From Nonomuraea rubra (GTDB lineage Bacteria > Actinomycetota > Actinomycetes > Streptosporangiales > Streptosporangiaceae), in contig NZ_JACHMI010000001.1 of the NCBI RefSeq assembly GCF_014207985.1, positions 1,471,001 to 1,535,000 on the forward strand: DNA of 64,000 nt. The letters run 5' to 3'. Below are positions 1-64,000 of this stretch, piece by piece. Each line of letters starts with the position of its first letter. The first letter of the stretch is position 1. Under the pieces are notes generated by a model. It was not told where the DNA came from and did no database searches. It saw nothing but the letters and a program-made list of their open reading frames with translations. Made by a program: the position numbers and the translations under genes.

Positions 1-405
1 GGCGACTACGCCAGGGCCAGGCGGGACGTGGAGCGTGGCCTGGCGCTGACGCCCGGCGACGCGTACCTGCTGTGCGTGCTCGGCCAGGTGGAGCTGGCCG
101 AGGAGTGTTACCCGGAGGCGCGCATGGCCTTCGACCAGGCGCTGGAGCTCGATCCCGAGCTGGTGCCCGCCTGGGCGGGCCGGGCAGAGCTGGCGTTCGA
201 GCGGGGTGACCACGAGGCGGCGCTGGCGGACCTGACGCGGGCGCTGAAGCTGGAGGAGTCGGCGGAGCTGCTGTTCAACCGGTCGCTGGTGTACCGGGCG
301 GCCGGCCTGGAGGCGCAGGAGCGGGAGGACCTGCTGAGGGCCGCGGAGCTGGCTCCCGAGGACGAGGACGTCCGGCGGGCCCTCTCCCAGCGCGGCCCGT
401 CCTAG
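1..405 (+). CDS. TPR-repeat protein, 3' end only
   Basis: The frame is open from the first base, so the gene starts before the window; 134 residues are visible. They form about three tetratricopeptide units with the usual alternation of small and aromatic residues (for example the stretch around [18 protein letters not shown]). TPR arrays bind protein partners; no enzymatic domain is visible in this part. The stop codon TAG overlaps, on the opposite strand, the stop of the convergent siderophore ATPase gene (shared CTAG), so the two genes abut with no room for a terminator. Function unknown. Confidence 0.75.
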
Positions 406-1202
406 CCGTGGGCGCGGGAGGCGTGGAGCGGGCCGATCGGGACGACCAGCGGCGTGCCGGCCACCGGGTCGGCGATGACCTTGGCGTCCAGCTCGAACAC
501 CTCCCGCAGCAGGTTCTCGGTGAGCACCTCGTGCGGGGTGCCGGAGGCGATCACCCGGCCGTCGCGCATGGCGACCAGGCGGTCGGCGTAGCGCGCGGCC
601 AGGTTGAGGTCGTGCAGGACCATGACCACCGTACGGCCGGCCTCCTCGTGCAGATGCCGGACGAGCTCCAGCACCTCCACCTGGTGCGCCAGGTCCAGGA
701 ACGTGGTCGGCTCGTCGAGCAGCAGCAGGTCCGTGCCCTGGGCCAGGGCCATGGAGATCCACGCCCGCTGCCGCTGCCCGCCCGACAGCTCCTCCAGCGG
801 CCGCTCGGCCAGGTCGGACAGGCCCGTCATGTCGAGCGCCGCCGCGACCGCGCCCTCGTCGTCGGAGGACCACTGCCGGTACCACGTCTGGTGCGGGTGC
901 CGCCCGCGCGCGACCAGGTCGGCGACGGTCAGGCCCTCGGGCGCGGAGGGCGACTGCGGGAGCACGCCGAGGATCTTGGCCACCTCACGGGTGGGGATCC
1001 TGTCGATGCGCTTGCCGTCCAGCAGCACCTCGCCGCCCTGGGGCTTGAGCAGCCGGCCGAGGGCGCGCAGCAGCGTGGACTTGCCGCAGCCGTTCGGGCC
1101 GATGATGGTGGTCACCGTGCCGGCCTCGATGCCGAGGTCGAGCCCGTCCACGATGACGCGGTCGCCGTACCCGAGCTTGACGCCGGCTGCCTGCAGTCTC
1201 AC
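402..1202 (-). CDS. Ferric-siderophore ABC transporter, ATP-binding protein (FecE/FepC type)
   Basis: 266 aa cytoplasmic ATPase energising siderophore-iron import. It has Walker [10 protein letters not shown] near residue 33, signature LSGGQ, Walker B LLLLDEP and the H-loop VLHDLN typical of the FecE/FepC/FhuC family. The GTG start at 1202 overlaps the stop of the upstream permease as GTGA, which fixes the start and indicates translational coupling. It is the last gene of a three-gene operon (two permeases, then ATPase) transcribed leftward from the iron box at 3313. No substrate-binding lipoprotein is encoded in the visible operon, so the binding protein must be elsewhere. Confidence 0.93.
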
Positions 1203-2236
1203 TTTCGCGACCTCCAGATCAGGTGGATCAGGTACGGGGCGCCCAGCACGGCCGTGACGATGCCGACGGGCAGCTCGATGGGGGAGAAGGCGGTCCTGGC
1301 GATCAGGTCGGCGGCCGTGGTCAGCACGGCGCCGACGACCGCCGAGCTCAGCAGCGGCGGCCGGCCCGAGCGCACCAGGCGCAGCGCGATCTGCGGCGAG
1401 GCCAGGGCCACGAACGCGACCGGCCCGGCGGACGCGACGGCCACGGCGGCCAGCAGCACGGCGGCCAGGATCAGCAGGGCGCGGGACAGGTTCAGGCGGA
1501 TGCCGAGCCCGGTGACCGTGTCGTCGCCGAAGCGCAGGGCGTCGAGCGAGCGGGTGCCGAGCAGGGTCAGCGGCACCAGGACGGCCAGGGCCAGCGCCGT
1601 GGGCGTCACGTGCTCCCAGCCGCGCCCGTTGAGCGAGCCGCTGATCCAGACCATGGCCCTGGCGGTGTCGTTGACGTCGCCGATGGTCAGCAGCCAGAAC
1701 TTGACGTTGGTGAACACGGCGGCCACGCCGATGCCGACCAGCACCAGGCGGTAGCCGTCCAGGCCGCGCCGCCACGCCAGGCCGTACACGATCGCGGCGC
1801 CGGCCAGGCCGCCGAGCAGGGCGAGCAGCGGGATGCCGAGGGTGGCCAGCAGGCCGCCGGCGGTGCCGTACGCGGTGCCGGCGGCCACCAGCCCGGCCAC
1901 CACGGTGACGGAGGCGCCGGTGGTGACGCCGAGGATCTCGGGGCTGGCCAGCGGGTTGCGGGCGATCGACTGGATGATCGCGCCCGACAGCGCGAGCGCG
2001 GCGCCGACCAGGGCGCCGGTGAGCGCGCGGGGCAGGCGCAGCTCCATGATGACGAAGTGGGCGGCGGCGTCGGCGTCGAACGTGCCGGAGAGCACCTCGG
2101 GCAGCGTCAGCTCGATCTCGCCGATGCGCATGTTCAGGGCCATGAGCAGGACCAGCAGGGCGAGCCCCGCCACGGTGAGCGTGACACCGCGTGGCCGTAC
2201 CCGCCAGGAGACGGCGGACATCCGTAGGGTCGTCAC
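1199..2236 (-). CDS. FecCD-family siderophore permease (second subunit)
   Basis: 345 aa integral membrane protein of the BtuC/FecCD family (about ten hydrophobic segments, the usual length). Recognisable family stretches are the early [20 protein letters not shown] and the [15 protein letters not shown] segment following the third helix. It pairs with the 2233-3267 permease to make the heterodimeric channel. The GTG start at 2236 overlaps the upstream stop by four bases (GTGA), and its own stop overlaps the ATPase start the same way, so the three cistrons are coupled. Confidence 0.92.
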
Positions 2237-3267
2237 AGGCGTACGGGCTTTCTGCGGCGGACCAGGGCGACGAAGAACGGGGCGCCGAGCAGCGCGAGCA
2301 CCACGCCGACCTCCAGCTCGCCCGGCGGGGCGACGACGCGGCCGATGACGTCGGCGATCAGCAGCAGACCCGCGCCGACCAGCCCCGAGTACGGCAGCAG
2401 CCACCGGTGGTCGTTGCCCGACAGGGGGCGCGCCAGGTGCGGCACGATGAGCCCGACGAACGCCAGCGAGCCGCACGCGGCGACGGCCGCGCCCGACAGC
2501 AGCGTGACGGCGGCGACGCCGATGGTCCTGGTCCTGGCGATGTTCTGGCCGAGGCTGCGGGCCACGTCCTCGCCGAGGGAGAGCGCGTTGAGCCCGGGGG
2601 CGTTCACCAGCGCGAGCACCAGCCCGGCGAGCACGAAGGGGAGCACCTGCCAGACCACGTCGGCGCCCCTGGAGGCGATCGAGCCGGCCTGCCAGAAGCG
2701 GAACACGTCCATCGCCTGCTCGTCCAGCAGCACGATGGTCGAGGTCAGGGCGTAGAGCAGGGCGCTGACGGCGGTGCCCGCGAGCGCGAGGGTGACCGGG
2801 GTGGGGCCGCTCCTGCCGCCTACCATGCCGAGCGCGAACACGGCCACGCTGGCGACCAGGGCGCCCGCCAGGCCGTACCAGATGTAGGCGAGCAGGCTGG
2901 AGGCGCCGAGCAGGATGATCGAGGCCACCATCGCGAACGCCGCCCCCTGCGTGACGCCGAGCAGGCCGGGGTCGGCGAGCGGGTTGCGCGTGTGGCCCTG
3001 CATGAGCGCGCCCGCCACGCCGAGCGCGATCCCCGCCAGGACGCCCAGGGCGGTCCTGGGCAGGCGCAGGGAGCGGATGACGAGGTCGTTCTCGGTGCCG
3101 GTGGGGGAGGTGAGCGCGTGCCAGGCGTCGGCGAGCGGCACGGACTTGGAGCCGATCGTGACGCTCAGCACGATCGCCACCGCCACGCAGGCGAGCAGCG
3201 CGAGCAGCACGGTGACGCGGCGGTGACGGAGGCCATGCAGACGAGGGGCGACGGCGGTTGCGCTCAC
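2233..3267 (-). CDS. FecCD-family siderophore permease (first subunit)
   Basis: 344 aa polytopic membrane protein, first gene of the siderophore importer operon. It shows the family hallmarks [20 protein letters not shown] and the [15 protein letters not shown] loop. The ATG at 3267 follows AGGAGGAC on the coding strand with good spacing, so this is a canonically initiated leadered message. The DtxR-type box at 3313-3331 lies just upstream, so expression should be repressed by iron-loaded DtxR/IdeR-type regulator (inference from motif). Exact siderophore unknown. Confidence 0.92.
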
Positions 3268-3312
3268 CCAGGTCCTCCTCAGCTGTGCCTCGTTCCGCTG
3301 AAGTATGACAGC

Positions 3313-3331
3313 TTAGGCTCGCCTTACCTAA
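3313..3331. promoter_or_regulatory. DtxR/IdeR-type iron box
   Basis: The 19-bp sequence TTAGGCTCGCCTTACCTAA matches the actinobacterial iron-box consensus TTAGGTTAGSCTAACCTAA at 16 of 19 positions. It lies 46 bp upstream of the permease start at 3267. It overlaps the stop codon of the upstream gene (stop at 3328-3330), so the operator is built into the 3' end of that gene. Confidence 0.8.
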
Positions 3332-4410
3332 TTCGAGTGCAGGAAACTGCGCAGGTCCGCCAGGTGGGGCTCGATGTCCAGGCCCTGGTCCGCCAGCCAC
3401 TGGGGGTTGCCGTACGTGCCCCTGTACCGGTCGCCGCTGTCGCACACCAGGGTCACGATGCTGCCCTGCTCGCCCGCCTCGCGCAGCTCCTGGACGAGGT
3501 CCACGCAGGCCGCCAGGTTCGTGCCCGTGGAGCCGCCGACGTCCAGGCCGGTCACCTCGCGGGCCCAGTGCATGGCGGCGATCGAGCGGGCGTCCGGCAC
3601 GGCGATCATGCGGTCGATGACCATGGGCTGGAACGAGGGCTCCACGCGGGGGCGGCCGATGCCCTCGATCCGCGAGCCGCGCGCGGTCACGGTGGCGTCG
3701 CCCGAGGTCCAGCCCGGGTAGAAGGCCGAGCCTTCCGGATCCACGACCGCCAGGCGGGTGGCGTGGCGGCGGTAGCGGATGTAGCGGCCGATGGTGGAGG
3801 AGGTGCCGCCGGTGCCGGCGCCGACCACGATCCAGGCAGGTTCCGGGTGGGGTTCGAGGGAGAGCTGGGAGAAGATGGACTCGGCGATGTTGTTGTTGCC
3901 GCGCCAGTCGGTGGCCCGCTCGGCGTAGGTGAACTGGTCCATGAAGTGGCCGCCGGTCTCGGCGGCCAGGCGGTGGGACTCGTCGTAGATGGCACGCGGG
4001 TCGTCGACCAGGTGACACTTGCCGCCGTAGAACTCGATGAGGTGGATCTTCTCCGGCGACGTGGCCGCCGGCATGACCGCGATGAACGGCAGGCCGAGCA
4101 GGCGGGCGAAGTACGCCTCGCTGACGGCCGTGGAGCCGCTGGAGGCCTCCACGATCGTCGTGGACGGGCCGATCCAGCCGTTCGCGAGACCGTACAGGAA
4201 TAGGGAGCGGGCCAGCCGGTGTTTCAGTGAACCTGTTGGGTGCACCGACTCGTCTTTCAAGTAGAGGTTTACGCCCCAGTGCGAGGGAAGCGGAAAGACG
4301 TGCAGATGTGTGTCGCAACTACGGTTGGCATCGGCCTCGACCTTGCGTATGGCCTCAGCCACCCAGCGGCGTGTACCCGAATGGTGCCGGTCCACGAATC
4401 TCATCCTCAT
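3328..4410 (-). CDS. PLP-dependent cysteine synthase-fold enzyme, Cds1-like (L-cysteine desulfhydrase candidate)
   Basis: 360 aa fold-type II PLP enzyme. Lys63 in [11 protein letters not shown] is the Schiff-base lysine; SSGSTA (90-94) holds the substrate carboxylate; GAGTGGTSS (198-206) is the phosphate loop. Sequence and length fit the actinobacterial family that includes mycobacterial Cds1 (cysteine to pyruvate, ammonia and sulfide) rather than CysK/CysM; the assignment rests on my memory of the family. Two in-frame ATGs (4410, 4404) are possible; a TAGCGT hexamer sits six bases before the second. The gene is divergent from a SigR-like thiol-stress sigma factor, which would suit a cysteine/sulfide role. 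The iron box of the next operon overlaps its stop. Confidence 0.8.
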
Positions 4411-4652
4411 ACGCTATCCCATGTGACTCTCGCCACTATTCCTACAAAATTGGGTGGGTAGTGTTATGATAATGAGACTTGTCCGGCCGTGGACGTGACC
4501 ACGCACGCCGCGAGCAGATGGACGATCAACCCCTTCTGACCAAGGCGGAGTCTCTAACGCGTCCCTTACCTGGGACTTGCGAAGATAGAACCGCTGTCAG
4601 GCGGCTTGTGCCGATTACGGGGGATAGCGCAAGGGGGAATGAATTGATCACT

Positions 4653-5237
4653 ATGACCGATGAGCAGCGCCAGGACTGGTTCGAGCGCGATGTCGTGCCC
4701 GTGACGTCGCAGCTGTTCGCCTCCGCCATGCGCCTGACCCGTAACACAGCCGACGCCGAGGACCTGGTGCAGGAGACGGTGGCCAAGGCCTACACGTCGT
4801 ACCACCAGTTCCGCGAGGGCACCAACCTCAAGGCGTGGCTCCACCGGATCCTGACCAACAACTTCATCAACGACTACCGCAAGAAGCAGCGCTCGCCGAA
4901 GCTGTCCGCCGCCGAGGACATCGAGGACTGGCAGCTGCACGCCGCCGAGTCGCACAGCTCGACGGGCCTGCGGTCGGCCGAGACCGAGGCGCTCGACCGG
5001 CTGCCCGACAGCGTCGTGATGAACGCCCTCCGCTCGCTCCCCGAGGACTTCCGCGTGGCCGTCTACCTGGCCGACGTCGAGGGGTTCGCCTACAAGGAGA
5101 TCGCCGAGCGCATGGGCACGCCCATCGGCACCGTGATGTCGCGGCTGCACCGTGGCCGCCGCCAGCTCAGGGGCATGCTGGAGGAGTACGCCCGCGAGGA
5201 GGGCGCCGTGCGCCTGCCCGCGCAGCGTGCCGCCTAG
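4653..5237 (+). CDS. ECF RNA polymerase sigma factor, SigR-like
   Basis: 194 aa from the ATG at 4653. Region 2 is clear ([20 protein letters not shown], then [20 protein letters not shown]), followed by the SigR-specific [20 protein letters not shown] linker and region 4 ([20 protein letters not shown], then [18 protein letters not shown]). SigR homologues control the thiol-oxidative stress response and are held by the zinc anti-sigma factor RsrA; no rsrA follows here. Start is ambiguous: AAGGGGG at 4631 lies well placed for a TTG at 4644, and the frame stays open to a TTG at 4479, giving a 58-residue extension. The AT-rich interval 4411-4478 (TATGAT at 4465) should hold the promoter shared with the divergent gene. 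Confidence 0.9.
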
Positions 5238-6142
5238 TCCCCCATGCTGAGATGGAGGCGGACGCGCAGCAGCCCGTCCTCCGCCCGTAACTCCACCAGG
5301 TCGCAGAGCTGCCTGCTGATCCAGAGCCCGTATCCCCGTGGGGATTCGGGCTCTGGTGGTATGTAGCCGGGTAACGGGTCGTCGAGCGCGCCTCCCGGGT
5401 CGGCGATCTCGCACACCAGCTCGCCGTCGCCGGTCCACATCGTGATCGTGCCGTACCCGGCCCCGTGCTCGACGCTGTTGGCGGCGATCTCGGACACGCT
5501 GATCACCAGCGAGGTGATGAGGTTGCGGTCCATGCCGGCGGCTCTGGCGTAGTCGCCGACGCTCTGGCGCAGCCGCTTCAGCTCCCTGGCGGTGAAGCGG
5601 AAGGTGCCGGCGTCGCCGGGCGGCTCGGGCAGCGGGGCCCTGTCGTCGTGCAGCACCAGCTCGTGCGGCTCGACGAACCGGCTGCTGGTCATCTCGCCGT
5701 CGGAGCCGAGCAGCACGGGGTGGTTGACCGGGCCGTAGTGGAGCACGGTCTCCGGGACGTGGCGCAGGTCGTACAGGCAGAGCATGACGACCGCCGTCGC
5801 GCGGAGCGCGGCGTTGATCACGGAGTCGCAGCGGATGAGCTCCCTGACCTGGCGCCGGCTCATGCCCGTCCAGCTCGGTTCGCCGATCACCAGGGTGCGG
5901 CGGCCGCGGGTGTACTCGTGGTAGGCGGCCAGCATCCGGTACGGATGGTCGTACCAGGAGGCGGGCACCCGGCTGTCGACGTCCTCGAAGTCGCGCCCGA
6001 GCGCCTCGCGCAGCTGGGCCAGCCTGGCGGCGCCGGTGACCACCAGCACCCGCCTGCCCTCGTCCAGCGCGGCCCGCACCCGCGGCACGGCAAGATCCAG
6101 AAAGCACTCATCAGAGTCGTACGGCACGGCCACGTGCTTCAA
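5234..6142 (-). CDS. RsbA-like regulator: MEDS sensory domain plus anti-sigma HATPase domain
   Basis: About 302 aa. The N-terminal half ([20 protein letters not shown] onward) is a MEDS/DcmR-type sensory domain; the C-terminal part has a GHKL ATPase with N-box [12 protein letters not shown]1 box DPGGALDD and G2 RGYGLWI, as in RsbW/SpoIIAB-type serine kinases. Such proteins are usually soluble anti-sigma or anti-anti-sigma regulators. Start uncertain: the TTG at 6142 aligns with family N-termini, with GTG codons at 6169 and 6178 upstream. It is convergent with the sigma gene, sharing four bases (5234-5237), and sits 55 bp after the EamA gene. No partner sigma-B-like factor is adjacent. Confidence 0.8.
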
Positions 6143-6197
6143 CGACTCACCATCGGAACGTGCCCGCACAGGGCGCACGGGCGAAACGTAGCAAGCG

Positions 6198-7037
6198 CTA
6201 GAGGTGCTGCGCAACGGCTATGAGCGCCACTGCGGCGAGCGCGCATACCACGCCGATCACCTGGACGGCCCGCAGCCGCTCCCCGAGCACGCGGTTGGCC
6301 AGCAGCAGCGTGCTGGCGGGGTAGAGCGAGACCAGCACGGCGACCAGGCTGAGCAACCCGTCACGCTGCGCCAGGAGGAAGAGCACGTTCGCCGCCATGT
6401 CGAGCACACCGGCCGCCACGATGATCCGCAGCGAGCCGGCGCCGGGCTTGAGCGCGCGCCGGGTCAGCAGCGCCAGCAGGGCCACCGTGGACACCGACGA
6501 CAGCCGCGCGCCGACCAGCGGCCACAGGCCCGCCTCGTGCGGCGCCATGGCCAGCAGGATGTAGAAGCCGCCGAACCCGGCGCCCGCGGCCAGCGCGGTC
6601 AGCACCGAGGAGAGCGAGCCGTGCCCGCCGCCCGAGCTGTCCTGGCTGATCAGCAGCACCGCGCCGAGCGCGAGCAGAACTCCCACCAGGGCCCAGACCT
6701 GCGGCCGCTCGCCCGTCGCCAGCCCGAACAGCACGGGCAGCGCGGCCGAGGTGACGGCGGTCGTCGGGGCCACCACCGACATGACGCCCGTGGCCAGGGA
6801 CCGGTAGAACAGCACCAGGCCGGCGGCCCCCGACAGCCCCGCGGCCAAGCCCCAGGCCAGCGCCGGGTCGCTGTAGGCGCCGGGCAGCAGCGGCAGCAGG
6901 CCGAGGATCAGGGCCAGGCCGGCGAGCTGCGAGAGCACGACGACGGAGAGCACCTGCGTGCGCCGCGTGGCCAGGCCGCCGAAGAAGTCCGCCGTGCCGT
7001 ACACGATCGCGCAGGCGGTGGCCAGGAGCACCGTCAC
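6198..7037 (-). CDS. EamA/DMT-family transporter
   Basis: 279 aa with about ten hydrophobic helices in two repeats (starts MTVLLATACAIVYGTADFFG; second half TALAAGAGFGGFYILLA), the usual EamA layout of the drug/metabolite transporter superfamily. Likely an exporter of amino acids or small metabolites; substrate unknown. The GTG start at 7037 has GAGGGGAG six bases upstream. It is divergent from an XRE-cupin regulator at 7130, a pairing common for regulator-controlled amino-acid exporters, so the regulator probably controls it. Confidence 0.88.
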   Translation of the reverse strand: MTVLLATACAIVYGTADFFGGLATRRTQVLSVVVLSQLAGLALILGLLPLLPGAYSDPALAWGLAAGLSGAAGLVLFYRSLATGVMSVVAPTTAVTSAALPVLFGLATGERPQVWALVGVLLALGAVLLISQDSSGGGHGSLSSVLTALAAGAGFGGFYILLAMAPHEAGLWPLVGARLSSVSTVALLALLTRRALKPGAGSLRIIVAAGVLDMAANVLFLLAQRDGLLSLVAVLVSLYPASTLLLANRVLGERLRAVQVIGVVCALAAVALIAVAQHL

Positions 7038-7060
7038 CGTTGATCTCCCCTCGGTTCAAT

Positions 7061-7128
7061 GGAGTGCACTGCCAGTACAACACAAAGAGTACATTCCACT
7101 GCAAATCCATTTCACTAGACTGCACTCC
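7061..7128. promoter_or_regulatory. Divergent regulatory region with inverted repeat
   Basis: A perfect inverted repeat GGAGTGCA (7061-7068) and TGCACTCC (7121-7128) brackets an AT-rich centre that also contains the direct repeat AGTACA (near 7074 and 7089). A TAGACT hexamer at 7116 ends eight bases before the ATG of the XRE-cupin gene. This is a plausible binding region for that regulator, controlling both itself and the divergent exporter. Confidence 0.45.
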
Positions 7129-7129
7129 C

Positions 7130-7741
7130 ATGGAAGATCCGGAGCTGATCACGCAGGCCATCGCGAACAACGTCCGCGCCCAGCGCGCGCACCGCGGGCT
7201 GACGCTCGACGCGCTGGCCGCCAGGTCGGGCGTGAGCAGGGGCATGCTGGTCCAGGTCGAGCAGGGGCGGACGAACCCCAGCGTCTCCACGCTGACCCGG
7301 ATCGCCTCGGCGCTCGGCGTCACCGTGGCGAGGCTGGTCGAGGTGGCCGACGTGCCGATGGTGCGGGTGGTGGACAAGGCGGACGTGGTCGCGTTCCGCC
7401 AGGGGAACGGCGAGGCGCGGCTGCTGGTCGGCGCGGACGTGCCGATGATCCTGGAGCTGTGGGACTGGCGGCTGGCGCCGGGCGAGCACCACGACGGCGA
7501 CGCCCACCCGGCCGGCACCCGCGAGATGCTGACGGTGCTGGAGGGGGAGCTGACGCTCACGGTGTACGGCAAGAGTCACGTGATAGGCAAGGACGATGCC
7601 GTGCTCTTCACCGCCGACCGCCCCCACCGGTACGCGAACAGGGGAGAGGTCGAGCTCAGGTTCGTGATGGTGGTGGCCGAGCCGCGCGAGCCACACGACT
7701 CCCGCTATCCTCTGGACTCGCAGGAGTCGCGTGACCAATAA
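7130..7741 (+). CDS. XRE-family transcriptional regulator with C-terminal cupin domain
   Basis: 203 aa. Residues about 10-65 form an XRE helix-turn-helix (VRAQRAHRGLTLDALAARSG, then VSRGMLVQVEQGRTNPSVST). Residues about 100-185 form a small cupin barrel (GEHHDGDAHPAGTREMLTVL with the downstream PHRYANRGE motif). This class senses small molecules through the cupin and regulates neighbouring transporters or catabolic genes. ATG 7130 was chosen over upstream in-frame codons because a TAGACT -10-like hexamer ends eight bases before it and no coding-like sequence precedes it. Divergent from the EamA transporter. Confidence 0.9.
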   Translation: MEDPELITQAIANNVRAQRAHRGLTLDALAARSGVSRGMLVQVEQGRTNPSVSTLTRIASALGVTVARLVEVADVPMVRVVDKADVVAFRQGNGEARLLVGADVPMILELWDWRLAPGEHHDGDAHPAGTREMLTVLEGELTLTVYGKSHVIGKDDAVLFTADRPHRYANRGEVELRFVMVVAEPREPHDSRYPLDSQESRDQ

Positions 7742-7890
7742 GCGCGAAAGCCCCCCTGATCACCCCCCGGAGTTTCATGATTACTCCATGTCTTGGACGG
7801 CTGATGCCCGTTGCTGGGTACATCCCTTGTGTGCGGTGAACGCCAGCGACGATCACCGCGTTGCTGCGGCACGTCGGCAGGGGGTGGCGG

Positions 7891-8196
7891 GTGAGTGAGG
7901 CCCGAGCGGCGACGGAGAAACTCCACGCGGAGCTTCATGGTCTGGGCGTCACCAGCGCGTACGAGATGGGCGACGACGAGACCATCTCCGTATGGATCGG
8001 CCTGGTCGTCCGCTACAGGGATGGTTTTTACCGGTGGCAGGAAGGGCCGGTGAAACGTCGGCATCTGGGTACGGATCCGGTCGGATGTGCCATGCGCGTG
8101 GCGCGCCGCTACCAGGAATTGCAGGCGGATATCCCACTCTGGTGGGATGACCTGGCCAGGGAGCTGCGGGGGGTACCGGTCCAGGATTATCCGTAG
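7891..8196 (+). CDS. Conserved small hypothetical protein
   Basis: 101 aa from GTG 7891, which follows AGGGGG (7879-7884) at good spacing. The protein is soluble, has no signal peptide, and contains several tryptophans (VWIGLVV, RWQEGPVKRRHLG, IPLWWDDLAREL). I do not recognise a named domain; the style matches small actinomycete-specific proteins of unknown role. It stands alone, followed after 30 bp by the deacetylase gene on the same strand. Confidence 0.65.
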   Translation: MSEARAATEKLHAELHGLGVTSAYEMGDDETISVWIGLVVRYRDGFYRWQEGPVKRRHLGTDPVGCAMRVARRYQELQADIPLWWDDLARELRGVPVQDYP

Positions 8197-8226
8197 GCCC
8201 CCGCATGCGGCGTTTCGGGGGGAAGC

Positions 8227-9021
8227 ATGCGCGTATGGGCCTTGCCGCTGGCCCTAGTCGCCCTGGTGAGCTGCGTGACACAGTCGGTGCCGCGCCGCCA
8301 GCAGCAGGCCAGGGTGCAGATCGTGCCGCCGAGGCCGGTCGTCGTCGATCCCGTGGCGCTCGCCAAACGGCTGAGAGCGATGCAGCCGGGCTGGCCGGCC
8401 AGCCGCAAGTTCGACTGCGCCCGGCTCAAGTGCGTGGCTCTGACCTTCGACGACGGCCCAGGGGAGCACACCGGGCGGCTGCTGGACATGCTGAGCCGGC
8501 GGGACGTGCGGGCCACGTTCTTCGTCATCGGGCAGATGGTCGCCGCCGACAAGGGCGGGCACACGGTCCGGCGCATCGTGGACGAGGGCCACGAGATCGG
8601 CAACCACTCCTGGAGCCACCCGCCGCTCGCCGAGCTGCCGCACGAGGAGCTCAAGAAGGAGCTCAAGCACACCGAGGACATCGTGCAGCGGCTCACCGGG
8701 GTGCGGATGCGGGTGATGCGGCCGCCGTACGGGTCCACCGACGAGGACGTCGCGGCCGAGACGCGCCGCGAGGGCCTGGCCCAGATCCTGTGGAACGTCG
8801 ACACCCTCGACTGGCAGGACCGGGTCGCCGCCACCGTGGCCAAGCGGGCGGGCGCCGCCAAACCCGGCTCGATCGTCCTGCTGCACGACATCCACCGCAG
8901 CACGGTGGACGCCGTCCCGGCGATGCTCGACACGCTCGGCAAGAAGGGGTACACGTTCGTCACCGTGTCGGAGCTGTACGGCAAGACGCCCGCGCCGGGC
9001 CTGACGTACACCGCCCGCTGA
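8227..9021 (+). CDS. Polysaccharide deacetylase lipoprotein (NodB homology, CE4)
   Basis: 264 aa. An N-terminal signal ends in a lipobox-like LVSC (Cys16), suggesting a cell-surface lipoprotein. The NodB domain carries all CE4 motifs: TFDDGP (73-78, Asp75/Asp76), HSWSHP (His127, His131 as metal ligands), RPPYG, NVDTLDW and the late LLHD. It should remove acetyl groups from N-acetylglucosamine-containing glycans, probably peptidoglycan. GGGGGGAAGC precedes the ATG. No partner gene is evident; the downstream DUF2461 gene has its own promoter. Confidence 0.92.
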   Translation: MRVWALPLALVALVSCVTQSVPRRQQQARVQIVPPRPVVVDPVALAKRLRAMQPGWPASRKFDCARLKCVALTFDDGPGEHTGRLLDMLSRRDVRATFFVIGQMVAADKGGHTVRRIVDEGHEIGNHSWSHPPLAELPHEELKKELKHTEDIVQRLTGVRMRVMRPPYGSTDEDVAAETRREGLAQILWNVDTLDWQDRVAATVAKRAGAAKPGSIVLLHDIHRSTVDAVPAMLDTLGKKGYTFVTVSELYGKTPAPGLTYTAR

Positions 9022-9052
9022 CCTGTCGGTGCGGCGTGGCACTCTTGTCGGC

Positions 9053-9703
9053 ATGGGTTTCAGCGGCTTCCCCGACGAGGCGTTCCTCTTCTACGAAGGG
9101 CTCGAGGCGGACAACTCCAAGACGTACTTCGGCCGGCACAAGCAGCTCTACGAGGAGGCGGTGCGGGCGCCCATGCTGGCGCTGACCGACGAGCTGGCCG
9201 CCGAGTTCGGGCCCGCCCACCTCTTCCGGCCCTACCGCGACGTGCGCTTCTCCAAGGACAAGGCGCCCTACAAGACGCACCAGGGCGCGTTCGTGGAGGC
9301 GCTGCCGGGGATCGGACTCTACGTGGAGGTCAGCGCGGAGGGGCTGTTCGTCGCGGGCGGCGTCTACTCCACGGCCTCCGACCAGGTGGCCCGCTACCGG
9401 GCCGCCGTCGACGAGGACCTGTCGGGCAAGCCGCTGGAGTCGATCACGGAGGCGCTGGTGGCCGAGGGGTACGAGCTGCTGGGCGACCGGCTCAAGACCC
9501 GGCCCCGGGGGTTCGAGGAGGACCATCCGCGCATCGGGCTGCTGCGGCACCGGTCGCTCTTCGCCGGGAAACGGTTCGAGCCGCAGGCGTGGGTGCACAC
9601 GGCGCGGGTGCGCGGGCGGGTGGAGCACGCCTGGCGGGCGTTCGGGCCGCTGGTGGAGTGGCTGTGCACGCACGTACGCGGGAGCGAGCTGCCCCGCCGC
9701 TGA
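9053..9703 (+). CDS. DUF2461 domain-containing protein
   Basis: 216 aa covering the whole DUF2461/TIGR02453 family, recognisable from FPDEAFLFYEGLEADNSKTY, then RDVRFSKDKAPYKTHQGAF and the Gly-rich GLYVEVSAEGLFVAGGVY segment. The family is widespread in bacteria and has no established function that I know of. ATG 9053 is supported by a CACTCT hexamer (9040-9045) ending seven bases upstream, the leaderless geometry seen at many genes in this window. Confidence 0.9.
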   Translation: MGFSGFPDEAFLFYEGLEADNSKTYFGRHKQLYEEAVRAPMLALTDELAAEFGPAHLFRPYRDVRFSKDKAPYKTHQGAFVEALPGIGLYVEVSAEGLFVAGGVYSTASDQVARYRAAVDEDLSGKPLESITEALVAEGYELLGDRLKTRPRGFEEDHPRIGLLRHRSLFAGKRFEPQAWVHTARVRGRVEHAWRAFGPLVEWLCTHVRGSELPRR

Positions 9704-9718
9704 GCCCGAGCCGGCACC

Positions 9719-12250
9719 TCAGCGCGGCGCCTGGATCGTCACGATCTGGTCGCCCTTCAGTATGCGGTCCACCGTCTGCCCGGCGGCCGAGGACGCCGCC
9801 GTGGTGCCCGCGGCCAGCACCAGCGCGAGCGTCGGCGCCGCGAGGCTGCGGACGCTGCGCAGGTTGCGCACCCGCGCCCACGGCTCCCCGGCCAGGTGCA
9901 TGATGCGCCACTCCCAGAACAGCCCGAGCCCGACGCACACCATCATGACCTGCCCCACCACGATGGCCACGACCTGCGCCTTGTCCATCGCCCCGATGTC
10001 CGGCTCGGCGAGCGTCGACAGGTAGCCCGACAGCTCCGTGAGCAGGGCGGCGGCCGTCAGGTGCAGGGCCTTGGTCATCGGCTGGGTGCCCCGGATGCGC
10101 GGGTAGAAGTAGCCGAACAGGAACCCGAAGGCGGGCAGCGTGATCAGGTAACGCCCGTCGAAGATGAAGCTGGTCAGGTCCACCCCCTCGGGCCAGCCGT
10201 AGACCAGGGCGAACGGCAGGCTCAGCAGCAGGCTGACGGTGAACGCGTGGAGGCCGTTGTACCAGGGCGTGCAGCCGGCGGACGTGGCGAACGCGGTCTC
10301 CGGGTGCCTGCCGTGCCGGTTCAGAGCCGCTTCCAGCGTGTCGCGCTGCTGGTCGAAGTCGGCCATGGTCAGCTCGCCCGCGCCGATCCTGCCCCGCCCG
10401 ATCCGGTACAGCTCCTGCTCGGAGACGAGCAGCAGCCGCTTGTGCAGGGCGGCCCTGACCAGGGCCCGGTGCTCCTCCAGGTCCATCGGCTCGGGGATGG
10501 CCATGCGCGGGCCCGTGAGCAGCCACTGGGCGGTCGCCCAGGCCACGAGCGAGGTGATGGCCAGCAGGGGCAGCGGCACGTCGATGTCGGCCAGCGTGGT
10601 GCTGCCGCTGGGCGTGATGTAGAGCACCATCAGCACGCAGATCATCGTCGACTCGGCCACCGGGCTGTCGACCGCGGACAGCTGACCGCCGAGCCGCCGC
10701 AGCCGCAGCACCAGCATCACGAACCCGAGCAGCAGCAGCCCCATCACCCCGCGCACGATCGGGGTCAGCACGAGGCTGCCGATCCGCGGCTCCTCCTGCG
10801 TGACGGCCAGGCTCCACGACCCCGCGTCCAGCCACTCGGTCGGCCACCCCTGCACGAGCAGGCTGATGAACACGGCGCCCACGACGGCCTGGCGGCTCCA
10901 CCGCTTGGTCGCCACGGCCATGGCGGCGATCGGGATCAGCGCCCAGCTCAGCGCGAACACCAGCCGTACGCTGTCGGGCGGGTACACGCCGCCGGCCAGC
11001 GCCCGCAGCCACAGCGCCAGCGCCAGCAGCCCGATCGCCGCCTCGGCCGACAGCACCGCCAGGCGCACGACGACCGGCCGTACGCCCAGGTCCACGCTGA
11101 ACGCCACGGCCGCGCCCGCCGCCGCGACGGCCGCCACCGCCCCGCCCGCCAGCAGGGCCTGCCCGGACAGCTGCCCGTGCAGCCACGACCAGCTGAGCAT
11201 GCCGAGCCCGATCACCACCCCCACGCCGGTCACCACCAGCAGGTCGCGGGTGTCCCACGGCGGGCTGGTGGGCAGCACCCGGCCGGCGTGCCGCAGCGCG
11301 AGCAGGGGCACCGCGATGAACAGGATCACGTACGCCACCGCCGACCAGTCCTCCGCGAACAGCGGGATCAGCAGCGTGGGCGCGGCCAGCGCCAGCCCGA
11401 CGAACAGCTCCCTGTTGGCCAGCCGCGCCCACCAGCCCTCGCCGAGCGAGCGCACCAGGAAGACCATCAGCGCGATCGCGGTGAGCACGCCCAGCGCGGT
11501 GGCCCACGAGAAGTCCTCCTCGACGACCACGTCGGCGAAGCCGAAGGAGTCGTGGGCCAGCGTCATGCTCACCGGGTACGCCCCGACGGTGAACGCCAGC
11601 CGCTCCGGCTGCTCCTGCTCCGGCGTGATGCCCTCCAGCCGCAGCACGGTCCACTCCGCGGGCAGCACGGCGATGGACCGGCCGGTCACGATGAGAGGGA
11701 AGGCCCTGGGCGCCTCGAAATCCAGCTTGAGCAGCTGGTCGGGCCGCAGCTGGCGCAGCACCGTCACCGTGAACCGGGCCGTGGTGCGCCCGCCCTGAGA
11801 GGTGAGGACCGGCGCCAGGCGCGTGGTGGGCGCCAGGGCGGGGCCGTCCACCTTGATCGCGCCGAACGCGGCGTCGGTGACCTGCTGCAGCGTGCCGGGG
11901 AAGCCGCTGCCCTGGCGTAACGCCTCGATGAGGGTGTCCCGGCCGGCGAGGTGGAGCCGGTGCTCGACGGTCACCTTGACGTGGCGCTGCCGGGGATCGA
12001 GCCGGCCGTCAGGGACCGGTTCCAGGTCGGCGGCGCCCGCCCTGGAGATCATCACCGTGGTCTCGGCCCTGCGGGCCCAGCGCACGTCGGGATCGGCGCG
12101 GGTGGCCGCGGCCACCCACGGGTTGGGACCTGCGGTGCCTTTCGGCGGAGCAGGCTCCGCTACCGGTCTGGCTGCAACGGTGCACCAAACGATCGCCCCC
12201 AACGACACCAGCGCCAGCCCGAACGCGATTGCCATCCGGAGCTTTCCCAC
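9719..12250 (-). CDS. Large polytopic membrane protein, possibly DUF6185 type
   Basis: 843 aa. A signal-anchor (MGKLRMAIAFGLALVSLGAI) leads into about 220 residues of extracytoplasmic beta-rich sequence, then some 14-16 hydrophobic helices with a soluble stretch near residues 590-660 (EHRALVRAALHKRLLLVSEQ) and a last helix close to the C-terminus. No transporter or enzyme motif is visible. Size and plan resemble the actinomycete DUF6185 family, from memory only. Start is GTG 12250 or ATG 12235. It is monocistronic, between TypA upstream and the convergent DUF2461 gene. Confidence 0.75.
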   Translation of the reverse strand: MGKLRMAIAFGLALVSLGAIVWCTVAARPVAEPAPPKGTAGPNPWVAAATRADPDVRWARRAETTVMISRAGAADLEPVPDGRLDPRQRHVKVTVEHRLHLAGRDTLIEALRQGSGFPGTLQQVTDAAFGAIKVDGPALAPTTRLAPVLTSQGGRTTARFTVTVLRQLRPDQLLKLDFEAPRAFPLIVTGRSIAVLPAEWTVLRLEGITPEQEQPERLAFTVGAYPVSMTLAHDSFGFADVVVEEDFSWATALGVLTAIALMVFLVRSLGEGWWARLANRELFVGLALAAPTLLIPLFAEDWSAVAYVILFIAVPLLALRHAGRVLPTSPPWDTRDLLVVTGVGVVIGLGMLSWSWLHGQLSGQALLAGGAVAAVAAAGAAVAFSVDLGVRPVVVRLAVLSAEAAIGLLALALWLRALAGGVYPPDSVRLVFALSWALIPIAAMAVATKRWSRQAVVGAVFISLLVQGWPTEWLDAGSWSLAVTQEEPRIGSLVLTPIVRGVMGLLLLGFVMLVLRLRRLGGQLSAVDSPVAESTMICVLMVLYITPSGSTTLADIDVPLPLLAITSLVAWATAQWLLTGPRMAIPEPMDLEEHRALVRAALHKRLLLVSEQELYRIGRGRIGAGELTMADFDQQRDTLEAALNRHGRHPETAFATSAGCTPWYNGLHAFTVSLLLSLPFALVYGWPEGVDLTSFIFDGRYLITLPAFGFLFGYFYPRIRGTQPMTKALHLTAAALLTELSGYLSTLAEPDIGAMDKAQVVAIVVGQVMMVCVGLGLFWEWRIMHLAGEPWARVRNLRSVRSLAAPTLALVLAAGTTAASSAAGQTVDRILKGDQIVTIQAPR

Positions 12251-12411
12251 AATTTGGATGATTCTCCGGCATGGGGGTTTGTTCTATCTCTCAGGGTCAC
12301 GGTGTGATTACAGCTGCTCCCATAACAACTTTTCTTTACGGCGTGACCCGGGAGATTCCATCCATCGCACGTGGCCGGGGCGGGAGGCTTACTTCCCGTA
12401 CTAACCGGAAA

Positions 12412-12448
12412 GCCGCGCTTTGTTCGCGAAAAGCGAGCAAAACGCGGC
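12412..12448 (-). terminator. Rho-independent terminator of typA
   Basis: A 16-bp stem with a single mismatch, arms GCCGCGCTTTGTTCGC and GCGAGCAAAACGCGGC (top strand) with loop GAAAA, lies 18 bp after the typA stop. On the transcribed minus strand it is followed by TTTCC, short but consistent with actinobacterial terminators. Confidence 0.7.
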
Positions 12449-12466
12449 CCGGTATGAAGATTTCCG

Positions 12467-14317
<1,851 letters not shown>

Positions 14318-14470
14318 GATGACGTCTCGCTCTGTGTCGTGGGGGCGGCCGCGCGAAGTCGCGACCTACTAAGTCTAGTTGATCCCCTCTGATGGCAAGA
14401 GCGGGACAAGGTGGCGGTGAGCGTACGCGCGGGTGAAGCGACGGTACATTCCGGCTGGCCGGGCCGCACC

Positions 14471-14526
14471 TACATAGGGGCTTGCACAATTGTGCGCATG
14501 GCAATCTTGGCCCTGGTCCCTAGATT
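14471..14526 (+). promoter_or_regulatory. Promoter region shared in design with the second AMP-like gene
   Basis: TACATAGGGGCTTGCACAAT begins 62 bp before the ATG at 14533 and overlaps a perfect palindrome GCACAATTGTGC (14484-14495). A TAGATT hexamer (14521-14526) ends six bases before the ATG, implying a leaderless mRNA. The same spacing and 14 of 20 identical bases occur 63 bp before the second AMP-like gene (17757). The palindrome is a candidate binding site for one of the LuxR-type regulators. Confidence 0.5.
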
Positions 14527-14532
14527 GTGGTC

Positions 14533-15276
14533 ATGACCTGGACAGAGCTCGTGATGGCGGCGGCACCGACGCAGGGCGAGCAGCCGGCGGTGAGCGATGT
14601 CAGGACCGGAGAGGTGCTGTCCTACGCCTCCTTCGCCAGACGGGTCACCCGCGCCGCCGCGGGGCTGCGCGCCCAGGGCCTGCGGTACGGCGACCACGTG
14701 CTCGTCAACGTCCCCCTCGGCGCCACCATGCCCGTGGCCGTCCACGCCGTCGCCTGGGCCGGCGGGGTTTCGGTGCTCTCGGCCACCGGCAGCGCCCGCC
14801 TGATGATCGCCCAGGACCACTACGACCCCGCCGCCGTGAAGGTGGACCAGGTCTTCGCCTTCCGGCCCACGCCGGGGGCCAGGTCGTTCACCGAGCTGCT
14901 GACCGCCGGCGCGGTCGAGTTCGGACCGCTGGCCGGGCCCGCGCTCACGCTCGACGGCGCGCGCGTGTTCGACAACACCGAGCTGGCGGCCGACCTGCGC
15001 AGGATCGCCACCCGGCTGGTGGTCGGCAAGGACGACGTGGTGATCAGCGCGGTGAGCGAGCCGTTCAGGGGGCTGCGGGTGATCGATTTGGCGATGACGG
15101 CCGGCGCCCACGTCGTGGTCGCCCACGAGCCGAGCCTGGTCGGCTGCCGCGTGCTGGCCCAGGAGCGGCGGGCCACCATGGTCGTGGCGCCGTACGACCT
15201 GGCCAGGAGGCTGCTCGGGGATCCCATCCTGCGTGTCGTCGATGAAAGGGCGGTCGTGAGCTCGCTTGGCCTGTGA
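14533..15276 (+). CDS. Truncated acyl-adenylate-enzyme-like protein (ANL N-terminal part), copy 1
   Basis: 247 aa resembling only the N-terminal half of AMP-binding (acyl-CoA synthetase/NRPS adenylation) enzymes: an entry segment LSYASFARRVTRAAAGLRAQ, then GDHVLVNVPLGATMPVAVHA and AGGVSVLSATGSARLM. The ATP-binding A3 loop (T/S-G-T-T-G-x-P-K), the A5-A8 motifs and the catalytic lysine are absent, so it cannot be an ordinary adenylating enzyme. Start ATG 14533 with leaderless geometry. It lies 52 bp before an NB-ARC/LuxR giant regulator on the same strand; two more such pairs occur in the window. Either a decayed gene fragment or a ligand-binding partner; the repetition favours function. Confidence 0.75.
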   Translation: MTWTELVMAAAPTQGEQPAVSDVRTGEVLSYASFARRVTRAAAGLRAQGLRYGDHVLVNVPLGATMPVAVHAVAWAGGVSVLSATGSARLMIAQDHYDPAAVKVDQVFAFRPTPGARSFTELLTAGAVEFGPLAGPALTLDGARVFDNTELAADLRRIATRLVVGKDDVVISAVSEPFRGLRVIDLAMTAGAHVVVAHEPSLVGCRVLAQERRATMVVAPYDLARRLLGDPILRVVDERAVVSSLGL

Positions 15277-15328
15277 AAAGTGCGACACTGTGGGAGAGTG
15301 TGATCCTTCCGCGACGCAGGGTGAGCAC

Positions 15329-17743
15329 ATGCCAAATACCCCCCGGCACAACCTTCCGGCAGAGCCCAACCGGTTCGTCGGACGCGAGCGCGACCTCGAT
15401 GACCTGCACGACCTGTTCGGCGAGACGCGGGTGGTGACGCTGTGCGGGGTCGGCGGCATCGGCAAGACGCGGCTGGCCCTCCAGGTGGCGGCCGGGCTGG
15501 TGCCGTCGTTCCCCGACGGCGTGTGGCTGGTGGAGCTGGCCAGGCTCGGCCGGCCCGAGCTCGTCGAGCAGGAGGTGGCCGGCGTGCTCGGCGTGCGCGA
15601 GGAGGCCGGCAGGCCGCTGCTCGACACCATGACGGCCCGGCTGCGCGACCAGCGCTGCCTGCTGCTGCTGGACAACTGCGAACACCTGGTCGACAGGTGC
15701 GCCGAGGTGGCCGCCGCGCTGGTGGCGGCGTGCCCGTCGCTGCGCGTCCTGGCCACCAGCAGGGAGCCGCTGCGCATCGCCAGCGAGCTGATCTGGCGGG
15801 TGCCGCCGCTCGACCTGCCCGACAGGGTCACGGCCGACGCCGAGTCCGTGCAGCTCTTCATGGACCGCGCGGCGGCCGCGGGCACCCGGCTGGGGCCGGA
15901 GAGCCTGCCCGACGTGGTACGGCTGTGCCGGGCGCTCGACGGCCTGCCGCTGGCGCTGGAGCTGGCGGCGGCCCGTACGAGCCTGCTGAGCCCCGGCCAG
16001 ATCGCCGACCGCATCGACGACCGGTTCTCGCTGCTGACGACCGGCGGCCGTACGGCTCCGCCCCGCCAGCGCACGCTGCTGGCGGCCGTCGAGTGGAGCT
16101 ACGACCTGCTCTCGGCCAAGGAGCAGGTGCTGCTGCGGCGGCTGTCGGTGTTCGCCGGTGATTTCGACCTCGAACTGGCCGAGCAGGTCTGCGCCGAGCG
16201 GCCCATCCCCGGAGGGGAGATCGTCGATCTGCTCGGCGGGCTGGTGGACAAGTCGCTCGTGCTGTGCGACGAGAGCCGCAGGCGCTACTGGCTGCTGGAG
16301 ACGATCAAGCGTTACGCCCTCGAACGCCTCGAACAGGCCGGCGAGCGCGAGGTCCTGCGCGAGCGGCACCTCGACGTGCTGTGCGAGCTGCAGGAGCGCC
16401 ACTTCACGACCGAGATGGTACGGCCGGACGCGCCGTGGCAGGCGCGGCTGGAGGCGCTGACCGCCAGCCGCGACCTCATCGACGACCAGCGGGTGGCGCT
16501 CGACTGGGCGGTCGAGTCCGGCAACGTGGCGGCGGGCCTGCGCCTGTGCAGGACCAGCACGGGGCTGCTGCCCCTGGCCGGGAACGTGCTGGAGATCGTC
16601 GGCCGGCTGGAGCGGCTGCTCTCGCTCGATCCGGCCGGGGTGCCCGAGGGCCAGCTCGCGCACGCCAGGGCGTACCTCGCCTACGGGCTGGAGGCGCGCG
16701 ACGAGCTGAGCCGGGCACTGGAGGTGGCGGAGGAGAGCCTGTCCAGGATGTCGCGCGAGGACGTGTTCCCGCGCTGCGTCATGCACAGCCTCGTCGTCAC
16801 CGTGCTGCTGCGGATGGGGCGCGCCGACGACGCGGTGCACCACGCCGAGGAGGGCCTGGCCCTGGCCGCCCGCACCGGTGACACCTGGAACCAGGCGGCG
16901 GGCCTGCTCGGCCTGTCGGCGGTGGCGCTCGTACGCGGCAGGCTGCGCGAGGCGCAGCGGCACGGCGAGGAGGCGCTGGCGCGGGCGCGCGAGCACGGCC
17001 ACCGCTGGCTGATGGCCAGGACGGCGGTCCAGCTCGGCTCGGTGGCCGAGGCCCGCGGCGACCTGATGACCGCCAGGACCCTGTACGAGATGGCCGTGCC
17101 CTGGCTGAGCGAGCTGGGCAGCGACCCCGAGCTGACCCGGTGCCTGGCCAGGATCGGCAGGGTGGCGGCGATGCTGCACGAGTTCGGCGCCGCCCGCGAG
17201 CAGCTGGCGGCCAGCCTGGAGCTGGCGCGGGCCACCGGCCAGCGGCAGGGCATCGCCCGCTGCCTGGTGGGGCTGTCGGTGCTGGCCGAGTGCCAGGGCG
17301 ACCTGGAGGGCGCGGTGCTGGCGGCGGCCGCGGCTGCGGGGCTGCGCGAGTCGATCGGCCAGCATTCGGCCACGACCAGGTTCGAGGAGCTGCTCGGCCG
17401 GGCCCGCACCAAGCTGGGCGAGGGCCGGACCACCTCGCTGTGGTCGCGCGGCCGGACGATGAGCTCCGACGACGCCGCCCGCCACGTCCTGGAGGGCGAA
17501 CGGTTCACGCCGCGGGCCCCGGTCGCGGCAGAGCCGGTCAAGCACTCGCTGCTGACCTCGCGCGAGCTGGAGATCGCCGGGCTGCTCACGCGCGGGCTGT
17601 CCAACCGGGCCATCGCCGAGGAGCTGGTGATCAGCCCCGCGACGGTCGCCCGCCACATCGCCAACATCATGGAGAAGCTCGGCTACACGTCCCGGGCGCA
17701 GATCGCGGTGTGGGCCACCGAGCGTCAGAAGGGCGCCCCGTAG
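15329..17743 (+). CDS. NB-ARC/TPR/LuxR-type giant transcriptional regulator, copy 1
   Basis: 804 aa. After the family opener LPAEPNRFVGRERDLDDL come an AP-ATPase/NB-ARC module with Walker A CGVGGIGKTR (39-48), Walker B LLLLDN (111-116), ATSREPL and GLPLALELAAAR; a winged-helix region (LLRRLSVFAGDFDLELAEQV); TPR-like helices (about 400-680); and a C-terminal GerE/LuxR HTH (LTSRELEIAGLLTRGLSNRA, about 742-804). Such STAND-type regulators couple ligand-triggered ATPase switching to transcription. ATG 15329 is preceded by AGGGTGAG. It follows the AMP-like gene 14533-15276 and is closely similar to the regulator at 18289, indicating tandem duplication. Confidence 0.9.
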   Translation: MPNTPRHNLPAEPNRFVGRERDLDDLHDLFGETRVVTLCGVGGIGKTRLALQVAAGLVPSFPDGVWLVELARLGRPELVEQEVAGVLGVREEAGRPLLDTMTARLRDQRCLLLLDNCEHLVDRCAEVAAALVAACPSLRVLATSREPLRIASELIWRVPPLDLPDRVTADAESVQLFMDRAAAAGTRLGPESLPDVVRLCRALDGLPLALELAAARTSLLSPGQIADRIDDRFSLLTTGGRTAPPRQRTLLAAVEWSYDLLSAKEQVLLRRLSVFAGDFDLELAEQVCAERPIPGGEIVDLLGGLVDKSLVLCDESRRRYWLLETIKRYALERLEQAGEREVLRERHLDVLCELQERHFTTEMVRPDAPWQARLEALTASRDLIDDQRVALDWAVESGNVAAGLRLCRTSTGLLPLAGNVLEIVGRLERLLSLDPAGVPEGQLAHARAYLAYGLEARDELSRALEVAEESLSRMSREDVFPRCVMHSLVVTVLLRMGRADDAVHHAEEGLALAARTGDTWNQAAGLLGLSAVALVRGRLREAQRHGEEALARAREHGHRWLMARTAVQLGSVAEARGDLMTARTLYEMAVPWLSELGSDPELTRCLARIGRVAAMLHEFGAAREQLAASLELARATGQRQGIARCLVGLSVLAECQGDLEGAVLAAAAAAGLRESIGQHSATTRFEELLGRARTKLGEGRTTSLWSRGRTMSSDDAARHVLEGERFTPRAPVAAEPVKHSLLTSRELEIAGLLTRGLSNRAIAEELVISPATVARHIANIMEKLGYTSRAQIAVWATERQKGAP

Positions 17744-17756
17744 CCGCGCCGAGTTC

Positions 17757-17812
17757 TGCATAGGGATCTGCATATTCCGCCCCATGTGTGCACGAGATGC
17801 CCTCCCTACGGT
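17757..17812 (+). promoter_or_regulatory. Promoter region of the second AMP-like gene
   Basis: TGCATAGGGATCTGCATATT begins 63 bp upstream of the ATG at 17820 and aligns with the element at 14471. TACGGT (17807-17812) ends seven bases before the ATG, so the mRNA is probably leaderless. Confidence 0.5.
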
Positions 17813-17819
17813 GGGCCCC

Positions 17820-18200
17820 ATGGATGAGCGCATCGTGATGGTGGACTCGGGCACGGGCCTGAAGCTCACCGAGGAGCAGCTGGACGAGAGGTCCGCGGTC
17901 GCGACCGTCCAGTTGCGACGCAGGGGAGTGCGCGCTGGAGACACCGTGCTCATCTGCCTGCCCGTCGGGCCCGACCTGCTGGTGTCGGCCAACGCGGTGA
18001 TCGCGGCGGGCGGCGTCGTCTGGCCGCTGCCGCCCGATCTCGACACCACCACGCTGCGCGACCGCATCCAGGAGAGCGGCGCCCGCGTGATGATCTCCAA
18101 CGTCCGCCAGGCGCTCGACGCGGCCGACGAGTCCCGCGTGCGGATCATCATGAGCGTCGCAGACCTGAGCGCCTCACATTCGTATCCGACCGGTTGCTGA
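17820..18200 (+). CDS. Truncated acyl-adenylate-enzyme-like protein, copy 2 (shortest)
   Basis: 126 aa equivalent to only the first subdomain of an AMP-binding enzyme: VQLRRRGVRAGDTVLICLPV, then GPDLLVSANAVIAAGGVVWP and the downstream SGARVMISNVRQALDA. No ATP-binding or catalytic motif is present. ATG 17820 is chosen for its promoter geometry. It lies between the two tandem NB-ARC/LuxR regulators on the same strand and directly precedes the second one, repeating the order seen at 14533-17743. Confidence 0.7.
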   Translation: MDERIVMVDSGTGLKLTEEQLDERSAVATVQLRRRGVRAGDTVLICLPVGPDLLVSANAVIAAGGVVWPLPPDLDTTTLRDRIQESGARVMISNVRQALDAADESRVRIIMSVADLSASHSYPTGC

Positions 18201-18288
18201 CTCTGCACGCAAAGTGATCGCACAGGGCCCCGGTGAGGGGAAGACTTAGCTCGTAGGAGTGCCTCCCACGACCACCCTTGGCCTCGAC

Positions 18289-20712
18289 ATGACCGTGCGA
18301 ACCCCCCACAATCTCCCCGTAGAGCCCAACCGCTTCATCGGCCGCGAACGCGACGTGTGCGAGCTGAGCGAGCTGGTCCGCGAGGAACGCGTGATCACGC
18401 TGTGCGGGGTGGGCGGCATCGGCAAGACCCGGCTGTCGTTACGCGTGGCGGCGCGGGCGCGGCCCCGGTTCGCCGACGGCGTGTGGCTGGTCGAGCTGGC
18501 CCGCGTCGGTGATCCCGCGCTGGTGGCCGGCGAGCTGGCGGGCGTGCTCGGGGTCCGCGACGAGCTCCCCGGGCGGCTGCTCGACGGCCTGCGCGTGCGG
18601 CTGCGCGACGCCAGCACGCTGATCCTGCTCGACAACTGCGAGCACCTGGTCGAGTGCTGCGCGGAGCTGGTGGCCGGGCTCGTCGCCGAGTGCCGCGGCC
18701 TGCGGTTCCTGCTCACCAGCCGGGAGCCGCTGCACATCCAGGAGGAGCTGGTCTGGCGGGTGCCGCCGCTGGAGCTGCCCGACGAGGAGCATCCCGACGC
18801 CGAGTCGGTGCTGCTGTTCGTGGAGCGGGCGCTGGCGGCCGGGGCGCGCGGGGTGACGGAGCACCTGCCCGACGTCGTACGGCTGTGCCGGGCGCTCGAC
18901 GGCCTGCCGCTGGCGCTGGAGCTGGCGGCGGCTCGTACGAGCCTGCTGAGCCCCGGCCGCATCGCCGACCGCATCGGCGACCGGTTCACGCTGCTCACCA
19001 CCGGCCACCGTACGGCGCCTGCCCGGCAGCGCACGCTGCTGGCGGCCGTCGACTGGAGCCACGACCTGCTCAGGCCCAAGGAGCGGGTGCTGCTGCGGCG
19101 GCTGTCGGTGTTCGCGGGGCTGTTCGACCTGGGGCTGGCCGAGCGGGTGTGCGCCGACGGCGGGATCGTGCGCAGGGCCGAGCTGCTCGACCTGCTCGGC
19201 GGCCTGGTGGACAAGTCGCTGGTGCTGCACCAGGGCGGCTCGGGGCGGTACCACCTGCTGGAGACCATCCGCCAGTACGCCGCCGACCGGCTGGCGGAGG
19301 TGGGCGAGGTCGCCCGGCTGCGCGACCGGCACCTGCGGGTGATCTGCGAGGAGATGGAGCGCTGCTACGAGGGCGGCTCGCTGGAGCCGCGGATGCCGTG
19401 GCCGGCCCGGTTCGCGCACTTCACCCGGGGGCGCGCGCTGCTCGACGACTGCAGGATCGCGATCGACTGGGCGGTGGAGTCGCGCCAGGCGGTCGTGGGG
19501 CTGCGGCTGGCGCGGGCGGCGCTGGCGATCCTGGCCGTCCGCGGCGACCTGGGCGAGAGCATCGGCTGGCACCAGCGGCTGCTCGCGCTGAACCTGGCCG
19601 ACGTGCCCGACGACGTCGTCGCGGTGGCCGCGGGCGCGCTGGCGTACGGGCTGGAGCAGGCCGATGAGCTGGTACGCGCCGAGGAGCTGATCGTGCAGGG
19701 GGTGGAGGAGCAGAAGCGGCACCCGTACACGCACTGGCTGGGCATCACGTACGGCGTGGCGCTGACCGTGTTCTTCCGTACGGGACAGACCGGGCGGGCG
19801 CTGCGTTACCTGGAGGAGCTGGAGGCGGCGGCGACCGCCCACGACGACCTGTTCAACCTGGCCACGGTCCGGATCGCCCAGCTCAACCTGGCGCTGTTCC
19901 AGGGCCGGCTCCGTCAGGCCCAGCGGTACGGCGAGCAGGCGCTCGCGCTCGGCAGGGAGGCGGGTCACCACTGGACCCAGGCCAGGGCGCTGACCCATCT
20001 CGGCGCGGTGGCCGAGGCGGCGGGCGACCTGGAGACGGCCATGTCGTGCCACGCCGGCGCGCTGCCGCTGCTGGAGGGCATGGACAACCGGGTCGAGCTG
20101 GCGCGCTGCCACGCCCAGCTCGGCCGGGTCGCGGCGGGGCTGGGCGATCACGTCGCCGCCAAGAAGCACGTGGCCGCGGGGCTGGAGCTGAGCAGGAAGG
20201 CGGGGCAGCGCAGGGGCATCGTACGGGCGCTGTCGGCCCTGTCGGCGCTGGCGCAGGCGCAGGGGGACCTGGAAGGCGCGGTGCTGGCCGGGGCGGCCGC
20301 CACGGCGCTGCGCGAGTCGATCGGGCAGTACGGCACGCCGGGGCGGCTGCAGGAGCTGCTGGCGGTGGCCCGCGACGGGCTCGGCGAGGGGCGAGTGGCC
20401 CTGCTGTGGGCCAGGGGCATGGAGTGGCCGCCCGACGAGGTGGCCAGGCGGGTGCTCGGCGGCGCGGCCGGGCAGGAGGCGCTGCCCGCCCGGCCGCGCC
20501 CGCGGTGCGCCGGGCTGACGCCGAGGGAGCGGGAGATCGCGGCGATGCTCACCAGGGGGATGAGCAACCGGGCGATTGCCGAGGAGCTGGTGATCAGCTC
20601 GGCCACCGTGGCCCGGCACATCGCCAACATCATGGACAAGCTGGGCTTCGACGCCCGCTCGCAGATCGCGGTGTGGGCGGCCGAGCGCGGGATCGACGCG
20701 CAGCGCACCTGA
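18289..20712 (+). CDS. NB-ARC/TPR/LuxR-type giant transcriptional regulator, copy 2
   Basis: 807 aa from ATG 18289; an in-frame GTG at 18259 is an alternative, since TTAGCT (18246-18251) ends seven bases before it. Same plan as copy 1: opener LPVEPNRFIGRERDVCEL, Walker A CGVGGIGKTR, Walker B LILLDNCEHL, SREPL, GLPLALELAAAR, winged helix, TPR region, and C-terminal LuxR HTH (LTPREREIAAMLTRGMSNRA). An 82-bp stretch at 18877-18958 is identical to 15917-15998 but for one base. It forms a tandem pair with copy 1, with the short AMP-like gene between them. Confidence 0.9.
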   Translation: MTVRTPHNLPVEPNRFIGRERDVCELSELVREERVITLCGVGGIGKTRLSLRVAARARPRFADGVWLVELARVGDPALVAGELAGVLGVRDELPGRLLDGLRVRLRDASTLILLDNCEHLVECCAELVAGLVAECRGLRFLLTSREPLHIQEELVWRVPPLELPDEEHPDAESVLLFVERALAAGARGVTEHLPDVVRLCRALDGLPLALELAAARTSLLSPGRIADRIGDRFTLLTTGHRTAPARQRTLLAAVDWSHDLLRPKERVLLRRLSVFAGLFDLGLAERVCADGGIVRRAELLDLLGGLVDKSLVLHQGGSGRYHLLETIRQYAADRLAEVGEVARLRDRHLRVICEEMERCYEGGSLEPRMPWPARFAHFTRGRALLDDCRIAIDWAVESRQAVVGLRLARAALAILAVRGDLGESIGWHQRLLALNLADVPDDVVAVAAGALAYGLEQADELVRAEELIVQGVEEQKRHPYTHWLGITYGVALTVFFRTGQTGRALRYLEELEAAATAHDDLFNLATVRIAQLNLALFQGRLRQAQRYGEQALALGREAGHHWTQARALTHLGAVAEAAGDLETAMSCHAGALPLLEGMDNRVELARCHAQLGRVAAGLGDHVAAKKHVAAGLELSRKAGQRRGIVRALSALSALAQAQGDLEGAVLAGAAATALRESIGQYGTPGRLQELLAVARDGLGEGRVALLWARGMEWPPDEVARRVLGGAAGQEALPARPRPRCAGLTPREREIAAMLTRGMSNRAIAEELVISSATVARHIANIMDKLGFDARSQIAVWAAERGIDAQRT

Positions 20713-20764
20713 GTGCGGGCGGCCGGGCGCGAGATCGGCGTGCGGCGGACATAACCTCGTGTCC

Positions 20765-21529
20765 ATGCCTCTCGCGCCCAGCTTTCCCGTCATGCTCAGG
20801 ACCGAGGACGGGGTCCGCATCGACGCCGCGCACACCCCCTCAGCCCGCACCGGCGTGGGCACCGGTGTGGGCATCGTGGTGGCGCACGGCTTCACCGGGT
20901 CGTGGCGGGATCGTGCCGCGCGCCGCATCGTGCACGTGCTGAGCGGGTACGGCGGGGTGATCGCGTTCGACTTCCGCGGGCACGGCAGGTCCGGCGGCGA
21001 GACCACGGTGGGCGACCTGGAGATCCTCGACGTGCAGGCCGCGGTGAGGCACGCCCGCGTGGTCGGCTACTCCAGGATCGCGGTCGTCGGCTTCTCCATG
21101 GGCGCGGCGGTGGCCGTTCGGCACGCCGGGCTGCGCGGCGGGGTGGACGCGGTGGTCGCGGTGAGCGGTCCGGCCCGCTGGTACTACCGGGGGACCAAGC
21201 CGATGCGGCAGGTGCACTGGGCCATCGAGCAGCCGTTCGGGCGGTGGGCGGCGCGGGTGGCCAAGCGGACGCGGATCGCGCGGGGGAAGTGGGACCCGAT
21301 CCCGATGCCGCCGCACGAGGCCGCCGGGCTCGTCTCGCCCGCGCCGCTGCTGATCGTGCACGGGGACGCGGACGCGTTCTTCCCGCTGGATCACGCTCGG
21401 CAACTCTACGACGGAGCCAACGAGCCGAAGGAGCTCTGGATCGAGCCCGGATTCGGGCACGCGGAGGCCGCGGCGACCCCCGAACTCGTCCGCCGGATCG
21501 GCAAATGGATCTCCTCGAACTTTTCCTGA
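20765..21529 (+). CDS. Alpha/beta hydrolase
   Basis: 254 aa soluble alpha/beta-hydrolase-fold protein. Oxyanion segment VVAHGFTGSW, RGHGRSGG, nucleophile elbow GFSMGAA (Ser), acid-containing LLIVHGDADAFFP and the late His in PGFGHAEAA complete the triad. Substrate unknown; small-ester hydrolase or lysophospholipase-like. ATG 20765 is seven bases after TAACCT (20752-20757), consistent with a leaderless mRNA. It ends just before the structured RNA region at 21544. Confidence 0.9.
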   Translation: MPLAPSFPVMLRTEDGVRIDAAHTPSARTGVGTGVGIVVAHGFTGSWRDRAARRIVHVLSGYGGVIAFDFRGHGRSGGETTVGDLEILDVQAAVRHARVVGYSRIAVVGFSMGAAVAVRHAGLRGGVDAVVAVSGPARWYYRGTKPMRQVHWAIEQPFGRWAARVAKRTRIARGKWDPIPMPPHEAAGLVSPAPLLIVHGDADAFFPLDHARQLYDGANEPKELWIEPGFGHAEAAATPELVRRIGKWISSNFS

Positions 21530-21543
21530 GTAAAACACGTCTA

Positions 21544-21712
21544 CCTAGGGCGGATGGAAGGAAACCGCCGGGAGAAAGTCCCTGGGGAAGGAAACCGCCG
21601 ATGCGGTGGACGTGGGACATACTGCTGTAGTCGGGCGGTAGCCCAGCGTCGCGGGGGCGCGCTGGGTGACCATCCGCGAAGGGCCCCGCCGGGGATGGCG
21701 GGGCCCTTTCTC
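21544..21712 (+). ncRNA. Candidate structured non-coding RNA
   Basis: Between two convergent genes the top strand folds into a closed multi-branch structure. Closing stem GCGGATGG (21550-21557) pairs with CCATCCGC (21670-21677). Inside are GGGA-GAAAG-TCCC (21570-21582), ACCGC-CGAT-GCGGT (21594-21607) and CCCAGCG (21642-21648) with CGCTGGG (21660-21666). A 15-base direct repeat GGAAGGAAACCGCCG occurs at 21556 and 21586. A GC-rich hairpin with a T-run follows. TAAAAC at 21531 could be a -10. I do not recognise a known riboswitch or housekeeping RNA. Confidence 0.5.
21681..21710 (+). terminator. Rho-independent terminator
   Basis: Perfect 10-bp stem GGGCCCCGCC / GGCGGGGCCC with loop GGGGAT, followed by TTTCTCGTT. 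The T-run is on the top strand, so it ends the RNA candidate or hydrolase transcript; the stem lies also just past the convergent aldehyde dehydrogenase stop. Confidence 0.75.
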
Positions 21713-21723
21713 GTTCTGCGCCT

Positions 21724-23157
21724 TCAGCCGAGGCGGGAGATCGTCTTGTACTCCAGGTAGGAGTTGAGGCCCTCGGGGCCCAGCTCGCGGCCGACGCCGC
21801 TGGCCTTGTAGCCGCCGAAGGGCGCGTTGGTCTCCAGCATGAAGCAGTTCACGCCGTACGTGCCCGTGCGGACCTGGCGGGCCACCTCCATGCCGTGCTC
21901 GGTGTCGGCCGTCCAGACCGTGCCGGCCAGGCCGTAGTCGCTGTCGTTGGCGATGCGTACGGCGTCGGCCTCGTCCTCGTACGGGATCACGGCCAGGACG
22001 GGGCCGAAGATCTCCTCGCGGGCGATGCGCATGTCGTTGCTGACGCCCGAGAACACGGTGGGCGCGACGTACCAGCCCCTGTCGTACGGCCGGTCGAGCC
22101 CGCCCACCACGATCTTGGCGCCCTCGTCCATGCCGAGCTTGATGTAGCCCTCCACCCGCTCCTGCTGCCGCTTGGCCACCAGCGGGCCGATGCCGGTCGT
22201 GGCGTCGGCGGGGTCGCCGACGGCCTGGGAGCTCACCATGCCCGCGATCGCGTCCACGACCTCGTCGTAGCGGTTGCGGGAGGCCAGGATGCGGGTCTGC
22301 GCGACGCACGCCTGGCCGTTGTTCATGAGGGAGGCCATCGACAGGAAGCCCATGCTGGCGGCCAGGTCGGCGTCGTCCAGGATGATCGCGGCCGACTTGC
22401 CGCCCAGCTCCAGGCTGACCCGCTTGAGCTGCTCGCCGCAGACGGCGGCGATGCGCCGGCCGGCGGCGGTGGACCCGGTGAAGGCCACCTTGTCCACACC
22501 CTTGTGCGAGACCAGGTGCTCGCCGACCTCGCGGCCTGCGACGACGATGTTGAGCACGCCCGCGGGCACGCCGGCCTCGGCCGCCCACTCGGCCAGCAGG
22601 TACGCGTCCAGCGGCGTCTCGGGAGCCGGCTTGAGCACGATCGTGCAGCCCGCCAGCAGCGCGGGCGCGACCTTGGTCATGGTCACGAACTGGGGCACGT
22701 TCCACGGCACCACGGCCGCGACCACGCCCACCGGCTCCCGGCGCACGGTGATCGGGCCGAACAGCCCCGGCCGCTGCTCCTCCTGCTGGAACGTCTTGCC
22801 GAGCTCGGCGTAGTACTGCAGCATGCCGAGCGGCTGCGGCGCCTGCGCGAGGTTGGAGAACGTGATCGGGGAGCCCATCTCCTCGGTGATGAGCTGGGCC
22901 ATCTCGCCCTGCCGCTCGTTGTAGACGGCGGCCAGCCGGCCGATCACCTCGGCCCGCTCGGCGAACGTCATCCGCGGCCACGGCCCGTGGTCGAAGGCCT
23001 CCCTGGCGGCGGCGACCGCGCGCTCCATGTCCTCGGCGGTGCCGTCGGGCACGCGGCCGACGATCTCCTCGGTGTGGGGGGAGATGACGTCTATCGTCCC
23101 GGTGCCCGCTGGGGCCACCCATTCGCCCCCGATGAACAGCTTGTCGTGCTGGCGCAT
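21724..23157 (-). CDS. Aldehyde dehydrogenase (NAD(P)-dependent)
   Basis: 477 aa, the normal ALDH length. PWNVPQF and LKPAPETPL mark the cofactor site, FTGSTAAGRRI the Rossmann region, Glu250 in LELGGKS is the general base and Cys284 in NNGQACVAQT the nucleophile; EEIFGPVL is also present. It oxidises an aldehyde to the acid; substrate cannot be read from sequence. ATG 23157 is preceded by AGGAGG at eight bases. No pathway partner is adjacent. Confidence 0.94.
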   Translation of the reverse strand: MRQHDKLFIGGEWVAPAGTGTIDVISPHTEEIVGRVPDGTAEDMERAVAAAREAFDHGPWPRMTFAERAEVIGRLAAVYNERQGEMAQLITEEMGSPITFSNLAQAPQPLGMLQYYAELGKTFQQEEQRPGLFGPITVRREPVGVVAAVVPWNVPQFVTMTKVAPALLAGCTIVLKPAPETPLDAYLLAEWAAEAGVPAGVLNIVVAGREVGEHLVSHKGVDKVAFTGSTAAGRRIAAVCGEQLKRVSLELGGKSAAIILDDADLAASMGFLSMASLMNNGQACVAQTRILASRNRYDEVVDAIAGMVSSQAVGDPADATTGIGPLVAKRQQERVEGYIKLGMDEGAKIVVGGLDRPYDRGWYVAPTVFSGVSNDMRIAREEIFGPVLAVIPYEDEADAVRIANDSDYGLAGTVWTADTEHGMEVARQVRTGTYGVNCFMLETNAPFGGYKASGVGRELGPEGLNSYLEYKTISRLG

Positions 23158-23364
23158 GTCGTGAGCCTCCTGCTTGACCGAATGCTTGCTTGTCTTCGGC
23201 ATGTCCCAAGGCGACCGAATCATGTTCTGTCCGCCCACGCAAGAGTCCTCGCGCCCGTCGCGGCGGCCCGGAACGGACGGCGCCGTGCAGCCGGGCCGAC
23301 TGTCTCCCTGATTCCGGACAAACTGCTACAAATTTCGCCAAAGGTGCAGCAGTTCGGTCGTTCG

Positions 23365-23394
23365 GATGACAGAGATCAAGATCATCTTCTATAG
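23365..23394 (+). promoter_or_regulatory. Promoter of the secreted coiled-coil gene
   Basis: ATGACA and TATAGT are separated by 18 bp, in an AT-rich island of an otherwise GC-rich region, 33 bp upstream of the GTG at 23427. Confidence 0.55.
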
Positions 23395-23426
23395 TTTCGG
23401 TCCGTCTATGAGGGGAGGGGACGGGT

Positions 23427-24323
23427 GTGAGAATCTGGCGGCTCGCCGTTCTCGTCGCCGTACTCTCCGGGCTGCTCGGACTGCCTGCACCCGCACCGGC
23501 CCTGGCCGACCCCAGCCCAGCCGAGCTGCGCAAGCTCACCAAGCAGGCCGCCCGGCTGAACGAGCTCTACCGCGGCCAGATCCAGAGCCTGGAGGAGATC
23601 AGGATCCAGGCCAAGAAGGCCACCGACACCTCGGGCAACCTGGAGGCACAGCTCAGGGCCGCCCAGGCCGAGGTGAGCAGGATCGCCCAGAGCTCGTACA
23701 TGCTGGGGCCGCTCGACGGCGTCCGGCTCCTCACGCCCAGCAGCGACCCGTACGCGATGCTCGGCGGCGCCGCCAACCTGACCTACATGGCCAACGAGCG
23801 GGCCGAACGCGTCAGGAGCATCCAGAAGCTCATCGACAGGTCCGACGACGCCAAGGTCAACGCCAACGAGAAGATCGAGAAGCTGCGCAAGGAGATCAAG
23901 GCTCTCGAGAACAAGAAGGACGACATCCAGAAGCTGCTCCAGAAGTACGGCTTCCAGCAGCCCGGCGGCGCCGAGGGCCTGACGCCGCGCATGATCAACG
24001 TGCGCGCCGAGATCATGGCCAACTTCCCCATGAAGTACGGCGTCGGCTGCCTGCGCCCCGGCGACCCGGGCGAGCACGGCAAGGGCCGGGCCTGCGACTT
24101 CATGATGTCGAGCGGCGGCAGGATGGCCGGGGGCTCCGACGCGGCCAACGGCGACGCGCTGGCCGCCTGGCTGATCAAGAACGGCCCCCGGCTGGGCGTC
24201 ATGTACATCATCTGGAAGCAGCGTTACTACGACATCCGCTCGGGCGGCGGCTGGGACCCGATGTCGGACCGCGGCGGGGTGACCGCCAACCACTACGACC
24301 ACGTTCACGTGTCGGTGTTCTGA
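23427..24323 (+). CDS. Secreted coiled-coil protein with ARB-07466/VldE-like C-terminal domain
   Basis: 298 aa. A Sec signal peptide (RIWRLAVLVAVLSGLLGL, cleavage near ALA-DP at 27-28) precedes a long alpha-helical coiled coil (about 35-190, rich in Lys/Glu heptads). The C-terminal about 110 residues include HGKGRACDFMM and the terminal YDHVHVSVF. The spaced His/Asp and HxH resemble M15-type zinc peptidase ligands, so a cell-wall-active hydrolase is possible. GTG 23427 follows AGGGGACGG. It overlaps the convergent beta-glucosidase by 19 bp. Confidence 0.85.
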   Translation: MRIWRLAVLVAVLSGLLGLPAPAPALADPSPAELRKLTKQAARLNELYRGQIQSLEEIRIQAKKATDTSGNLEAQLRAAQAEVSRIAQSSYMLGPLDGVRLLTPSSDPYAMLGGAANLTYMANERAERVRSIQKLIDRSDDAKVNANEKIEKLRKEIKALENKKDDIQKLLQKYGFQQPGGAEGLTPRMINVRAEIMANFPMKYGVGCLRPGDPGEHGKGRACDFMMSSGGRMAGGSDAANGDALAAWLIKNGPRLGVMYIIWKQRYYDIRSGGGWDPMSDRGGVTANHYDHVHVSVF

Positions 24324-25618
24324 CCCCTGAGGAACTCCGCGAACCAGTGGTAGGAGCGCTTCGGCGTGCGGCGCTGGGTGTCGAAGTCCACGTGGACCAG
24401 GCCGAAGCGCTGGTCGTAACCCTCGGCCCACTCGAAGTTGTCCAGCAGCGACCAGACGAAGTAGCCGCGCACGTCCACCCCTTCGGCCATGGCCTCGCGC
24501 ATGGCCGAGATGTGCCGGTCGAGGAAGTCGACGCGGGCGGCATCGTCGATCGTGCCGTCCTCGGCCGGGACGTCCTCCTGTGAGCAGCCGTTCTCGGTGA
24601 TCAGGATCGGGGGGAGCGCGGTGCCGTACCGGGACCTGAGGCCGGTGAGCAGCTCGCGCAGGCCGTCGGGGACGACCGGCCAGCCGAACGCCGTGGTCGG
24701 GTAGCCGCTGACGCCGGCGTCGTCGAACGGGAGCGCGTCGCCGGTCGGGGCGGCGATGCGGGTGGGGTTGTAGTAGTTGACGCCGAGGGCGTCCAGCGGG
24801 GTGGCGATGGTCGCCAGGTCGCCGTCGCGGATGAAGTCCAGCTCGGCCGTGTACGCCGACAGGTCCGGATATTTCCCGAGAAGTACGGGGTCGTTGAACA
24901 GGCGGTTGTGGAGGATGTCGTACGCGTCGGCGGCCCGCAGGTCCGGCTCGTCCTGGGAGGCGGGCCAGACGGGCGTGCAGTTGTTCGTGAGCGCCACCTG
25001 GCCCGCGCCGGCCGCCCTGAGCGCCTGGACGGCCAGCCCGTGGCCGAGGAGCTGGTGGTGGGCGGCGGGCAGGGCGCCGGTCAGCAGGGCCCGCCCGGGG
25101 GCGTGCACGCCCATCGCGTAGCCGTACGCCATGTGCACGAACGGCTCGTTCAGCGTGATCCACAGCGGGACGCGGTCGGCCAGCCGTTCGGCGGTCACGG
25201 CGGCGTAGTCGGCGAACCGCTCGCAGACGTCGCGGTCCAGCCAGCCGCCGCGCTCCTCCAGCGCCTGGGGCAGGTCCCAGTGGAACAGCGTCGGCACCGG
25301 CTGGATCCCGATGCCCAGCAGGGCGTCCACCAGCCGGTCGTAGAAGTCCAGGCCCGGCGCGTTCACCTGGCCCGAGCCCAGGGGCTGCACGCGCGGCCAC
25401 GCGATCGAGAAGCGGTAGGCGTTCACGCCGAGCCCCGCCATCAGGGCGACGTCCTCGGGCCAGCGGTGGTAGTGGTCGCACGCCACGTCGCCGGTCTGCC
25501 CCCGGCTGGTGCGGCCGGGCTCGTGGGCGAAGGTGTCCCAGATGGAGGCGCCCCTGCCGTCCTCGTCTGTCGCGCCTTCGATCTGGTAGGCCGCCGTCGC
25601 CGTGCCCCACAAGAACAT
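24305..25618 (-). CDS. Beta-glucosidase, glycoside hydrolase family 1
   Basis: 437 aa, standard GH1 size. FLWGTATAAYQIEGA at the N-terminus, acid/base Glu158 in TLNEPF and nucleophile Glu342 in ITENG; the aglycone-side WSLLDNFEW is also present. No signal peptide, so it acts on imported disaccharides such as cellobiose or other beta-glucosides. The ATG at 25618 has GGAGGCGGGA immediately before. It is divergent from a TetR-family regulator with an 86-bp intergenic region, which probably contains the control site. No sugar transporter is adjacent. Confidence 0.95.
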   Translation of the reverse strand: MFLWGTATAAYQIEGATDEDGRGASIWDTFAHEPGRTSRGQTGDVACDHYHRWPEDVALMAGLGVNAYRFSIAWPRVQPLGSGQVNAPGLDFYDRLVDALLGIGIQPVPTLFHWDLPQALEERGGWLDRDVCERFADYAAVTAERLADRVPLWITLNEPFVHMAYGYAMGVHAPGRALLTGALPAAHHQLLGHGLAVQALRAAGAGQVALTNNCTPVWPASQDEPDLRAADAYDILHNRLFNDPVLLGKYPDLSAYTAELDFIRDGDLATIATPLDALGVNYYNPTRIAAPTGDALPFDDAGVSGYPTTAFGWPVVPDGLRELLTGLRSRYGTALPPILITENGCSQEDVPAEDGTIDDAARVDFLDRHISAMREAMAEGVDVRGYFVWSLLDNFEWAEGYDQRFGLVHVDFDTQRRTPKRSYHWFAEFLRGQNTDT

Positions 25619-25704
25619 TCCCGCCTCCTACGCGAGGGTGGCTCATGTTTATCCGAGGTCAAAGACTCTGACTCATCGTGGCGGGAATGCGCAAGGATGG
25701 GGGC

Positions 25705-26331
25705 ATGACCAGTACCCTGCGCCGCCGACCCGCTCAGCGCCGGAGCGTCGAGCGCGTGGAGCGGATGCTCGACGAGTGCGCGCTCCTGCTCGACGAGGTC
25801 GGCTACGAGGCGCTGACCACGAAAGAGGTCGCGCGCCGGGCCGAGGTGCCCATCGGCACCTTCTACCAGTTCTTCCATGACAAGCAGGGGCTGGTGCGGG
25901 CGCTGGCGCGGCGCAACCTCGAGGCGTTCCTCCAGCGCATCATCGAGCTCATCCCCGCGGCCGACCTGGGCCACTGGACGGACCTGGTCGATCTGGCCAT
26001 CGACGAGTTCGTCGACATGAAACGCACCACCCCCGGCTTCGCCGTGGTGGACTTCGGCGAGGTGCTCGGCGCCCCCGGCGACGGAGGCAAGCGCTCGCTC
26101 GACGAGACGCAGGAGAACAACGTCGTCGTGGCCGAACGCCTGCGCGCCCTGTCGACGGAGCTGCTCGACGCACCCGTCGGCCCCGGGCTCGACCGGGCGC
26201 TGCTGGTGGCGGTCGAGGCCACCGACGCCGTGCTCAAGCTGGCCTTCCGCGCCGATCCCGGCGGCGACCCCGAGCTCATCGCCGAGTGCAAGCAGCTGGT
26301 CCGCCGCTACCTGGCGGACCACCTGCCCTGA
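25705..26331 (+). CDS. TetR-family transcriptional regulator
   Basis: 208 aa. N-terminal HTH: YEALTTKEVARRAEVPIGTF followed by YQFFHDKQGLVRAL, the canonical TetR signature. The C-terminal ligand-binding half is not specific enough to assign an effector. ATG 25705 is chosen because AAGGA lies eight bases upstream; ATG 25687 is the alternative. Divergent from the GH1 beta-glucosidase, so the simplest reading is local control of that gene; no obvious palindrome was found in the 86-bp gap. Confidence 0.9.
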   Translation: MTSTLRRRPAQRRSVERVERMLDECALLLDEVGYEALTTKEVARRAEVPIGTFYQFFHDKQGLVRALARRNLEAFLQRIIELIPAADLGHWTDLVDLAIDEFVDMKRTTPGFAVVDFGEVLGAPGDGGKRSLDETQENNVVVAERLRALSTELLDAPVGPGLDRALLVAVEATDAVLKLAFRADPGGDPELIAECKQLVRRYLADHLP

Positions 26332-26338
26332 CCCTCGC

Positions 26339-27262
26339 CTACGCGGCGGCGTCCATGCGGGCGCGCAGCTCGTCGTCCAGCTCGATCTCCGCCGCCCCGA
26401 TCGCCTCCTCCAGCTGCTCCATCGTGGAGACCCCCACGATCGGCACGATCCCGTCGGCCATCAGCCAGGCCAGCACCACCTGGTTCCGGGTCGCGCCCAG
26501 CTCGGCGGCCACCTCGCGCAGCACCTCCAGGCGCCGCGTCGTACCCGGGTGGTCGTAGATCTCGGGGATGGTCCGGTCGGGCCGCGTGTAGGCACCGAAC
26601 ATCAGCGTGTTGTACGCCCACAGCGTCAGGTCCGGCTCGGCGGCCAGGTAACCCAGCAGGTCGTCCGTCACCAGCGTGTGCCCCGACTCGGGGAGCCTGG
26701 TGCCCGGGCGCGGCCGCAGGTAGGTGTGGCGATGCTGCACGTGGGTGTAGGGGATCCAGCCGCGGGCCGCGGAGACGTTCCTGGCCCGCTCCAGCCGCCA
26801 GGCCGGCATGTTGCTGGCTCCGATGGCCCGCACCTTGCCTGCCTGGGCCAGCTCGTCGAACGCCCGCAAAGTCTCCTCGAACGGGACGGAACGATCCTCG
26901 ATGTGCGACCAATACACATCGATGTAGTCCGTCCCCAACCTCGTGAGGCTGCCCTCCGCGCCCTTGGCGATCGCGGCCGCGGACAGGCCCTCCGCCGAGT
27001 CCAGGGTGACGGCACCGGGGACGGTGGGGCGGGCGCCGACCTTCGTGCTGATGACGACCTCGTCCCGGTTGCCCCGCGCGGCCAGCCACGCGCCGATGGC
27101 CAGCTCGCTCTCGTCGCCCGTGCGGCCTTCCACCCAGAACGGGTAGTTGTTGGCCGTGTCGATCCTGGTGCCGCCGGCCTCCACGAACCGGTCCAGGATG
27201 GCGAACGTGGTGTCCGGATCGACGGCGGTGCCGAACGGGATCGTGCCCAGTGCGATGTTCAT
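26339..27262 (-). CDS. Aldo/keto reductase
   Basis: 307 aa TIM-barrel NADPH oxidoreductase. The catalytic tetrad is visible: Asp and Tyr in DTANNYP, Lys in ISTKVGARP, His in YWSHIED; C-terminal cofactor residues follow in PIVGVSTMEQLEEA. It reduces aldehydes or ketones; substrate unknown. ATG 27262 is fixed by the promoter: TTGACA, 19-bp spacer, CAGAGT, then seven bases to ATG. It is divergent from and probably controlled by the MerR gene at 27344. Confidence 0.93.
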   Translation of the reverse strand: MNIALGTIPFGTAVDPDTTFAILDRFVEAGGTRIDTANNYPFWVEGRTGDESELAIGAWLAARGNRDEVVISTKVGARPTVPGAVTLDSAEGLSAAAIAKGAEGSLTRLGTDYIDVYWSHIEDRSVPFEETLRAFDELAQAGKVRAIGASNMPAWRLERARNVSAARGWIPYTHVQHRHTYLRPRPGTRLPESGHTLVTDDLLGYLAAEPDLTLWAYNTLMFGAYTRPDRTIPEIYDHPGTTRRLEVLREVAAELGATRNQVVLAWLMADGIVPIVGVSTMEQLEEAIGAAEIELDDELRARMDAAA

Positions 27263-27269
27263 GGCGCAG

Positions 27270-27336
27270 ACTCTGGAACCTGGAGCGCACTCCATGTCAA
27301 ACCGGTTGACCTGGAGTGGACTCCAGGTGAGATTCT
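27270..27336. promoter_or_regulatory. Mirrored MerR-type divergent promoters with two palindromic operators
   Basis: Rightward: TTGACC (27306-27311), 19-bp spacer, GATTCT (27331-27336), seven bases to GTG 27344. Its spacer holds the perfect palindrome ACCTGGAGTGGACTCCAGGT. Leftward: TTGACA (27295-27300 on the minus strand), 19-bp spacer, CAGAGT, seven bases to ATG 27262, with the related sequence ACCTGGAGCGCACTCCATGT. The over-long 19-bp spacers bearing a dyad are the hallmark of MerR-activated promoters. Confidence 0.85.
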
Positions 27337-27343
27337 GGGACAC

Positions 27344-27703
27344 GTGAGCGTGTACACACCCGCGGAAGTCGTCGAGGAGACCGGGTTCACCATCGACACC
27401 CTCCGCTACTACGAGAAGATCGGCCTGCTGGAGCGCGTCGACCGCAACGCGGCCGGGCAGCGCCGGTTCAGCCAGGAGGACGTCGGCTGGCTGGGCATGG
27501 TCCGCTGCCTGCGCGACACCGGCATGCCCATCGCCACGATGTTGCGCTTCGCCGAGCTCGTACGCGCGGGCGACCACACGATCCCCGACCGCATCGAGCT
27601 CCTGGAAGAGCACGACCGGCAGGTCCAGGCCCAGATCGCGAACCTCGCCGAGCGCCAGAGCTACATCCACCACAAGATTTCCTACTACCGCAGCCTCATG
27701 TAG
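27344..27703 (+). CDS. MerR-family transcriptional regulator
   Basis: 119 aa. Winged HTH of the MerR class (YTPAEVVEETGFTIDTLRYY, EKIGLLERVDRNAAGQRRFS), then the dimerisation helix (RIELLEEHDRQVQAQIANLA) ending HHKISYYRSL. There are no effector cysteines for a metal sensor, so a small organic ligand is more likely. GTG 27344 is set by the promoter and is probably the first transcribed base. Regulates itself and the divergent aldo/keto reductase (inference from the operators). Confidence 0.92.
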   Translation: MSVYTPAEVVEETGFTIDTLRYYEKIGLLERVDRNAAGQRRFSQEDVGWLGMVRCLRDTGMPIATMLRFAELVRAGDHTIPDRIELLEEHDRQVQAQIANLAERQSYIHHKISYYRSLM

Positions 27704-27739
27704 CCCTGCCTTTGCGGCCCGGTTGCTACACCTCGATCC

Positions 27740-29218
27740 ATGGCCGGATCGAGAGGGGGGTGGCTCGACGTCCCGCTGAGCCGCGTCGCCCGACTGTGCG
27801 CCGCGATGCTGTTCGTGCTGCTCGCGCACGTCACGCTCATCCAGGCGTTCGGCTCGCACGCGCTCAACGCCGACCGCAGGAACGAGCGCACGCTGATCGA
27901 CAGGTACGGCCGCCCGCGCGGCGACATCCTCACCTACGACGGCACCCCCATCGCCACCAGCCTGCCCATCGGCGGCCCGTACCGGTACCGGCGCGCCTAC
28001 CCCCGGGGCGAGGAGTACGCGGCCGTCACCGGGCACGTGTCGCTGCACCGCACGACCGGCATCGAACAGGCGCAGGACGCGGTGCTGTCCGGCGACGACG
28101 CCAAGGTCAGGGTCAGGTCGCTGGTCGGGGACGGGACCGTCGAAGGGGCCGACCTCCGGCTGACCATCCGTGACCGGGTGCAGCGGGCGGCGTACCAGGG
28201 GCTGCGGGCGGCGGGCCTTCCGGGAGCGGTGGTGGCGCTCGACCCCGCGACCGGGGCGGTCCTGGGGCTGGCCACGTACCCGACGTACGATCCGAACACG
28301 CTGACCACCTTCGACGGGAAGCTGCTGGCCGACACCGCCCGGCGGTTGCGGCAGACGCCCTCGCAGCCCCTGCTCAACCGGGCGCTGAACCAGCTCTATC
28401 CGCCCGGATCCACGTTCAAGCTCGTCACCGCGGCGGCGGCGATCGCGTCCGGCGAGTACACGCCGACGGGCGCGGTGCACGCGCCCGCCCGGCTGCGGCT
28501 GCCAGGGGCGCCGGCGTACCTGGAGACCGGGCGGTGCGGGAACGGGCGGCCGACGCTCGCGTACGCGTTCCAGGCGTCCTGCGACACCGCCTTCGCCGCC
28601 ATCGGGCTGCAGCTCGGGCAGGACCTGCTGCGGGAGCAGGCGGAGGCGTTCGGGTTCAACGCCGGGCAGTTGCGGATCCCGCTGCTCGCGACGCCCAGCC
28701 GGTATCCGCCGGTCGAGGACAGGACGCAGATGGCGCTGGCGGCCATCGGGCACCACGACAACCGGGTGACGCCGCTGATGGTGGCCATGTTGTCGGCGGC
28801 CGTGGCGAACAACGGGGTGCTGATGCGGCCTTACCTGGTGGAGGAGGCGCGGCTGCCGGACGGGGCGGTGATCAACCGGGCCTCGCCCGTGCCGTACCGG
28901 ACGGCTGTGCCGCCCATGCTGGCGCGGTACCTGGCGGCCATGATGACGGCCGTCTCCCCTGATCGGGGGAAGGGGGCGGAGGCTCCTGGGTTGTCCAAGG
29001 CGCCCGGGGTCTCCGACGTGACGGGGGTGCCAGGGGTGCGGATGGCGGCCAAGACGGCCGCGTCGGACGGGGTGCCGGGGGAGCACGCCGTGATCACGGC
29101 CTTCGCGCCGGCGGAGGCGCCCGAGGTGGCTGTGGGGGTGGTGCTGGAACGGCCGGGGGATCGGGTGGACGCCGTGGCCACCATCGCCCGCGCCGTCATC
29201 GCGGCCGCCCTGAGGTGA
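27740..29218 (+). CDS. Class B penicillin-binding protein, PbpA/FtsI-like, with atypical KTG motif
   Basis: 492 aa. One N-terminal membrane anchor (RVARLCAAMLFVLLAHVTLI), a short dimerisation region, then a transpeptidase domain. SxxK is Ser224-Thr-Phe-Lys227 (PPGSTFKLV); the second motif is SCD (280-282) instead of SxN; the third is KTA (438-440, in MAAKTAASDG) instead of KTG. A Pro/Gly-rich insert (411-433) precedes it. Should cross-link peptidoglycan if active. TACACC ends seven bases before ATG 27740 (leaderless). No cell-division genes adjoin. Confidence 0.88.
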   Translation: MAGSRGGWLDVPLSRVARLCAAMLFVLLAHVTLIQAFGSHALNADRRNERTLIDRYGRPRGDILTYDGTPIATSLPIGGPYRYRRAYPRGEEYAAVTGHVSLHRTTGIEQAQDAVLSGDDAKVRVRSLVGDGTVEGADLRLTIRDRVQRAAYQGLRAAGLPGAVVALDPATGAVLGLATYPTYDPNTLTTFDGKLLADTARRLRQTPSQPLLNRALNQLYPPGSTFKLVTAAAAIASGEYTPTGAVHAPARLRLPGAPAYLETGRCGNGRPTLAYAFQASCDTAFAAIGLQLGQDLLREQAEAFGFNAGQLRIPLLATPSRYPPVEDRTQMALAAIGHHDNRVTPLMVAMLSAAVANNGVLMRPYLVEEARLPDGAVINRASPVPYRTAVPPMLARYLAAMMTAVSPDRGKGAEAPGLSKAPGVSDVTGVPGVRMAAKTAASDGVPGEHAVITAFAPAEAPEVAVGVVLERPGDRVDAVATIARAVIAAALR

Positions 29219-29227
29219 GCCGGGCTC

Positions 29228-29243
29228 GGGACGGCGCCGTCCC
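29228..29243. terminator. Possible bidirectional terminator
   Basis: A perfect 16-bp palindrome GGGACGGCGCCGTCCC lies in the 35-bp gap between two convergent stops. It lacks a T-run on the top strand, so termination is an inference from position. Confidence 0.4.
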
Positions 29244-29253
29244 CCCGCCCGGT

Positions 29254-31116
29254 TCAGCGGTAGGCGGTGGCCTGGAGGGTGTAGAGGTCGGCGTAGAGGC
29301 CGTCGAGGGACATGAGGGTGTCGTGGTCGCCCTGTTCGGTGATGGTGCCGTGGTCGAGGACGTAGATGCGGTCGGCGTAGCGGACGCTGGCCAGGCGGTG
29401 GGTGATGAGCAGGACGGTGCGGCCGTCGGCGTGGTGGCGGATGCGTTCGAAGAGGGCGTGTTCGGCGCGGGCGTCGAGGGCGGCGGTGGGTTCGTCGCAG
29501 ATGAGCAGGTCGGCGTCGCGGTGGAAGCCGCGGGCGACGGCGATGCGCTGCCATTGGCCGCCGGACAGTTCGTGGCCGTCCTTGAAGCGGCGGTCGAGCA
29601 GGGTGCGGTAGCCGTGCGGGAGGGCGGCGATGACCTCGTCGGCGCCGGCGACCGCGGCGGCGGCGTGCAGGGCGGGTTCGCCCTTGCCGGTGCCCATGGT
29701 GATGTTGTAGCGGGCGGTCAGCGGCCAGCGGGTGTGGTCCTGGGCGATGACGGCGGTGCGGGAGCGGAGGGCTTCGGGGCTGACCTGGCGCAGGTCGGTG
29801 TCGTCCCAGTGGACGGTGCCGGTGTCGGGTTCGTACAGGCCGGACAGGATCTTGGCCAGGGTGGTCTTGCCGGAGCCGTTCTCGCCGACGAACGCGATCA
29901 CCTCGCCCTGCTTGATCTCGATCGAGACGCCCCGCAGAGCGGGGGCGGGAGCGCCGGGGTAGGTGAAGGTGACGCCGGTGGCGGTGATGCGTTCGAAGCT
30001 CTCCGGGATGGGGGAGTGGCGGGGCCCGGGGATGCGGCCTTCGGCGTCGGCGCAGAAGTCGAGGAAGTCGGTGAAGTAGAGGCCCTCCTCGTAGAGGCGG
30101 TTGGTGGCGTACATGAGCCGGCCGAGCGATCCCTGGGCCGAGCGGATGGCCAGGACGGCGGTGCCGGCCACGGCCAGCGGGATGGCGGCGACGGCGAGCA
30201 GGACGCCGAGCGCGACGTAGACGAGTGCGGCGCCGAGGCCGCCCAGGGCCTCGCCGGCCAGGCGGGCCATGGTCTGGCGGCGGGCCAGGCGCAGCATGAC
30301 GTCCTGCTCGGCCTTGGCCACCGCGTCGTACATGCGCAGCAGGAAGCCGCGCATGGTGAACGCGCGGACCTCGGCCGCGGGCTCCCGTTCGGCCAGGAGC
30401 TGGCCGATGATCCACTTGCGGCGGTTGGCGGGGATGAGGGAGTACATGGTGGCGTACTGCATGCGGGCGCTGCGGACGGCGGCCCACGCGTCGGGCAGGA
30501 CGGCCAGGAGGAGGAGCGGCAGGAGGACGGGGTGCAGGACGCCGAGCACGCCCGCGACGGCGGCGATGCCGACGGCGGCGGTGACCACGTCGATGGTGCA
30601 GGTGACCACCGAGTCGGCCATGGCCGCCCCGCGCAGCCTGGCGCGTTGCAGGGCGTCGTGGAAGTCGGGGTCGTCGTAGGCCACCAGGTTCACGCGGCTG
30701 GTCAGGCCGTACAGGCGCTCCTCGGTGAGGCGGGTGACCTGCGGGTCGAGGCGTGACTGGGCCCAGCCCGCGCCGGCCTGCGTGGTCGTGCGCAGCACGG
30801 CCGCCCCGGCGACCAGGGCGAGGCTGGGCAGGGCGGCCATGACGCGGTCGGGCGTGGGGCCCTCGCTGAACAGGGCGGTCAGCACGCCGGTGGTGGCCAG
30901 CAGGCCGAACGCGGTGAAGACGCCGCCGAGCAGGTTGAGCACGATCGTGGCCGCCGTGTCGCGGGGGCTGGCCCGCCAGGCCATCCGCATCGCCTGCCCG
31001 ATGAGGGACGGCAGCTTTCTGGCGATGGTCAGGAAGCCGACCTCCGCCATCTTGTCGGTGTGGGCGTACCACTCGGAGAAGGACATCTCGCCGAGCTCGA
31101 GCGGCTCATCGGCCAT
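29254..31116 (-). CDS. ABC transporter, fused permease and ATP-binding protein
   Basis: 620 aa half-transporter of the exporter type. Residues about 60-330 hold the transmembrane domain (for example LVAGAAVLRTTTQAGAGWAQ); from about 370 the nucleotide-binding domain has Walker A GENGSGKTT, signature ELSGGQWQRIA, Walker B LLICDEP and H-loop LLITHRLA. It resembles HlyB/MsbA-like exporters often tied to antibiotic or peptide export; no substrate gene adjoins. ATG 31116 follows CACACT by six bases. Divergent from the third NB-ARC/LuxR regulator; the two genes share the string CACACTCACA before their starts, suggesting common control. Confidence 0.92.
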   Translation of the reverse strand: MADEPLELGEMSFSEWYAHTDKMAEVGFLTIARKLPSLIGQAMRMAWRASPRDTAATIVLNLLGGVFTAFGLLATTGVLTALFSEGPTPDRVMAALPSLALVAGAAVLRTTTQAGAGWAQSRLDPQVTRLTEERLYGLTSRVNLVAYDDPDFHDALQRARLRGAAMADSVVTCTIDVVTAAVGIAAVAGVLGVLHPVLLPLLLLAVLPDAWAAVRSARMQYATMYSLIPANRRKWIIGQLLAEREPAAEVRAFTMRGFLLRMYDAVAKAEQDVMLRLARRQTMARLAGEALGGLGAALVYVALGVLLAVAAIPLAVAGTAVLAIRSAQGSLGRLMYATNRLYEEGLYFTDFLDFCADAEGRIPGPRHSPIPESFERITATGVTFTYPGAPAPALRGVSIEIKQGEVIAFVGENGSGKTTLAKILSGLYEPDTGTVHWDDTDLRQVSPEALRSRTAVIAQDHTRWPLTARYNITMGTGKGEPALHAAAAVAGADEVIAALPHGYRTLLDRRFKDGHELSGGQWQRIAVARGFHRDADLLICDEPTAALDARAEHALFERIRHHADGRTVLLITHRLASVRYADRIYVLDHGTITEQGDHDTLMSLDGLYADLYTLQATAYR

Positions 31117-31200
31117 GGTGTGAGTGTGCCCACGCGGGGCGGCACTTCTCCATCCAATTAAGTCTGGGCGCGGAGCGTGGTTGGTGACACACTCACAGTG

Positions 31201-33567
31201 ATGCAGCGATTCGCGGACCTCAGCAGCCTCCCGGCGGAGCCGAACCCGTTCGTGGGCCGGGAGGCCGATGTCGACGAGCTCGTCCACCTGATGCGCGTCT
31301 CCCGGGTCGTGACGCTGTGCGGGGCGGGCGGCATCGGGAAGACCCGGCTGGCCCTGCGGCTCGCCGTCAGGCTGGCCTGCGCGGACGCGGGCGGCGTGTG
31401 CCTGAGCGAGCTGGCCGACCTGGAGAAGGGGCAGCTCAGAGCCCACGTCGCGGCCGCGCTCGGCATCTCGGGCGACCTGGTGGAGACGATCGGCGACCGG
31501 CGCGTGCTGCTGCTGCTCGACAACTGCGAGCCGGTCATCGGGGAGTGCGCCGAGCTCTGCCGCGACCTGCTGCGGGCCTGCCCGGGAGTGACGGTGCTGG
31601 CGACCAGCAGGGAGCCGCTGCGGGTGCCGGGCGAGACGCTGTGGCGGGTGCCGCCGCTGTCGGTGGGCGAGCCGGTGGAGGGCGTCGAGAGCGAGGCGGT
31701 GCGGCTGTTCGTGGCCAGGGCCACGGCGGCGCGGCCCGGCTTCGAGCTGACCGGGGAGACGCGGCCGCTGGTGGGGGAGCTGTGCCGGGCGCTCGACGGG
31801 CTGCCGCTGGCGATCGAGCTGGCCGCCGCCATGGTCCGGGTGTTGTCCGTGGGGCAGCTCGTCGAGCGGCTGGACGACCGGTTCAGGCTGCTGGCGGGCG
31901 GCGCCCGCACGGCTCCGGCGCGGCACCGTACGCTCAGGGCGGCGGTGGACTGGAGCTACCGGCTGCTCAGCCCGCAGGAGCGGCTGCTGCTGCGCCGTAC
32001 GGCCGCCTTCCGCTCCTCCTGGACGCTGGACCTGGCCGAATGGGTCTGCGCGGGCCCCGGGCTCGCGGAGGAGGAGGTGCTGCCCCGGCTCTGCGACCTG
32101 GTGGACAAGTCGCTGGTCGTGCTCGACGGCGAGGTGGCGGGGCACGCGCGTTACCGGCTGCTGGAGACCGTCCGCGAGTACGCGCTGGAGCAGCTCGCCG
32201 AGTCCGGCGAGGAGGCCGAGCTGCGCCGCCGCCACCTGACGGCGCTGGCCGGGCTGGCCGCCAGGTTCAAGGAGTCGCTGGCCCCGGGGGTGCGCACGTC
32301 GTGGCCGGTGGTCGAGCGCTACGTCAACCTCTTCGACGGCCTCAAGGCCGAGGTGAACTCCGCCTGCGACTGGTCGATCGCCATCGGCATGCCGGACACC
32401 GCGCTCACCCTGCTGACCGACATCCGCTTCCTGCTGATCGGCAGCGGCCGCAAGCTCGACTCGACCGACCGGCTCGACCGGCTGCTCGCCCTCGACGCCC
32501 CCCAGGTGCCGCAGGGGCTGCGCGGGCGGGCCACGATCGTGCGCGGGGAGCTGGCGCTGGCCGCGGGCGACTTCGAGCCGGCGCTGCGGCACGTACGCGC
32601 CGGGCTGGAGCTGTGCTCGGCCGCCGAGGACGTGTACGGCACCGCCCTCGGCACGATCGCGCTGGCCCAGCTCACCGGCGAGCAGTCGGCGATCGACCGG
32701 GCGCTCGGCACGGCCAGGCAGTCGGGCGATCTCGTCCTGGAGTCGCTGGCCCAGGCCACGAGGGCACGCTACGGCCTGCACCAGGGCCGCCTGCACGAGG
32801 CGCAGCGCGCCTACCAGGAGGTGCTGTCGATCAGCGAGGAGCTCGACAACCACTACGGCCAGACCTTCGGCCACATCGGCCTGGCGCAGGTGGCCAGGCG
32901 CTCGGGCGACCTCGGCACCGCCAGGCGGCACTACGAGTCGGGGCTGAGCCTGCTCAAGCACGTGGACGCCAGGCAGCAGATCGTGAGCTGCCTGGCAGGG
33001 CTCGGCCGGGTGGCGCTGGACGAGGGCGACCTGGCCGAGGCCAGGGTCAGGCTGACCGAGGCGCTGGTGCTCAGCCGCGACGCGGGCCTGCGGGCCGGCA
33101 TCGCCCGCCGGCTGGACGCGTGGGCCGCGCTGGTCACGGCCGAGGGCGACCACCGGCGCGCGGTCCTGCTGGTGGCGGCGGCGGTGACGCTGGGCGGGCG
33201 GCAGCCGGACGCCCGCACCGAGGACGTGCTGCGCCCGGCCCGCGAGAGCCTCGGCGAGGCCGTCGCCGGCGTGTTGTGGGCGGAGGGCACCCGGTTCACC
33301 GCCGACCAGGCCGTGGCCTGCGCGCTCGAAGGTGACCTGCCCCAGGCGCCGGTCGTGCCGGTCGCGCCGGTCCGCCAGGACAGCAGGCTCACGGCCAGGG
33401 AGCAGGAGATCGCCGAGCTGGTCGCCAGGGGGCTCAGCAACCGGGGGATCGCCGACGAGCTCGTCATCAGCCCGGCGACCGTGGCCAGGCACGTGGCCAA
33501 CATCCTGGCGAAGCTGGGGTTCGCCACGCGTACACAGATCGCCGCATGGGTGATCGGCAGTCGCTGA
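31201..33567 (+). CDS. NB-ARC/TPR/LuxR-type giant transcriptional regulator, copy 3
   Basis: 788 aa. Opener LPAEPNPFVGREADVDEL, Walker A CGAGGIGKTR, Walker B LLLLDNCEPV, ATSREPL, GLPLAIELAAAM, winged helix (LLRRTAAFRSSWTLDLAEWV), TPR region, and C-terminal LuxR HTH (LTAREQEIAELVARGLSNRG). More diverged from copies 1 and 2 than they are from each other. ATG 31201 with CACACT seven bases upstream; GTG 31198 is adjacent in frame. An AMP-like fragment follows 350 bp downstream, so the pair recurs in reversed order. Divergent from the ABC exporter. Confidence 0.9.
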   Translation: MQRFADLSSLPAEPNPFVGREADVDELVHLMRVSRVVTLCGAGGIGKTRLALRLAVRLACADAGGVCLSELADLEKGQLRAHVAAALGISGDLVETIGDRRVLLLLDNCEPVIGECAELCRDLLRACPGVTVLATSREPLRVPGETLWRVPPLSVGEPVEGVESEAVRLFVARATAARPGFELTGETRPLVGELCRALDGLPLAIELAAAMVRVLSVGQLVERLDDRFRLLAGGARTAPARHRTLRAAVDWSYRLLSPQERLLLRRTAAFRSSWTLDLAEWVCAGPGLAEEEVLPRLCDLVDKSLVVLDGEVAGHARYRLLETVREYALEQLAESGEEAELRRRHLTALAGLAARFKESLAPGVRTSWPVVERYVNLFDGLKAEVNSACDWSIAIGMPDTALTLLTDIRFLLIGSGRKLDSTDRLDRLLALDAPQVPQGLRGRATIVRGELALAAGDFEPALRHVRAGLELCSAAEDVYGTALGTIALAQLTGEQSAIDRALGTARQSGDLVLESLAQATRARYGLHQGRLHEAQRAYQEVLSISEELDNHYGQTFGHIGLAQVARRSGDLGTARRHYESGLSLLKHVDARQQIVSCLAGLGRVALDEGDLAEARVRLTEALVLSRDAGLRAGIARRLDAWAALVTAEGDHRRAVLLVAAAVTLGGRQPDARTEDVLRPARESLGEAVAGVLWAEGTRFTADQAVACALEGDLPQAPVVPVAPVRQDSRLTAREQEIAELVARGLSNRGIADELVISPATVARHVANILAKLGFATRTQIAAWVIGSR

Positions 33568-33904
33568 GCGTTTCTACACATCGCGCGTACATCGTCGAAT
33601 GGCCATGTCAGCGCATGTGCGGGAGCCGTGTGCACGCCTAACGTTCGTTACGTGATCGACCGCACCGCGCGTTCCTCGCCCCTCGCGACGGGGGCGCCAC
33701 GGCCGATCGGTCGGGGACGTCACGCGTCCGCATGGGGCTGGGCCTTCTCGGAGGGGTGGGGGTCCTGCTCCGGACGTGTGACAGCGGGCTCGAGTCGCGC
33801 AGGGCTCGGGCCCGCCCACCTCGCGAAGGGAGTGCACGGCACCGGCCGGGGAATGCACAGCGGCCTACATACATCGGTGGATGCTCCGGCAGCCCCGGCA
33901 GCCG
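33568..33904. other. Intergenic region without a supported gene
   Basis: 337 bp between the third regulator and the third AMP-like gene. A short frame at 33628-33921 has an unconvincing composition and no family resemblance. TGCACA and TACATA near 33854-33871 recall elements found before the other two AMP-like genes, and TACGTT at 33905-33910 is the probable -10. No hairpin with T-run was seen. Confidence 0.5.
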
Positions 33905-33917
33905 TACGTTGGCGGGC

Positions 33918-34691
33918 ATGAGACCCACCGCCTCGACCACCGGCACCGTGATCCATGAAGTGTTCCGCCGGGCCTACGAGCGCGGTGACCGTCCCGCCCT
34001 CATCGACCTGCGCGGTGGCCACGTCTACGGCTATCGCCGGCTGGTGACCGAGGTGACCAGGGCGGCTTCCGGGCTCGTGCGCAGGGGCGCCCGGCGTGAC
34101 CAGGTGGTGGGCGTCCACGTGTCCACGGTGGGCGCCCAGACGCTGGCCGTGCACACGGTGCTGGCCGCGGGCGGGGTGGCGGCGCCGGTCGATCGGGGGC
34201 TGGGCGCGTACGAGATGGCGGCGTGGCTGCGGGAGTGCGACGCGCGGGTCCTGATCACCACGCCGGATCTGGCGGAGACGGCGACCCTGGCGGCGGAGGA
34301 GTCGCGGGTGCGCCAGGTCGTGTCGCTGGGGCCGGCGCTCGACACGATCGACTTCCGCTGCCTGCTCTCGCTGGAGCCCACCGCGCTGCCCGCGCTCGAC
34401 GCCAAGCGCCAGCTCGCCGTGCTGCTCGCCGACGGCGCCCGCCTGTCCCACGCGGACCTGATGGCCAGGATGGCGGCGCTCGACCTCCCGGTACGCCTGG
34501 CCGAGACGGACGTGGTGCTGACCACGTGGCTGCCGGACGGCGGCTGCGGCCTGCTCGCTCTGGTCGGGCTCGGCGTGTCGAAGGGCGCGCTGGTGGTGGC
34601 CGCGGACGGCGCCGATCTCGCCGGCACCGCCCACGACTTCGGCGTCACGGTCGTGACGGGCGCCGACGGCACGCTGGAGCGCGTCGGCTGA
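33918..34691 (+). CDS. Truncated acyl-adenylate-enzyme-like protein, copy 3, with lost A3 loop
   Basis: 257 aa, the longest of the three fragments. N-terminal ANL subdomains are recognisable (YGYRRLVTEVTRAASGLVRR, VVGVHVSTVGAQTLAVHTVL, ECDARVLITTPDLAETA). Where the A3 motif TSGTTGxPKGV should stand, the sequence reads AVLLADGARLSHADLMA: the H-x-x-L tail of A3 survives but the P-loop itself is deleted. Motifs A5-A10 are missing. ATG 33918 has TACGTT seven bases upstream. Adenylation activity is unlikely; substrate binding without catalysis is possible. Confidence 0.75.
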   Translation: MRPTASTTGTVIHEVFRRAYERGDRPALIDLRGGHVYGYRRLVTEVTRAASGLVRRGARRDQVVGVHVSTVGAQTLAVHTVLAAGGVAAPVDRGLGAYEMAAWLRECDARVLITTPDLAETATLAAEESRVRQVVSLGPALDTIDFRCLLSLEPTALPALDAKRQLAVLLADGARLSHADLMARMAALDLPVRLAETDVVLTTWLPDGGCGLLALVGLGVSKGALVVAADGADLAGTAHDFGVTVVTGADGTLERVG

Positions 34692-34703
34692 GCTCGCCCG
34701 TTC

Positions 34704-34715
34704 GAGAGCGCTCTC
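34704..34715. promoter_or_regulatory. CebR-like LacI-family operator palindrome
   Basis: GAGAGCGCTCTC is a perfect 12-bp palindrome, similar in core to the streptomycete CebR operator TGGGAGCGCTCCCA. It lies 124 bp upstream of the sugar-binding protein start, outside any gene. Confidence 0.5.
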
Positions 34716-34746
34716 TCGAATATGCGGAGCTGTTACCGCCCATCCC

Positions 34747-34800
34747 TTGACGACGCGCGGCCCGAAGTGGGTTGATAGCCGTTGTTGACAACGTTGTCAA
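34747..34800 (+). promoter_or_regulatory. Promoter and LacI-type operator of the sugar importer
   Basis: TTGACG at 34747 may be the -35, with TTGATA near 34772 as a weak -10. The perfect palindrome TTGACAACGTTGTCAA (34785-34800) covers the predicted transcription start. Its 12-bp core GACAACGTTGTC is repeated exactly at 50038-50049, next to a LacI gene. Confidence 0.7.
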
Positions 34801-34838
34801 ATCACCAACTTCGGGGGATTTCGAAGGGATGGTGTGGA

Positions 34839-36134
34839 ATGCGACGGTGGTTAGCGGCCGTATCGATCACGATGGCGAGCGTGCTCGGCCTTGCGGCCTG
34901 CGGAGGCGGTGGCGGAGGACAGGCCACCCAGGCACCCGCCGCGAGCGGCGGCGGGAAACAGCAGGTTGAGGTCTTCTCCTGGTGGACGGGTCCGGGTGAG
35001 GCCGACGGCCTGCAGGCGATGAGGAAGATCTTCGAGGAACAGAACCCGAACCTCACCTTCTTCGACGCGGCGGTGGCCGGCGGCTCCGGCGACAAGGCCA
35101 AGGCGCTGTTGCAGTCGAAGCTCCAGGCGAACACCCCGCCCGACACCTTCCAGGGCCACGCGGGCGCCGAGCTGCAGGGCTACATCAAGGCAGGCAACCT
35201 GGAGGACCTCACCCCGCTCTACGACGAGCTCAAGCTCAAGGACGTCTTCCCCGCCCAGCTCGTCGAGCAGATCAGCGTCGACGGCAAGATCTACTCCGTG
35301 CCGGTGAACATCCACCGCTCGAACGTTCTGTGGTTCAACCCCGCCGTGCTCAAGGAGGCCGGGGTCGCCGCCGCGCCGAAGACGATCGAGGAGTTCATCG
35401 CGGCACTGGAGAAGGTCAAGGCCAAGGGCAAGATCCCGCTGTCGATCGGGTCGGAGTGGACGGTCACCCACCTGATGGAGAGCGTCCTGCTCGGCACGCT
35501 CGGCGCCGACGCGTACAACGCCCTGTTCAAGCCGGGCGCCGACTGGAACAGCGCGCAGGTGACCACGGCGCTGAACAACTTCGCCAAGATCATGGAGTAC
35601 GCGGGCGACCCGCAGGACGACTGGCAGCCCGCGGCCAAGCAGGTGGCCGACGGCCAGGCGGCGTTCAACATCATGGGCGACTGGGCGTACGGCTACTTCC
35701 ACAACCCGCCGGAGGGCGGCCTGGGCAAGCAGTCGAAGACGGACTTCGACTGGGCGCCCGCGCCGGGCACCGAGGGCACGTACCTGTGGCTGTCCGACAG
35801 CTTCACCCTGCCCAAGGGCGCGAAGAACCGTGACGGGGCGATGGCCTGGCTGAAGGTCGCGGCCAGCAAGGAGGGCCAGGACGCCTTCAACCCGAAGAAG
35901 GGCTCCATCCCCGCCCGCAAGGACGCCGACCAGTCGCTCTACACCGACTACCTGGCCGACGCGCTGAAGGACTGGTCGAGCAACAAGCTCGCCGGGTCGA
36001 TCCAGCACGGCGTCGCGGTGAACCAGCCGTGGCTGGCCGCGATCAACGAGGCGGTCGGGCTCTACATCGGCAGCAAGGACGTCAAGGGCTTGCAGCAGGG
36101 GCTGGCCGACGCGGCCACGGCCAACGCCCAGTAA
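34839..36134 (+). CDS. Sugar ABC transporter substrate-binding lipoprotein (family 1, MalE-like)
   Basis: 431 aa. Lipoprotein signal with lipobox LAAC (Cys21) followed by a Gly-rich linker. The mature protein is a CUT1/MalE-type extracellular solute-binding protein (FSWWTGPGEADGLQAMRKIF; SVPVNIHRSNVLWFNP; AAFNIMGDWAYGY). CUT1 systems import oligosaccharides or related sugars; its specificity is unknown. Start ATG 34839 rather than 34782, because it begins the signal peptide and follows GAAGGGATGG. First gene of a three-gene operon with two permeases and no ATPase, so a shared MsiK-type ATPase is likely. Confidence 0.94.
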   Translation: MRRWLAAVSITMASVLGLAACGGGGGGQATQAPAASGGGKQQVEVFSWWTGPGEADGLQAMRKIFEEQNPNLTFFDAAVAGGSGDKAKALLQSKLQANTPPDTFQGHAGAELQGYIKAGNLEDLTPLYDELKLKDVFPAQLVEQISVDGKIYSVPVNIHRSNVLWFNPAVLKEAGVAAAPKTIEEFIAALEKVKAKGKIPLSIGSEWTVTHLMESVLLGTLGADAYNALFKPGADWNSAQVTTALNNFAKIMEYAGDPQDDWQPAAKQVADGQAAFNIMGDWAYGYFHNPPEGGLGKQSKTDFDWAPAPGTEGTYLWLSDSFTLPKGAKNRDGAMAWLKVAASKEGQDAFNPKKGSIPARKDADQSLYTDYLADALKDWSSNKLAGSIQHGVAVNQPWLAAINEAVGLYIGSKDVKGLQQGLADAATANAQ

Positions 36135-36144
36135 TCCGGCAAAC

Positions 36145-36168
36145 GGGGGACGGCCGCGGCCGTCCCCC
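36145..36168 (+). other. Intercistronic stem-loop
   Basis: Perfect 11-bp stem GGGGGACGGCC / GGCCGTCCCCC with a 2-nt top, between the binding-protein and permease genes, with no T-run. Such hairpins commonly stabilise the upstream mRNA and raise binding-protein level relative to permeases (inference). Confidence 0.6.
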
Positions 36169-36183
36169 GGGAGGGAAAGGCTT

Positions 36184-37065
36184 GTGAGGCGGGCACGCAC
36201 GTGGCTGCCCGGACTGCTCCTCGTCGCGCCGTCGATCATCCTGATCGGCGTGTTCGTGTACGGCATGCTCGGCTGGAACTTCAGGGTCGCCATGACCGAC
36301 CAGCACGACGCGGTGTCCGAGGGGGAGTTCGTCGGGCTGCAGAACTTCATCGACATCTGGGACCAGCAGCGGTGGCACCTCTCGGTGAATCACGCCATCG
36401 TGTTCACGATCGTGTTCGTGGTGGGCGCGCTGGTGCTCGGGTGGTTGCTGGCGTTCCTCATGGAGAAGGGGATCAGGGGCGAGGGGACGTTCCGGGCGAT
36501 CTATCTCTTCCCGATGGCCATCTCGTTCGTGGCGACCGGCATCGTGTGGCGGTGGCTGATGAACTCGGGCACGGGCGAGCGGGCGGTCGGGCTGAACCGG
36601 CTCTTCGACTGGATCGGGCTGCCGCAGTGGCAGTGGTTCCGGGATCCGGACTGGGGGATGGCGGCGATGGCGCTGCCGGCTATCTGGCAGATGTCCGGAT
36701 ATGTCATGGCACTCTTCCTGGCCGGTTTCCGGGGGGTGCCCGAGGAGCTGCGGGAGGCCGCGCGGGTGGACGGCTGCACCGAGTGGGGCGTCTACCGGCA
36801 CGTCGTGCTGCCGCTGCTCCGGCCGGTCACCCTCTCCGCGCTGATCATCCTGGGGCACATCTCGCTCAAGGTGTTCGACCTGATCGTGGCGGTGTCCGGC
36901 AAGCAGATCATCACCGACGTGCCGGCGGTGTTCATGTGGGTGGCGGTGTTCGACTCCAACGACCCGGCCAAGGGGGCCACGATCGCCTCGTACATCGTGC
37001 TCAGTGTGGCGATCTTCGTGATCCCGTACCTGATCTGGTCGGTGCGTAAGGAGCGGCGCTCATGA
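36184..37065 (+). CDS. Sugar ABC transporter permease (MalF/UgpA-like)
   Basis: 293 aa, six predicted membrane helices starting LPGLLLVAPSIILIGVFVYG. The EAA loop that docks the ATPase reads EELREAARVDGCTEWGVYRH with VVLPLLRP after it. GTG 36184 is preceded by GGGAGGGAAAGG. Its stop overlaps the next permease start (ATGA). Confidence 0.93.
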   Translation: MRRARTWLPGLLLVAPSIILIGVFVYGMLGWNFRVAMTDQHDAVSEGEFVGLQNFIDIWDQQRWHLSVNHAIVFTIVFVVGALVLGWLLAFLMEKGIRGEGTFRAIYLFPMAISFVATGIVWRWLMNSGTGERAVGLNRLFDWIGLPQWQWFRDPDWGMAAMALPAIWQMSGYVMALFLAGFRGVPEELREAARVDGCTEWGVYRHVVLPLLRPVTLSALIILGHISLKVFDLIVAVSGKQIITDVPAVFMWVAVFDSNDPAKGATIASYIVLSVAIFVIPYLIWSVRKERRS

Positions 37066-37922
37066 CGGCGGTGGCGGGGCGTAGGGCGGCCGTCTTCGGG
37101 TGGGCCAGGTTCGGGCTGCTCGTGCTCTTCGTGGTGGTCTTCCTGATCCCCATCTACGTGCTGCTCGTCACCAGCTTCAAGCCGCTCACCGAGGCCGACC
37201 CGAGCCAGGCGTGGAACCTGCCGCAGACCTGGACGACCGAGGCGTGGCGGGTGGCCTGGGAGAAGCTCGCCCCCGGCCTGTGGAACAGCGTGCTGCTCGC
37301 CGTCCCCGGGTCGCTGCTGTCGTGCGCGCTGGGCTCCATGAACGGGTACGTGCTGTCCAAGTGGCGCTTTCCCGGGGCGGACGTGCTGTTCACGCTGTTC
37401 CTGTTCGGGATGTTCATCCCGTACCAGGGGGTGATGATCCCGCTGGTGCAGCTCCTGGTGTCGATCGACCAGTTCGCCGGGTTGCAGGGGGTGTTCTACG
37501 GCGGCATTCCCGGGTTGGTGCTGGCGCACGTCGTCTACGGCATCCCGATCTGCACGCTGATCTTCCGCAACTACTACGTGACGATCCCGGACGAGCTGAT
37601 CGAGGCTTCGCGGGTGGACGGGGCGGGGATGTTGCGGGCGTACTGGTCGGTGGTGCTGCCCGTGTCGGGGCCCGCCATCGCCGTGGTGATCATCTGGCAG
37701 TTCACCTCGCTCTGGAACGACTTCCTGTTCGCCGTCTTCCTGACCGGGCCGACGAGCTGGCCCACGACCGTGATGCTGAACAACATCGCGGGCGCGCAGG
37801 CCACCCCGTACAGCCAGCAGATGGCGGCGGCGATCCTCGCGTCCATCCCGACGATGCTGATCTACGTCCTGCTGGGCCGGTTCTTCATGCGCGGGCTCAT
37901 GGCCGGAGCACTCAAGGGGTAG
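37062..37922 (+). CDS. Sugar ABC transporter permease (MalG/UgpE-like)
   Basis: 286 aa, six helices (LLVLFVVVFLIPIYVLLVTS at the start). EAA loop DELIEASRVDGAGMLRAYWS with VVLPVSGPA. Completes the CUT1 channel with the 36184 permease. The ATG overlaps the upstream stop by four bases, showing coupling. It ends three bases before the convergent hydroxyacid dehydrogenase stop. Confidence 0.93.
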   Translation: MTAVAGRRAAVFGWARFGLLVLFVVVFLIPIYVLLVTSFKPLTEADPSQAWNLPQTWTTEAWRVAWEKLAPGLWNSVLLAVPGSLLSCALGSMNGYVLSKWRFPGADVLFTLFLFGMFIPYQGVMIPLVQLLVSIDQFAGLQGVFYGGIPGLVLAHVVYGIPICTLIFRNYYVTIPDELIEASRVDGAGMLRAYWSVVLPVSGPAIAVVIIWQFTSLWNDFLFAVFLTGPTSWPTTVMLNNIAGAQATPYSQQMAAAILASIPTMLIYVLLGRFFMRGLMAGALKG

Positions 37923-37925
37923 CCC

Positions 37926-38930
37926 TCACGGATTGGCCACGTGTGCCAGGGGCTCGCCGCGTACGTAGCGGGCCACGTCGGCGGCCACGATCGCGGCGGC
38001 CTTCATCGCCGTCTCCTTGCTGGCGCCCGCCAGGTGCGGGGTCATGACCAGGTTCGGCGTCGTGAGCAGGCGTGAGCCCTGGGGGATCGGCTCCTCGGGG
38101 AAGACGTCCATCGCGGCGCCGAACAGGTGGCCGGAGTCGAGCGCGTCGCACAGGGCGTCGTAGTCGAGCAGCGCGCCCCTGGCGCAGTTGACCAGGACCG
38201 AGCCCTCCGGCATGGCGGCGAGCTCGGCGGCGCCGATCAGGCCGGCGGTCTCCGGGGTGGCGCGGGCGTGCAGGGAGACGAAGAGGGACCGTTCGAGCAG
38301 CTCGGGCAGCCCGACGCCGTTCGGCGCGTCCACGTACGGGTCGTGGACGAGGACGTTCGCGCCGAAGCCCGCCAGCATGCGGGCCACGCGGCGGCCGATC
38401 GCGCCGTAGCCGACCAAGCCGACCGTGTTGCCCTCCAGTTCGGGGCCGACGTGGTCGTACATGTAGTAGTCGCCGCGCCACACGCCCGCCGCCAGGTCGG
38501 CGTGCGTGCGGGGGATGCGGCGGGTGGCGGCCAGCAGCATGGCCAGGGTGTGCTCGGCGGTCGCCACCGCGTTGCGGCCCGGCGCGAACGTCACCGCCAC
38601 CCCGGCCCGCGCGGCGGCCTCCAGGTTGGCGTTGACCGGGCCGCCCCTGCTCACGCAGAACAGCCGCAGGTCGGGCGAGGCGTCCAGGACACGCTTGGTG
38701 AGCGGGGCCATCTGGGTCACGCACACCTCGACGCCGCGCAGCGCCTCGATCAGCTCCTCCTCCACGTCGGAGGCCTCGTCCACCTCGCCCACCCGGCCGA
38801 ACGGCACCACCGGCCACGGCAGCGTCAGCTCGCGGATGTCCACCTCTCCGGGGACCGCGTGCCGGATGGCGTCGATGAGCAGGCGGTTCTGGACGAAGTG
38901 ATCGCCCGCGGCAAGGACTCGGATGGTCAA
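37926..38930 (-). CDS. D-isomer-specific 2-hydroxyacid dehydrogenase
   Basis: 334 aa NAD-dependent dehydrogenase. Rossmann motif [20 protein letters not shown], then catalytic Arg in VNCARG and His in MTPHLAG. It interconverts a 2-hydroxyacid and a 2-oxoacid. TTG 38930 is the start: it overlaps the upstream stop as TTGA, in line with the coupling seen throughout the operon. Last gene of the seven-gene sugar operon beginning at 45620; probably processes an acid intermediate or reduces a keto-acid product. Confidence 0.9.
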
Positions 38931-39586
38931 CGAACGGCTCCAATCGGGGAGTTGTACTGCAGCATCGCCACCTGCCCGTCGCGGAGGCGCAGCTCGGTCA
39001 GGGCGCAGTTGTCCAGGCGCGGGAACAGCCGGCGGTACTCGCCGAGCGGCACCCCGATGAGCCGGCACAGGGCCAGCCTGATGGCGGTCGTGTGCGCCAC
39101 CACCAGCACGCGGCCGCCGGGGTGTGCGGCCGCGATGTCGTGCAGCGCGGCGACGAAGCGGTCGGCGGCCCGGTGCGGGTCCTCGCCCCCGGGGAGGGGG
39201 TGGGCGGCGGGGTCGGCCTCGAACGCGGCGCGGGCCTCGGGGAAGCGGGCCTTCATCTCGGCCGAGGTGAGGCCGTCACCCTGACCGAAGTCCAGCTCCC
39301 GCAGCCGCTCATCGACCTGTACCGCCGGCCCCGCCTCGGCGGCGGTCGGGATCGCGGTGCGGGAGGCGGGTGGAGCGGCCTTGGCGGCGGCGGTTTCGGC
39401 GGTGATGCGGGCGCGGCTGAGGGGGGAGGCCCAGATCGCCGCCAGGCCCGCTCCCGCCGCCCAGTCTGCCAACCGCGCGGCCTGGGCGAGGCCGCGCGGG
39501 GTCAGCTCGACGTCGGTGATCCCGGCGTAGCGGTTCTCGGCGTGCCAGACGGTCTCGCCGTGGCGGACGAGCACGAGGTCGGTCAT
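38927..39586 (-). CDS. Histidine phosphatase family protein
   Basis: 219 aa phosphoglycerate-mutase-like protein. Catalytic His in LVRHGETVW, second-half His in VVAHTTAIR, and the Arg/Glu pocket around [17 protein letters not shown]. As no gene nearby needs a mutase, a sugar-phosphate phosphatase role in the operon is likely (inference). ATG 39586 overlaps the upstream kinase stop (ATGA); its stop overlaps the next start (TTGA). Confidence 0.9.
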
Positions 39587-41055
39587 CGGGTGGTGGTCCT
39601 CTCGCGGGCGTGTGCGGCGGCGGTCGCGTCGAGCCAGCCGCGCCGTTCCAGCTCGGCGACGAACCGCAGGTACGGCTCGCGCAGGTCGGTCCCCGACGGC
39701 TCGACGACCGCGCTGGTCCTGATCATCCTCGCCGGGTCGCCGCCCGCCAGGACGGCCATGCCCAGCGCGGGCTCGGCGTTCTCCCGCAGCGTCACGGGCC
39801 GCTCCAGGACGTCGGCCCTGAGCCGGGTCCAGTACGCGCTCCGGGTGGCGCCACCGGTCAGGACGAGCTCGCCGTCCACGGGGGCGCCGAGGAGGTCGAG
39901 GTAGTCGAAGCACAGGCGCTCGACGAAGGCCGCCCCGAGCAGGATGGCGGCGTACCGCTCGACGTCGTCGGCCGGCTCGCCGAGCGTGAAGCCCTCGGCG
40001 CCGGGCGCGTCGAACGGGAACCGCTCCCCCCGCGACACGAGCGGATAGGTCACGACGGGGGGTGTGCGATCCGGGAGCGGCGCGAGCGCGTCAGGCGGGC
40101 GGCGCGTGCCGGGGCCGTAGCGGGCCGCCGCCTCGGCGCTCAGGGCGTCGAGGTCGCGTCCGGGCAGGTCGCGGGTCAGCGCGCCGGCCCCCGTGCTCGA
40201 CGCGCCGCCCGGCAGCCATGACCCGTCCGGAGCGCGGTGCGAGTACACGACGCCCAGCGGGTCGTGGATCAGCTCCTTCGTCACGCCCTTCAGCACGAGC
40301 GTCGTGCCCAGCACCGAGTTCCAGCTCCCCGGCCGCAGGGCTCCGGCGCCGAGCTGGGCCGCGCAGCCGTCCGTGGTGCCGGCGATCACCGGGGTGCCGG
40401 CCGGAAGGCCGGTCGCCTCGGCCGCCTCGGCGCACACCACGCCCAGCCAGGTGCCGGGCCGCACGACCTCGGGCAACATCGCGCCGGGAACGCCCAGCGC
40501 GTCGAACACCTCCAGCGGCCAGCGCTCCTCGATGAGGTCCACGCCGGTCTTGAGCGCGTTGCTCAGGTCGGTCGCGACGGCGTGCCCGGTCAGGCGCCGG
40601 TTGACGAAGTCGCTCTGGTGGGCGAGCCGGGCCCCGGCGGGCGCGTCGCGCAGCAGCCACAGCAGCTTCGGCAGCGCCCAGTTCGGCTGCATGCGCCGGT
40701 AGCCGAGACGCTCCCACACCGGCGCGCCCACCTCGTTGGCGAGCGAGGCGTCGGCGCGGCGGTCGTCGTACATGAGGGCGGGCGTCAGCGGGCGGCCCGA
40801 GGCGTCCGCGAGCAGGATCGTTCCAGAGGTCGCGGCCACCGCCACGCCCTCGACGGGCCCGGAGACCGAGCTCACCGCCTCGCGGGTGGCGGCGGCCAGC
40901 TCGCGCCACCACTGCTCGGGGTCCTGCTCGTGCCGGGGCCCGTCGCGGTGGCTGGTGAGCGGCCGGCTGCCGGTGCCGAGCACCCGGCCGTCGCCCGCGA
41001 CGGCCATGGCCCGCACGCTCTGCGTCCCGAGATCGATGCCGACCCACGCGCTCAT
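39583..41055 (-). CDS. FGGY-family carbohydrate kinase 2
   Basis: 490 aa two-domain FGGY kinase phosphorylating a pentulose-, hexulose- or polyol-type sugar with ATP. N-terminal phosphate-1 motif [12 protein letters not shown]; the ATP-binding C-terminal domain includes [19 protein letters not shown] and [10 protein letters not shown]. Closest in style to xylulokinases, but FGGY specificity cannot be read reliably. ATG 41055 overlaps the previous kinase stop (ATGA). Second of two adjacent kinases in the same operon. Confidence 0.9.
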
Positions 41056-42527
41056 GTACGGCTCCGCAGCTCGCCCAGCAGCGGCCACGAGCGGGCGGTG
41101 TCGCCGCGCAGCGTGCGGAAGTCCGCGTAGAGCCGGTCGTAGAAGGCCCGGCGGGCGGGGTCGGGCTCGACGGCGTCGCGCAGTCGTACGTGCTCGGCCG
41201 CGGCCGCGGCGACGGACGGCGCGGCGCCCGTGGCGGCCAGCCCCACCAGGTACGCCCCCCGCGCCCCCACTTCGGCGTCGGCCGGGCGCCGCACGGGCAG
41301 CCCGGTGACGTCGGCGATCAGCGCGAGCCAGGTGGCGCTGGCCGAGCCGCCGCCGCAGACGCGCAGCTCGGTCGGCGCGGCCCCGGTGGCCTCCAGGCAG
41401 TCGCGGATGACCATCGTGAGCCCTTCGAGCACCGCCCTGGCCACGTCCGCGCGGCCGTGCTCGAACGACATGCCCAGCAGCGCCCCGCTGGCCAGCGGGT
41501 CGGAGAACGGCGCCCGCTCGCCCGCCGGCGACAGGTACGGCAGGAACGCCAGCCCGCCCGCCCCCGGCCGGCTCGACCTGGCCAGCTCGCCCAGCTCGTC
41601 GGGCTCCGAGAGCCCCAGCAGCCGGCACGTCCACTGCACCACCTCGGTCCCGGCGAACGTCGGGAACGCCCGCAGGTAGCCGCCGGGCAGCGCGATCGTG
41701 ATGCCGATCGGCTCGCCGTCCAGGTCGGGGGAGCCGACGACGACCTCGGTGCAGAGCGTCGTGCCGAGGATGCCGCACGCCTGCCCCGGCTGCACCGCCC
41801 CCGCGCCGAGCGCGGTCGAGGCGATGTCGTACGGGGCCATCACGACCGGCGTGCCGGCGGCCAGCCCGAGCGCGGCGGCGGCCCCGGCGGTGAGCCCGGC
41901 GACGGGGCAGGGCCGGACCTGGGGCAGCAGCCGCTCGGCCCAGGTCAGCCCGAACATGGACAGCAGCTCCGGCGCGTACGCCCGCGCCCGCAGGTCCATG
42001 AACGGCGCCGACGCGTCGGACTCGTCGGCCACCTGCTCCCCGGTCATCCGGGAGAAGATCCACCCGCCGCAGGTCAGCATGGTGCTCGACCGCGCCAGCC
42101 GCCCGGGCCCGTGCTCGCCCAGCCAGGCCAGTACGGCATGCGGCAGCCCGGACGCCGCCGAGGAGCCGTTGATCCGGAACGCCTCGGCGGCCAGCCCGTC
42201 GCGGGTCCACCTGTCCACGATGGAGGCGGCCCTGGCGTCGTTCCAGAGGATGGCGGGCCCGGTGGGCTCGCCATCGGCGTCCACCAGCCAGCAGCCGTCG
42301 CCCTGCGCGGTGATCGCGACGAGGTCGGCGCCGCCGACCCGGGCGGCGACCTCGCGCACGGTGGCGGCGACGGCGTCCCAGACGGCGTGCATGTCCTGCT
42401 CGGCGTGGCCGGGCGCGGGCCTGGTGACGACGGTCCCGCGCCTGGCCACGGCCGCTTCGGCGCCGGTGGAGTCGTACCCGACGGCCTTGATGACCGTGGT
42501 GCCCGCGTCCACGCAGATGATCGCCAT
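41052..42527 (-). CDS. FGGY-family carbohydrate kinase 1
   Basis: 491 aa. Phosphate-1 motif DAGTTVIKAVGYD, substrate-side ILWNDARAA, C-terminal GILGTTLCTE and VCGGGSASATW. Low similarity to kinase 2, so not a recent duplicate; the two probably handle different substrates or steps. FGGY kinases with SorC-type regulators occur in erythritol (EryA/EryD) and AI-2 (LsrK/LsrR) systems. ATG 42527 overlaps the permease stop in TGATG. Confidence 0.9.
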   Translation of the reverse strand: MAIICVDAGTTVIKAVGYDSTGAEAAVARRGTVVTRPAPGHAEQDMHAVWDAVAATVREVAARVGGADLVAITAQGDGCWLVDADGEPTGPAILWNDARAASIVDRWTRDGLAAEAFRINGSSAASGLPHAVLAWLGEHGPGRLARSSTMLTCGGWIFSRMTGEQVADESDASAPFMDLRARAYAPELLSMFGLTWAERLLPQVRPCPVAGLTAGAAAALGLAAGTPVVMAPYDIASTALGAGAVQPGQACGILGTTLCTEVVVGSPDLDGEPIGITIALPGGYLRAFPTFAGTEVVQWTCRLLGLSEPDELGELARSSRPGAGGLAFLPYLSPAGERAPFSDPLASGALLGMSFEHGRADVARAVLEGLTMVIRDCLEATGAAPTELRVCGGGSASATWLALIADVTGLPVRRPADAEVGARGAYLVGLAATGAAPSVAAAAAEHVRLRDAVEPDPARRAFYDRLYADFRTLRGDTARSWPLLGELRSRT

Positions 42528-43759
42528 CAGGCCCTGCCGTGGGAGGTCCTGGACCGGCGCGACACGGAGTCGACGATGACGGCGAGCAGCAGCACCGCCC
42601 CGGTGACCACGAACCGGATCGAGGAGTCGAGGTTGAGCAGGGTCAGGCCGCTGGAGATGGACTGGATCACGATGATGCCGAGCAGCGCGCCGAACGCGGT
42701 GCCGCGCCCGCCGAACAGGCTGGTGCCGCCGATCACGGCCGCCGCGATGGCGTTGAGGTTGACGTCGCCCGCGCCGCTGCTCTGGTTGGCCGCCGCCAGC
42801 CGGGCCGCGGCCAGGATGCCGCCGACCGCGGCGAACGTTGAGCAGAGCACGAAGACGGAGGTGTAGATCGCCCTGACGTTGATGCCCGCCCGGCGCGCGG
42901 CCTCCACGTTGCCGCCCACGGCGTAGACGGCGCGGCCCCACTTCGTCCGCGACAGCAGGTAGTGCATGATCAGCACCAGCGCCACGAAGAAGACGAACAT
43001 CCAGCCCACGCCGCGCGTCTGCCCGAGGTACCAGACCACGAACGCCAGCACCGCCAGCAGCGCCACGCTCCTGACGGCCAGCGTGGAGACGCCGCGGGCC
43101 GACAGCCCGGCGCGGCGCCGCTCCCGCGCGTGCAGGTACCCGCTGGCGAACAGCCAGCCGGCCGCGATCACGGCGAACGTGTACGACAGCCACGCCGGTA
43201 CGAAGTCGAGCTGGGCGAAGTTCACCAGCCCCGAGTCGAACGGCAGGTTGATCGAGCCCTTGGTGCCCAGCACGTAGAGCTGGAGCCCGAGGAAGGCCAG
43301 CAGCCCGGCCAGCGTGATGACGAAGCTGGGCACGCCGAACCGGTTGAAGAGCTGCCCGTACAGCCAGCCGACGACCGCGCCCATGAGCACCGACGCCAGG
43401 ATGGCCAGCCAGACCGGCAGCCCCTCGCTCACGAACAGCACCGCCAGCACCGCCCCCGAAAGGCCGCTGACGGAGCCGACGGACAGGTCGATCTGGCCGA
43501 CGAGCAGCACGCAGACGATGCCGAGCGCGATGACGCCGACGGCGGCGGACTCCAGGGTGAGGTTCACCAGGTTCGCGCTGGACAGGAAGATCGGGTTCAG
43601 GATCTGGAACACCGACCAGATGACGATGAGCCCCACCACGACGGGGATGACGCCCAGGTCGCCGCCGCGGGCCCGCTCGACCACGTCGGTCAGCGCGCCG
43701 CGCAGCCCGTCCCGGCTCTGCAGCCGCTCGTCCTGGCGGTCGGTCGCCGTTGTCGTCAC
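42527..43759 (-). CDS. Sugar ABC transporter permease (XylH/RbsC-like)
   Basis: 410 aa BPD_transp_2 permease with about ten to twelve helices. Family features: VGQIDLSVGSVSGLSGAVLA, and YAVGGNVEAARRAGINVRAI with GGTSLFGGRGTAFGALLG. The length with an inserted loop (HARERRRAG) is typical of XylH. GTG 43759 overlaps the ATPase stop as GTGA. Forms a CUT2 importer with the 43756-44517 and 44517-45620 products. Confidence 0.93.
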   Translation of the reverse strand: MTTTATDRQDERLQSRDGLRGALTDVVERARGGDLGVIPVVVGLIVIWSVFQILNPIFLSSANLVNLTLESAAVGVIALGIVCVLLVGQIDLSVGSVSGLSGAVLAVLFVSEGLPVWLAILASVLMGAVVGWLYGQLFNRFGVPSFVITLAGLLAFLGLQLYVLGTKGSINLPFDSGLVNFAQLDFVPAWLSYTFAVIAAGWLFASGYLHARERRRAGLSARGVSTLAVRSVALLAVLAFVVWYLGQTRGVGWMFVFFVALVLIMHYLLSRTKWGRAVYAVGGNVEAARRAGINVRAIYTSVFVLCSTFAAVGGILAAARLAAANQSSGAGDVNLNAIAAAVIGGTSLFGGRGTAFGALLGIIVIQSISSGLTLLNLDSSIRFVVTGAVLLLAVIVDSVSRRSRTSHGRA

Positions 43760-44517
43760 GACCTCGGTCCTTTCTGGGCACGCCGGGACACCACGTTGTC
43801 GGTGGCGCCGGTGATGGCGGCGACGAGGTCCTCGGTGGAGACGCTGCCCACGTCGAAGAGCCCGTTGTTGCGGCCGAGCCGCAGCACCGCGACGGTGTCG
43901 GCGACGGCCTTCACGTCCGCCATGTTGTGGCTGATCATGATGACGCCCAGGCCGTTCTCGCGCAGCCGCTCGACGAGGTTGAGCACCTCGGCCGTCTGCG
44001 CCACGCCGAGCGCGGCGGTGGGCTCGTCCAGGATGATGACCTTCGGGTCGCCGAGCAGCGACCTGGCGATGGCCACCGTCTGCCTCTGGCCGCCCGACAG
44101 CGCCGCCACCGGCACCCGTACGCTGGGGATCTTGGCGGAGAGCTGGCGGAGCAGCTCCCACGAGCGGGTCTCCATCGCCACGTCGTTCAGCCGCAGGGGG
44201 CGGATCTCCTGGCCGAGGAACAGGTTCTGGATGACGTTGAGGTTCTCGCAGAGCGCCAGGTCCTGGAAGACGGTGGCGATGCCCAGCTTGTGGGCGGCGG
44301 CCGGGGTGGGGATGTCCACCTCGCGGCCCTCGAACGTGATCGTGCCGCCGTCCGGCGGGTGCACCCCGGAGAGGATCTTGACCAGCGTCGACTTGCCCGC
44401 GCCGTTGTCGCCCACGATGGCGACGACCTGGCCGGCCGCGACATCGAGCTCGATGTCGGTGAGCGCGGCCACGGCGCCGAAGGTCTTGCTGATCCCGCGC
44501 AGGGACAGGACGGTCAT
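43756..44517 (-). CDS. Sugar ABC transporter ATP-binding protein (single domain, CUT2)
   Basis: 253 aa. Walker A GDNGAGKST, signature ALSGGQRQTVA, Walker B VIILDEP, H-loop MISHN. Unlike RbsA/XylG, which carry two ATPase cassettes (about 500 aa), this is one cassette, so it would act as a homodimer. ATG 44517 overlaps the upstream stop in TGATG; GTG 44520 is the alternative. Confidence 0.92.
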   Translation of the reverse strand: MTVLSLRGISKTFGAVAALTDIELDVAAGQVVAIVGDNGAGKSTLVKILSGVHPPDGGTITFEGREVDIPTPAAAHKLGIATVFQDLALCENLNVIQNLFLGQEIRPLRLNDVAMETRSWELLRQLSAKIPSVRVPVAALSGGQRQTVAIARSLLGDPKVIILDEPTAALGVAQTAEVLNLVERLRENGLGVIMISHNMADVKAVADTVAVLRLGRNNGLFDVGSVSTEDLVAAITGATDNVVSRRAQKGPRS

Positions 44518-45620
44518 CACTTGATCCCGAGCTCTTCGCAGCCCTTGGCGTACTCTCCGGTGCAGACGTCGGCGGCCTTCATGATGCCGCTGTCGAACAG
44601 CACTTCCTTGATGTTCTCCTTGGTCACGACCGTGGGGACGAACAGCTCGGACGGCGTGTTGTAGAGCTGGGTCTTGCCGGCGGGCTTCTTGCCCTGCATG
44701 AACTCCCAGGCCACGTTGGCCGACGCCTCGGCGACGATCTTGATGGGCTTGGAGATCGTGTTGTACTGGTCGCCCGAGACGATGCGCTGGGCGGCGGCCA
44801 CCTCGGCGTCGTTGCCGGTGACCGGCGGCACCTTCACCCCGGCGGCCTTGAACGCGGCGATCGTGCCGCCGCCGGTGCCGTCGTTGGCCGCGACCACGCC
44901 GACGATCTGGTCCTTGAACTGGGTGATCTGGCCGCTGACCCAGGTCTGCGCCTTCTCCGGCTGCCAGTCGGGGGTGTCGTACTCGGCCAGCAGCTTGAAC
45001 CCGCTCGGGTCCACCGCGCTGTGGATGCCCTTCTTGATCAGCCCGGCCGCCGCGTCCGTGGGCGAGCCGTTGACCTGGAGGATGCCGCCCTCGGCGTTCT
45101 CCGCCTTGAGGTGGTCGACCAGCGACTGGGCGATCAGCGAGCCGATCTTCTCGTTGTCGAAGGAGATGTAGTAGTCGGCCGGGGTGGCCGGGATGGGCCG
45201 GTCGTAGGCGATGATCGGCACCTGCTGCGCCTGCGCGGACTTGACGATGGTGGCCGCGGCGGCGGAGTCGACCGGGTCGATCACGATGGCCTTGACGCCC
45301 TGGGCGAGCGCGGAGTTGGCCTGTTGCTGCTGCTTGGCGGCGTCGGAGTCGGCGTTCTGGTAGATGACCTCGCAGGTCGGGCAGAGCTGCTTCATTTTGG
45401 CCTCGAACAGCGGCTTGTCCTGCAGCTCGTACCGGGTGGAGGCGAGGTCGGGCATGAGGAAGGCGACCTTGGCGTTCTGCACGCCGCCGTCGCCACCGGC
45501 GGTGCCCCCGCCTGCGTCCGAGCCTGAGCCGCAGGCCGCCAGCACGGAGCCTGCGAGCACTGCCACTGCGGCGAACGCGGAGGTCCGCATCTGAGCTCTG
45601 TTCACGGGTTTCTTCCTCAC
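44517..45620 (-). CDS. Sugar ABC transporter substrate-binding lipoprotein (XylF/ChvE-like)
   Basis: 367 aa. Lipobox VLAAC (Cys30), then a Gly-rich linker and a type I periplasmic-binding fold (VAFLMPDLASTRYELQDKPL; GVKAIVIDPVDSAAAATIV; PIIAYDRPI; VVAANDGTGGGTIAAFKAAG). Closest style is D-xylose binding XylF; specificity not provable. First gene of the operon; GTG 45620 or GTG 45605 may be the start. The leader is about 70 nt from the promoter at 45698-45727. Confidence 0.93.
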   Translation of the reverse strand: MRKKPVNRAQMRTSAFAAVAVLAGSVLAACGSGSDAGGGTAGGDGGVQNAKVAFLMPDLASTRYELQDKPLFEAKMKQLCPTCEVIYQNADSDAAKQQQQANSALAQGVKAIVIDPVDSAAAATIVKSAQAQQVPIIAYDRPIPATPADYYISFDNEKIGSLIAQSLVDHLKAENAEGGILQVNGSPTDAAAGLIKKGIHSAVDPSGFKLLAEYDTPDWQPEKAQTWVSGQITQFKDQIVGVVAANDGTGGGTIAAFKAAGVKVPPVTGNDAEVAAAQRIVSGDQYNTISKPIKIVAEASANVAWEFMQGKKPAGKTQLYNTPSELFVPTVVTKENIKEVLFDSGIMKAADVCTGEYAKGCEELGIK

Positions 45621-45697
45621 TTACGCCGGGTCTGAACGCAACCTGCCCCCGACACAGGGAACGCCTTCACGCGAGCGCACACCCTGTGGTGCGGCTC

Positions 45698-45740
45698 ACG
45701 TTAGCGCGCGTTCAGAAACTTTGTCCAGCAAAAGTGTTCA
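45698..45740 (-). promoter_or_regulatory. Sugar operon promoter with SorC-type box
   Basis: On the minus strand TGGACA and TAACGT are 18 bp apart (45722-45727 and 45698-45703 on the top strand). Directly upstream is TGAACACTTTTGC (45728-45740), whose reverse complement matches the box at 46728 with one difference. The box overlaps the stop codon of the SorC gene. Confidence 0.65.
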
Positions 45741-46703
45741 GAGTTGGTGGGCGGCTGCCAGCAGGCCCTCCGCGGTCGGCGTGTCCGTGACGAGCTGGTT
45801 GAAGTAGCCGCCCTTCGCGCCGGCCACGATCGAGAGCACCTTCTCCGCGCCGACCGCCACGGCGATCGTGTGCGGGATGCGGCGCAGCTCCTCCGGCTTC
45901 GCGGCCACCAGCCGCTCGCTGCCCGGGTAGGTGACGGCGGCGCCGTCGCGGTCGTAGGTGCGCATGCACACGTCGCCCACCGCCTGGCGCAGGCCCTCGG
46001 CGTCGCGGGGCATCAGGGACGGCACCATCTGCCTGGTCAGCGGGGGTGAGCCGACGCCCACCACCGCGCACTTGGCGTGCGCCCACAGGTCCATCACGCG
46101 GCGCACGGACGGCTCGTGCTGGAGCGAGTAGAACAGCTCCGGGCCCGGCAGCGCGGGCGCGTAGAGGTAGGCGGGCACGCCGCCGATGCGCTCGGCCAGG
46201 ATGCGGGTGGTCTCGTTGGTCTGGAACCAGGGCTGCGGCTCCTCCTGGCCGCCCACGGCGGGCGCGATCGTGACGCCCGGGTAGTGGCCGAGGCCCTCGC
46301 GGGCGCACTCGTACACCGTGGTGCCGGAGGAGACCAGCACGACGTCGCCGGACTCCAGGCCGACGGTGGCCAGCGCGCGGGCCACCCCTGGGGCCAGCCA
46401 CGGGCCCAGCGCGGGGCCGCTGACCTTGGGGACCAGGTGGACGCGGTCCAGGCCGAGCGCCCGCGCCACCTCGGCGGCCAGCGGGCCGTCGCCGAGCGCG
46501 GCCGGGCGGTGCACCCTGATCTCGACGATGCCCTGCTTGCGGGCCTCGGTGAGCAGCCGGCTCACGGTCGCCCTGCTGACGCCCAGGCGTTTGGCGATGT
46601 CGCCCTGGGTGGCGTCCTCCAGGTAGTACTGCTGGGCCGCCGCGTACATCAGCTCGTGCGGGAACCTGGCCTGAGCCTCGGGTGCGACGTCGGCGGCATT
46701 CAT
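45738..46703 (-). CDS. SorC/DeoR-type sugar-binding transcriptional regulator
   Basis: 321 aa. N-terminal HTH (YLEDATQGDIAKRLGVSRAT, VSRLLTEARKQGIVEIRV) and a C-terminal SorC sugar-phosphate-binding domain (VVLVSSGTTVYECARE; NETTRILAERIGGVP; AVVGVGSPPLTRQ). Such regulators sense phosphorylated sugars. ATG 46703 is preceded by AGGAG. It lies directly upstream of the seven-gene operon on the same strand, with matching boxes before itself and before the operon, so it likely regulates both. A kinase product would be the natural effector. Confidence 0.92.
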   Translation of the reverse strand: MNAADVAPEAQARFPHELMYAAAQQYYLEDATQGDIAKRLGVSRATVSRLLTEARKQGIVEIRVHRPAALGDGPLAAEVARALGLDRVHLVPKVSGPALGPWLAPGVARALATVGLESGDVVLVSSGTTVYECAREGLGHYPGVTIAPAVGGQEEPQPWFQTNETTRILAERIGGVPAYLYAPALPGPELFYSLQHEPSVRRVMDLWAHAKCAVVGVGSPPLTRQMVPSLMPRDAEGLRQAVGDVCMRTYDRDGAAVTYPGSERLVAAKPEELRRIPHTIAVAVGAEKVLSIVAGAKGGYFNQLVTDTPTAEGLLAAAHQL

Positions 46704-46727
46704 TCGCGCGCTCCTGGTTGCGGTGCG

Positions 46728-46740
46728 TGAACATTTTTGC
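46728..46740. promoter_or_regulatory. SorC-type box upstream of the regulator
   Basis: TGAACATTTTTGC lies 25-37 bp upstream of the SorC start and differs at one of 13 positions from the inverted copy at 45728-45740. Consistent with autoregulation. Confidence 0.55.
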
Positions 46741-46787
46741 AGAACTGATGCGCAACAACTATAGCTTCGTGCTTCCCGGAGCACAGG

Positions 46788-47762
46788 CTAGCCGTTGAGC
46801 AAGGCGTCGCCGAGAGGCGTGCGCGCGTACAACACGCTGCGGCCCGTACGCGTGCCCGTGATCAGCCCCGTCCTGCGCAGCGCCGCGATGTGCTCGCCCG
46901 CGGTGCCCACGCTCTGCCCGAGCAGGGCGGCGAGCTGGGTGGTGGTGGCGGGCTCGGCCAGCTCGGCCAGGATGCGGGCCCGGCTGCGGCCGATCAGCGC
47001 GGCCAGGTCCCGCGGCGGCGGGGCGGGCGCCGCCGCGATGCCCCTGGCGGGATAGACCATCGCGTACGGCCAGTCGTCCTCCAGGTAGGTGCCGATGGTC
47101 TCCATGAACGCCGACGGAAGGAAGAGCAGCCCCTTGCCGCCGAGCCGGTGGGTGCCCGAGGAGCTCATCTCGATCTCGATCCGGCCGCCGGCCCGCCAGT
47201 GCACCTTCGGGCTGAGGTCCTCCAGCGCCGCCTGCCAGCCGTACGCGGCCAGCCGCCCGGCCCGGTAGGCCACGTCCCGCTGCAGGATCGCCCGCAGGCG
47301 CGGCCAGTCGTGGGCGAGGATCTCCGTCCACAGCGCCTCGTACGCGTCGGCGAACCGCGCCACCACCTCGGGCCCCAGCAGCAGCTGCCTGACCCAGCGG
47401 GCCACCGGGGGCCGCTTGGCCAGCACCCGCTCGACCTCCGCGTGCGCCTGCGCCGGCGGGGTCGCCCGCATGGCCGCCAGCTCCGCCTCGAACGGCACGT
47501 CCACGGCGGTCGGCGGTGGCGCGATGAAGTCGACGTTCGCGTCCCCCCTGTTGCCGCTGACCGCGCCGGCGGCCCGCAGCACGGGGTGGCGCCGCACCAG
47601 CTCCCGGTACGTCTCGCGCCACCGCGCCACCCACGGGCCGTGCGCGCCCGCCCGGTAGCGGCCCGTCAGCACCCACTGCGCGTGCATGGTCTCGATCAGG
47701 GGCGAGATCGCGAACCTGCTCGCCATCAGATCCTGCGGCACGACGTCGATCGTCACCAGCAT
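46788..47762 (-). CDS. ArsR-family regulator with DUF5937-type N-terminal region
   Basis: 324 aa. The first about 230 residues (IDVVPQDLMASRFAISPLIE onward) have the layout of the DUF5937-type region attached to many actinomycete ArsR proteins; the C-terminal part is a winged helix (ARILAELAEPATTTQLAALL, GTAGEHIAALRRTGLITGTR, SVLYARTPLG). There are no metal-binding cysteines, so it is not a classical metal sensor. ATG 47762 is six bases after TATAAC on the minus strand (leaderless). Divergent from a DHA3-like MFS exporter. Confidence 0.87.
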   Translation of the reverse strand: MLVTIDVVPQDLMASRFAISPLIETMHAQWVLTGRYRAGAHGPWVARWRETYRELVRRHPVLRAAGAVSGNRGDANVDFIAPPPTAVDVPFEAELAAMRATPPAQAHAEVERVLAKRPPVARWVRQLLLGPEVVARFADAYEALWTEILAHDWPRLRAILQRDVAYRAGRLAAYGWQAALEDLSPKVHWRAGGRIEIEMSSSGTHRLGGKGLLFLPSAFMETIGTYLEDDWPYAMVYPARGIAAAPAPPPRDLAALIGRSRARILAELAEPATTTQLAALLGQSVGTAGEHIAALRRTGLITGTRTGRSVLYARTPLGDALLNG

Positions 47763-47764
47763 CT

Positions 47765-47780
47765 TTCGGTTATATCCGAA
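47765..47780. promoter_or_regulatory. ArsR operator palindrome
   Basis: TTCGG-TTATAT-CCGAA is a perfect 5-bp dyad around an AT core that also forms the -10 region of the ArsR gene. Binding here would block its own promoter and probably that of the divergent exporter. Confidence 0.6.
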
Positions 47781-47815
47781 GAAGTCGCTCCGGAGCAGGG
47801 GCCGGACCCAGCATC

Positions 47816-49012
47816 GTGAGCGTGAAGGGTGCGACGTTCGGCGAGGTGTTCGCCGTCAGGGAGTTCAAGGTGATCTTCGGCAGCTTCGTGCTGCTGATCG
47901 CCGGGGACGGGATCAAGATGCTCGCCCTGTCCGTGCTGGTGTACGAGCGGACCGGGTCGCCGGGGCTGTCGGCCGCGGCGTACATGGCCGGGTGGCTGCC
48001 GTTCTTCCTGGGCGGGCTGTTCCTGCTCTCCCTGGCCGACCGGCTGTCGCCGCGGGCGCTGATGATCGCGGGGGAGCTGATCAGGGCGGTCACCTGCCTG
48101 CTGCTCGCCTATGCCGGGCTGCCCGTGTGGGGCATGCTGGCGCTGGTGGTGGCCACGGGGCTGTTCTCGCCGGTGTTCTTCGCGGCGCGGGCGGCGATGT
48201 TGCCGGAAGTGCTGCCGGGTGACGCGTTCGTGCTGGGGCGGTCGGTCCTGAACGTGGCCTCGGCCGGGGCGCAGATCGTGGGGCTGGCCGCCGGGGGCAC
48301 GTTCCTGACCTTCGCCGGGCCGCCGGGGGCGCTGGCCGTCACGGCCGGGCTGTCGGTGGTGGCGGCGCTGGTGCTGCGGTTCGGGCTGCCGTACCGGGCG
48401 GCCAGGAAGGCCGGTGACCAAGGGGCGGTGCGGCAGACGCTGCAGGTCAACCGGCGGCTGCTGGCCGACGGGCGGGTGCGGGGGCTGCTCCTGGCCGGTT
48501 GGCTGCCGTGCGTGTGCCTGGCGGGGGCGGAGGCCATGGTGGTGCCGTACCTGGGCGGGCAGGGGGAGGCCGGGGTGGTGCTCGCGGCGGCGGCCGGAGG
48601 GATGGCGGCCGGCGAGTTCGTGGTGGGGCGGTTCGCGGCGCCCGCGCTGCGGGAGCGGCTGTCGTTGCCGCTGGCGGTGCTGCTGGGGGTGCCGTGGCTG
48701 GGGTTCGCCGTCTCGCCGGGGATCGGCTGGGCGGCCGCGCTGGCGGCGGTGGGGGCGGCGGGGCTGGCGTACCAGCTCGGGTTGCAGCGGCGGTTCGTGG
48801 ACGCGGTGCCCGAGGACGTGCGCGGACAGGCTTTCGGGCTGCAGTCGGCGGGGCTCATGACCGGGCAGGCGGTGGGGGCGGCGCTGATCGGAGGGCTGGG
48901 CGAGGTGATCGCGCCGGGGCAGGCCATCGCGGTGTCGGGCGCGGCGGGGATCCTGGTCGCGCTCGCGCTGGCCCGCGTGCTGCGTCCGGCGCCGGACCGG
49001 GTCGGGGCCTAG
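47816..49012 (+). CDS. MFS transporter (DHA3-like)
   Basis: 398 aa, about twelve helices. The N-terminus (VREFKVIFGSFVLLIAGDGI) and FFAARAAMLPEVLPGDAFVL segment are typical of the MefA/DHA3 drug-efflux group. GTG 47816. It is divergent from the ArsR/DUF5937 gene, which probably represses it, and its stop overlaps by four bases the stop of the convergent LacI gene. Confidence 0.88.
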   Translation: MSVKGATFGEVFAVREFKVIFGSFVLLIAGDGIKMLALSVLVYERTGSPGLSAAAYMAGWLPFFLGGLFLLSLADRLSPRALMIAGELIRAVTCLLLAYAGLPVWGMLALVVATGLFSPVFFAARAAMLPEVLPGDAFVLGRSVLNVASAGAQIVGLAAGGTFLTFAGPPGALAVTAGLSVVAALVLRFGLPYRAARKAGDQGAVRQTLQVNRRLLADGRVRGLLLAGWLPCVCLAGAEAMVVPYLGGQGEAGVVLAAAAGGMAAGEFVVGRFAAPALRERLSLPLAVLLGVPWLGFAVSPGIGWAAALAAVGAAGLAYQLGLQRRFVDAVPEDVRGQAFGLQSAGLMTGQAVGAALIGGLGEVIAPGQAIAVSGAAGILVALALARVLRPAPDRVGA

Positions 49013-50025
49013 CCCGTTCCCCGGTCTTCCGGGGGGAGCTCGCCGGAGCCGCGGGGGATGAGCCGTACCGGGAGCTCGAGGTGCTCGGACGGGCCGCCGT
49101 CGCCGCGCAGGCGGCGGAACAGCAGCTCGGCCGAGACCCGCCCCATCCAGGACGGATCCTGAGCCACCACGCTCACCCCCGGACTGAGCAGGTCGGCCAG
49201 CTCGAAGTCGTCGAACCCGACCAGCGCCACCCGCCGCCCCTCCAGGGCCCGCAGGGTGGTCACGGTGTGGCGGCCGTTGCCGGTGAACAGCGCCGTCGGC
49301 GGGTCGTCCAGGGCGAACATGCGCGCCAGGTCCTCGCGGCCGGCCTCCATCGCGGGCGGCCGCATCGACACCAGCCGCTCGTCGAACAGCCCGCCCAGCT
49401 CCTCGCGGTAGCCGCGCAGCCGCTGGGCGGCGGTGAAGATGGCCGGGTCGTCGCCGAGGAAGGCGATCCGGCGATGGCCGTGCGTCATCAGGTGGCGGAC
49501 CGCCTGCCTGGCCCCGCCCACGTTGTCGGTGAGCACGGTGTCCACGTCGATCCCCGCGCCCGGCGGCCGGTCGGCGAACACCACCGGCGTGCCCGCCTCC
49601 AGCTCCGGCCGCAGGTACGTGTGGTCGTCGCCGGCGGGCACCATGATCAGCCCGTCCACGCGGCGCGCGCAGAACGTCTCGACCAGCTCCCGCTCCCTGC
49701 CGGGCTCCTCCCCGGACGAGCCGCTCAGCAGCAGGCAGCCGTGGTCGATGACCACGCCCTCCACGGCCCGGCTCAGCCCGGAGTAGAACGGGTCGGCGAC
49801 GTCCTCGATGACCAGCCCGATCGTGGCGGTCCTGCCCCTGCGCAGCACCCGAGCGCTCTCGTTGCGGCTGTAACCCAGCCGGTCGATGGCCGCGCGCACC
49901 CGCTCGGCGGTGGCGGGGTGCACGCCGGGCTCGCCGTTCACGACCCGCGAGACGGTCTTGAGCGCCACGCCCGCCGCCGAGGCGACGTCCTTCATCGTCG
50001 GTCTCACGCCTGGATCATGTCTCAT
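49009..50025 (-). CDS. LacI-family transcriptional regulator A
   Basis: 338 aa. HTH MKDVASAAGVALKTVSRVVN then the hinge region RNESARVLRRGRTATIGLVI; C-terminal periplasmic-binding-like effector domain (PTALFTGNGRHTVTTLRALE, VALVGFDDFELADLLSPGVS). ATG 50025 lies 12 bp from the palindrome GACAACGTTGTC (50038-50049), so autoregulation is likely. The identical core occurs in front of the sugar importer at 34785, 15 kb away. Divergent from a CynX-like MFS gene. Confidence 0.93.
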   Translation of the reverse strand: MRHDPGVRPTMKDVASAAGVALKTVSRVVNGEPGVHPATAERVRAAIDRLGYSRNESARVLRRGRTATIGLVIEDVADPFYSGLSRAVEGVVIDHGCLLLSGSSGEEPGRERELVETFCARRVDGLIMVPAGDDHTYLRPELEAGTPVVFADRPPGAGIDVDTVLTDNVGGARQAVRHLMTHGHRRIAFLGDDPAIFTAAQRLRGYREELGGLFDERLVSMRPPAMEAGREDLARMFALDDPPTALFTGNGRHTVTTLRALEGRRVALVGFDDFELADLLSPGVSVVAQDPSWMGRVSAELLFRRLRGDGGPSEHLELPVRLIPRGSGELPPEDRGTG

Positions 50026-50036
50026 GCGGGAGGGGC

Positions 50037-50051
50037 AGACAACGTTGTCAA
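50037..50051. promoter_or_regulatory. LacI-type operator
   Basis: AGACAACGTTGTCAA, with the perfect 12-bp palindrome GACAACGTTGTC, lies between the divergent LacI and MFS genes. It is identical in the core to the operator at 34785-34800. Confidence 0.75.
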
Positions 50052-50075
50052 GGCGTTGTGCGAGAGTGGTCCCCT

Positions 50076-51248
50076 ATGTCGTTGAGATCCGCCTTGCTCG
50101 TGGCCGGGTTCGCCCTGGCCGCGCTCAACCTCCGCCCGGCCATCGCGGGCATCTCCCCCCTCCTCGACGAGATCATGAGCGACGTCGGCCTCTCGCCCGC
50201 GGGCGGCGGCGCGATCACCACGGTCATGGTGGTCTGCCTGGGCGTGTTCGGGCCGGTCACGCCGCTGCTCGCGCGGCGGATCGGGCTCGACCGCACGCTG
50301 ATGGCGGGCCTGCTGGTCATCGCCGCGGGCGTCGCGCTGCGCGGCCTGGACGGCGCGCCCGTCCTCTACCTCGGCTCCGCCCTGGCCGCCACCGCCATCG
50401 CCGTCATGAACGTCTCCATGCCCGGCGTCGTCAAGCAGCACTTCCCCACCCGGGTCAACCTCCTGACCGGCGTCTACGTCTCCTGCGTGGTGGCCGGCGC
50501 CGCGGCCGCGTCCGCCCTGGTCATCCCGATCGAGCACGCCACCGGCTACGGCTGGCGCGGCGTCTCCGCCCTGCTCGCCGTGCCCGCCCTGCTCGCGGCG
50601 CTGCTCTGGCTCCCGCAGGCCCTGCGCAGGCAGCCGGCCGGGCAGAACGGGCCCCGGCCGTTCGGCACCGTGCTGCGCAGCCGCGTCACCTGGTACGTCA
50701 CCGCCCTCATGGGCCTGCAGTCCCTGACCTTCTACGTCATGCTGGCCTGGCTGCCCACGATCTTCCTGGAGGCCGGACTGGCCGCCGACCAGGCCGGCTA
50801 CCTGCTCAGCCTGACGAACGCGGTCCAGGTCGGCACCTCGCTGGCCGTCCCCGTCCTGGCCGGCCGGCGAGCCTCGCAGGTCCCGTACGTGGTCGGGGCC
50901 GGCGTGCTGACCGTGCTCGGCTACCTGGGCATGCTGCTGGCCCCGACGACCCTGCCGTGGCTGTGGATGATCGTTCTCGGCATCGGGCAGGGGGCCTCGT
51001 TCGCGCTGGCGCTGCTGATCATCGCGCTGCGCCCGTCCGATCCCGCAGAGGTGACGGCGCTGTCGGCCGTGGCGCAGTCCGTGGGATACGTGATCGCGGC
51101 ACTCGGGCCGCTGCTGTTCGGGTTCCTGCGGCAGGTCTCGGGCGGGTGGACGGTGCCGCTGCTGGCCGGGCTGGGGGTGCTCGCCGGGCAGCTCGTGGCG
51201 GGCTGGTTCGCCGGGCGCCCTGCTACGTTGGGCAGAGTCGGCCCCTAG
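50076..51248 (+). CDS. CynX/NimT-family MFS transporter
   Basis: 390 aa with about twelve helices. The N-terminal AALNLRPAIAGISPLLDEIM is the CynX/NimT signature (the NLRP motif). Family members move cyanate, nitroimidazoles or small organic anions; the substrate here is unknown. ATG 50076. Divergent from LacI A across the shared operator; a FhuF-like gene follows after 19 bp on the same strand. Confidence 0.9.
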   Translation: MSLRSALLVAGFALAALNLRPAIAGISPLLDEIMSDVGLSPAGGGAITTVMVVCLGVFGPVTPLLARRIGLDRTLMAGLLVIAAGVALRGLDGAPVLYLGSALAATAIAVMNVSMPGVVKQHFPTRVNLLTGVYVSCVVAGAAAASALVIPIEHATGYGWRGVSALLAVPALLAALLWLPQALRRQPAGQNGPRPFGTVLRSRVTWYVTALMGLQSLTFYVMLAWLPTIFLEAGLAADQAGYLLSLTNAVQVGTSLAVPVLAGRRASQVPYVVGAGVLTVLGYLGMLLAPTTLPWLWMIVLGIGQGASFALALLIIALRPSDPAEVTALSAVAQSVGYVIAALGPLLFGFLRQVSGGWTVPLLAGLGVLAGQLVAGWFAGRPATLGRVGP

Positions 51249-51267
51249 ATCCTCCAGGAGTTGCAGC

Positions 51268-51936
51268 GTGCTGACCGAGACGCTCCAGCGGATGGCCGAC
51301 GGGCGCGGCGGGGTGCTGGGGGTGGAGCCCGGCCTCGTCATCGAGCCCGACGAGAGCTGGACACCCGTGAGCGAGCTGCTGCGGGAGCCGTACGCGCTGC
51401 TCCGGCGGCTGGTGGACGAGACGGCCGCGCGCTGGAACGCGCCATGGCACGTCGGCGCGGCGCTGTTCTGGAAGACCTACGGCTACTGGCACACGCTGCC
51501 CATGGCGCTCGGGTGGGCGCTGGACGGGCGGGTGCCGGTCATGCGGCCGGCGGAGACGTACTTCAAGGTGTCCGGCGCCGGGGTGACGCTGGCGGCCACG
51601 CGCGTGAGCTGGGGCTCCGGCGCGGGCGCGATCCGCGAGTCGCTGGAGGAGTCGCAGCGGCCGCTGGTCGAGGTGATCGGCTCGCTGGCCAGGGTGGGCG
51701 AGCGCACGCTGTGGGGCTCCACGGCCGAGGCGATCGCGCAGCCGCTGACCTCGATCGTCCCCGGCGACTACATGAAGCTGCTGAAGGAGCTCGGGCCGCC
51801 GCTCGACGGGCTGGTGGAGCCCGCCGGCGACGGCTACTTCCGCAGGACCTGCTGCCTGTGGATCGCCCTGCCCGGCGTGGAGCCCTGCGGGAGCTGCTGC
51901 GTGCTCAGGCCACGGACCCGACCGGCTCGGGGCTGA
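51268..51936 (+). CDS. FhuF-like [2Fe-2S] siderophore-iron reductase family protein
   Basis: 222 aa. The C-terminus has the FhuF-type cluster motif: Cys195-Cys196, then Cys207 and Cys210-Cys211 in RRTCCLWIALPGVEPCGSCC. The upstream alpha-helical part (AARWNAPWHVGAALFWKTYG) fits the ferric reductase fold. Likely reduces ferric siderophores in the cytosol. GTG 51268 has AGGAG seven bases upstream and may be in an operon with the MFS gene. Its 3' end overlaps the convergent cysteine dioxygenase by 32 bp. Confidence 0.85.
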   Translation: MLTETLQRMADGRGGVLGVEPGLVIEPDESWTPVSELLREPYALLRRLVDETAARWNAPWHVGAALFWKTYGYWHTLPMALGWALDGRVPVMRPAETYFKVSGAGVTLAATRVSWGSGAGAIRESLEESQRPLVEVIGSLARVGERTLWGSTAEAIAQPLTSIVPGDYMKLLKELGPPLDGLVEPAGDGYFRRTCCLWIALPGVEPCGSCCVLRPRTRPARG

Positions 51937-52498
51937 CCGCCGCCGCGCCCGCCGGCTCGGGGGCGACCGGCTCGGGGCCGCTGTCCATCGGCCGCAGCTC
52001 GTCGGCGTAGCTCACCGAGACCCGGCGCATGACTCCGGTGCCGTCGATCGAGTACTGGCCCAGCCGCCACAGCGGCGGCGAGTACGCGTGGATCGACACG
52101 CTGTGCTCCACCGCCCCGGTGAGCCGGTGGATGTGGTCGGGCCCGAACGAGAACGACTGCCCCTCGGGAACCACCGTCTCCAGGTGCTCGCCCCCGATGC
52201 GCGGGTTGCACTCCTTCAGCGCGCCCTGGACCACGTGCACGGCTCCCGAGGAGATGTCGTGGTCGTGCCAGCCCGTGTCGTCCTCGGGGCGCCAGCACAG
52301 CAGCCACACGTCCACGTACGCGTCGCGGTAGAGCGAGGCGTAGTGACGGCCGCCGTCGGCGGGGAAGTCCACCTGCTCGCGCCACTCCTCGGGGTGCGCG
52401 GCCAGCTCGTTCACCAGGTCGCGCAGCTCGCGCCGGTCGAGCACGCGCTCGGGAAGCCTGGCACAGGTGCCCCCGTCCTGGATCTGCTCAGTGTTCAC
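51905..52498 (-). CDS. Cysteine dioxygenase type I-like cupin
   Basis: 197 aa cupin. Iron ligands are His78 and His80 in GWHDHD and His124 in GPDHIHRL, matching the three-His site of thiol dioxygenases. It oxidises cysteine or another small thiol to the sulfinate. The C-terminal 40 residues are Pro/Glu-rich and look disordered. GTG 52498 overlaps the amidohydrolase stop as GTGA, so the two are co-translated. Confidence 0.87.
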   Translation of the reverse strand: MNTEQIQDGGTCARLPERVLDRRELRDLVNELAAHPEEWREQVDFPADGGRHYASLYRDAYVDVWLLCWRPEDDTGWHDHDISSGAVHVVQGALKECNPRIGGEHLETVVPEGQSFSFGPDHIHRLTGAVEHSVSIHAYSPPLWRLGQYSIDGTGVMRRVSVSYADELRPMDSGPEPVAPEPAGAAAVSPEPVGSVA

Positions 52499-53391
52499 GT
52501 ACGAGTCTCCTTTCCGCTGATGAGGCGACGGGGGTTGACGACCTTGATGGCGTGGTCGGCGGCCGCGCCGAGGCCGGGTTCCGGTGCTGTGGCGTAGGGG
52601 GCGTCGGAGCCGTTGACGACGACGTCGATGCCCAGCTCGCGGACGATCGCGTCGATGGCGCGGGGGCCGTACGAGGAGGTCTCGACGAAGAAGCCCGGGT
52701 CGACCAGGCCGCGCCCGCCGCCGCCCCTGGCGATCAGGCGCTCGGAGTGCAGCGGCGCCAGCCCCGCGAGCAGCGCGAAGCAGACCCGCAGGCGCGGGTG
52801 CCTGGGGCGGACGACGGCGTGGAAGTAGTGCCACGACGCGTGCATCTGCTGCACGTACGGCACCAGGGCGGGCCACCACGGCGGCGTGGCGGGCGCGTGC
52901 GCGTGGCGCGGGAACGGCGGGGTGCCGATCGCGGGCCCGGCCGGGCCGGGATGCACGAACAGCGGCAGGTCGCGGCCGGTCAGCACCTCCAGCAGCTCGT
53001 CGTCGGGCGCGGCCGTGGCCGGGATCTGCAGCCCCGCGAACCCGCGGTCGAGATCCCTGGCCAGGCGGTCGGGGTCGGGCTCGCTGTGGCAGGTGGCCGC
53101 CCACGCCCCGTACGGCTCGCCCAGCGCCAGGGCGCCGTCGTGGTAGGCGTCGAGCAGCGGCCAGCACTCCTCGGGCGGCAGGAACTCGATGCCGAGCGGG
53201 CTCGACAGCGACACCAGCGCCAGCTCCAGCCCGGTGGTGTCGCGCCGCTCGTGATCGGCGGGATCCACCTCGTACGGCGGCTCGCCGTCGAGGACCAGCG
53301 TCCACCCGTCGAGGTACGGAGGCGTGTCGCGGGCGCGCAGGGCATCGACGAACGCGCTCGTCCACAGGTGCTGATGCACGTCCACGCTCAC
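52495..53391 (-). CDS. Amidohydrolase-family (amidohydro_2) protein
   Basis: 298 aa TIM-barrel metal hydrolase or decarboxylase. N-terminal HxH is VDVHQHLW; later His/Asp ligands are in FVHPGPAG, MHASWHYF and VVNGSDAPY. The substrate is unknown. First gene of a two-gene operon with the cysteine dioxygenase, downstream of three phased LacI boxes at 53464-53501. GTG 53391 is the likely start. Confidence 0.85.
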   Translation of the reverse strand: MSVDVHQHLWTSAFVDALRARDTPPYLDGWTLVLDGEPPYEVDPADHERRDTTGLELALVSLSSPLGIEFLPPEECWPLLDAYHDGALALGEPYGAWAATCHSEPDPDRLARDLDRGFAGLQIPATAAPDDELLEVLTGRDLPLFVHPGPAGPAIGTPPFPRHAHAPATPPWWPALVPYVQQMHASWHYFHAVVRPRHPRLRVCFALLAGLAPLHSERLIARGGGGRGLVDPGFFVETSSYGPRAIDAIVRELGIDVVVNGSDAPYATAPEPGLGAAADHAIKVVNPRRLISGKETRT

Positions 53392-53463
53392 CGGCGGCCG
53401 CCTCCTTCCGCTATTTCCTACTCACAATACATGTAAACGCCCTGTGCTGCGACGTTCATGCTG

Positions 53464-53501
53464 TGAACCGTTTCAGTGATACGGTTCAGTGAACCGCTTC
53501 A
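53464..53501. promoter_or_regulatory. Three phased LacI-type boxes
   Basis: TGAACCGTTTCA (53464), TGATACGGTTCA (53477) and TGAACCGCTTCA (53490) are imperfect 12-bp palindromes repeated exactly every 13 bp with a single G between them. A partial fourth (AACCGCTTC) lies at 53611-53619, near the LacI B promoter. They lie between the divergent amidohydrolase operon and the LacI gene. Confidence 0.75.
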
Positions 53502-53647
53502 CAACGCCCTTGTCAACGGGTGCCGCTCGCGGAGGGCTGCCACGGGCCGGCGCGGCGCGGCGGCCCGCGGATTTCTTATGACGGCAAACCTGACAAATCG
53601 ATGACAGGGAAACCGCTTCTGTCGGTCTCACGCAATAGGCTGGCGTA

Positions 53648-54637
53648 ATGCCTCGCAAGAGAGCGACGATCCGTGAGGTGGCCCAGGCCACAGGCCTGTC
53701 CCCGGCGGCCGTCTCCTACGCGCTACGCGGCCTGCAGGTGTCGGAGGAGACCATGGAGCGGGTGCGCGCCGCCGCCGCCGAGCTCGGCTACGAGGCCGAT
53801 CCCATCGCCAGGGCCTTGGCCAGCGGGCGCACCGGCATGATCGGCCTGCTGTGCGGCTCGCTGGAGGATCTCTGGCAGCAGTCCCTGGCGGTCGGCATCA
53901 GCAGGGGGCTGCGGGAGAAGGACCGCTACGCCCTCATCCTCGACGCGTTCGGCGACCCCGCCAGGGAGCGGGCCCTGGCCCAGCAGCTCCGCGACCAGCG
54001 GGTCGACGGCATGATCGTGCAGCCGATCGACCCGGCAGCCGCGTTCTGGCCCGAGCTGTGCGAGTCGCTGCCGGTGGTGGCGATCGGCGACTCGATCGCG
54101 GGCACGGCCGGCGAGGTCGTCTTCGACAACCGCAGCGGGGTGACGCTCGCCCTGGAGCACCTGCGCGCGCTCGGCCACCGCCGCGTCGCCGTGCTCACCT
54201 CCACCCAGGCCAGCACGCCCGACCGGCCCGCCGACGTGTACGTCACGGCCGAGGCCGACCGGCTGGAGCTGGACATCGAGGTCACCACCGCCCCTCTCGG
54301 GCTGGCAGGGGCCACCGCGGCCGCCCACGAGCTGCTCAGCGGCGACAAGCCGAGCGCCGTGTTCTGCTTCGCCGACTCGATCGCCTACGGCGTGTACGCG
54401 GCGGCGCAGGAGCTGGGGCTGTCGATCCCCGGCGACGTGTCCGTCATGGGCTACGACGATCACCCGATGTCGGGGCTGCTGTCACCGGGGCTCACCACCG
54501 TCGACTGGGACATCGACGGGATCGTGCGGGCGGCGGTGCGGCTCATCTCGGCGGCGGCCGACGGCGGGGCCCGGCGTCGGCGCGTCATGCAGAAGCCCAC
54601 GCTCAGGGAGCGCGGCTCGGTGGCGCGGGTCCCCTGA
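53648..54637 (+). CDS. LacI-family transcriptional regulator B
   Basis: 329 aa. HTH TIREVAQATGLSPAAVSYAL, then a sugar-binding-protein-like effector domain (DGMIVQPIDPAAAFWPELCE; AVFCFADSIAYGVYAAAQEL; GDVSVMGYDDHPMSGLLSPG). TAGGCT ends six bases before ATG 53648 (leaderless). Its position next to the phased boxes makes it the probable regulator of the divergent amidohydrolase and cysteine dioxygenase operon. Confidence 0.93.
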   Translation: MPRKRATIREVAQATGLSPAAVSYALRGLQVSEETMERVRAAAAELGYEADPIARALASGRTGMIGLLCGSLEDLWQQSLAVGISRGLREKDRYALILDAFGDPARERALAQQLRDQRVDGMIVQPIDPAAAFWPELCESLPVVAIGDSIAGTAGEVVFDNRSGVTLALEHLRALGHRRVAVLTSTQASTPDRPADVYVTAEADRLELDIEVTTAPLGLAGATAAAHELLSGDKPSAVFCFADSIAYGVYAAAQELGLSIPGDVSVMGYDDHPMSGLLSPGLTTVDWDIDGIVRAAVRLISAAADGGARRRRVMQKPTLRERGSVARVP

Positions 54638-54644
54638 GGCCCCG

Positions 54645-55973
54645 CTAGCCGGGTGACAGCGCGGCGCGGGAGTCCTCCAGGTCCGCCGTGAGGGGGCGGT
54701 CGGGGGCCGGGTCGTGCAGGGAGCGCATGGCGGCGGTGCGCTCGCAGGCCAGGACGAGCTCCAGGGGCTCCACGCAGCGCAGGGCGTGCCGGGCGGCCTG
54801 GGTGGCGAAACCCGCGTGGTCCTCCACGCCGCGCGAGATCGTCGCCGTGCCCGTGGTCACCGGGTTGGCGAGGTGGCGCAGGGTGGCCAGGGCGTCCTGG
54901 GCCACGTACTCGAGGATCAGCGCGCCCGAGGCGCCCGGCCGGTCGGCGAGGAACGGCAGGCGGCCGGTGTAGGCCGGGTCCATGAGCGTGGCCAGGCGGG
55001 CCGTGCTGAGCTGCGCCGTCTGCACGAGCGCGGCCCGCAGCGCGTCGAGCGCCAGTGCGACGGGGGCCGAGTGGAAGTTGCCGTTGTGCCAGGCGAGGGA
55101 GGCGGCGAAGAGCGGGTTCTCGGTGGCGGCGTTGAGGTCGGTCTCGATCGTGGTGACGGCCCTGCCGAGCGTGTCGAGGGCGGCGCCGTGCACCTGGGCG
55201 AAGGCGCGGAAGCCGTACGGGTCCTGGATGCGGATGGTGGGCTCGTGGGCGAGCTGGCCGCGCAGCCGGGCGGCCACGGCGGCCTGGCCCGGTTGCGGGC
55301 GGGCCTCCTGGACGACGGCGGCCAGCGGCTCGGGCGAGGCGTCCACGGCGGTGAACGACAGCACGGCCACGTCCATGGCCGCGTCGAGGAGATGGCCCAG
55401 GCGGTGACAGGCGAGGGCGGCGTCGGCGAGGGTGGCGGCGCCCGAGCTGATGAACGGCAGCGCGTCGTCCGAGGTGAGGGCGTGGCGAGGGCCGGGCGGG
55501 AGCGGTCCGGCGGAGGGTTCGTGGTGCCAGGGCAGCTCGCCCAGGAGGCACAGCGCCGTGGTGGCCAGGGCGGTCAGGTCGCCGGTGCCGATGGCGCCGT
55601 ACGTGTGCAGGGGCGGGGTGCAGCCGTCGTTGATCGCCCGGGCCAGCGCGAGGCACACGGCCGGGTCCACGCCGGAGCCGCCCGCGAGGAGCTGGTTGAG
55701 CCGGACCACCAGCATGGCCCTGGCCCGGGCGGGCGGGACGGGCGGCCCGGCGGCGATCGCGTGGCTGCGCACGAGGTCGAGGCCCGCGCCCGCCACCACG
55801 ACGTCGCGGTTGGCGCCCACGCCGGTGCTCCTGCCGTACACGGGGCCGGTCAGCTCCCTGGCGGTGGCCCACGCGGCCCGGGCCCGATCGAGGGAGGCGA
55901 TCGTGACCCGGGCCCCGCCGTACGCGACCTCGTGGACCTGCGCGCAGGTCAGGCCGGCACCGTCGAGCTCCAT
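54645..55973 (-). CDS. Histidine/aromatic amino acid ammonia-lyase homologue with non-canonical MIO site
   Basis: 442 aa, shorter than HutH (about 510). HAL/PAL family features: catalytic Tyr46 in VYGRSTGVG (canonical YGxNTGFG), IQDPYGFRAF, LNAATENPLF and NGNFHSAP. The MIO-forming Ala-Ser-Gly is replaced by Gly129-Thr130-Gly131 in AIGTGDLTALA, so the electrophilic cofactor may be altered or absent. Could be a lyase, an aminomutase or an inactive paralogue. ATG 55973. Ten bases downstream of the holin-like membrane gene on the same strand. Confidence 0.87.
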   Translation of the reverse strand: MELDGAGLTCAQVHEVAYGGARVTIASLDRARAAWATARELTGPVYGRSTGVGANRDVVVAGAGLDLVRSHAIAAGPPVPPARARAMLVVRLNQLLAGGSGVDPAVCLALARAINDGCTPPLHTYGAIGTGDLTALATTALCLLGELPWHHEPSAGPLPPGPRHALTSDDALPFISSGAATLADAALACHRLGHLLDAAMDVAVLSFTAVDASPEPLAAVVQEARPQPGQAAVAARLRGQLAHEPTIRIQDPYGFRAFAQVHGAALDTLGRAVTTIETDLNAATENPLFAASLAWHNGNFHSAPVALALDALRAALVQTAQLSTARLATLMDPAYTGRLPFLADRPGASGALILEYVAQDALATLRHLANPVTTGTATISRGVEDHAGFATQAARHALRCVEPLELVLACERTAAMRSLHDPAPDRPLTADLEDSRAALSPG

Positions 55974-55983
55974 GGAGGGACGG

Positions 55984-56364
55984 TCAGTCCTTGTCGGGGA
56001 TGAACAGGCCGAGCAGCCAGCTCACCAGGCTGACGATGACGGCGCCCCAGAACGCCGCCGGGTAGAAGTTGTCGACGTGGAACGGGATGTCGAACTCGCC
56101 GGCGATCCAGCTCGTCAGGTACAGCATGGCCGCGTTGATCACGAGGAGGAACAGGCCCAGGGTCAGCACGATGACCGCGCAGCCGAGTGCCTTCACGATG
56201 GGCTTGACGATGGCGTTGACGATGCCGAAGATCAACGCCACGAGCAGCAGTACGCCCCAGTACCTGGCCGAGTTGGTGGGGGCGTCGACGTCGATGCCCT
56301 CGATGAACTGGACGGCCACCCACAGTGCCACCGCGGCGGCGAGGGTTCTGATGATGAATCTCAC
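55984..56364 (-). CDS. Phage holin family 4 (PF04020-type) membrane protein
   Basis: 126 aa, four predicted helices (AAAVALWVAVQFIEGIDVDA; GVLLLVALIFGIVNAIVKPI; VIVLTLGLFLLVINAAMLYL; the last helix in WGAVIVSLVSWLLGLF). The name is historical; these are ordinary chromosomal membrane proteins of unknown role, not phage genes. GTG 56364 is preceded by GGGAGGATC. Confidence 0.83.
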   Translation of the reverse strand: MRFIIRTLAAAVALWVAVQFIEGIDVDAPTNSARYWGVLLLVALIFGIVNAIVKPIVKALGCAVIVLTLGLFLLVINAAMLYLTSWIAGEFDIPFHVDNFYPAAFWGAVIVSLVSWLLGLFIPDKD

Positions 56365-56496
56365 GCTGGTTGATCCTCCCACTTGAGATCGGCGCTCGAT
56401 AGAGGGCGCAGTCAGAACGATGCCCGGCCGTCACTGTGCGTAGTCCCGGTTATCGTCGCGCCAACGGGGGAACAGGCGTGCAGGGGAGGGAGCGAA

Positions 56497-56772
56497 ATGG
56501 ACGCGAACGGGCTCGAGTCGCTGCCGGCCAACGAGTTGCACGAGCGGGCGGTGCGGTACGCCGTACGCCATGGGGACCTGGGGTTCCTGTGGGAGCTGCT
56601 GAAGGTGATCCCGGCGGCCGAGGCCGCCAGCGGTCACACCAACGAGACCGCCAACGACCTCAGCAAGGTCTCCGCGCTGCTCAGCGACGCCATCGCGGCG
56701 GGCGAGGGCAAGCTGGGCGAGGCCTTGCGGCCGGTCTACATCGACTACCTGCGCAAGCATCCCGACGCCTAG
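56497..56772 (+). CDS. Conserved small helical protein
   Basis: 91 aa, all-helical soluble protein (LPANELHERAVRYAVRHGDL; ETANDLSKVSALLSDAIAAG; LRPVYIDYLRKH). I do not recognise a named domain. ATG 56497 is preceded by GGGAGGGAGCG. It stands alone between two leftward genes. Confidence 0.7.
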   Translation: MDANGLESLPANELHERAVRYAVRHGDLGFLWELLKVIPAAEAASGHTNETANDLSKVSALLSDAIAAGEGKLGEALRPVYIDYLRKHPDA

Positions 56773-56789
56773 CGCCGGCCGGGCGGAGG

Positions 56790-57593
56790 TCAGCCGGCGA
56801 GGCGGGCCTGCGTGCCGCTGTGGCCGAGGAAGCCGGGCGTGGTGATCTCCTGCCCGTCCCTGGTGATGATCATCGTCTCGTACGGCCCCGCCCCCGCGAG
56901 GTCGGCGGCGAACCGGCGGCCCCGGACGGGCCCCATGGCGTAGATGGCGGTGGCGTAGCCGTCGGCCAGGCCGAGGTCGGGGCCGATCACGGTGACCGAG
57001 CCGGGCCCGTCGGCGAGCCGCCCCGTGTGCGGGTCGACGACGGCCGAGCCGCCCGAGGTGGCGACGCCCAGGTCGTGGGCGAAGACGACCTTGCGTACGG
57101 CGTCGGTGCGCGGGTCGCGGATGCCGACACGCCAGCGCCTGCCGGGCGCGGAGGAGCCGCGCACCCTGATGTCGTTGCCCGCGGTGATGCGGTGATCGCC
57201 GGCGCCGGCGTTGGACAGGGCCCGCGACAGCCGCTCCAGCGCCCAGCCCTTGATGTAGCCCGACGGGTCGATCACGCCGCCGATGCGGGGCTCGAACCAG
57301 CCGCCGGTGGCCTCGCTGAGCTCGTCGCAGCGGTGCAGGACCTCGATCAGCTCGGGCACCTGCCTGATCGTCCCGCCGCGGTTGAGCCGGGAGATCTGGC
57401 TGTCGGGCCTGGCCGGGCTGAAGGTGTCGTCCACCCACCTCAGCCAGGCGAACGCGTCATCGAGCAGGGGGGTGAGCTCACGAGCAGGCAGCGCCGTACG
57501 GATGTCCACGCTGACAGGCCGGCCCATGATCATCTCGACCCGGGTGCTGCCTGGGAACGTCGTCGCGGACTGGGCGATCTGAGTAGTCGTCAC
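56790..57593 (-). CDS. apbE: FAD:protein FMN transferase (ApbE)
   Basis: 267 aa. ApbE motifs: VEMIMGRPVSVDI at the start, FEPRIGGVIDPSGYIKGWAL, GVATSGGSAV and ADGYATAIYAMGPV. It attaches FMN through phosphodiester to a Thr in FMN-binding domains of electron-transfer proteins. No FMN-binding acceptor is encoded adjacent; the upstream gene on the same strand has a reductase-like tail. GTG 57593 follows AAGGAGG. There is no lipobox, so it is a cytoplasmic or atypical form. Confidence 0.9.
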   Translation of the reverse strand: MTTTQIAQSATTFPGSTRVEMIMGRPVSVDIRTALPARELTPLLDDAFAWLRWVDDTFSPARPDSQISRLNRGGTIRQVPELIEVLHRCDELSEATGGWFEPRIGGVIDPSGYIKGWALERLSRALSNAGAGDHRITAGNDIRVRGSSAPGRRWRVGIRDPRTDAVRKVVFAHDLGVATSGGSAVVDPHTGRLADGPGSVTVIGPDLGLADGYATAIYAMGPVRGRRFAADLAGAGPYETMIITRDGQEITTPGFLGHSGTQARLAG

Positions 57594-57637
57594 CTTGCCT
57601 CCTTGTCCTGTGACCCACGCTGTCAGGTGAGGCGTAT

Positions 57638-57648
57638 GGTGAGCCTAA
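57638..57648. promoter_or_regulatory. Partial iron-box-like element before apbE
   Basis: On the minus strand TTAGGCTCACC matches the core of the DtxR/IdeR consensus (11 of 11) but the flanks diverge. It lies 45 bp upstream of the ApbE start and overlaps the stop of the upstream gene, the same placement as the clear iron box at 3313. Weak evidence for iron control. Confidence 0.3.
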
Positions 57649-58346
57649 ACCTTTTGCCCTGATTTGAAATGAATCTGTGACTTGGGGATGGCAAGGCGTG
57701 ACAACGCGCCTCCCACGTACCGCTTGAACCGCCGCGGTCCCGCCACGACCACCTCGCGCTCGGCGATGTCGGGGATCTCGCGGCTCAGCCCGGAGGCGCT
57801 CACGCGCTCCTTGGCCCGAGGGTCGTGCTCGTCGCCCACCACGAGGATGACGCCGTAGTGCCGCTCCAGGTCGCGCAGCTCGTCGGTGACGCGCTCGGCG
57901 CGGTAGACGGCCACGGTGTCCGTCGCGCCGGCCAGGCGCTCCCGCAGCGAGCCCGGGTCCAGCCCGGCCGCGATCAGCAGGGCCGGCCGCGTCTCCTGGG
58001 GGACCTGGTGGCTCCAGACGACCATGACCGCCGCCATGGCGTACAGCAGCAGCGAGCCCACCCGGCTCAGGCTGGTCACGTGGGCCGTGGAGCTGAACTG
58101 GTGCGCCACCAGCAGCGCGCCCGCGAGGTAACCGCCGAGCCGCAGGCGCTGCCTGGCCTCCTCGGTGCGCAGGTAGTCGGCGGCCTTGACGCTGAGGAAG
58201 CCCAGCGCCACGAGCAGCGCCGCCGCCGCCAGGGCTGCCGGGGACCACGGGTAACCGAAACCAGGCCCGATCGCGCCGAACTCGGCCACCGCGACCCCGC
58301 TCCAGAAGAGGATCGGGCCCTGACGAACATTCACCTCGCTAGCCAT
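57645..58346 (-). CDS. Membrane protein with ferredoxin-reductase-like C-terminal segment
   Basis: 233 aa. Four or so membrane helices (residues about 10-125), then a cytoplasmic part. The C-terminus (REVVVAGPRRFKRYVGGALS, IPKSQIHFKSGQKV) resembles the last strand and helix of ferredoxin/flavodoxin reductases (CGPxxF...V....IH.E.F) but lacks the FAD-binding barrel and most of the NAD domain. 51 bp upstream of apbE on the same strand; possible partner in an iron- or flavin-linked electron chain. Start ATG 58346 or 58370. Confidence 0.75.
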   Translation of the reverse strand: MASEVNVRQGPILFWSGVAVAEFGAIGPGFGYPWSPAALAAAALLVALGFLSVKAADYLRTEEARQRLRLGGYLAGALLVAHQFSSTAHVTSLSRVGSLLLYAMAAVMVVWSHQVPQETRPALLIAAGLDPGSLRERLAGATDTVAVYRAERVTDELRDLERHYGVILVVGDEHDPRAKERVSASGLSREIPDIAEREVVVAGPRRFKRYVGGALSRLAIPKSQIHFKSGQKV

Positions 58347-58397
58347 GACTTCACGATCCTGAACGAACATTAAAGCTTCCTGAGTAAGGTCTGAAAC

Positions 58398-58790
58398 ATG
58401 GCTAACGTACGTGTCGAGCGGACTGAAGAGGGCGGATTCCGGGCCACCAACGCCCGTGGCGCCGAGGTGCTCATCGGGGGCGGCGACGAGGACGGGGTGT
58501 TCACCCCGGTCGAGTTGCTGCTGGCGGCGGTGGGCGGGTGCAACATCGTGACCGTCGAGCCGCTCACCGCCAAGCGCGGGCATCGCCTCGTGCGCCTGGC
58601 GATGACGGTGCAGGCGGAGAAGGTCGAGCCGAACAAGCTCGGCCCGGTGACGATCACGTACGACGTGGAGCTGCCCTCCGACGAGGCCGACGAGGTGTTC
58701 AGGGCGGTGGCGGGCCGGGTGCACGAGAAGTACTGCACGGTCAGCCGGTCGCTGGAGGAGGGCACTGAGGTGCGGTTGGAGCTTCCGTAG
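58398..58790 (+). CDS. OsmC/Ohr-family peroxiredoxin-like protein
   Basis: 130 aa, a complete OsmC fold with the two redox cysteines Cys48 (GGCNIVTVE) and Cys113 (KYCTVSRSL). Expected to reduce organic hydroperoxides using thiols. TAAGGT (58385-58390) ends seven bases before ATG 58398, so the message is probably leaderless. Divergent from the membrane gene at 58346. Confidence 0.9.
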   Translation: MANVRVERTEEGGFRATNARGAEVLIGGGDEDGVFTPVELLLAAVGGCNIVTVEPLTAKRGHRLVRLAMTVQAEKVEPNKLGPVTITYDVELPSDEADEVFRAVAGRVHEKYCTVSRSLEEGTEVRLELP

Positions 58791-58903
58791 GCGGATAAGA
58801 CAGATATTCGACCCCGTTATGACGCGAGCGTTGCATTCGTCTCGGTAGCGTTGTAGCAGGTCAGGAGCTCTGCTACTGGCCGAAGGACCTTCACCGATGC
58901 GGA

Positions 58904-59020
58904 CGCGGAGGGGGACCGCGGTTCGCAAGTGCGGGACCGCCGGCGCTTTTGGGGGAAAGCGCCGGCCTGGACCGCCAGTGATCGGGCCGGGCAGCTTTGG
59001 GGGAACTGCCCGGCCCGATC
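58904..59020 (-). ncRNA. Three-hairpin, C-rich-loop RNA candidate (6C-like)
   Basis: Three successive hairpins share a G5 (top strand) or C5 (minus strand) loop: CGCGG / CCGCG (58904-58920), GCCGGCGCTTT / AAAGCGCCGGC (58939-58966) and a perfect 15-bp stem GATCGGGCCGGGCAG / CTGCCCGGCCCGATC (58980-59020). The actinobacterial 6C RNA family has tandem hairpins with C-rich loops, which would put this RNA on the minus strand; here the loops have five C, not six. The direction is uncertain. Confidence 0.45.
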
Positions 59021-59040
59021 CATGCGTATCCTCCGGTTAC

Positions 59041-59964
59041 GTGAAGAAAGTTCTCATCGACTGCGACCCCGGCATCGACGACGCCCTCGCCCTCGCCCTG
59101 GCGGCCGGATCCGCCGACTCCCTCGACCTCGTCGGCGTCACCACGGTCGGCGGCAACGTCGACCTGGAGCTGACCACCGCGAACGCGCTGGCCCTGCGCG
59201 ACTTCCTCCAGCTAGGGGACGTGCCCGTGACGCCGGGCAGCGCGGGCGCGCTGCTGCGCCGCACGGTCAGGGCCACCGTGCACGGCACCACCGGACTCGG
59301 CGACGTGGTGCTGCCCGTGCCGGCGCGGGGGCCGTCCGAAGGGCACGCGGTCGACTTCATCGTGGAGACGCTCAAGGCCGCTCCCGGCGAGATCACGCTG
59401 GTGGCCGTGGGCCCGCTGTCGAACGTCGCCCTCGCCGTACGCCGGGAGCCGCGCGTCGTGGAGTGGGCCCGCGACCTGGTCATCATGGGCGGCTCCTACA
59501 CCCGCGGCAACCACAACCCGGCGGCCGAGTTCAACATGCTGGCCGACCCCGAGGCGGCCGCGATCGTGTTCGAGGCCGGGTGGACGGTCACGATGCTCGG
59601 CCTGGACGTGACGCTGAAGGCCGTGGTCAACTCCGCGGTGCTGGACCGGATGCGGCCGCTCGGCCGGCTGGCCGACCTGCTGGTGCCGGCCGCGCAGTTC
59701 TACGGGACGGTGACGGCGGAGGGCGGCCCGGCCATCCACGACGCGTGCGCGGTGGCGTACGTGCTGGACCCGGCGCTGTTCACCTGCGTGCCGGCCGTGG
59801 TGAACGTCGAGACGGCCGGGGAGTTCACCCGGGGCATGACCGTGACCGACTTCAAGGTGGCGGGCCGGGAGCCGAACGCGCTGGTGGCGACGGCCGTGGA
59901 CGTGCCCGCGTTCTGGGACCTGGTGATCGGGGCGTACGAGAAGCTGGCCACCCGGCTCGGATGA
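59041..59964 (+). CDS. Inosine-uridine-preferring nucleoside hydrolase family protein
   Basis: 307 aa. N-terminal metal-binding DCDPGIDDALAL, GVTTVGGNVDL, and later VIMGGSYTRGNHNPAAEFN and GGPAIHDACAVAYV, the family fingerprint. It cleaves N-glycosidic bonds of ribonucleosides for base salvage. GTG 59041; the frame extends upstream, but the family starts at VKKVLIDCDPG. Lies just after the triple-hairpin region, so those hairpins could also sit in its upstream region. Confidence 0.93.
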   Translation: MKKVLIDCDPGIDDALALALAAGSADSLDLVGVTTVGGNVDLELTTANALALRDFLQLGDVPVTPGSAGALLRRTVRATVHGTTGLGDVVLPVPARGPSEGHAVDFIVETLKAAPGEITLVAVGPLSNVALAVRREPRVVEWARDLVIMGGSYTRGNHNPAAEFNMLADPEAAAIVFEAGWTVTMLGLDVTLKAVVNSAVLDRMRPLGRLADLLVPAAQFYGTVTAEGGPAIHDACAVAYVLDPALFTCVPAVVNVETAGEFTRGMTVTDFKVAGREPNALVATAVDVPAFWDLVIGAYEKLATRLG

Positions 59965-60008
59965 CCCGGCGCGACCACTGCCCGGCGGCTGATAGAGTTT
60001 CTCTTGTT

Positions 60009-60085
60009 GCGCCGCTAGCTCAGTTGGTCAGAGCAGCTGACTCTTAATCAGCGGGTCCGGGGTTCGAGTCCCTGGCGGCGCACCA
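60009..60085 (+). tRNA. tRNA-Lys (anticodon CTT)
   Basis: Complete cloverleaf: acceptor GCGCCGC / GCGGCGC, D-arm GCTC...GAGC, anticodon stem GCTGA / TCAGC with loop CTCTTAA (anticodon CTT), T-arm CGGGG-TTCGAGT-CCCTG, discriminator A, and encoded CCA. Followed ten bases later by a strong terminator. Confidence 0.98.
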
Positions 60086-60094
60086 TCCATGACA

Positions 60095-60120
60095 AGGGCA
60101 CCGTCCGATGACGGTGCCCT
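60095..60120 (+). terminator. Terminator of tRNA-Lys
   Basis: Perfect 11-bp stem AGGGCACCGTC / GACGGTGCCCT with loop CGAT, followed by TCGTCTTT. Confidence 0.85.
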
Positions 60121-60132
60121 TCGTCTTTCCGC

Positions 60133-60468
60133 TCAGGCGGGCCGCTCGTCCACGCCGACGGCCCCGACCCCGCTGGTGAAGATGCCGCCGCAGTACCCTT
60201 GCGACTCCCCGTAGCCGCCCGGCGGGAGCGTCACCCACTCGCCCACCACGTCCGGCGCCCGGCCGCAGACCACCACGGCCCGGAAGATCCAGGTCTGGCC
60301 CGTGGGGTTGCTGCAGGCGGCGATGCCGAGGTCGTTGTCGTTGGCGTGCACGTAGGTGTCGCACCGCAGCACCGTGGCCGCCGCCGACGCCGAGGTCGGC
60401 AGCCCCGCCGACGTGAGTGCGAAGGCCGCCCCTGCCGCGGCCGCCGCGAGGTGTGAGCTTCCGATCAT
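60133..60468 (-). CDS. Small secreted protein, four cysteines
   Basis: 111 aa. Sec signal peptide (SSHLAAAAAGAAFALTSAGL, cleavage near SASA), then a short mature domain with four Cys (RCDTY, AACSN, VVCGR, GYCGG), probably two disulfides. I do not recognise the family. ATG 60468 follows GGGAGGGG closely; GTG 60486 is the alternative. Convergent with the tRNA terminator. Confidence 0.75.
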   Translation of the reverse strand: MIGSSHLAAAAAGAAFALTSAGLPTSASAAATVLRCDTYVHANDNDLGIAACSNPTGQTWIFRAVVVCGRAPDVVGEWVTLPPGGYGESQGYCGGIFTSGVGAVGVDERPA

Positions 60469-60532
60469 TGCCCCTCCCGAAGTCACTCTGCGTGGTCGAG
60501 CGTACGCAAGAAGTGGCGACAGGAAAAGCGGA

Positions 60533-61399
60533 TTACGACTCCTGGAGCCGGCGGATCATCGCCTGCTTGGCCGTGGCGAACTCCTCGTCCGTCAGCACCC
60601 CGCTGCGGTGCAGCTGGCCCAGCTCGGCCAGGCGGCGCAGGACCGCGTCGTGCACGTCGTCGGCGACCGGCGGGGGAGCGGCGGCGGGGAGCTCGGGCTG
60701 CTCGCGCGGCAGGCGGGCCAGCACGGCCGCGGCGACCAGGGCCGTCGCGCCGCCGAAGCGCTGGATGCCCCAGGACACGCAGCGCAGGTCCTTCTGCGGC
60801 GACCTGGCGCTCGGCGCCTCGCCCTTGATCCGGAAGCGCAGCGTGCCGTACCCCATGCCGGACTGCGGCTTCCACTCCACGCCGGAGATGTCGGACAGCG
60901 GGAACTCCTGCGGGCCCGCCTTCTCCTTCTCCGTGCTCGCCCATCCGGTCCACTCCAGCCGGACGCGCTCGCCGTCGAAGAGCGCCGCGCCGTCGCCGGC
61001 CGTCGCCGAGATCGGCACGTCGGGGACGGGCAGGAGGTAGCCGTCGCAGGGGCCGCTCGGCGTCTGGTAGACGGCCATGGTGTCGCGGATCTCGTCGGCG
61101 AAGTACTCGGCCGCGCCCGTACGGGCCTTCGGCACGGCCAGCCGGTACGGGTCCGCGGGCGGGCCGAGCGCTCCGGCCGCCACGTCGAACAGCGCGTCGG
61201 CCCCCTTGCGCAGCCGCAGGCGGAGGTGGCCGCCCTTGCGCGCGGGCTCGAAGGCCACGCCGGCGATCGCCTCCAGCGGCACCCGGACCTCGCCGAGGGT
61301 CCTGCGCAGCTCGTCGATGTCCTTGTCGCTACCGGGGACGATCCGCAGCATTTCCCCATTGAACGTCCATGACCCGTCTGGGACAGCGATCTCGGCCAT
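60533..61399 (-). CDS. DUF4429 and SHOCT domain protein
   Basis: 288 aa. Two DUF4429 repeats (GSWTFNGEMLRIVPG...HLRLRLRKGADALF and ALFDGERVRLEWTGWAS...YGTLRFRIKG), then a C-terminal SHOCT motif (LAELGQLHRSGVLTDEEFAT). Common in actinomycetes; function unknown. ATG 61399. Divergent from the HD-domain gene across 49 bp. Confidence 0.9.
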   Translation of the reverse strand: MAEIAVPDGSWTFNGEMLRIVPGSDKDIDELRRTLGEVRVPLEAIAGVAFEPARKGGHLRLRLRKGADALFDVAAGALGPPADPYRLAVPKARTGAAEYFADEIRDTMAVYQTPSGPCDGYLLPVPDVPISATAGDGAALFDGERVRLEWTGWASTEKEKAGPQEFPLSDISGVEWKPQSGMGYGTLRFRIKGEAPSARSPQKDLRCVSWGIQRFGGATALVAAAVLARLPREQPELPAAAPPPVADDVHDAVLRRLAELGQLHRSGVLTDEEFATAKQAMIRRLQES

Positions 61400-61448
61400 A
61401 TTCTCAGCCTAGGACACGCTCGCGGCACCACCCATGCGAAGGAGCGGG

Positions 61449-62033
61449 ATGCAGATCTTCACGAGCTGGCCGTCCTGGGCGCACGCGGAAGGCCCGCTGA
61501 CCCGGGCGCTCCCGGCGCCCACCGTGGCCTCCCTGCGCGACGCGGTCGCCTTCGCCCGGCGCATGCACGGCTCGCAGCAGCGGCCGACCGGGCGGCCGTA
61601 CGTCGAGCACCTGCTGGAGGCGCTGGAGGTGGCGGTGTCCGGCGCGGGGCTGAGCGACAGGGAGGTGCTGGTGGCGACCGTGCTGCACGACGTGCTGGAG
61701 GACACGCCGTGCACCGAGGGCGAGGTCGCGCGGCGCTTCGGGCCCGAGGTGGCGGCGCTCGTGCGGTGGGTGACCAAGCCCCGCGGCGGCTCGAAGGCCG
61801 ACTACCTGGCCTCGCTGGTCAAGGCGCCGCCGCGGGCCATCCTGGTGAAGCTGTCGGATCGGGTCAGCAACGTGCAGGAGCTGCACCGGATGGCGTGGCG
61901 GTTCCAGCGGCGCTACTACCTGGAGACCGTGGCGTACGTCATGCCGCTGGCCGGGGGGCATCCGTGGTTCGCCGAGTGGTTCGCCGAGTGGCGCGGGCGG
62001 TGGCGGCGCGTCGAGCGCTGGCCGGCGTCGTGA
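61449..62033 (+). CDS. HD-domain alarmone hydrolase-like protein (SpoT/MESH1 type)
   Basis: 194 aa containing only the hydrolase domain of RelA/SpoT enzymes. Metal ligands: His54 in RPTGRPYVEH, His80-Asp81 in VLHDVLEDT, and Asp137 in KLSDRVSN; the ED motif Glu84-Asp85 is present. No synthetase, TGS or ACT domain. It could hydrolyse (p)ppGpp or a related nucleotide. ATG 61449 with AAGGAG five bases upstream. Its stop is one base from the convergent GntR stop. Confidence 0.85.
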   Translation: MQIFTSWPSWAHAEGPLTRALPAPTVASLRDAVAFARRMHGSQQRPTGRPYVEHLLEALEVAVSGAGLSDREVLVATVLHDVLEDTPCTEGEVARRFGPEVAALVRWVTKPRGGSKADYLASLVKAPPRAILVKLSDRVSNVQELHRMAWRFQRRYYLETVAYVMPLAGGHPWFAEWFAEWRGRWRRVERWPAS

Positions 62034-62034
62034 G

Positions 62035-62745
62035 TCAGCCGCCGATTCTGGCCGTCCGGTTGCGTACGCCCTCGAAGTGGGCGTGCACGGCGGCCACGGC
62101 GGCGTCCACGTCGCCCTTGAGCACGGCGGTGTAGATGTCGCGGTGCCGCCTGGCGACGTCGGCGGGCGGCTCGTCGGGGGCGCCGAGCGCGTCGCGGAGC
62201 TGGTAGTAGACGTCCCAGAACGCGCCCAGCAGCCGGCTCACCAGGGGGTTGCCCAGCGGGCGGTAGAGGACGTCGTGGAAGAGCCGGTCGGTCTCGGGGG
62301 AGACCAGCCCGGCCTGCGCCTCGCTCTCCATCCTGGCCATGACGTCGGCGACCGGCGCCAGGTCCACCTCGGGGCCCAGCTCGATCAGGCGCTGGACGAG
62401 GCCGCTCTCCAGGATCTCGCGGATCTCGACGAGGTGGGCGAGGTGGTTCGCGCCGTTCTGGAGGGTGATGCGGCTGTGGAAGGTCAGCTCGTCCACCAGC
62501 CCGGCCAGGGACATGCGGCCGACGAACATGCCGAAGCCGTGGCGGATGTCCACGATGCCCACCGCCTGGAGGGCCTTCAGCGCCTCCCTGACCGAGTTGC
62601 GGCTGACCTGGAGCTCCTCCATGAGCTCCGACTCGGTGGGCAGGGGGTCGCCCGCCACCAGCCCGCGTCTGACGATGAGGTCCTTGACGCCCTCCTGGGC
62701 CTCGACGGCGCGGCTCGGGCGCGCCGGACGCGGGACTGTGGTCAT
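62035..62745 (-). CDS. GntR-family transcriptional regulator, FadR subfamily
   Basis: 236 aa. Winged HTH (LPTESELMEELQVSRNSVRE, ALKALQAVGIVDIRHGFGMF), then an all-helical FCD-type effector domain with metal-binding His/Asp residues (DRLFHDVLYRPLGNPLVSRL, RHRDIYTAVLKGDVDAAVAA). ATG 62745 follows AAAGGA at seven bases. Divergent from the peptide-binding lipoprotein, with palindromes in between. Confidence 0.9.
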   Translation of the reverse strand: MTTVPRPARPSRAVEAQEGVKDLIVRRGLVAGDPLPTESELMEELQVSRNSVREALKALQAVGIVDIRHGFGMFVGRMSLAGLVDELTFHSRITLQNGANHLAHLVEIREILESGLVQRLIELGPEVDLAPVADVMARMESEAQAGLVSPETDRLFHDVLYRPLGNPLVSRLLGAFWDVYYQLRDALGAPDEPPADVARRHRDIYTAVLKGDVDAAVAAVHAHFEGVRNRTARIGG

Positions 62746-62774
62746 GAAGAATCCTTTCATCACAGGTAACAATC

Positions 62775-62787
62775 CGGAAATCTTCCG
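62775..62787. promoter_or_regulatory. Short palindrome near GntR start
   Basis: CGGAA-ATC-TTCCG, a perfect 5-bp dyad 30-42 bp upstream of the GntR start. Possible binding site. Confidence 0.3.
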
Positions 62788-62834
62788 TTGACCTCAAGCC
62801 GGGGTGGCAATTAGCGTCCACTTTACGCACATCG

Positions 62835-62860
62835 TAGGACATGGGATGTCCCACGTCCTA
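62835..62860. promoter_or_regulatory. GntR operator candidate
   Basis: A 26-bp imperfect palindrome bounded by TAGGAC and GTCCTA, centred on the perfect TGGGA-TG-TCCCA (62842-62853), 22 bp before the lipoprotein start. The probable site for the divergent FadR-type regulator. Confidence 0.55.
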
Positions 62861-62881
62861 TCCCCTCTTCAGGAGGCAACC

Positions 62882-64000
62882 GTGAGCTCTGAGTTCAGTC
62901 GCCGCGACTTCCTGCGTTACACCGGGGCGACCGGTGCGGCGGCGTTCGTCGCGGCCACGCTCTCCGCTTGCTCCGGAGGCCCGGCCTCGACGGGCTCGGT
63001 CGGCGCCGGATCCAACAAGGACCTCATCACCGCCGTCATCGGGTACGGCAACGACCAGAGCTGGGACCCGACGCAGACCGCCTCGGCCTTCGCCATGGCC
63101 GGCATCAACCACGTCTACGAGGGTCTGCTGGACACCGACCCGATCACGCGCGAGCCCTACCCCGCGCTCGCCACCGCGCTGCCCGCCGACCCGAACGCCA
63201 CCACGTGGAAGTTCACCCTCAGGGACGGCGCCAAGTGGCACGACGGGCAGCCCGTCACGGCCGACGACGTGGTCTTCACCTTCGAGCGGATCCTGGGCCC
63301 CGACAACGTGCTGACCGGCAACTTCTTCAAGTCCTGGCTGCAGGAGGTGAAGAAGGTGGACGACAGGAACGTGGAGCTGGTGTTCAAGTTCCCGTTCCCG
63401 GACGCGGCGCCCCGCCTGACGATCGCGAAGATCATGCCGAAGCACGTCTTCAGCCAGGCCGGCGCGTGGGACCAGGCCAAGGGCGGGAAGGCGGTGGGGT
63501 CGGGGCCGTACAAGCTGACCGCGCACAACCCCAAGTCCAACACCTCGTTCGAGGCGTTCGACGGCTACAACGGCCCGCGGCCCGCCACCGTCAAGCAGAT
63601 GAACTGGCTGACGATCGTGGACGCCGCCGCCCGCGTGGCCAAGATCTCCGGCGGGTCCGCCGAGGCGCAGATCGCCGACAACATCCCGTACGCCAACGTC
63701 GACCAGCTCAAGCAGCAGGGGCTGACGGTCGAGGGCGGCAAGGGCATGAACCACATGTTCCTGATGTTCAACACGGCCACCAAGCCGTTCGACGACGTAC
63801 GGGTGCGCCAGGCCCTGCACTACGCCATCGACAAGCAGAAGATGATCGACGTGGCGCTCAAGGGCCACGGCACCGCCTCCAGCTCCTTCCTCAACGAGGG
63901 GCACCCCGACCACAAGCGGGCCTCCGTCGTCTACGACTACGACCCGGAGAAGGCCAAGGCGCTGCTGAAGGAGGCCGGCGTCGGCAACCTGACGATCAAC
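62882..64000 (+). CDS. ABC transporter peptide/nickel-type substrate-binding lipoprotein, 5' part
   Basis: 373 residues visible; the gene runs off the window. GTG 62882 follows AGGAGG. A twin-arginine signal (SRRDFLRY, Arg7-Arg8) and lipobox LSAC (Cys30) indicate Tat export and lipidation. The mature protein is SBP_bac_5 family (VYEGLLDTDPITREPYPALA; DGAKWHDGQPVTADDVVFTF; VGSGPYKL; AIDKQKMI). DppA/OppA-type proteins bind peptides, but many bind sugars or other solutes. Permease genes probably follow beyond the window. Likely controlled by the divergent GntR. Confidence 0.94.
   Translation, partial: MSSEFSRRDFLRYTGATGAAAFVAATLSACSGGPASTGSVGAGSNKDLITAVIGYGNDQSWDPTQTASAFAMAGINHVYEGLLDTDPITREPYPALATALPADPNATTWKFTLRDGAKWHDGQPVTADDVVFTFERILGPDNVLTGNFFKSWLQEVKKVDDRNVELVFKFPFPDAAPRLTIAKIMPKHVFSQAGAWDQAKGGKAVGSGPYKLTAHNPKSNTSFEAFDGYNGPRPATVKQMNWLTIVDAAARVAKISGGSAEAQIADNIPYANVDQLKQQGLTVEGGKGMNHMFLMFNTATKPFDDVRVRQALHYAIDKQKMIDVALKGHGTASSSFLNEGHPDHKRASVVYDYDPEKAKALLKEAGVGNLTIN

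Follow-up and report, generated by a model that had tools for sequence, protein, structure and literature searches.

The mechanisms that keep bacterial STAND (NLR-like) regulators off and turn them on have been worked out in depth for only a few examples. The closest described system is MalT of Escherichia coli, a STAND-LuxR protein that MalY and Aes keep inactive by binding to it directly, and that MalK also keeps inactive; MalY obstructs a face through which MalT oligomerises and reinforces the ADP-bound form (available text of PMC10427625). The regulators described here, R1 to R3, resemble MalT in having an NTPase, a helical-repeat sensor, and a LuxR-type DNA-binding end, and the fragments encoded beside them, F1 to F3, are of enzyme descent, as are the proteins that tune MalT (available text of PMC10427625). 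As in the MalT system, a sugar-type ABC transporter is encoded near R3-F3. However, unlike MalY and Aes, which are a PLP enzyme and an esterase, the partner here would be a truncated ANL pseudo-enzyme whose gene adjoins that of the regulator, and we infer its contact with the regulator from the genes. No report of a fragment-regulator module was found in the literature searched, including a search for its terms in the available part of PMC7159879.

The window, which is the whole stretch of DNA analysed (64,000 nucleotides of Nonomuraea rubra), contains the following genes, all on one strand.

14533..15276, + strand: F1, truncated pseudo-ANL protein, 247 aa
15329..17743, + strand: R1, STAND-TPR-LuxR regulator
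17820..18200, + strand: F2, ANL-domain first lobe, 126 aa
18289..20712, + strand: R2, STAND-TPR-LuxR regulator
31201..33567, + strand: R3, STAND-TPR-LuxR regulator
33918..34691, + strand: F3, truncated pseudo-ANL protein, 257 aa
34782..36134 (solute-binding protein) and 36184..37065 (permease), + strand: sugar-type ABC transporter directly 3' of F3 (Pfam)

The original prediction described three N-terminal fragments of AMP-binding enzymes, each adjoining a STAND-LuxR regulator, and Pfam matches and the open frames of all six genes confirmed this. Its three copies hold as three fragments and three regulators; however, the genes form two clusters, F1-R1-F2-R2 and, approximately 10 kb further on, R3-F3, with R1 flanked by two different half-enzymes (F1 and F2). 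An alpha/beta hydrolase gene (20759-21529, +) lies directly 3' of R2. Since the MalT inhibitor Aes is an esterase, this hydrolase might also be linked to regulation, which is only a thought.

The regulators were called giant; they are approximately 800 aa long. LuxR (GerE) and TPR models scored above the cut-off in all three (TPR_12 in R1 and R2, TPR_MalT in R3). NTPase models did so in R1 only (nSTAND1 and NB-ARC), with sub-threshold matches in R2 and R3, and the Walker A motif was plain in R1, R2, and R3 (GGIGKT in R2 and R3). All three have the MalT-like order of a P-loop NTPase, TPR repeats, and a C-terminal LuxR HTH. However, R2 and R3, the two scanned, are not MalT proper, as they reached 32 and 41 bits against the NCBIfam equivalog cut-off of 537 bits. 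LAL is the label for a type of large actinomycete regulators. R1-R3 share the NTPase-TPR architecture of AfsR and LAL-type regulators, and differ from these in carrying a LuxR, not SARP, DNA-binding domain and in having a linked pseudo-enzyme gene; R2 matched AfsR partially (46 of 1430 bits). R2 is 57% identical to R1 and is optional, being missing from part of Nonomuraea. A STAND query against the host genome gave 19 matches at 1e-20, the top three of which were R1-R3.

Against PF00501 (AMP-binding, 384 positions), F1 matched profile positions 4-75 (E 4.7e-11), F2 positions 10-126 (E 4.9e-16), and F3 positions 2-124 (E 1.1e-19), which is the N-terminal part only. The A3 P-loop pattern was present in 0/98 fragments (window and loci L068-L161), the aligned columns being deleted or degenerate, and the prediction that the fragments are catalytically dead is supported. 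F1 and F3 end ahead of motif A5, F2 comprises the first 120 residues or so only, and the A8 hinge and A10 lysine have gone with the C-terminal half. In contrast to the 4-coumarate-CoA-ligase-like acyl-CoA synthetases of the ANL superfamily, the fragments thus lack the P-loop, A5, A7, A8, A10, and the C-terminal domain. AlphaFold (AF2) nevertheless predicted confident compact folds (pLDDT 93.7 for F3 and 87.3 for F2), and the predicted structures matched the N-terminal part of the ANL fold.

F1, F2, and F3 are related to one another. An F2 query against the host genome (12.88 Mb) gave 13 matches at E<=1e-3, including F1, F2, and F3 themselves. One other match, at approximately 9.02 Mb, was shorter than 500 aa; this frame (L005 922-1866, -) is the start of an ordinary acyl-CoA synthetase with an apparent frame change after approximately 150 codons. 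The STAND query gave no match within 60 kb of it. Since the sole other short F2-query match in the genome has no STAND neighbour, the adjacency of fragments and regulators exceeds chance. Protein searches, which accepted only proteins of 0.55-1.75 times the query length such that full-length relatives could not appear, found intact homologues in relatives: 88 for F2, at least 71 for F3 (best 8000 candidates scored), and at least 81 for F1 (best 7997 candidates scored). Within the accepted range, their lengths were tight around 126 (F2), 257 (F3), and 247 aa (F1). F3 homologues were found as far as Streptosporangium, Sinosporangium, Microtetraspora, and Acrocarpospora. Conserved arginines of F3 include R55, R56, R110, and R132.

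Selection was assessed on codon alignments by the Nei-Gojobori method, with pairs of dS 0.08-1.5 taken as usable (10/1966 pairs lay outside). dN was smaller than dS in all 1956 usable ortholog pairs (F1 594/594, F2 735/735, F3 627/627). Median dN/dS for close pairs was well under 1 for the fragments (F1 0.36, F2 0.40, and F3 0.30) and was 0.36, 0.44, and 0.41 for R1, R2, and R3, respectively; a pooled regulator set mixing R1 with R2 gave 0.62. With the same species compared, fragment dN was 0.9-1.3 times the dN of its own regulator. Neutral dN/dS, the mark of a pseudogene, was not observed in F1, F2, or F3. The fragments are under constraint like that of the regulators and, hence, are not debris. 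Damaged copies comprised four F2 genes with a stop inside the profile span, two cut to a 94-aa frame, and one partial F3 (G006).

The origin of the fragments was examined in a quick maximum-likelihood tree of 80 rows with SH-aLRT supports, no bootstrap, and several unresolved forks; near-duplicate loci were left out of this tree and both regulator trees. All 71 regulator-linked or truncated forms fell into one clade (SH-aLRT 97). Near the base of this clade were eight full-length-type rows; the remaining 63, every one of them truncated, formed a clade of their own (98). F1, F2, and others made up a Nonomuraea-only group of 11 (96), with F3 in the main group. The tree rules out independent origins of F1, F2, and F3, for which their differing lengths had been taken as a sign. 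In the eight full-length rows, the A10 lysine was replaced by arginine in 8/8, the A8 hinge was deleted in 6/8, and the A4 histidine was lost in 6/8 (L079 and L153 are one organism); L099, among these rows, retains the P-loop. Since motifs had already been lost in full-length rows near the base, the pattern fits a stepwise loss. Apparently, a dead full-length 4-coumarate-CoA-ligase-like enzyme, located beside a STAND-LuxR regulator in the ancestor of the window's family, underwent one truncation and was later duplicated in Nonomuraea. The first regulator tree showed the same main groups as the fragment tree. In the second, rooted at its midpoint, fragment-less regulators branched at two or three separate points (L210 uncertain). 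In Actinomadura xylanilytica and its relatives, the regulator is followed by two ANL genes, the first full-length but catalytically damaged and the second truncated (L157 8394-10813, +).

The module was predicted to be recurrent, and the pairing is indeed wider than the window. Among 36 loci around F3-profile matches, hand-picked to span 29 genera (L068-L103), 33 had a STAND-LuxR gene directly upstream of the fragment (same strand, within about 1 kb). The three exceptions were L071, with the regulator on the opposite strand at 2.3 kb, L074, at a contig edge, and L099, the full-length form that has kept its P-loop and has no regulator. In a second set of 54 loci, some from the same organisms, four (L158-L161) were canonical enzymes with no regulator at the locus. 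The 50 non-canonical loci had the regulator directly upstream in 43 cases, at 3.6 kb in one, and on the opposite strand in two; three were without it and one lay at a contig edge. No fragment-regulator fusion was recognised in the fetched loci.

Co-occurrence, which the original prediction offered as a check, was scored in 250 genomes of the window's family with the F3 profile at 1e-20 and the R3 query at 1e-95. Both genes were present in 125 genomes, the fragment only in 5, the regulator only in 21, and neither in 99 (p 1.5e-41, the genomes not being independent). By genus (n=68), the numbers were 35, 3, 6, and 24, respectively (p 9e-10); F3-type matches thus occurred in 38/68 sampled genera. 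On inspection, three of the five fragment-only genomes had a diverged or split regulator adjoining the fragment and G258 had a regulator end on another contig, leaving L099 as the sole remaining case. Nine of the 21 regulator-only genomes were Nonomuraea with F2-type genes; among the other 12, none of the 11 inspected had an adjoining fragment, with the contig ending just downstream in L210 and L211, and L204 had an ANL piece 5 kb off. Fragment-only genomes are few and regulator-only genomes more numerous, which suggests a stronger dependence of the fragment on the regulator than vice versa. In 394 genomes of the class searched at 1e-18, all but three of the matches from outside the window's family had frames of more than 500 aa (the three being 451, 302, and 203 aa, the last cut by a contig edge). 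A fragment-regulator pair was found in one genome from another family of the same order (L199).

With a threshold of 1e-21, an F2 ortholog was found in 49 of 54 Nonomuraea genomes. The order F1-R1-F2 was found in 35 of the 38 loci fetched from these; one of the remaining three was cut at the edge and two were without F1. Another Nonomuraea locus (L104 5734-12751, -) is expanded to regulator, fragment, fragment, regulator, fragment. R3 was present in 8 of the 24 Nonomuraea in the 250-genome sample, always with F3; F3 without R3 was found in two (one partial) and neither in 14. F3 is intact without R3 in L110, L120, and L155, where the flank sequence is continuous (both flanks in L110, the upstream flank in the others). 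The segment 29205-31154, which separates the penicillin-binding-protein gene from R3, is missing from the R3-carrying loci L109 and L115 and present in L110, L120, and L155, which have lost R3; its frame 29215-30756 (+) had no Pfam match. Closer coevolution with the adjacent than with the distal regulator was not seen: in 16 tandem-regulator loci, the correlation of fragment distances was 0.76 for the distal regulator against 0.64 for the adjacent one. Common ancestry accounts for part of the fragment-regulator linkage. F3 kept without R3, and regulators kept without a fragment, argue against an obligate pair.

The regulator pairing is retained across differing gene surroundings. Neighbours vary by genus group and include penicillin-binding protein, MerR, and sugar ABC genes; HisS-like, ATPase-domain, and ParA-like genes; or RibD and deaminase genes. 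A solute-binding gene adjoins the fragment in 11/41 compared loci. The best NCBIfam matches of the ABC genes at 34782-37065 are GlcS/GlcT, far under the cut-off. Conserved noncoding elements accompany F1 and the R3-F3 pair.

14469..14532, + strand: F1 upstream element: TACATA, followed by a GCACAATTGTGC-like palindrome and, close to the ATG, by a TAGATT-like hexamer
33588..33608, + strand: conserved noncoding block 1 of the R3-F3 gap
33740..33823, + strand: two-hairpin RNA element of the R3-F3 gap
33864..33884, + strand: conserved noncoding block 3 of the R3-F3 gap, CCTACATACATCGGTGGATGC

Aligned sequences from upstream of F1 in 34 Nonomuraea had TACATA in 34/34 (by eye), followed by the GCACAATTGTGC-like palindrome, in its strict pattern in 17/34. 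The TAGATT-like hexamer lies so few bases ahead of the ATG that it suggests a leaderless F1 start. Blocks 1 and 3 were conserved in 18 aligned Nonomuraea, and TACATCGNYGRATGS occurs twice in the whole genome, in these two blocks only. This conservation of upstream and intergenic elements argues for expressed, regulated genes. Scans of the R3-F3 gap for promoters and with Rfam gave nothing at threshold, the one Rfam match (E 0.95) being far below the gathering score.

The two-hairpin RNA is a new, undescribed element of approximately 84 nt, with an invariant stretch, CGGAGGGGTGG. Across 28 sequences, six of its pairs carry changes at both partners (35 cells versus 11.4 in shuffles), and the window copy matched the covariance model at 85.6 bits. 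It is present as a single copy in each of 50/250 genomes (9/68 genera), usually between the regulator and the fragment. In Sinosporangium, where the fragment is located elsewhere, it still follows the regulator. Where R3 and F3 have both gone, it is kept before or near ABC genes in G062 and, on the opposite strand, in G028; four genomes of genus g52 (G232, G241, G250, and G263) also have it without a recognised R3 or F3. Possibly, it is a small RNA in its own right.

We propose, with an even chance of being correct, that F1, F2, and F3 are one protein family of shortened, catalytically dead ANL (4-coumarate-CoA-ligase-like) pseudo-enzymes that bind and tune the regulator. The truncation, P-loop loss, confident predicted fold, purifying selection, and lasting regulator linkage are established by the analysis. 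A protein partner is the simplest reading because fragments of enzyme descent, devoid of catalytic motifs, travel with such regulators; the same-strand upstream regulator, its retention in differing surroundings, co-occurrence, constraint, compact folds, motif loss already in full-length relatives next to the regulator, conserved elements, and the MalT precedent all point to it. The fragment would bind the STAND-LuxR regulator as MalY and Aes bind MalT of E. coli and, once bound, may hold the ADP-bound regulator monomer inactive or tune regulator assembly. This hold would end once a signal reaches the TPR sensor, and the sugar-type ABC transporter at 34782-37065 is a plausible target in the R3-F3 cluster. 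We infer this signalling from fragment to regulator, including the binding, its direction, and the signal, from the gene pattern.

Alternatively, the fragment and the regulator may function separately, both genes merely responding to one signal; the fragment could, for instance, pair with another enzyme or bind DNA or RNA. F3 kept without R3 (L110, L120, L155, and G069 of the 250) and the separate conserved elements upstream of F3 and F1 fit this tentative alternative; however, the regulator is the neighbour retained when the surroundings differ, and at least two genomes that lost R3 retain R1 and F1/F2 as possible substitute partners, which leaves it on the unlikely side. The original prediction proposed, as a possibility, that the fragment is a ligand-sensor subunit that binds an acyl, amino, or aryl acid and then signals to the regulator; an adenylate would be another candidate ligand. 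The ANL descent and fold and the regulator linkage agree with such a sensor. However, the ANL acid pocket needs the part that is missing: the fragments have lost the larger share of the pocket for ATP and acid, the consensus P-loop remains in 0/98 fragments, F1 and F3 end before A5, F2 is the first lobe only, and A8 and A10 belonged to the missing part. We consider acid binding to be improbable. Its other suggestion, decaying ligase remnants retained by chance near regulators, draws on the lost catalytic motifs and the damaged copies of F2 and F3 noted above, and is refuted for the protein family by dN<dS in every usable pair; with steady lengths, confident folds, and a spread over more than half of the sampled genera also against it, we give it hardly any probability.

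This natural and widespread pairing of STAND regulators with a small linked pseudo-enzyme suits structural and genetic work. Database entries for AMP-binding proteins with lengths of approximately 126, 247, or 257 aa do not represent broken ligases where a LuxR regulator adjoins. The half-enzymes, as the remains of an ancient line of acid-activating enzymes that lost catalysis, may be, at even chances, a dedicated partner of NLR-like STAND switches in much of one actinobacterial family, multiplied along with these switches in Nonomuraea and accompanied at R3-F3 by an undescribed RNA.
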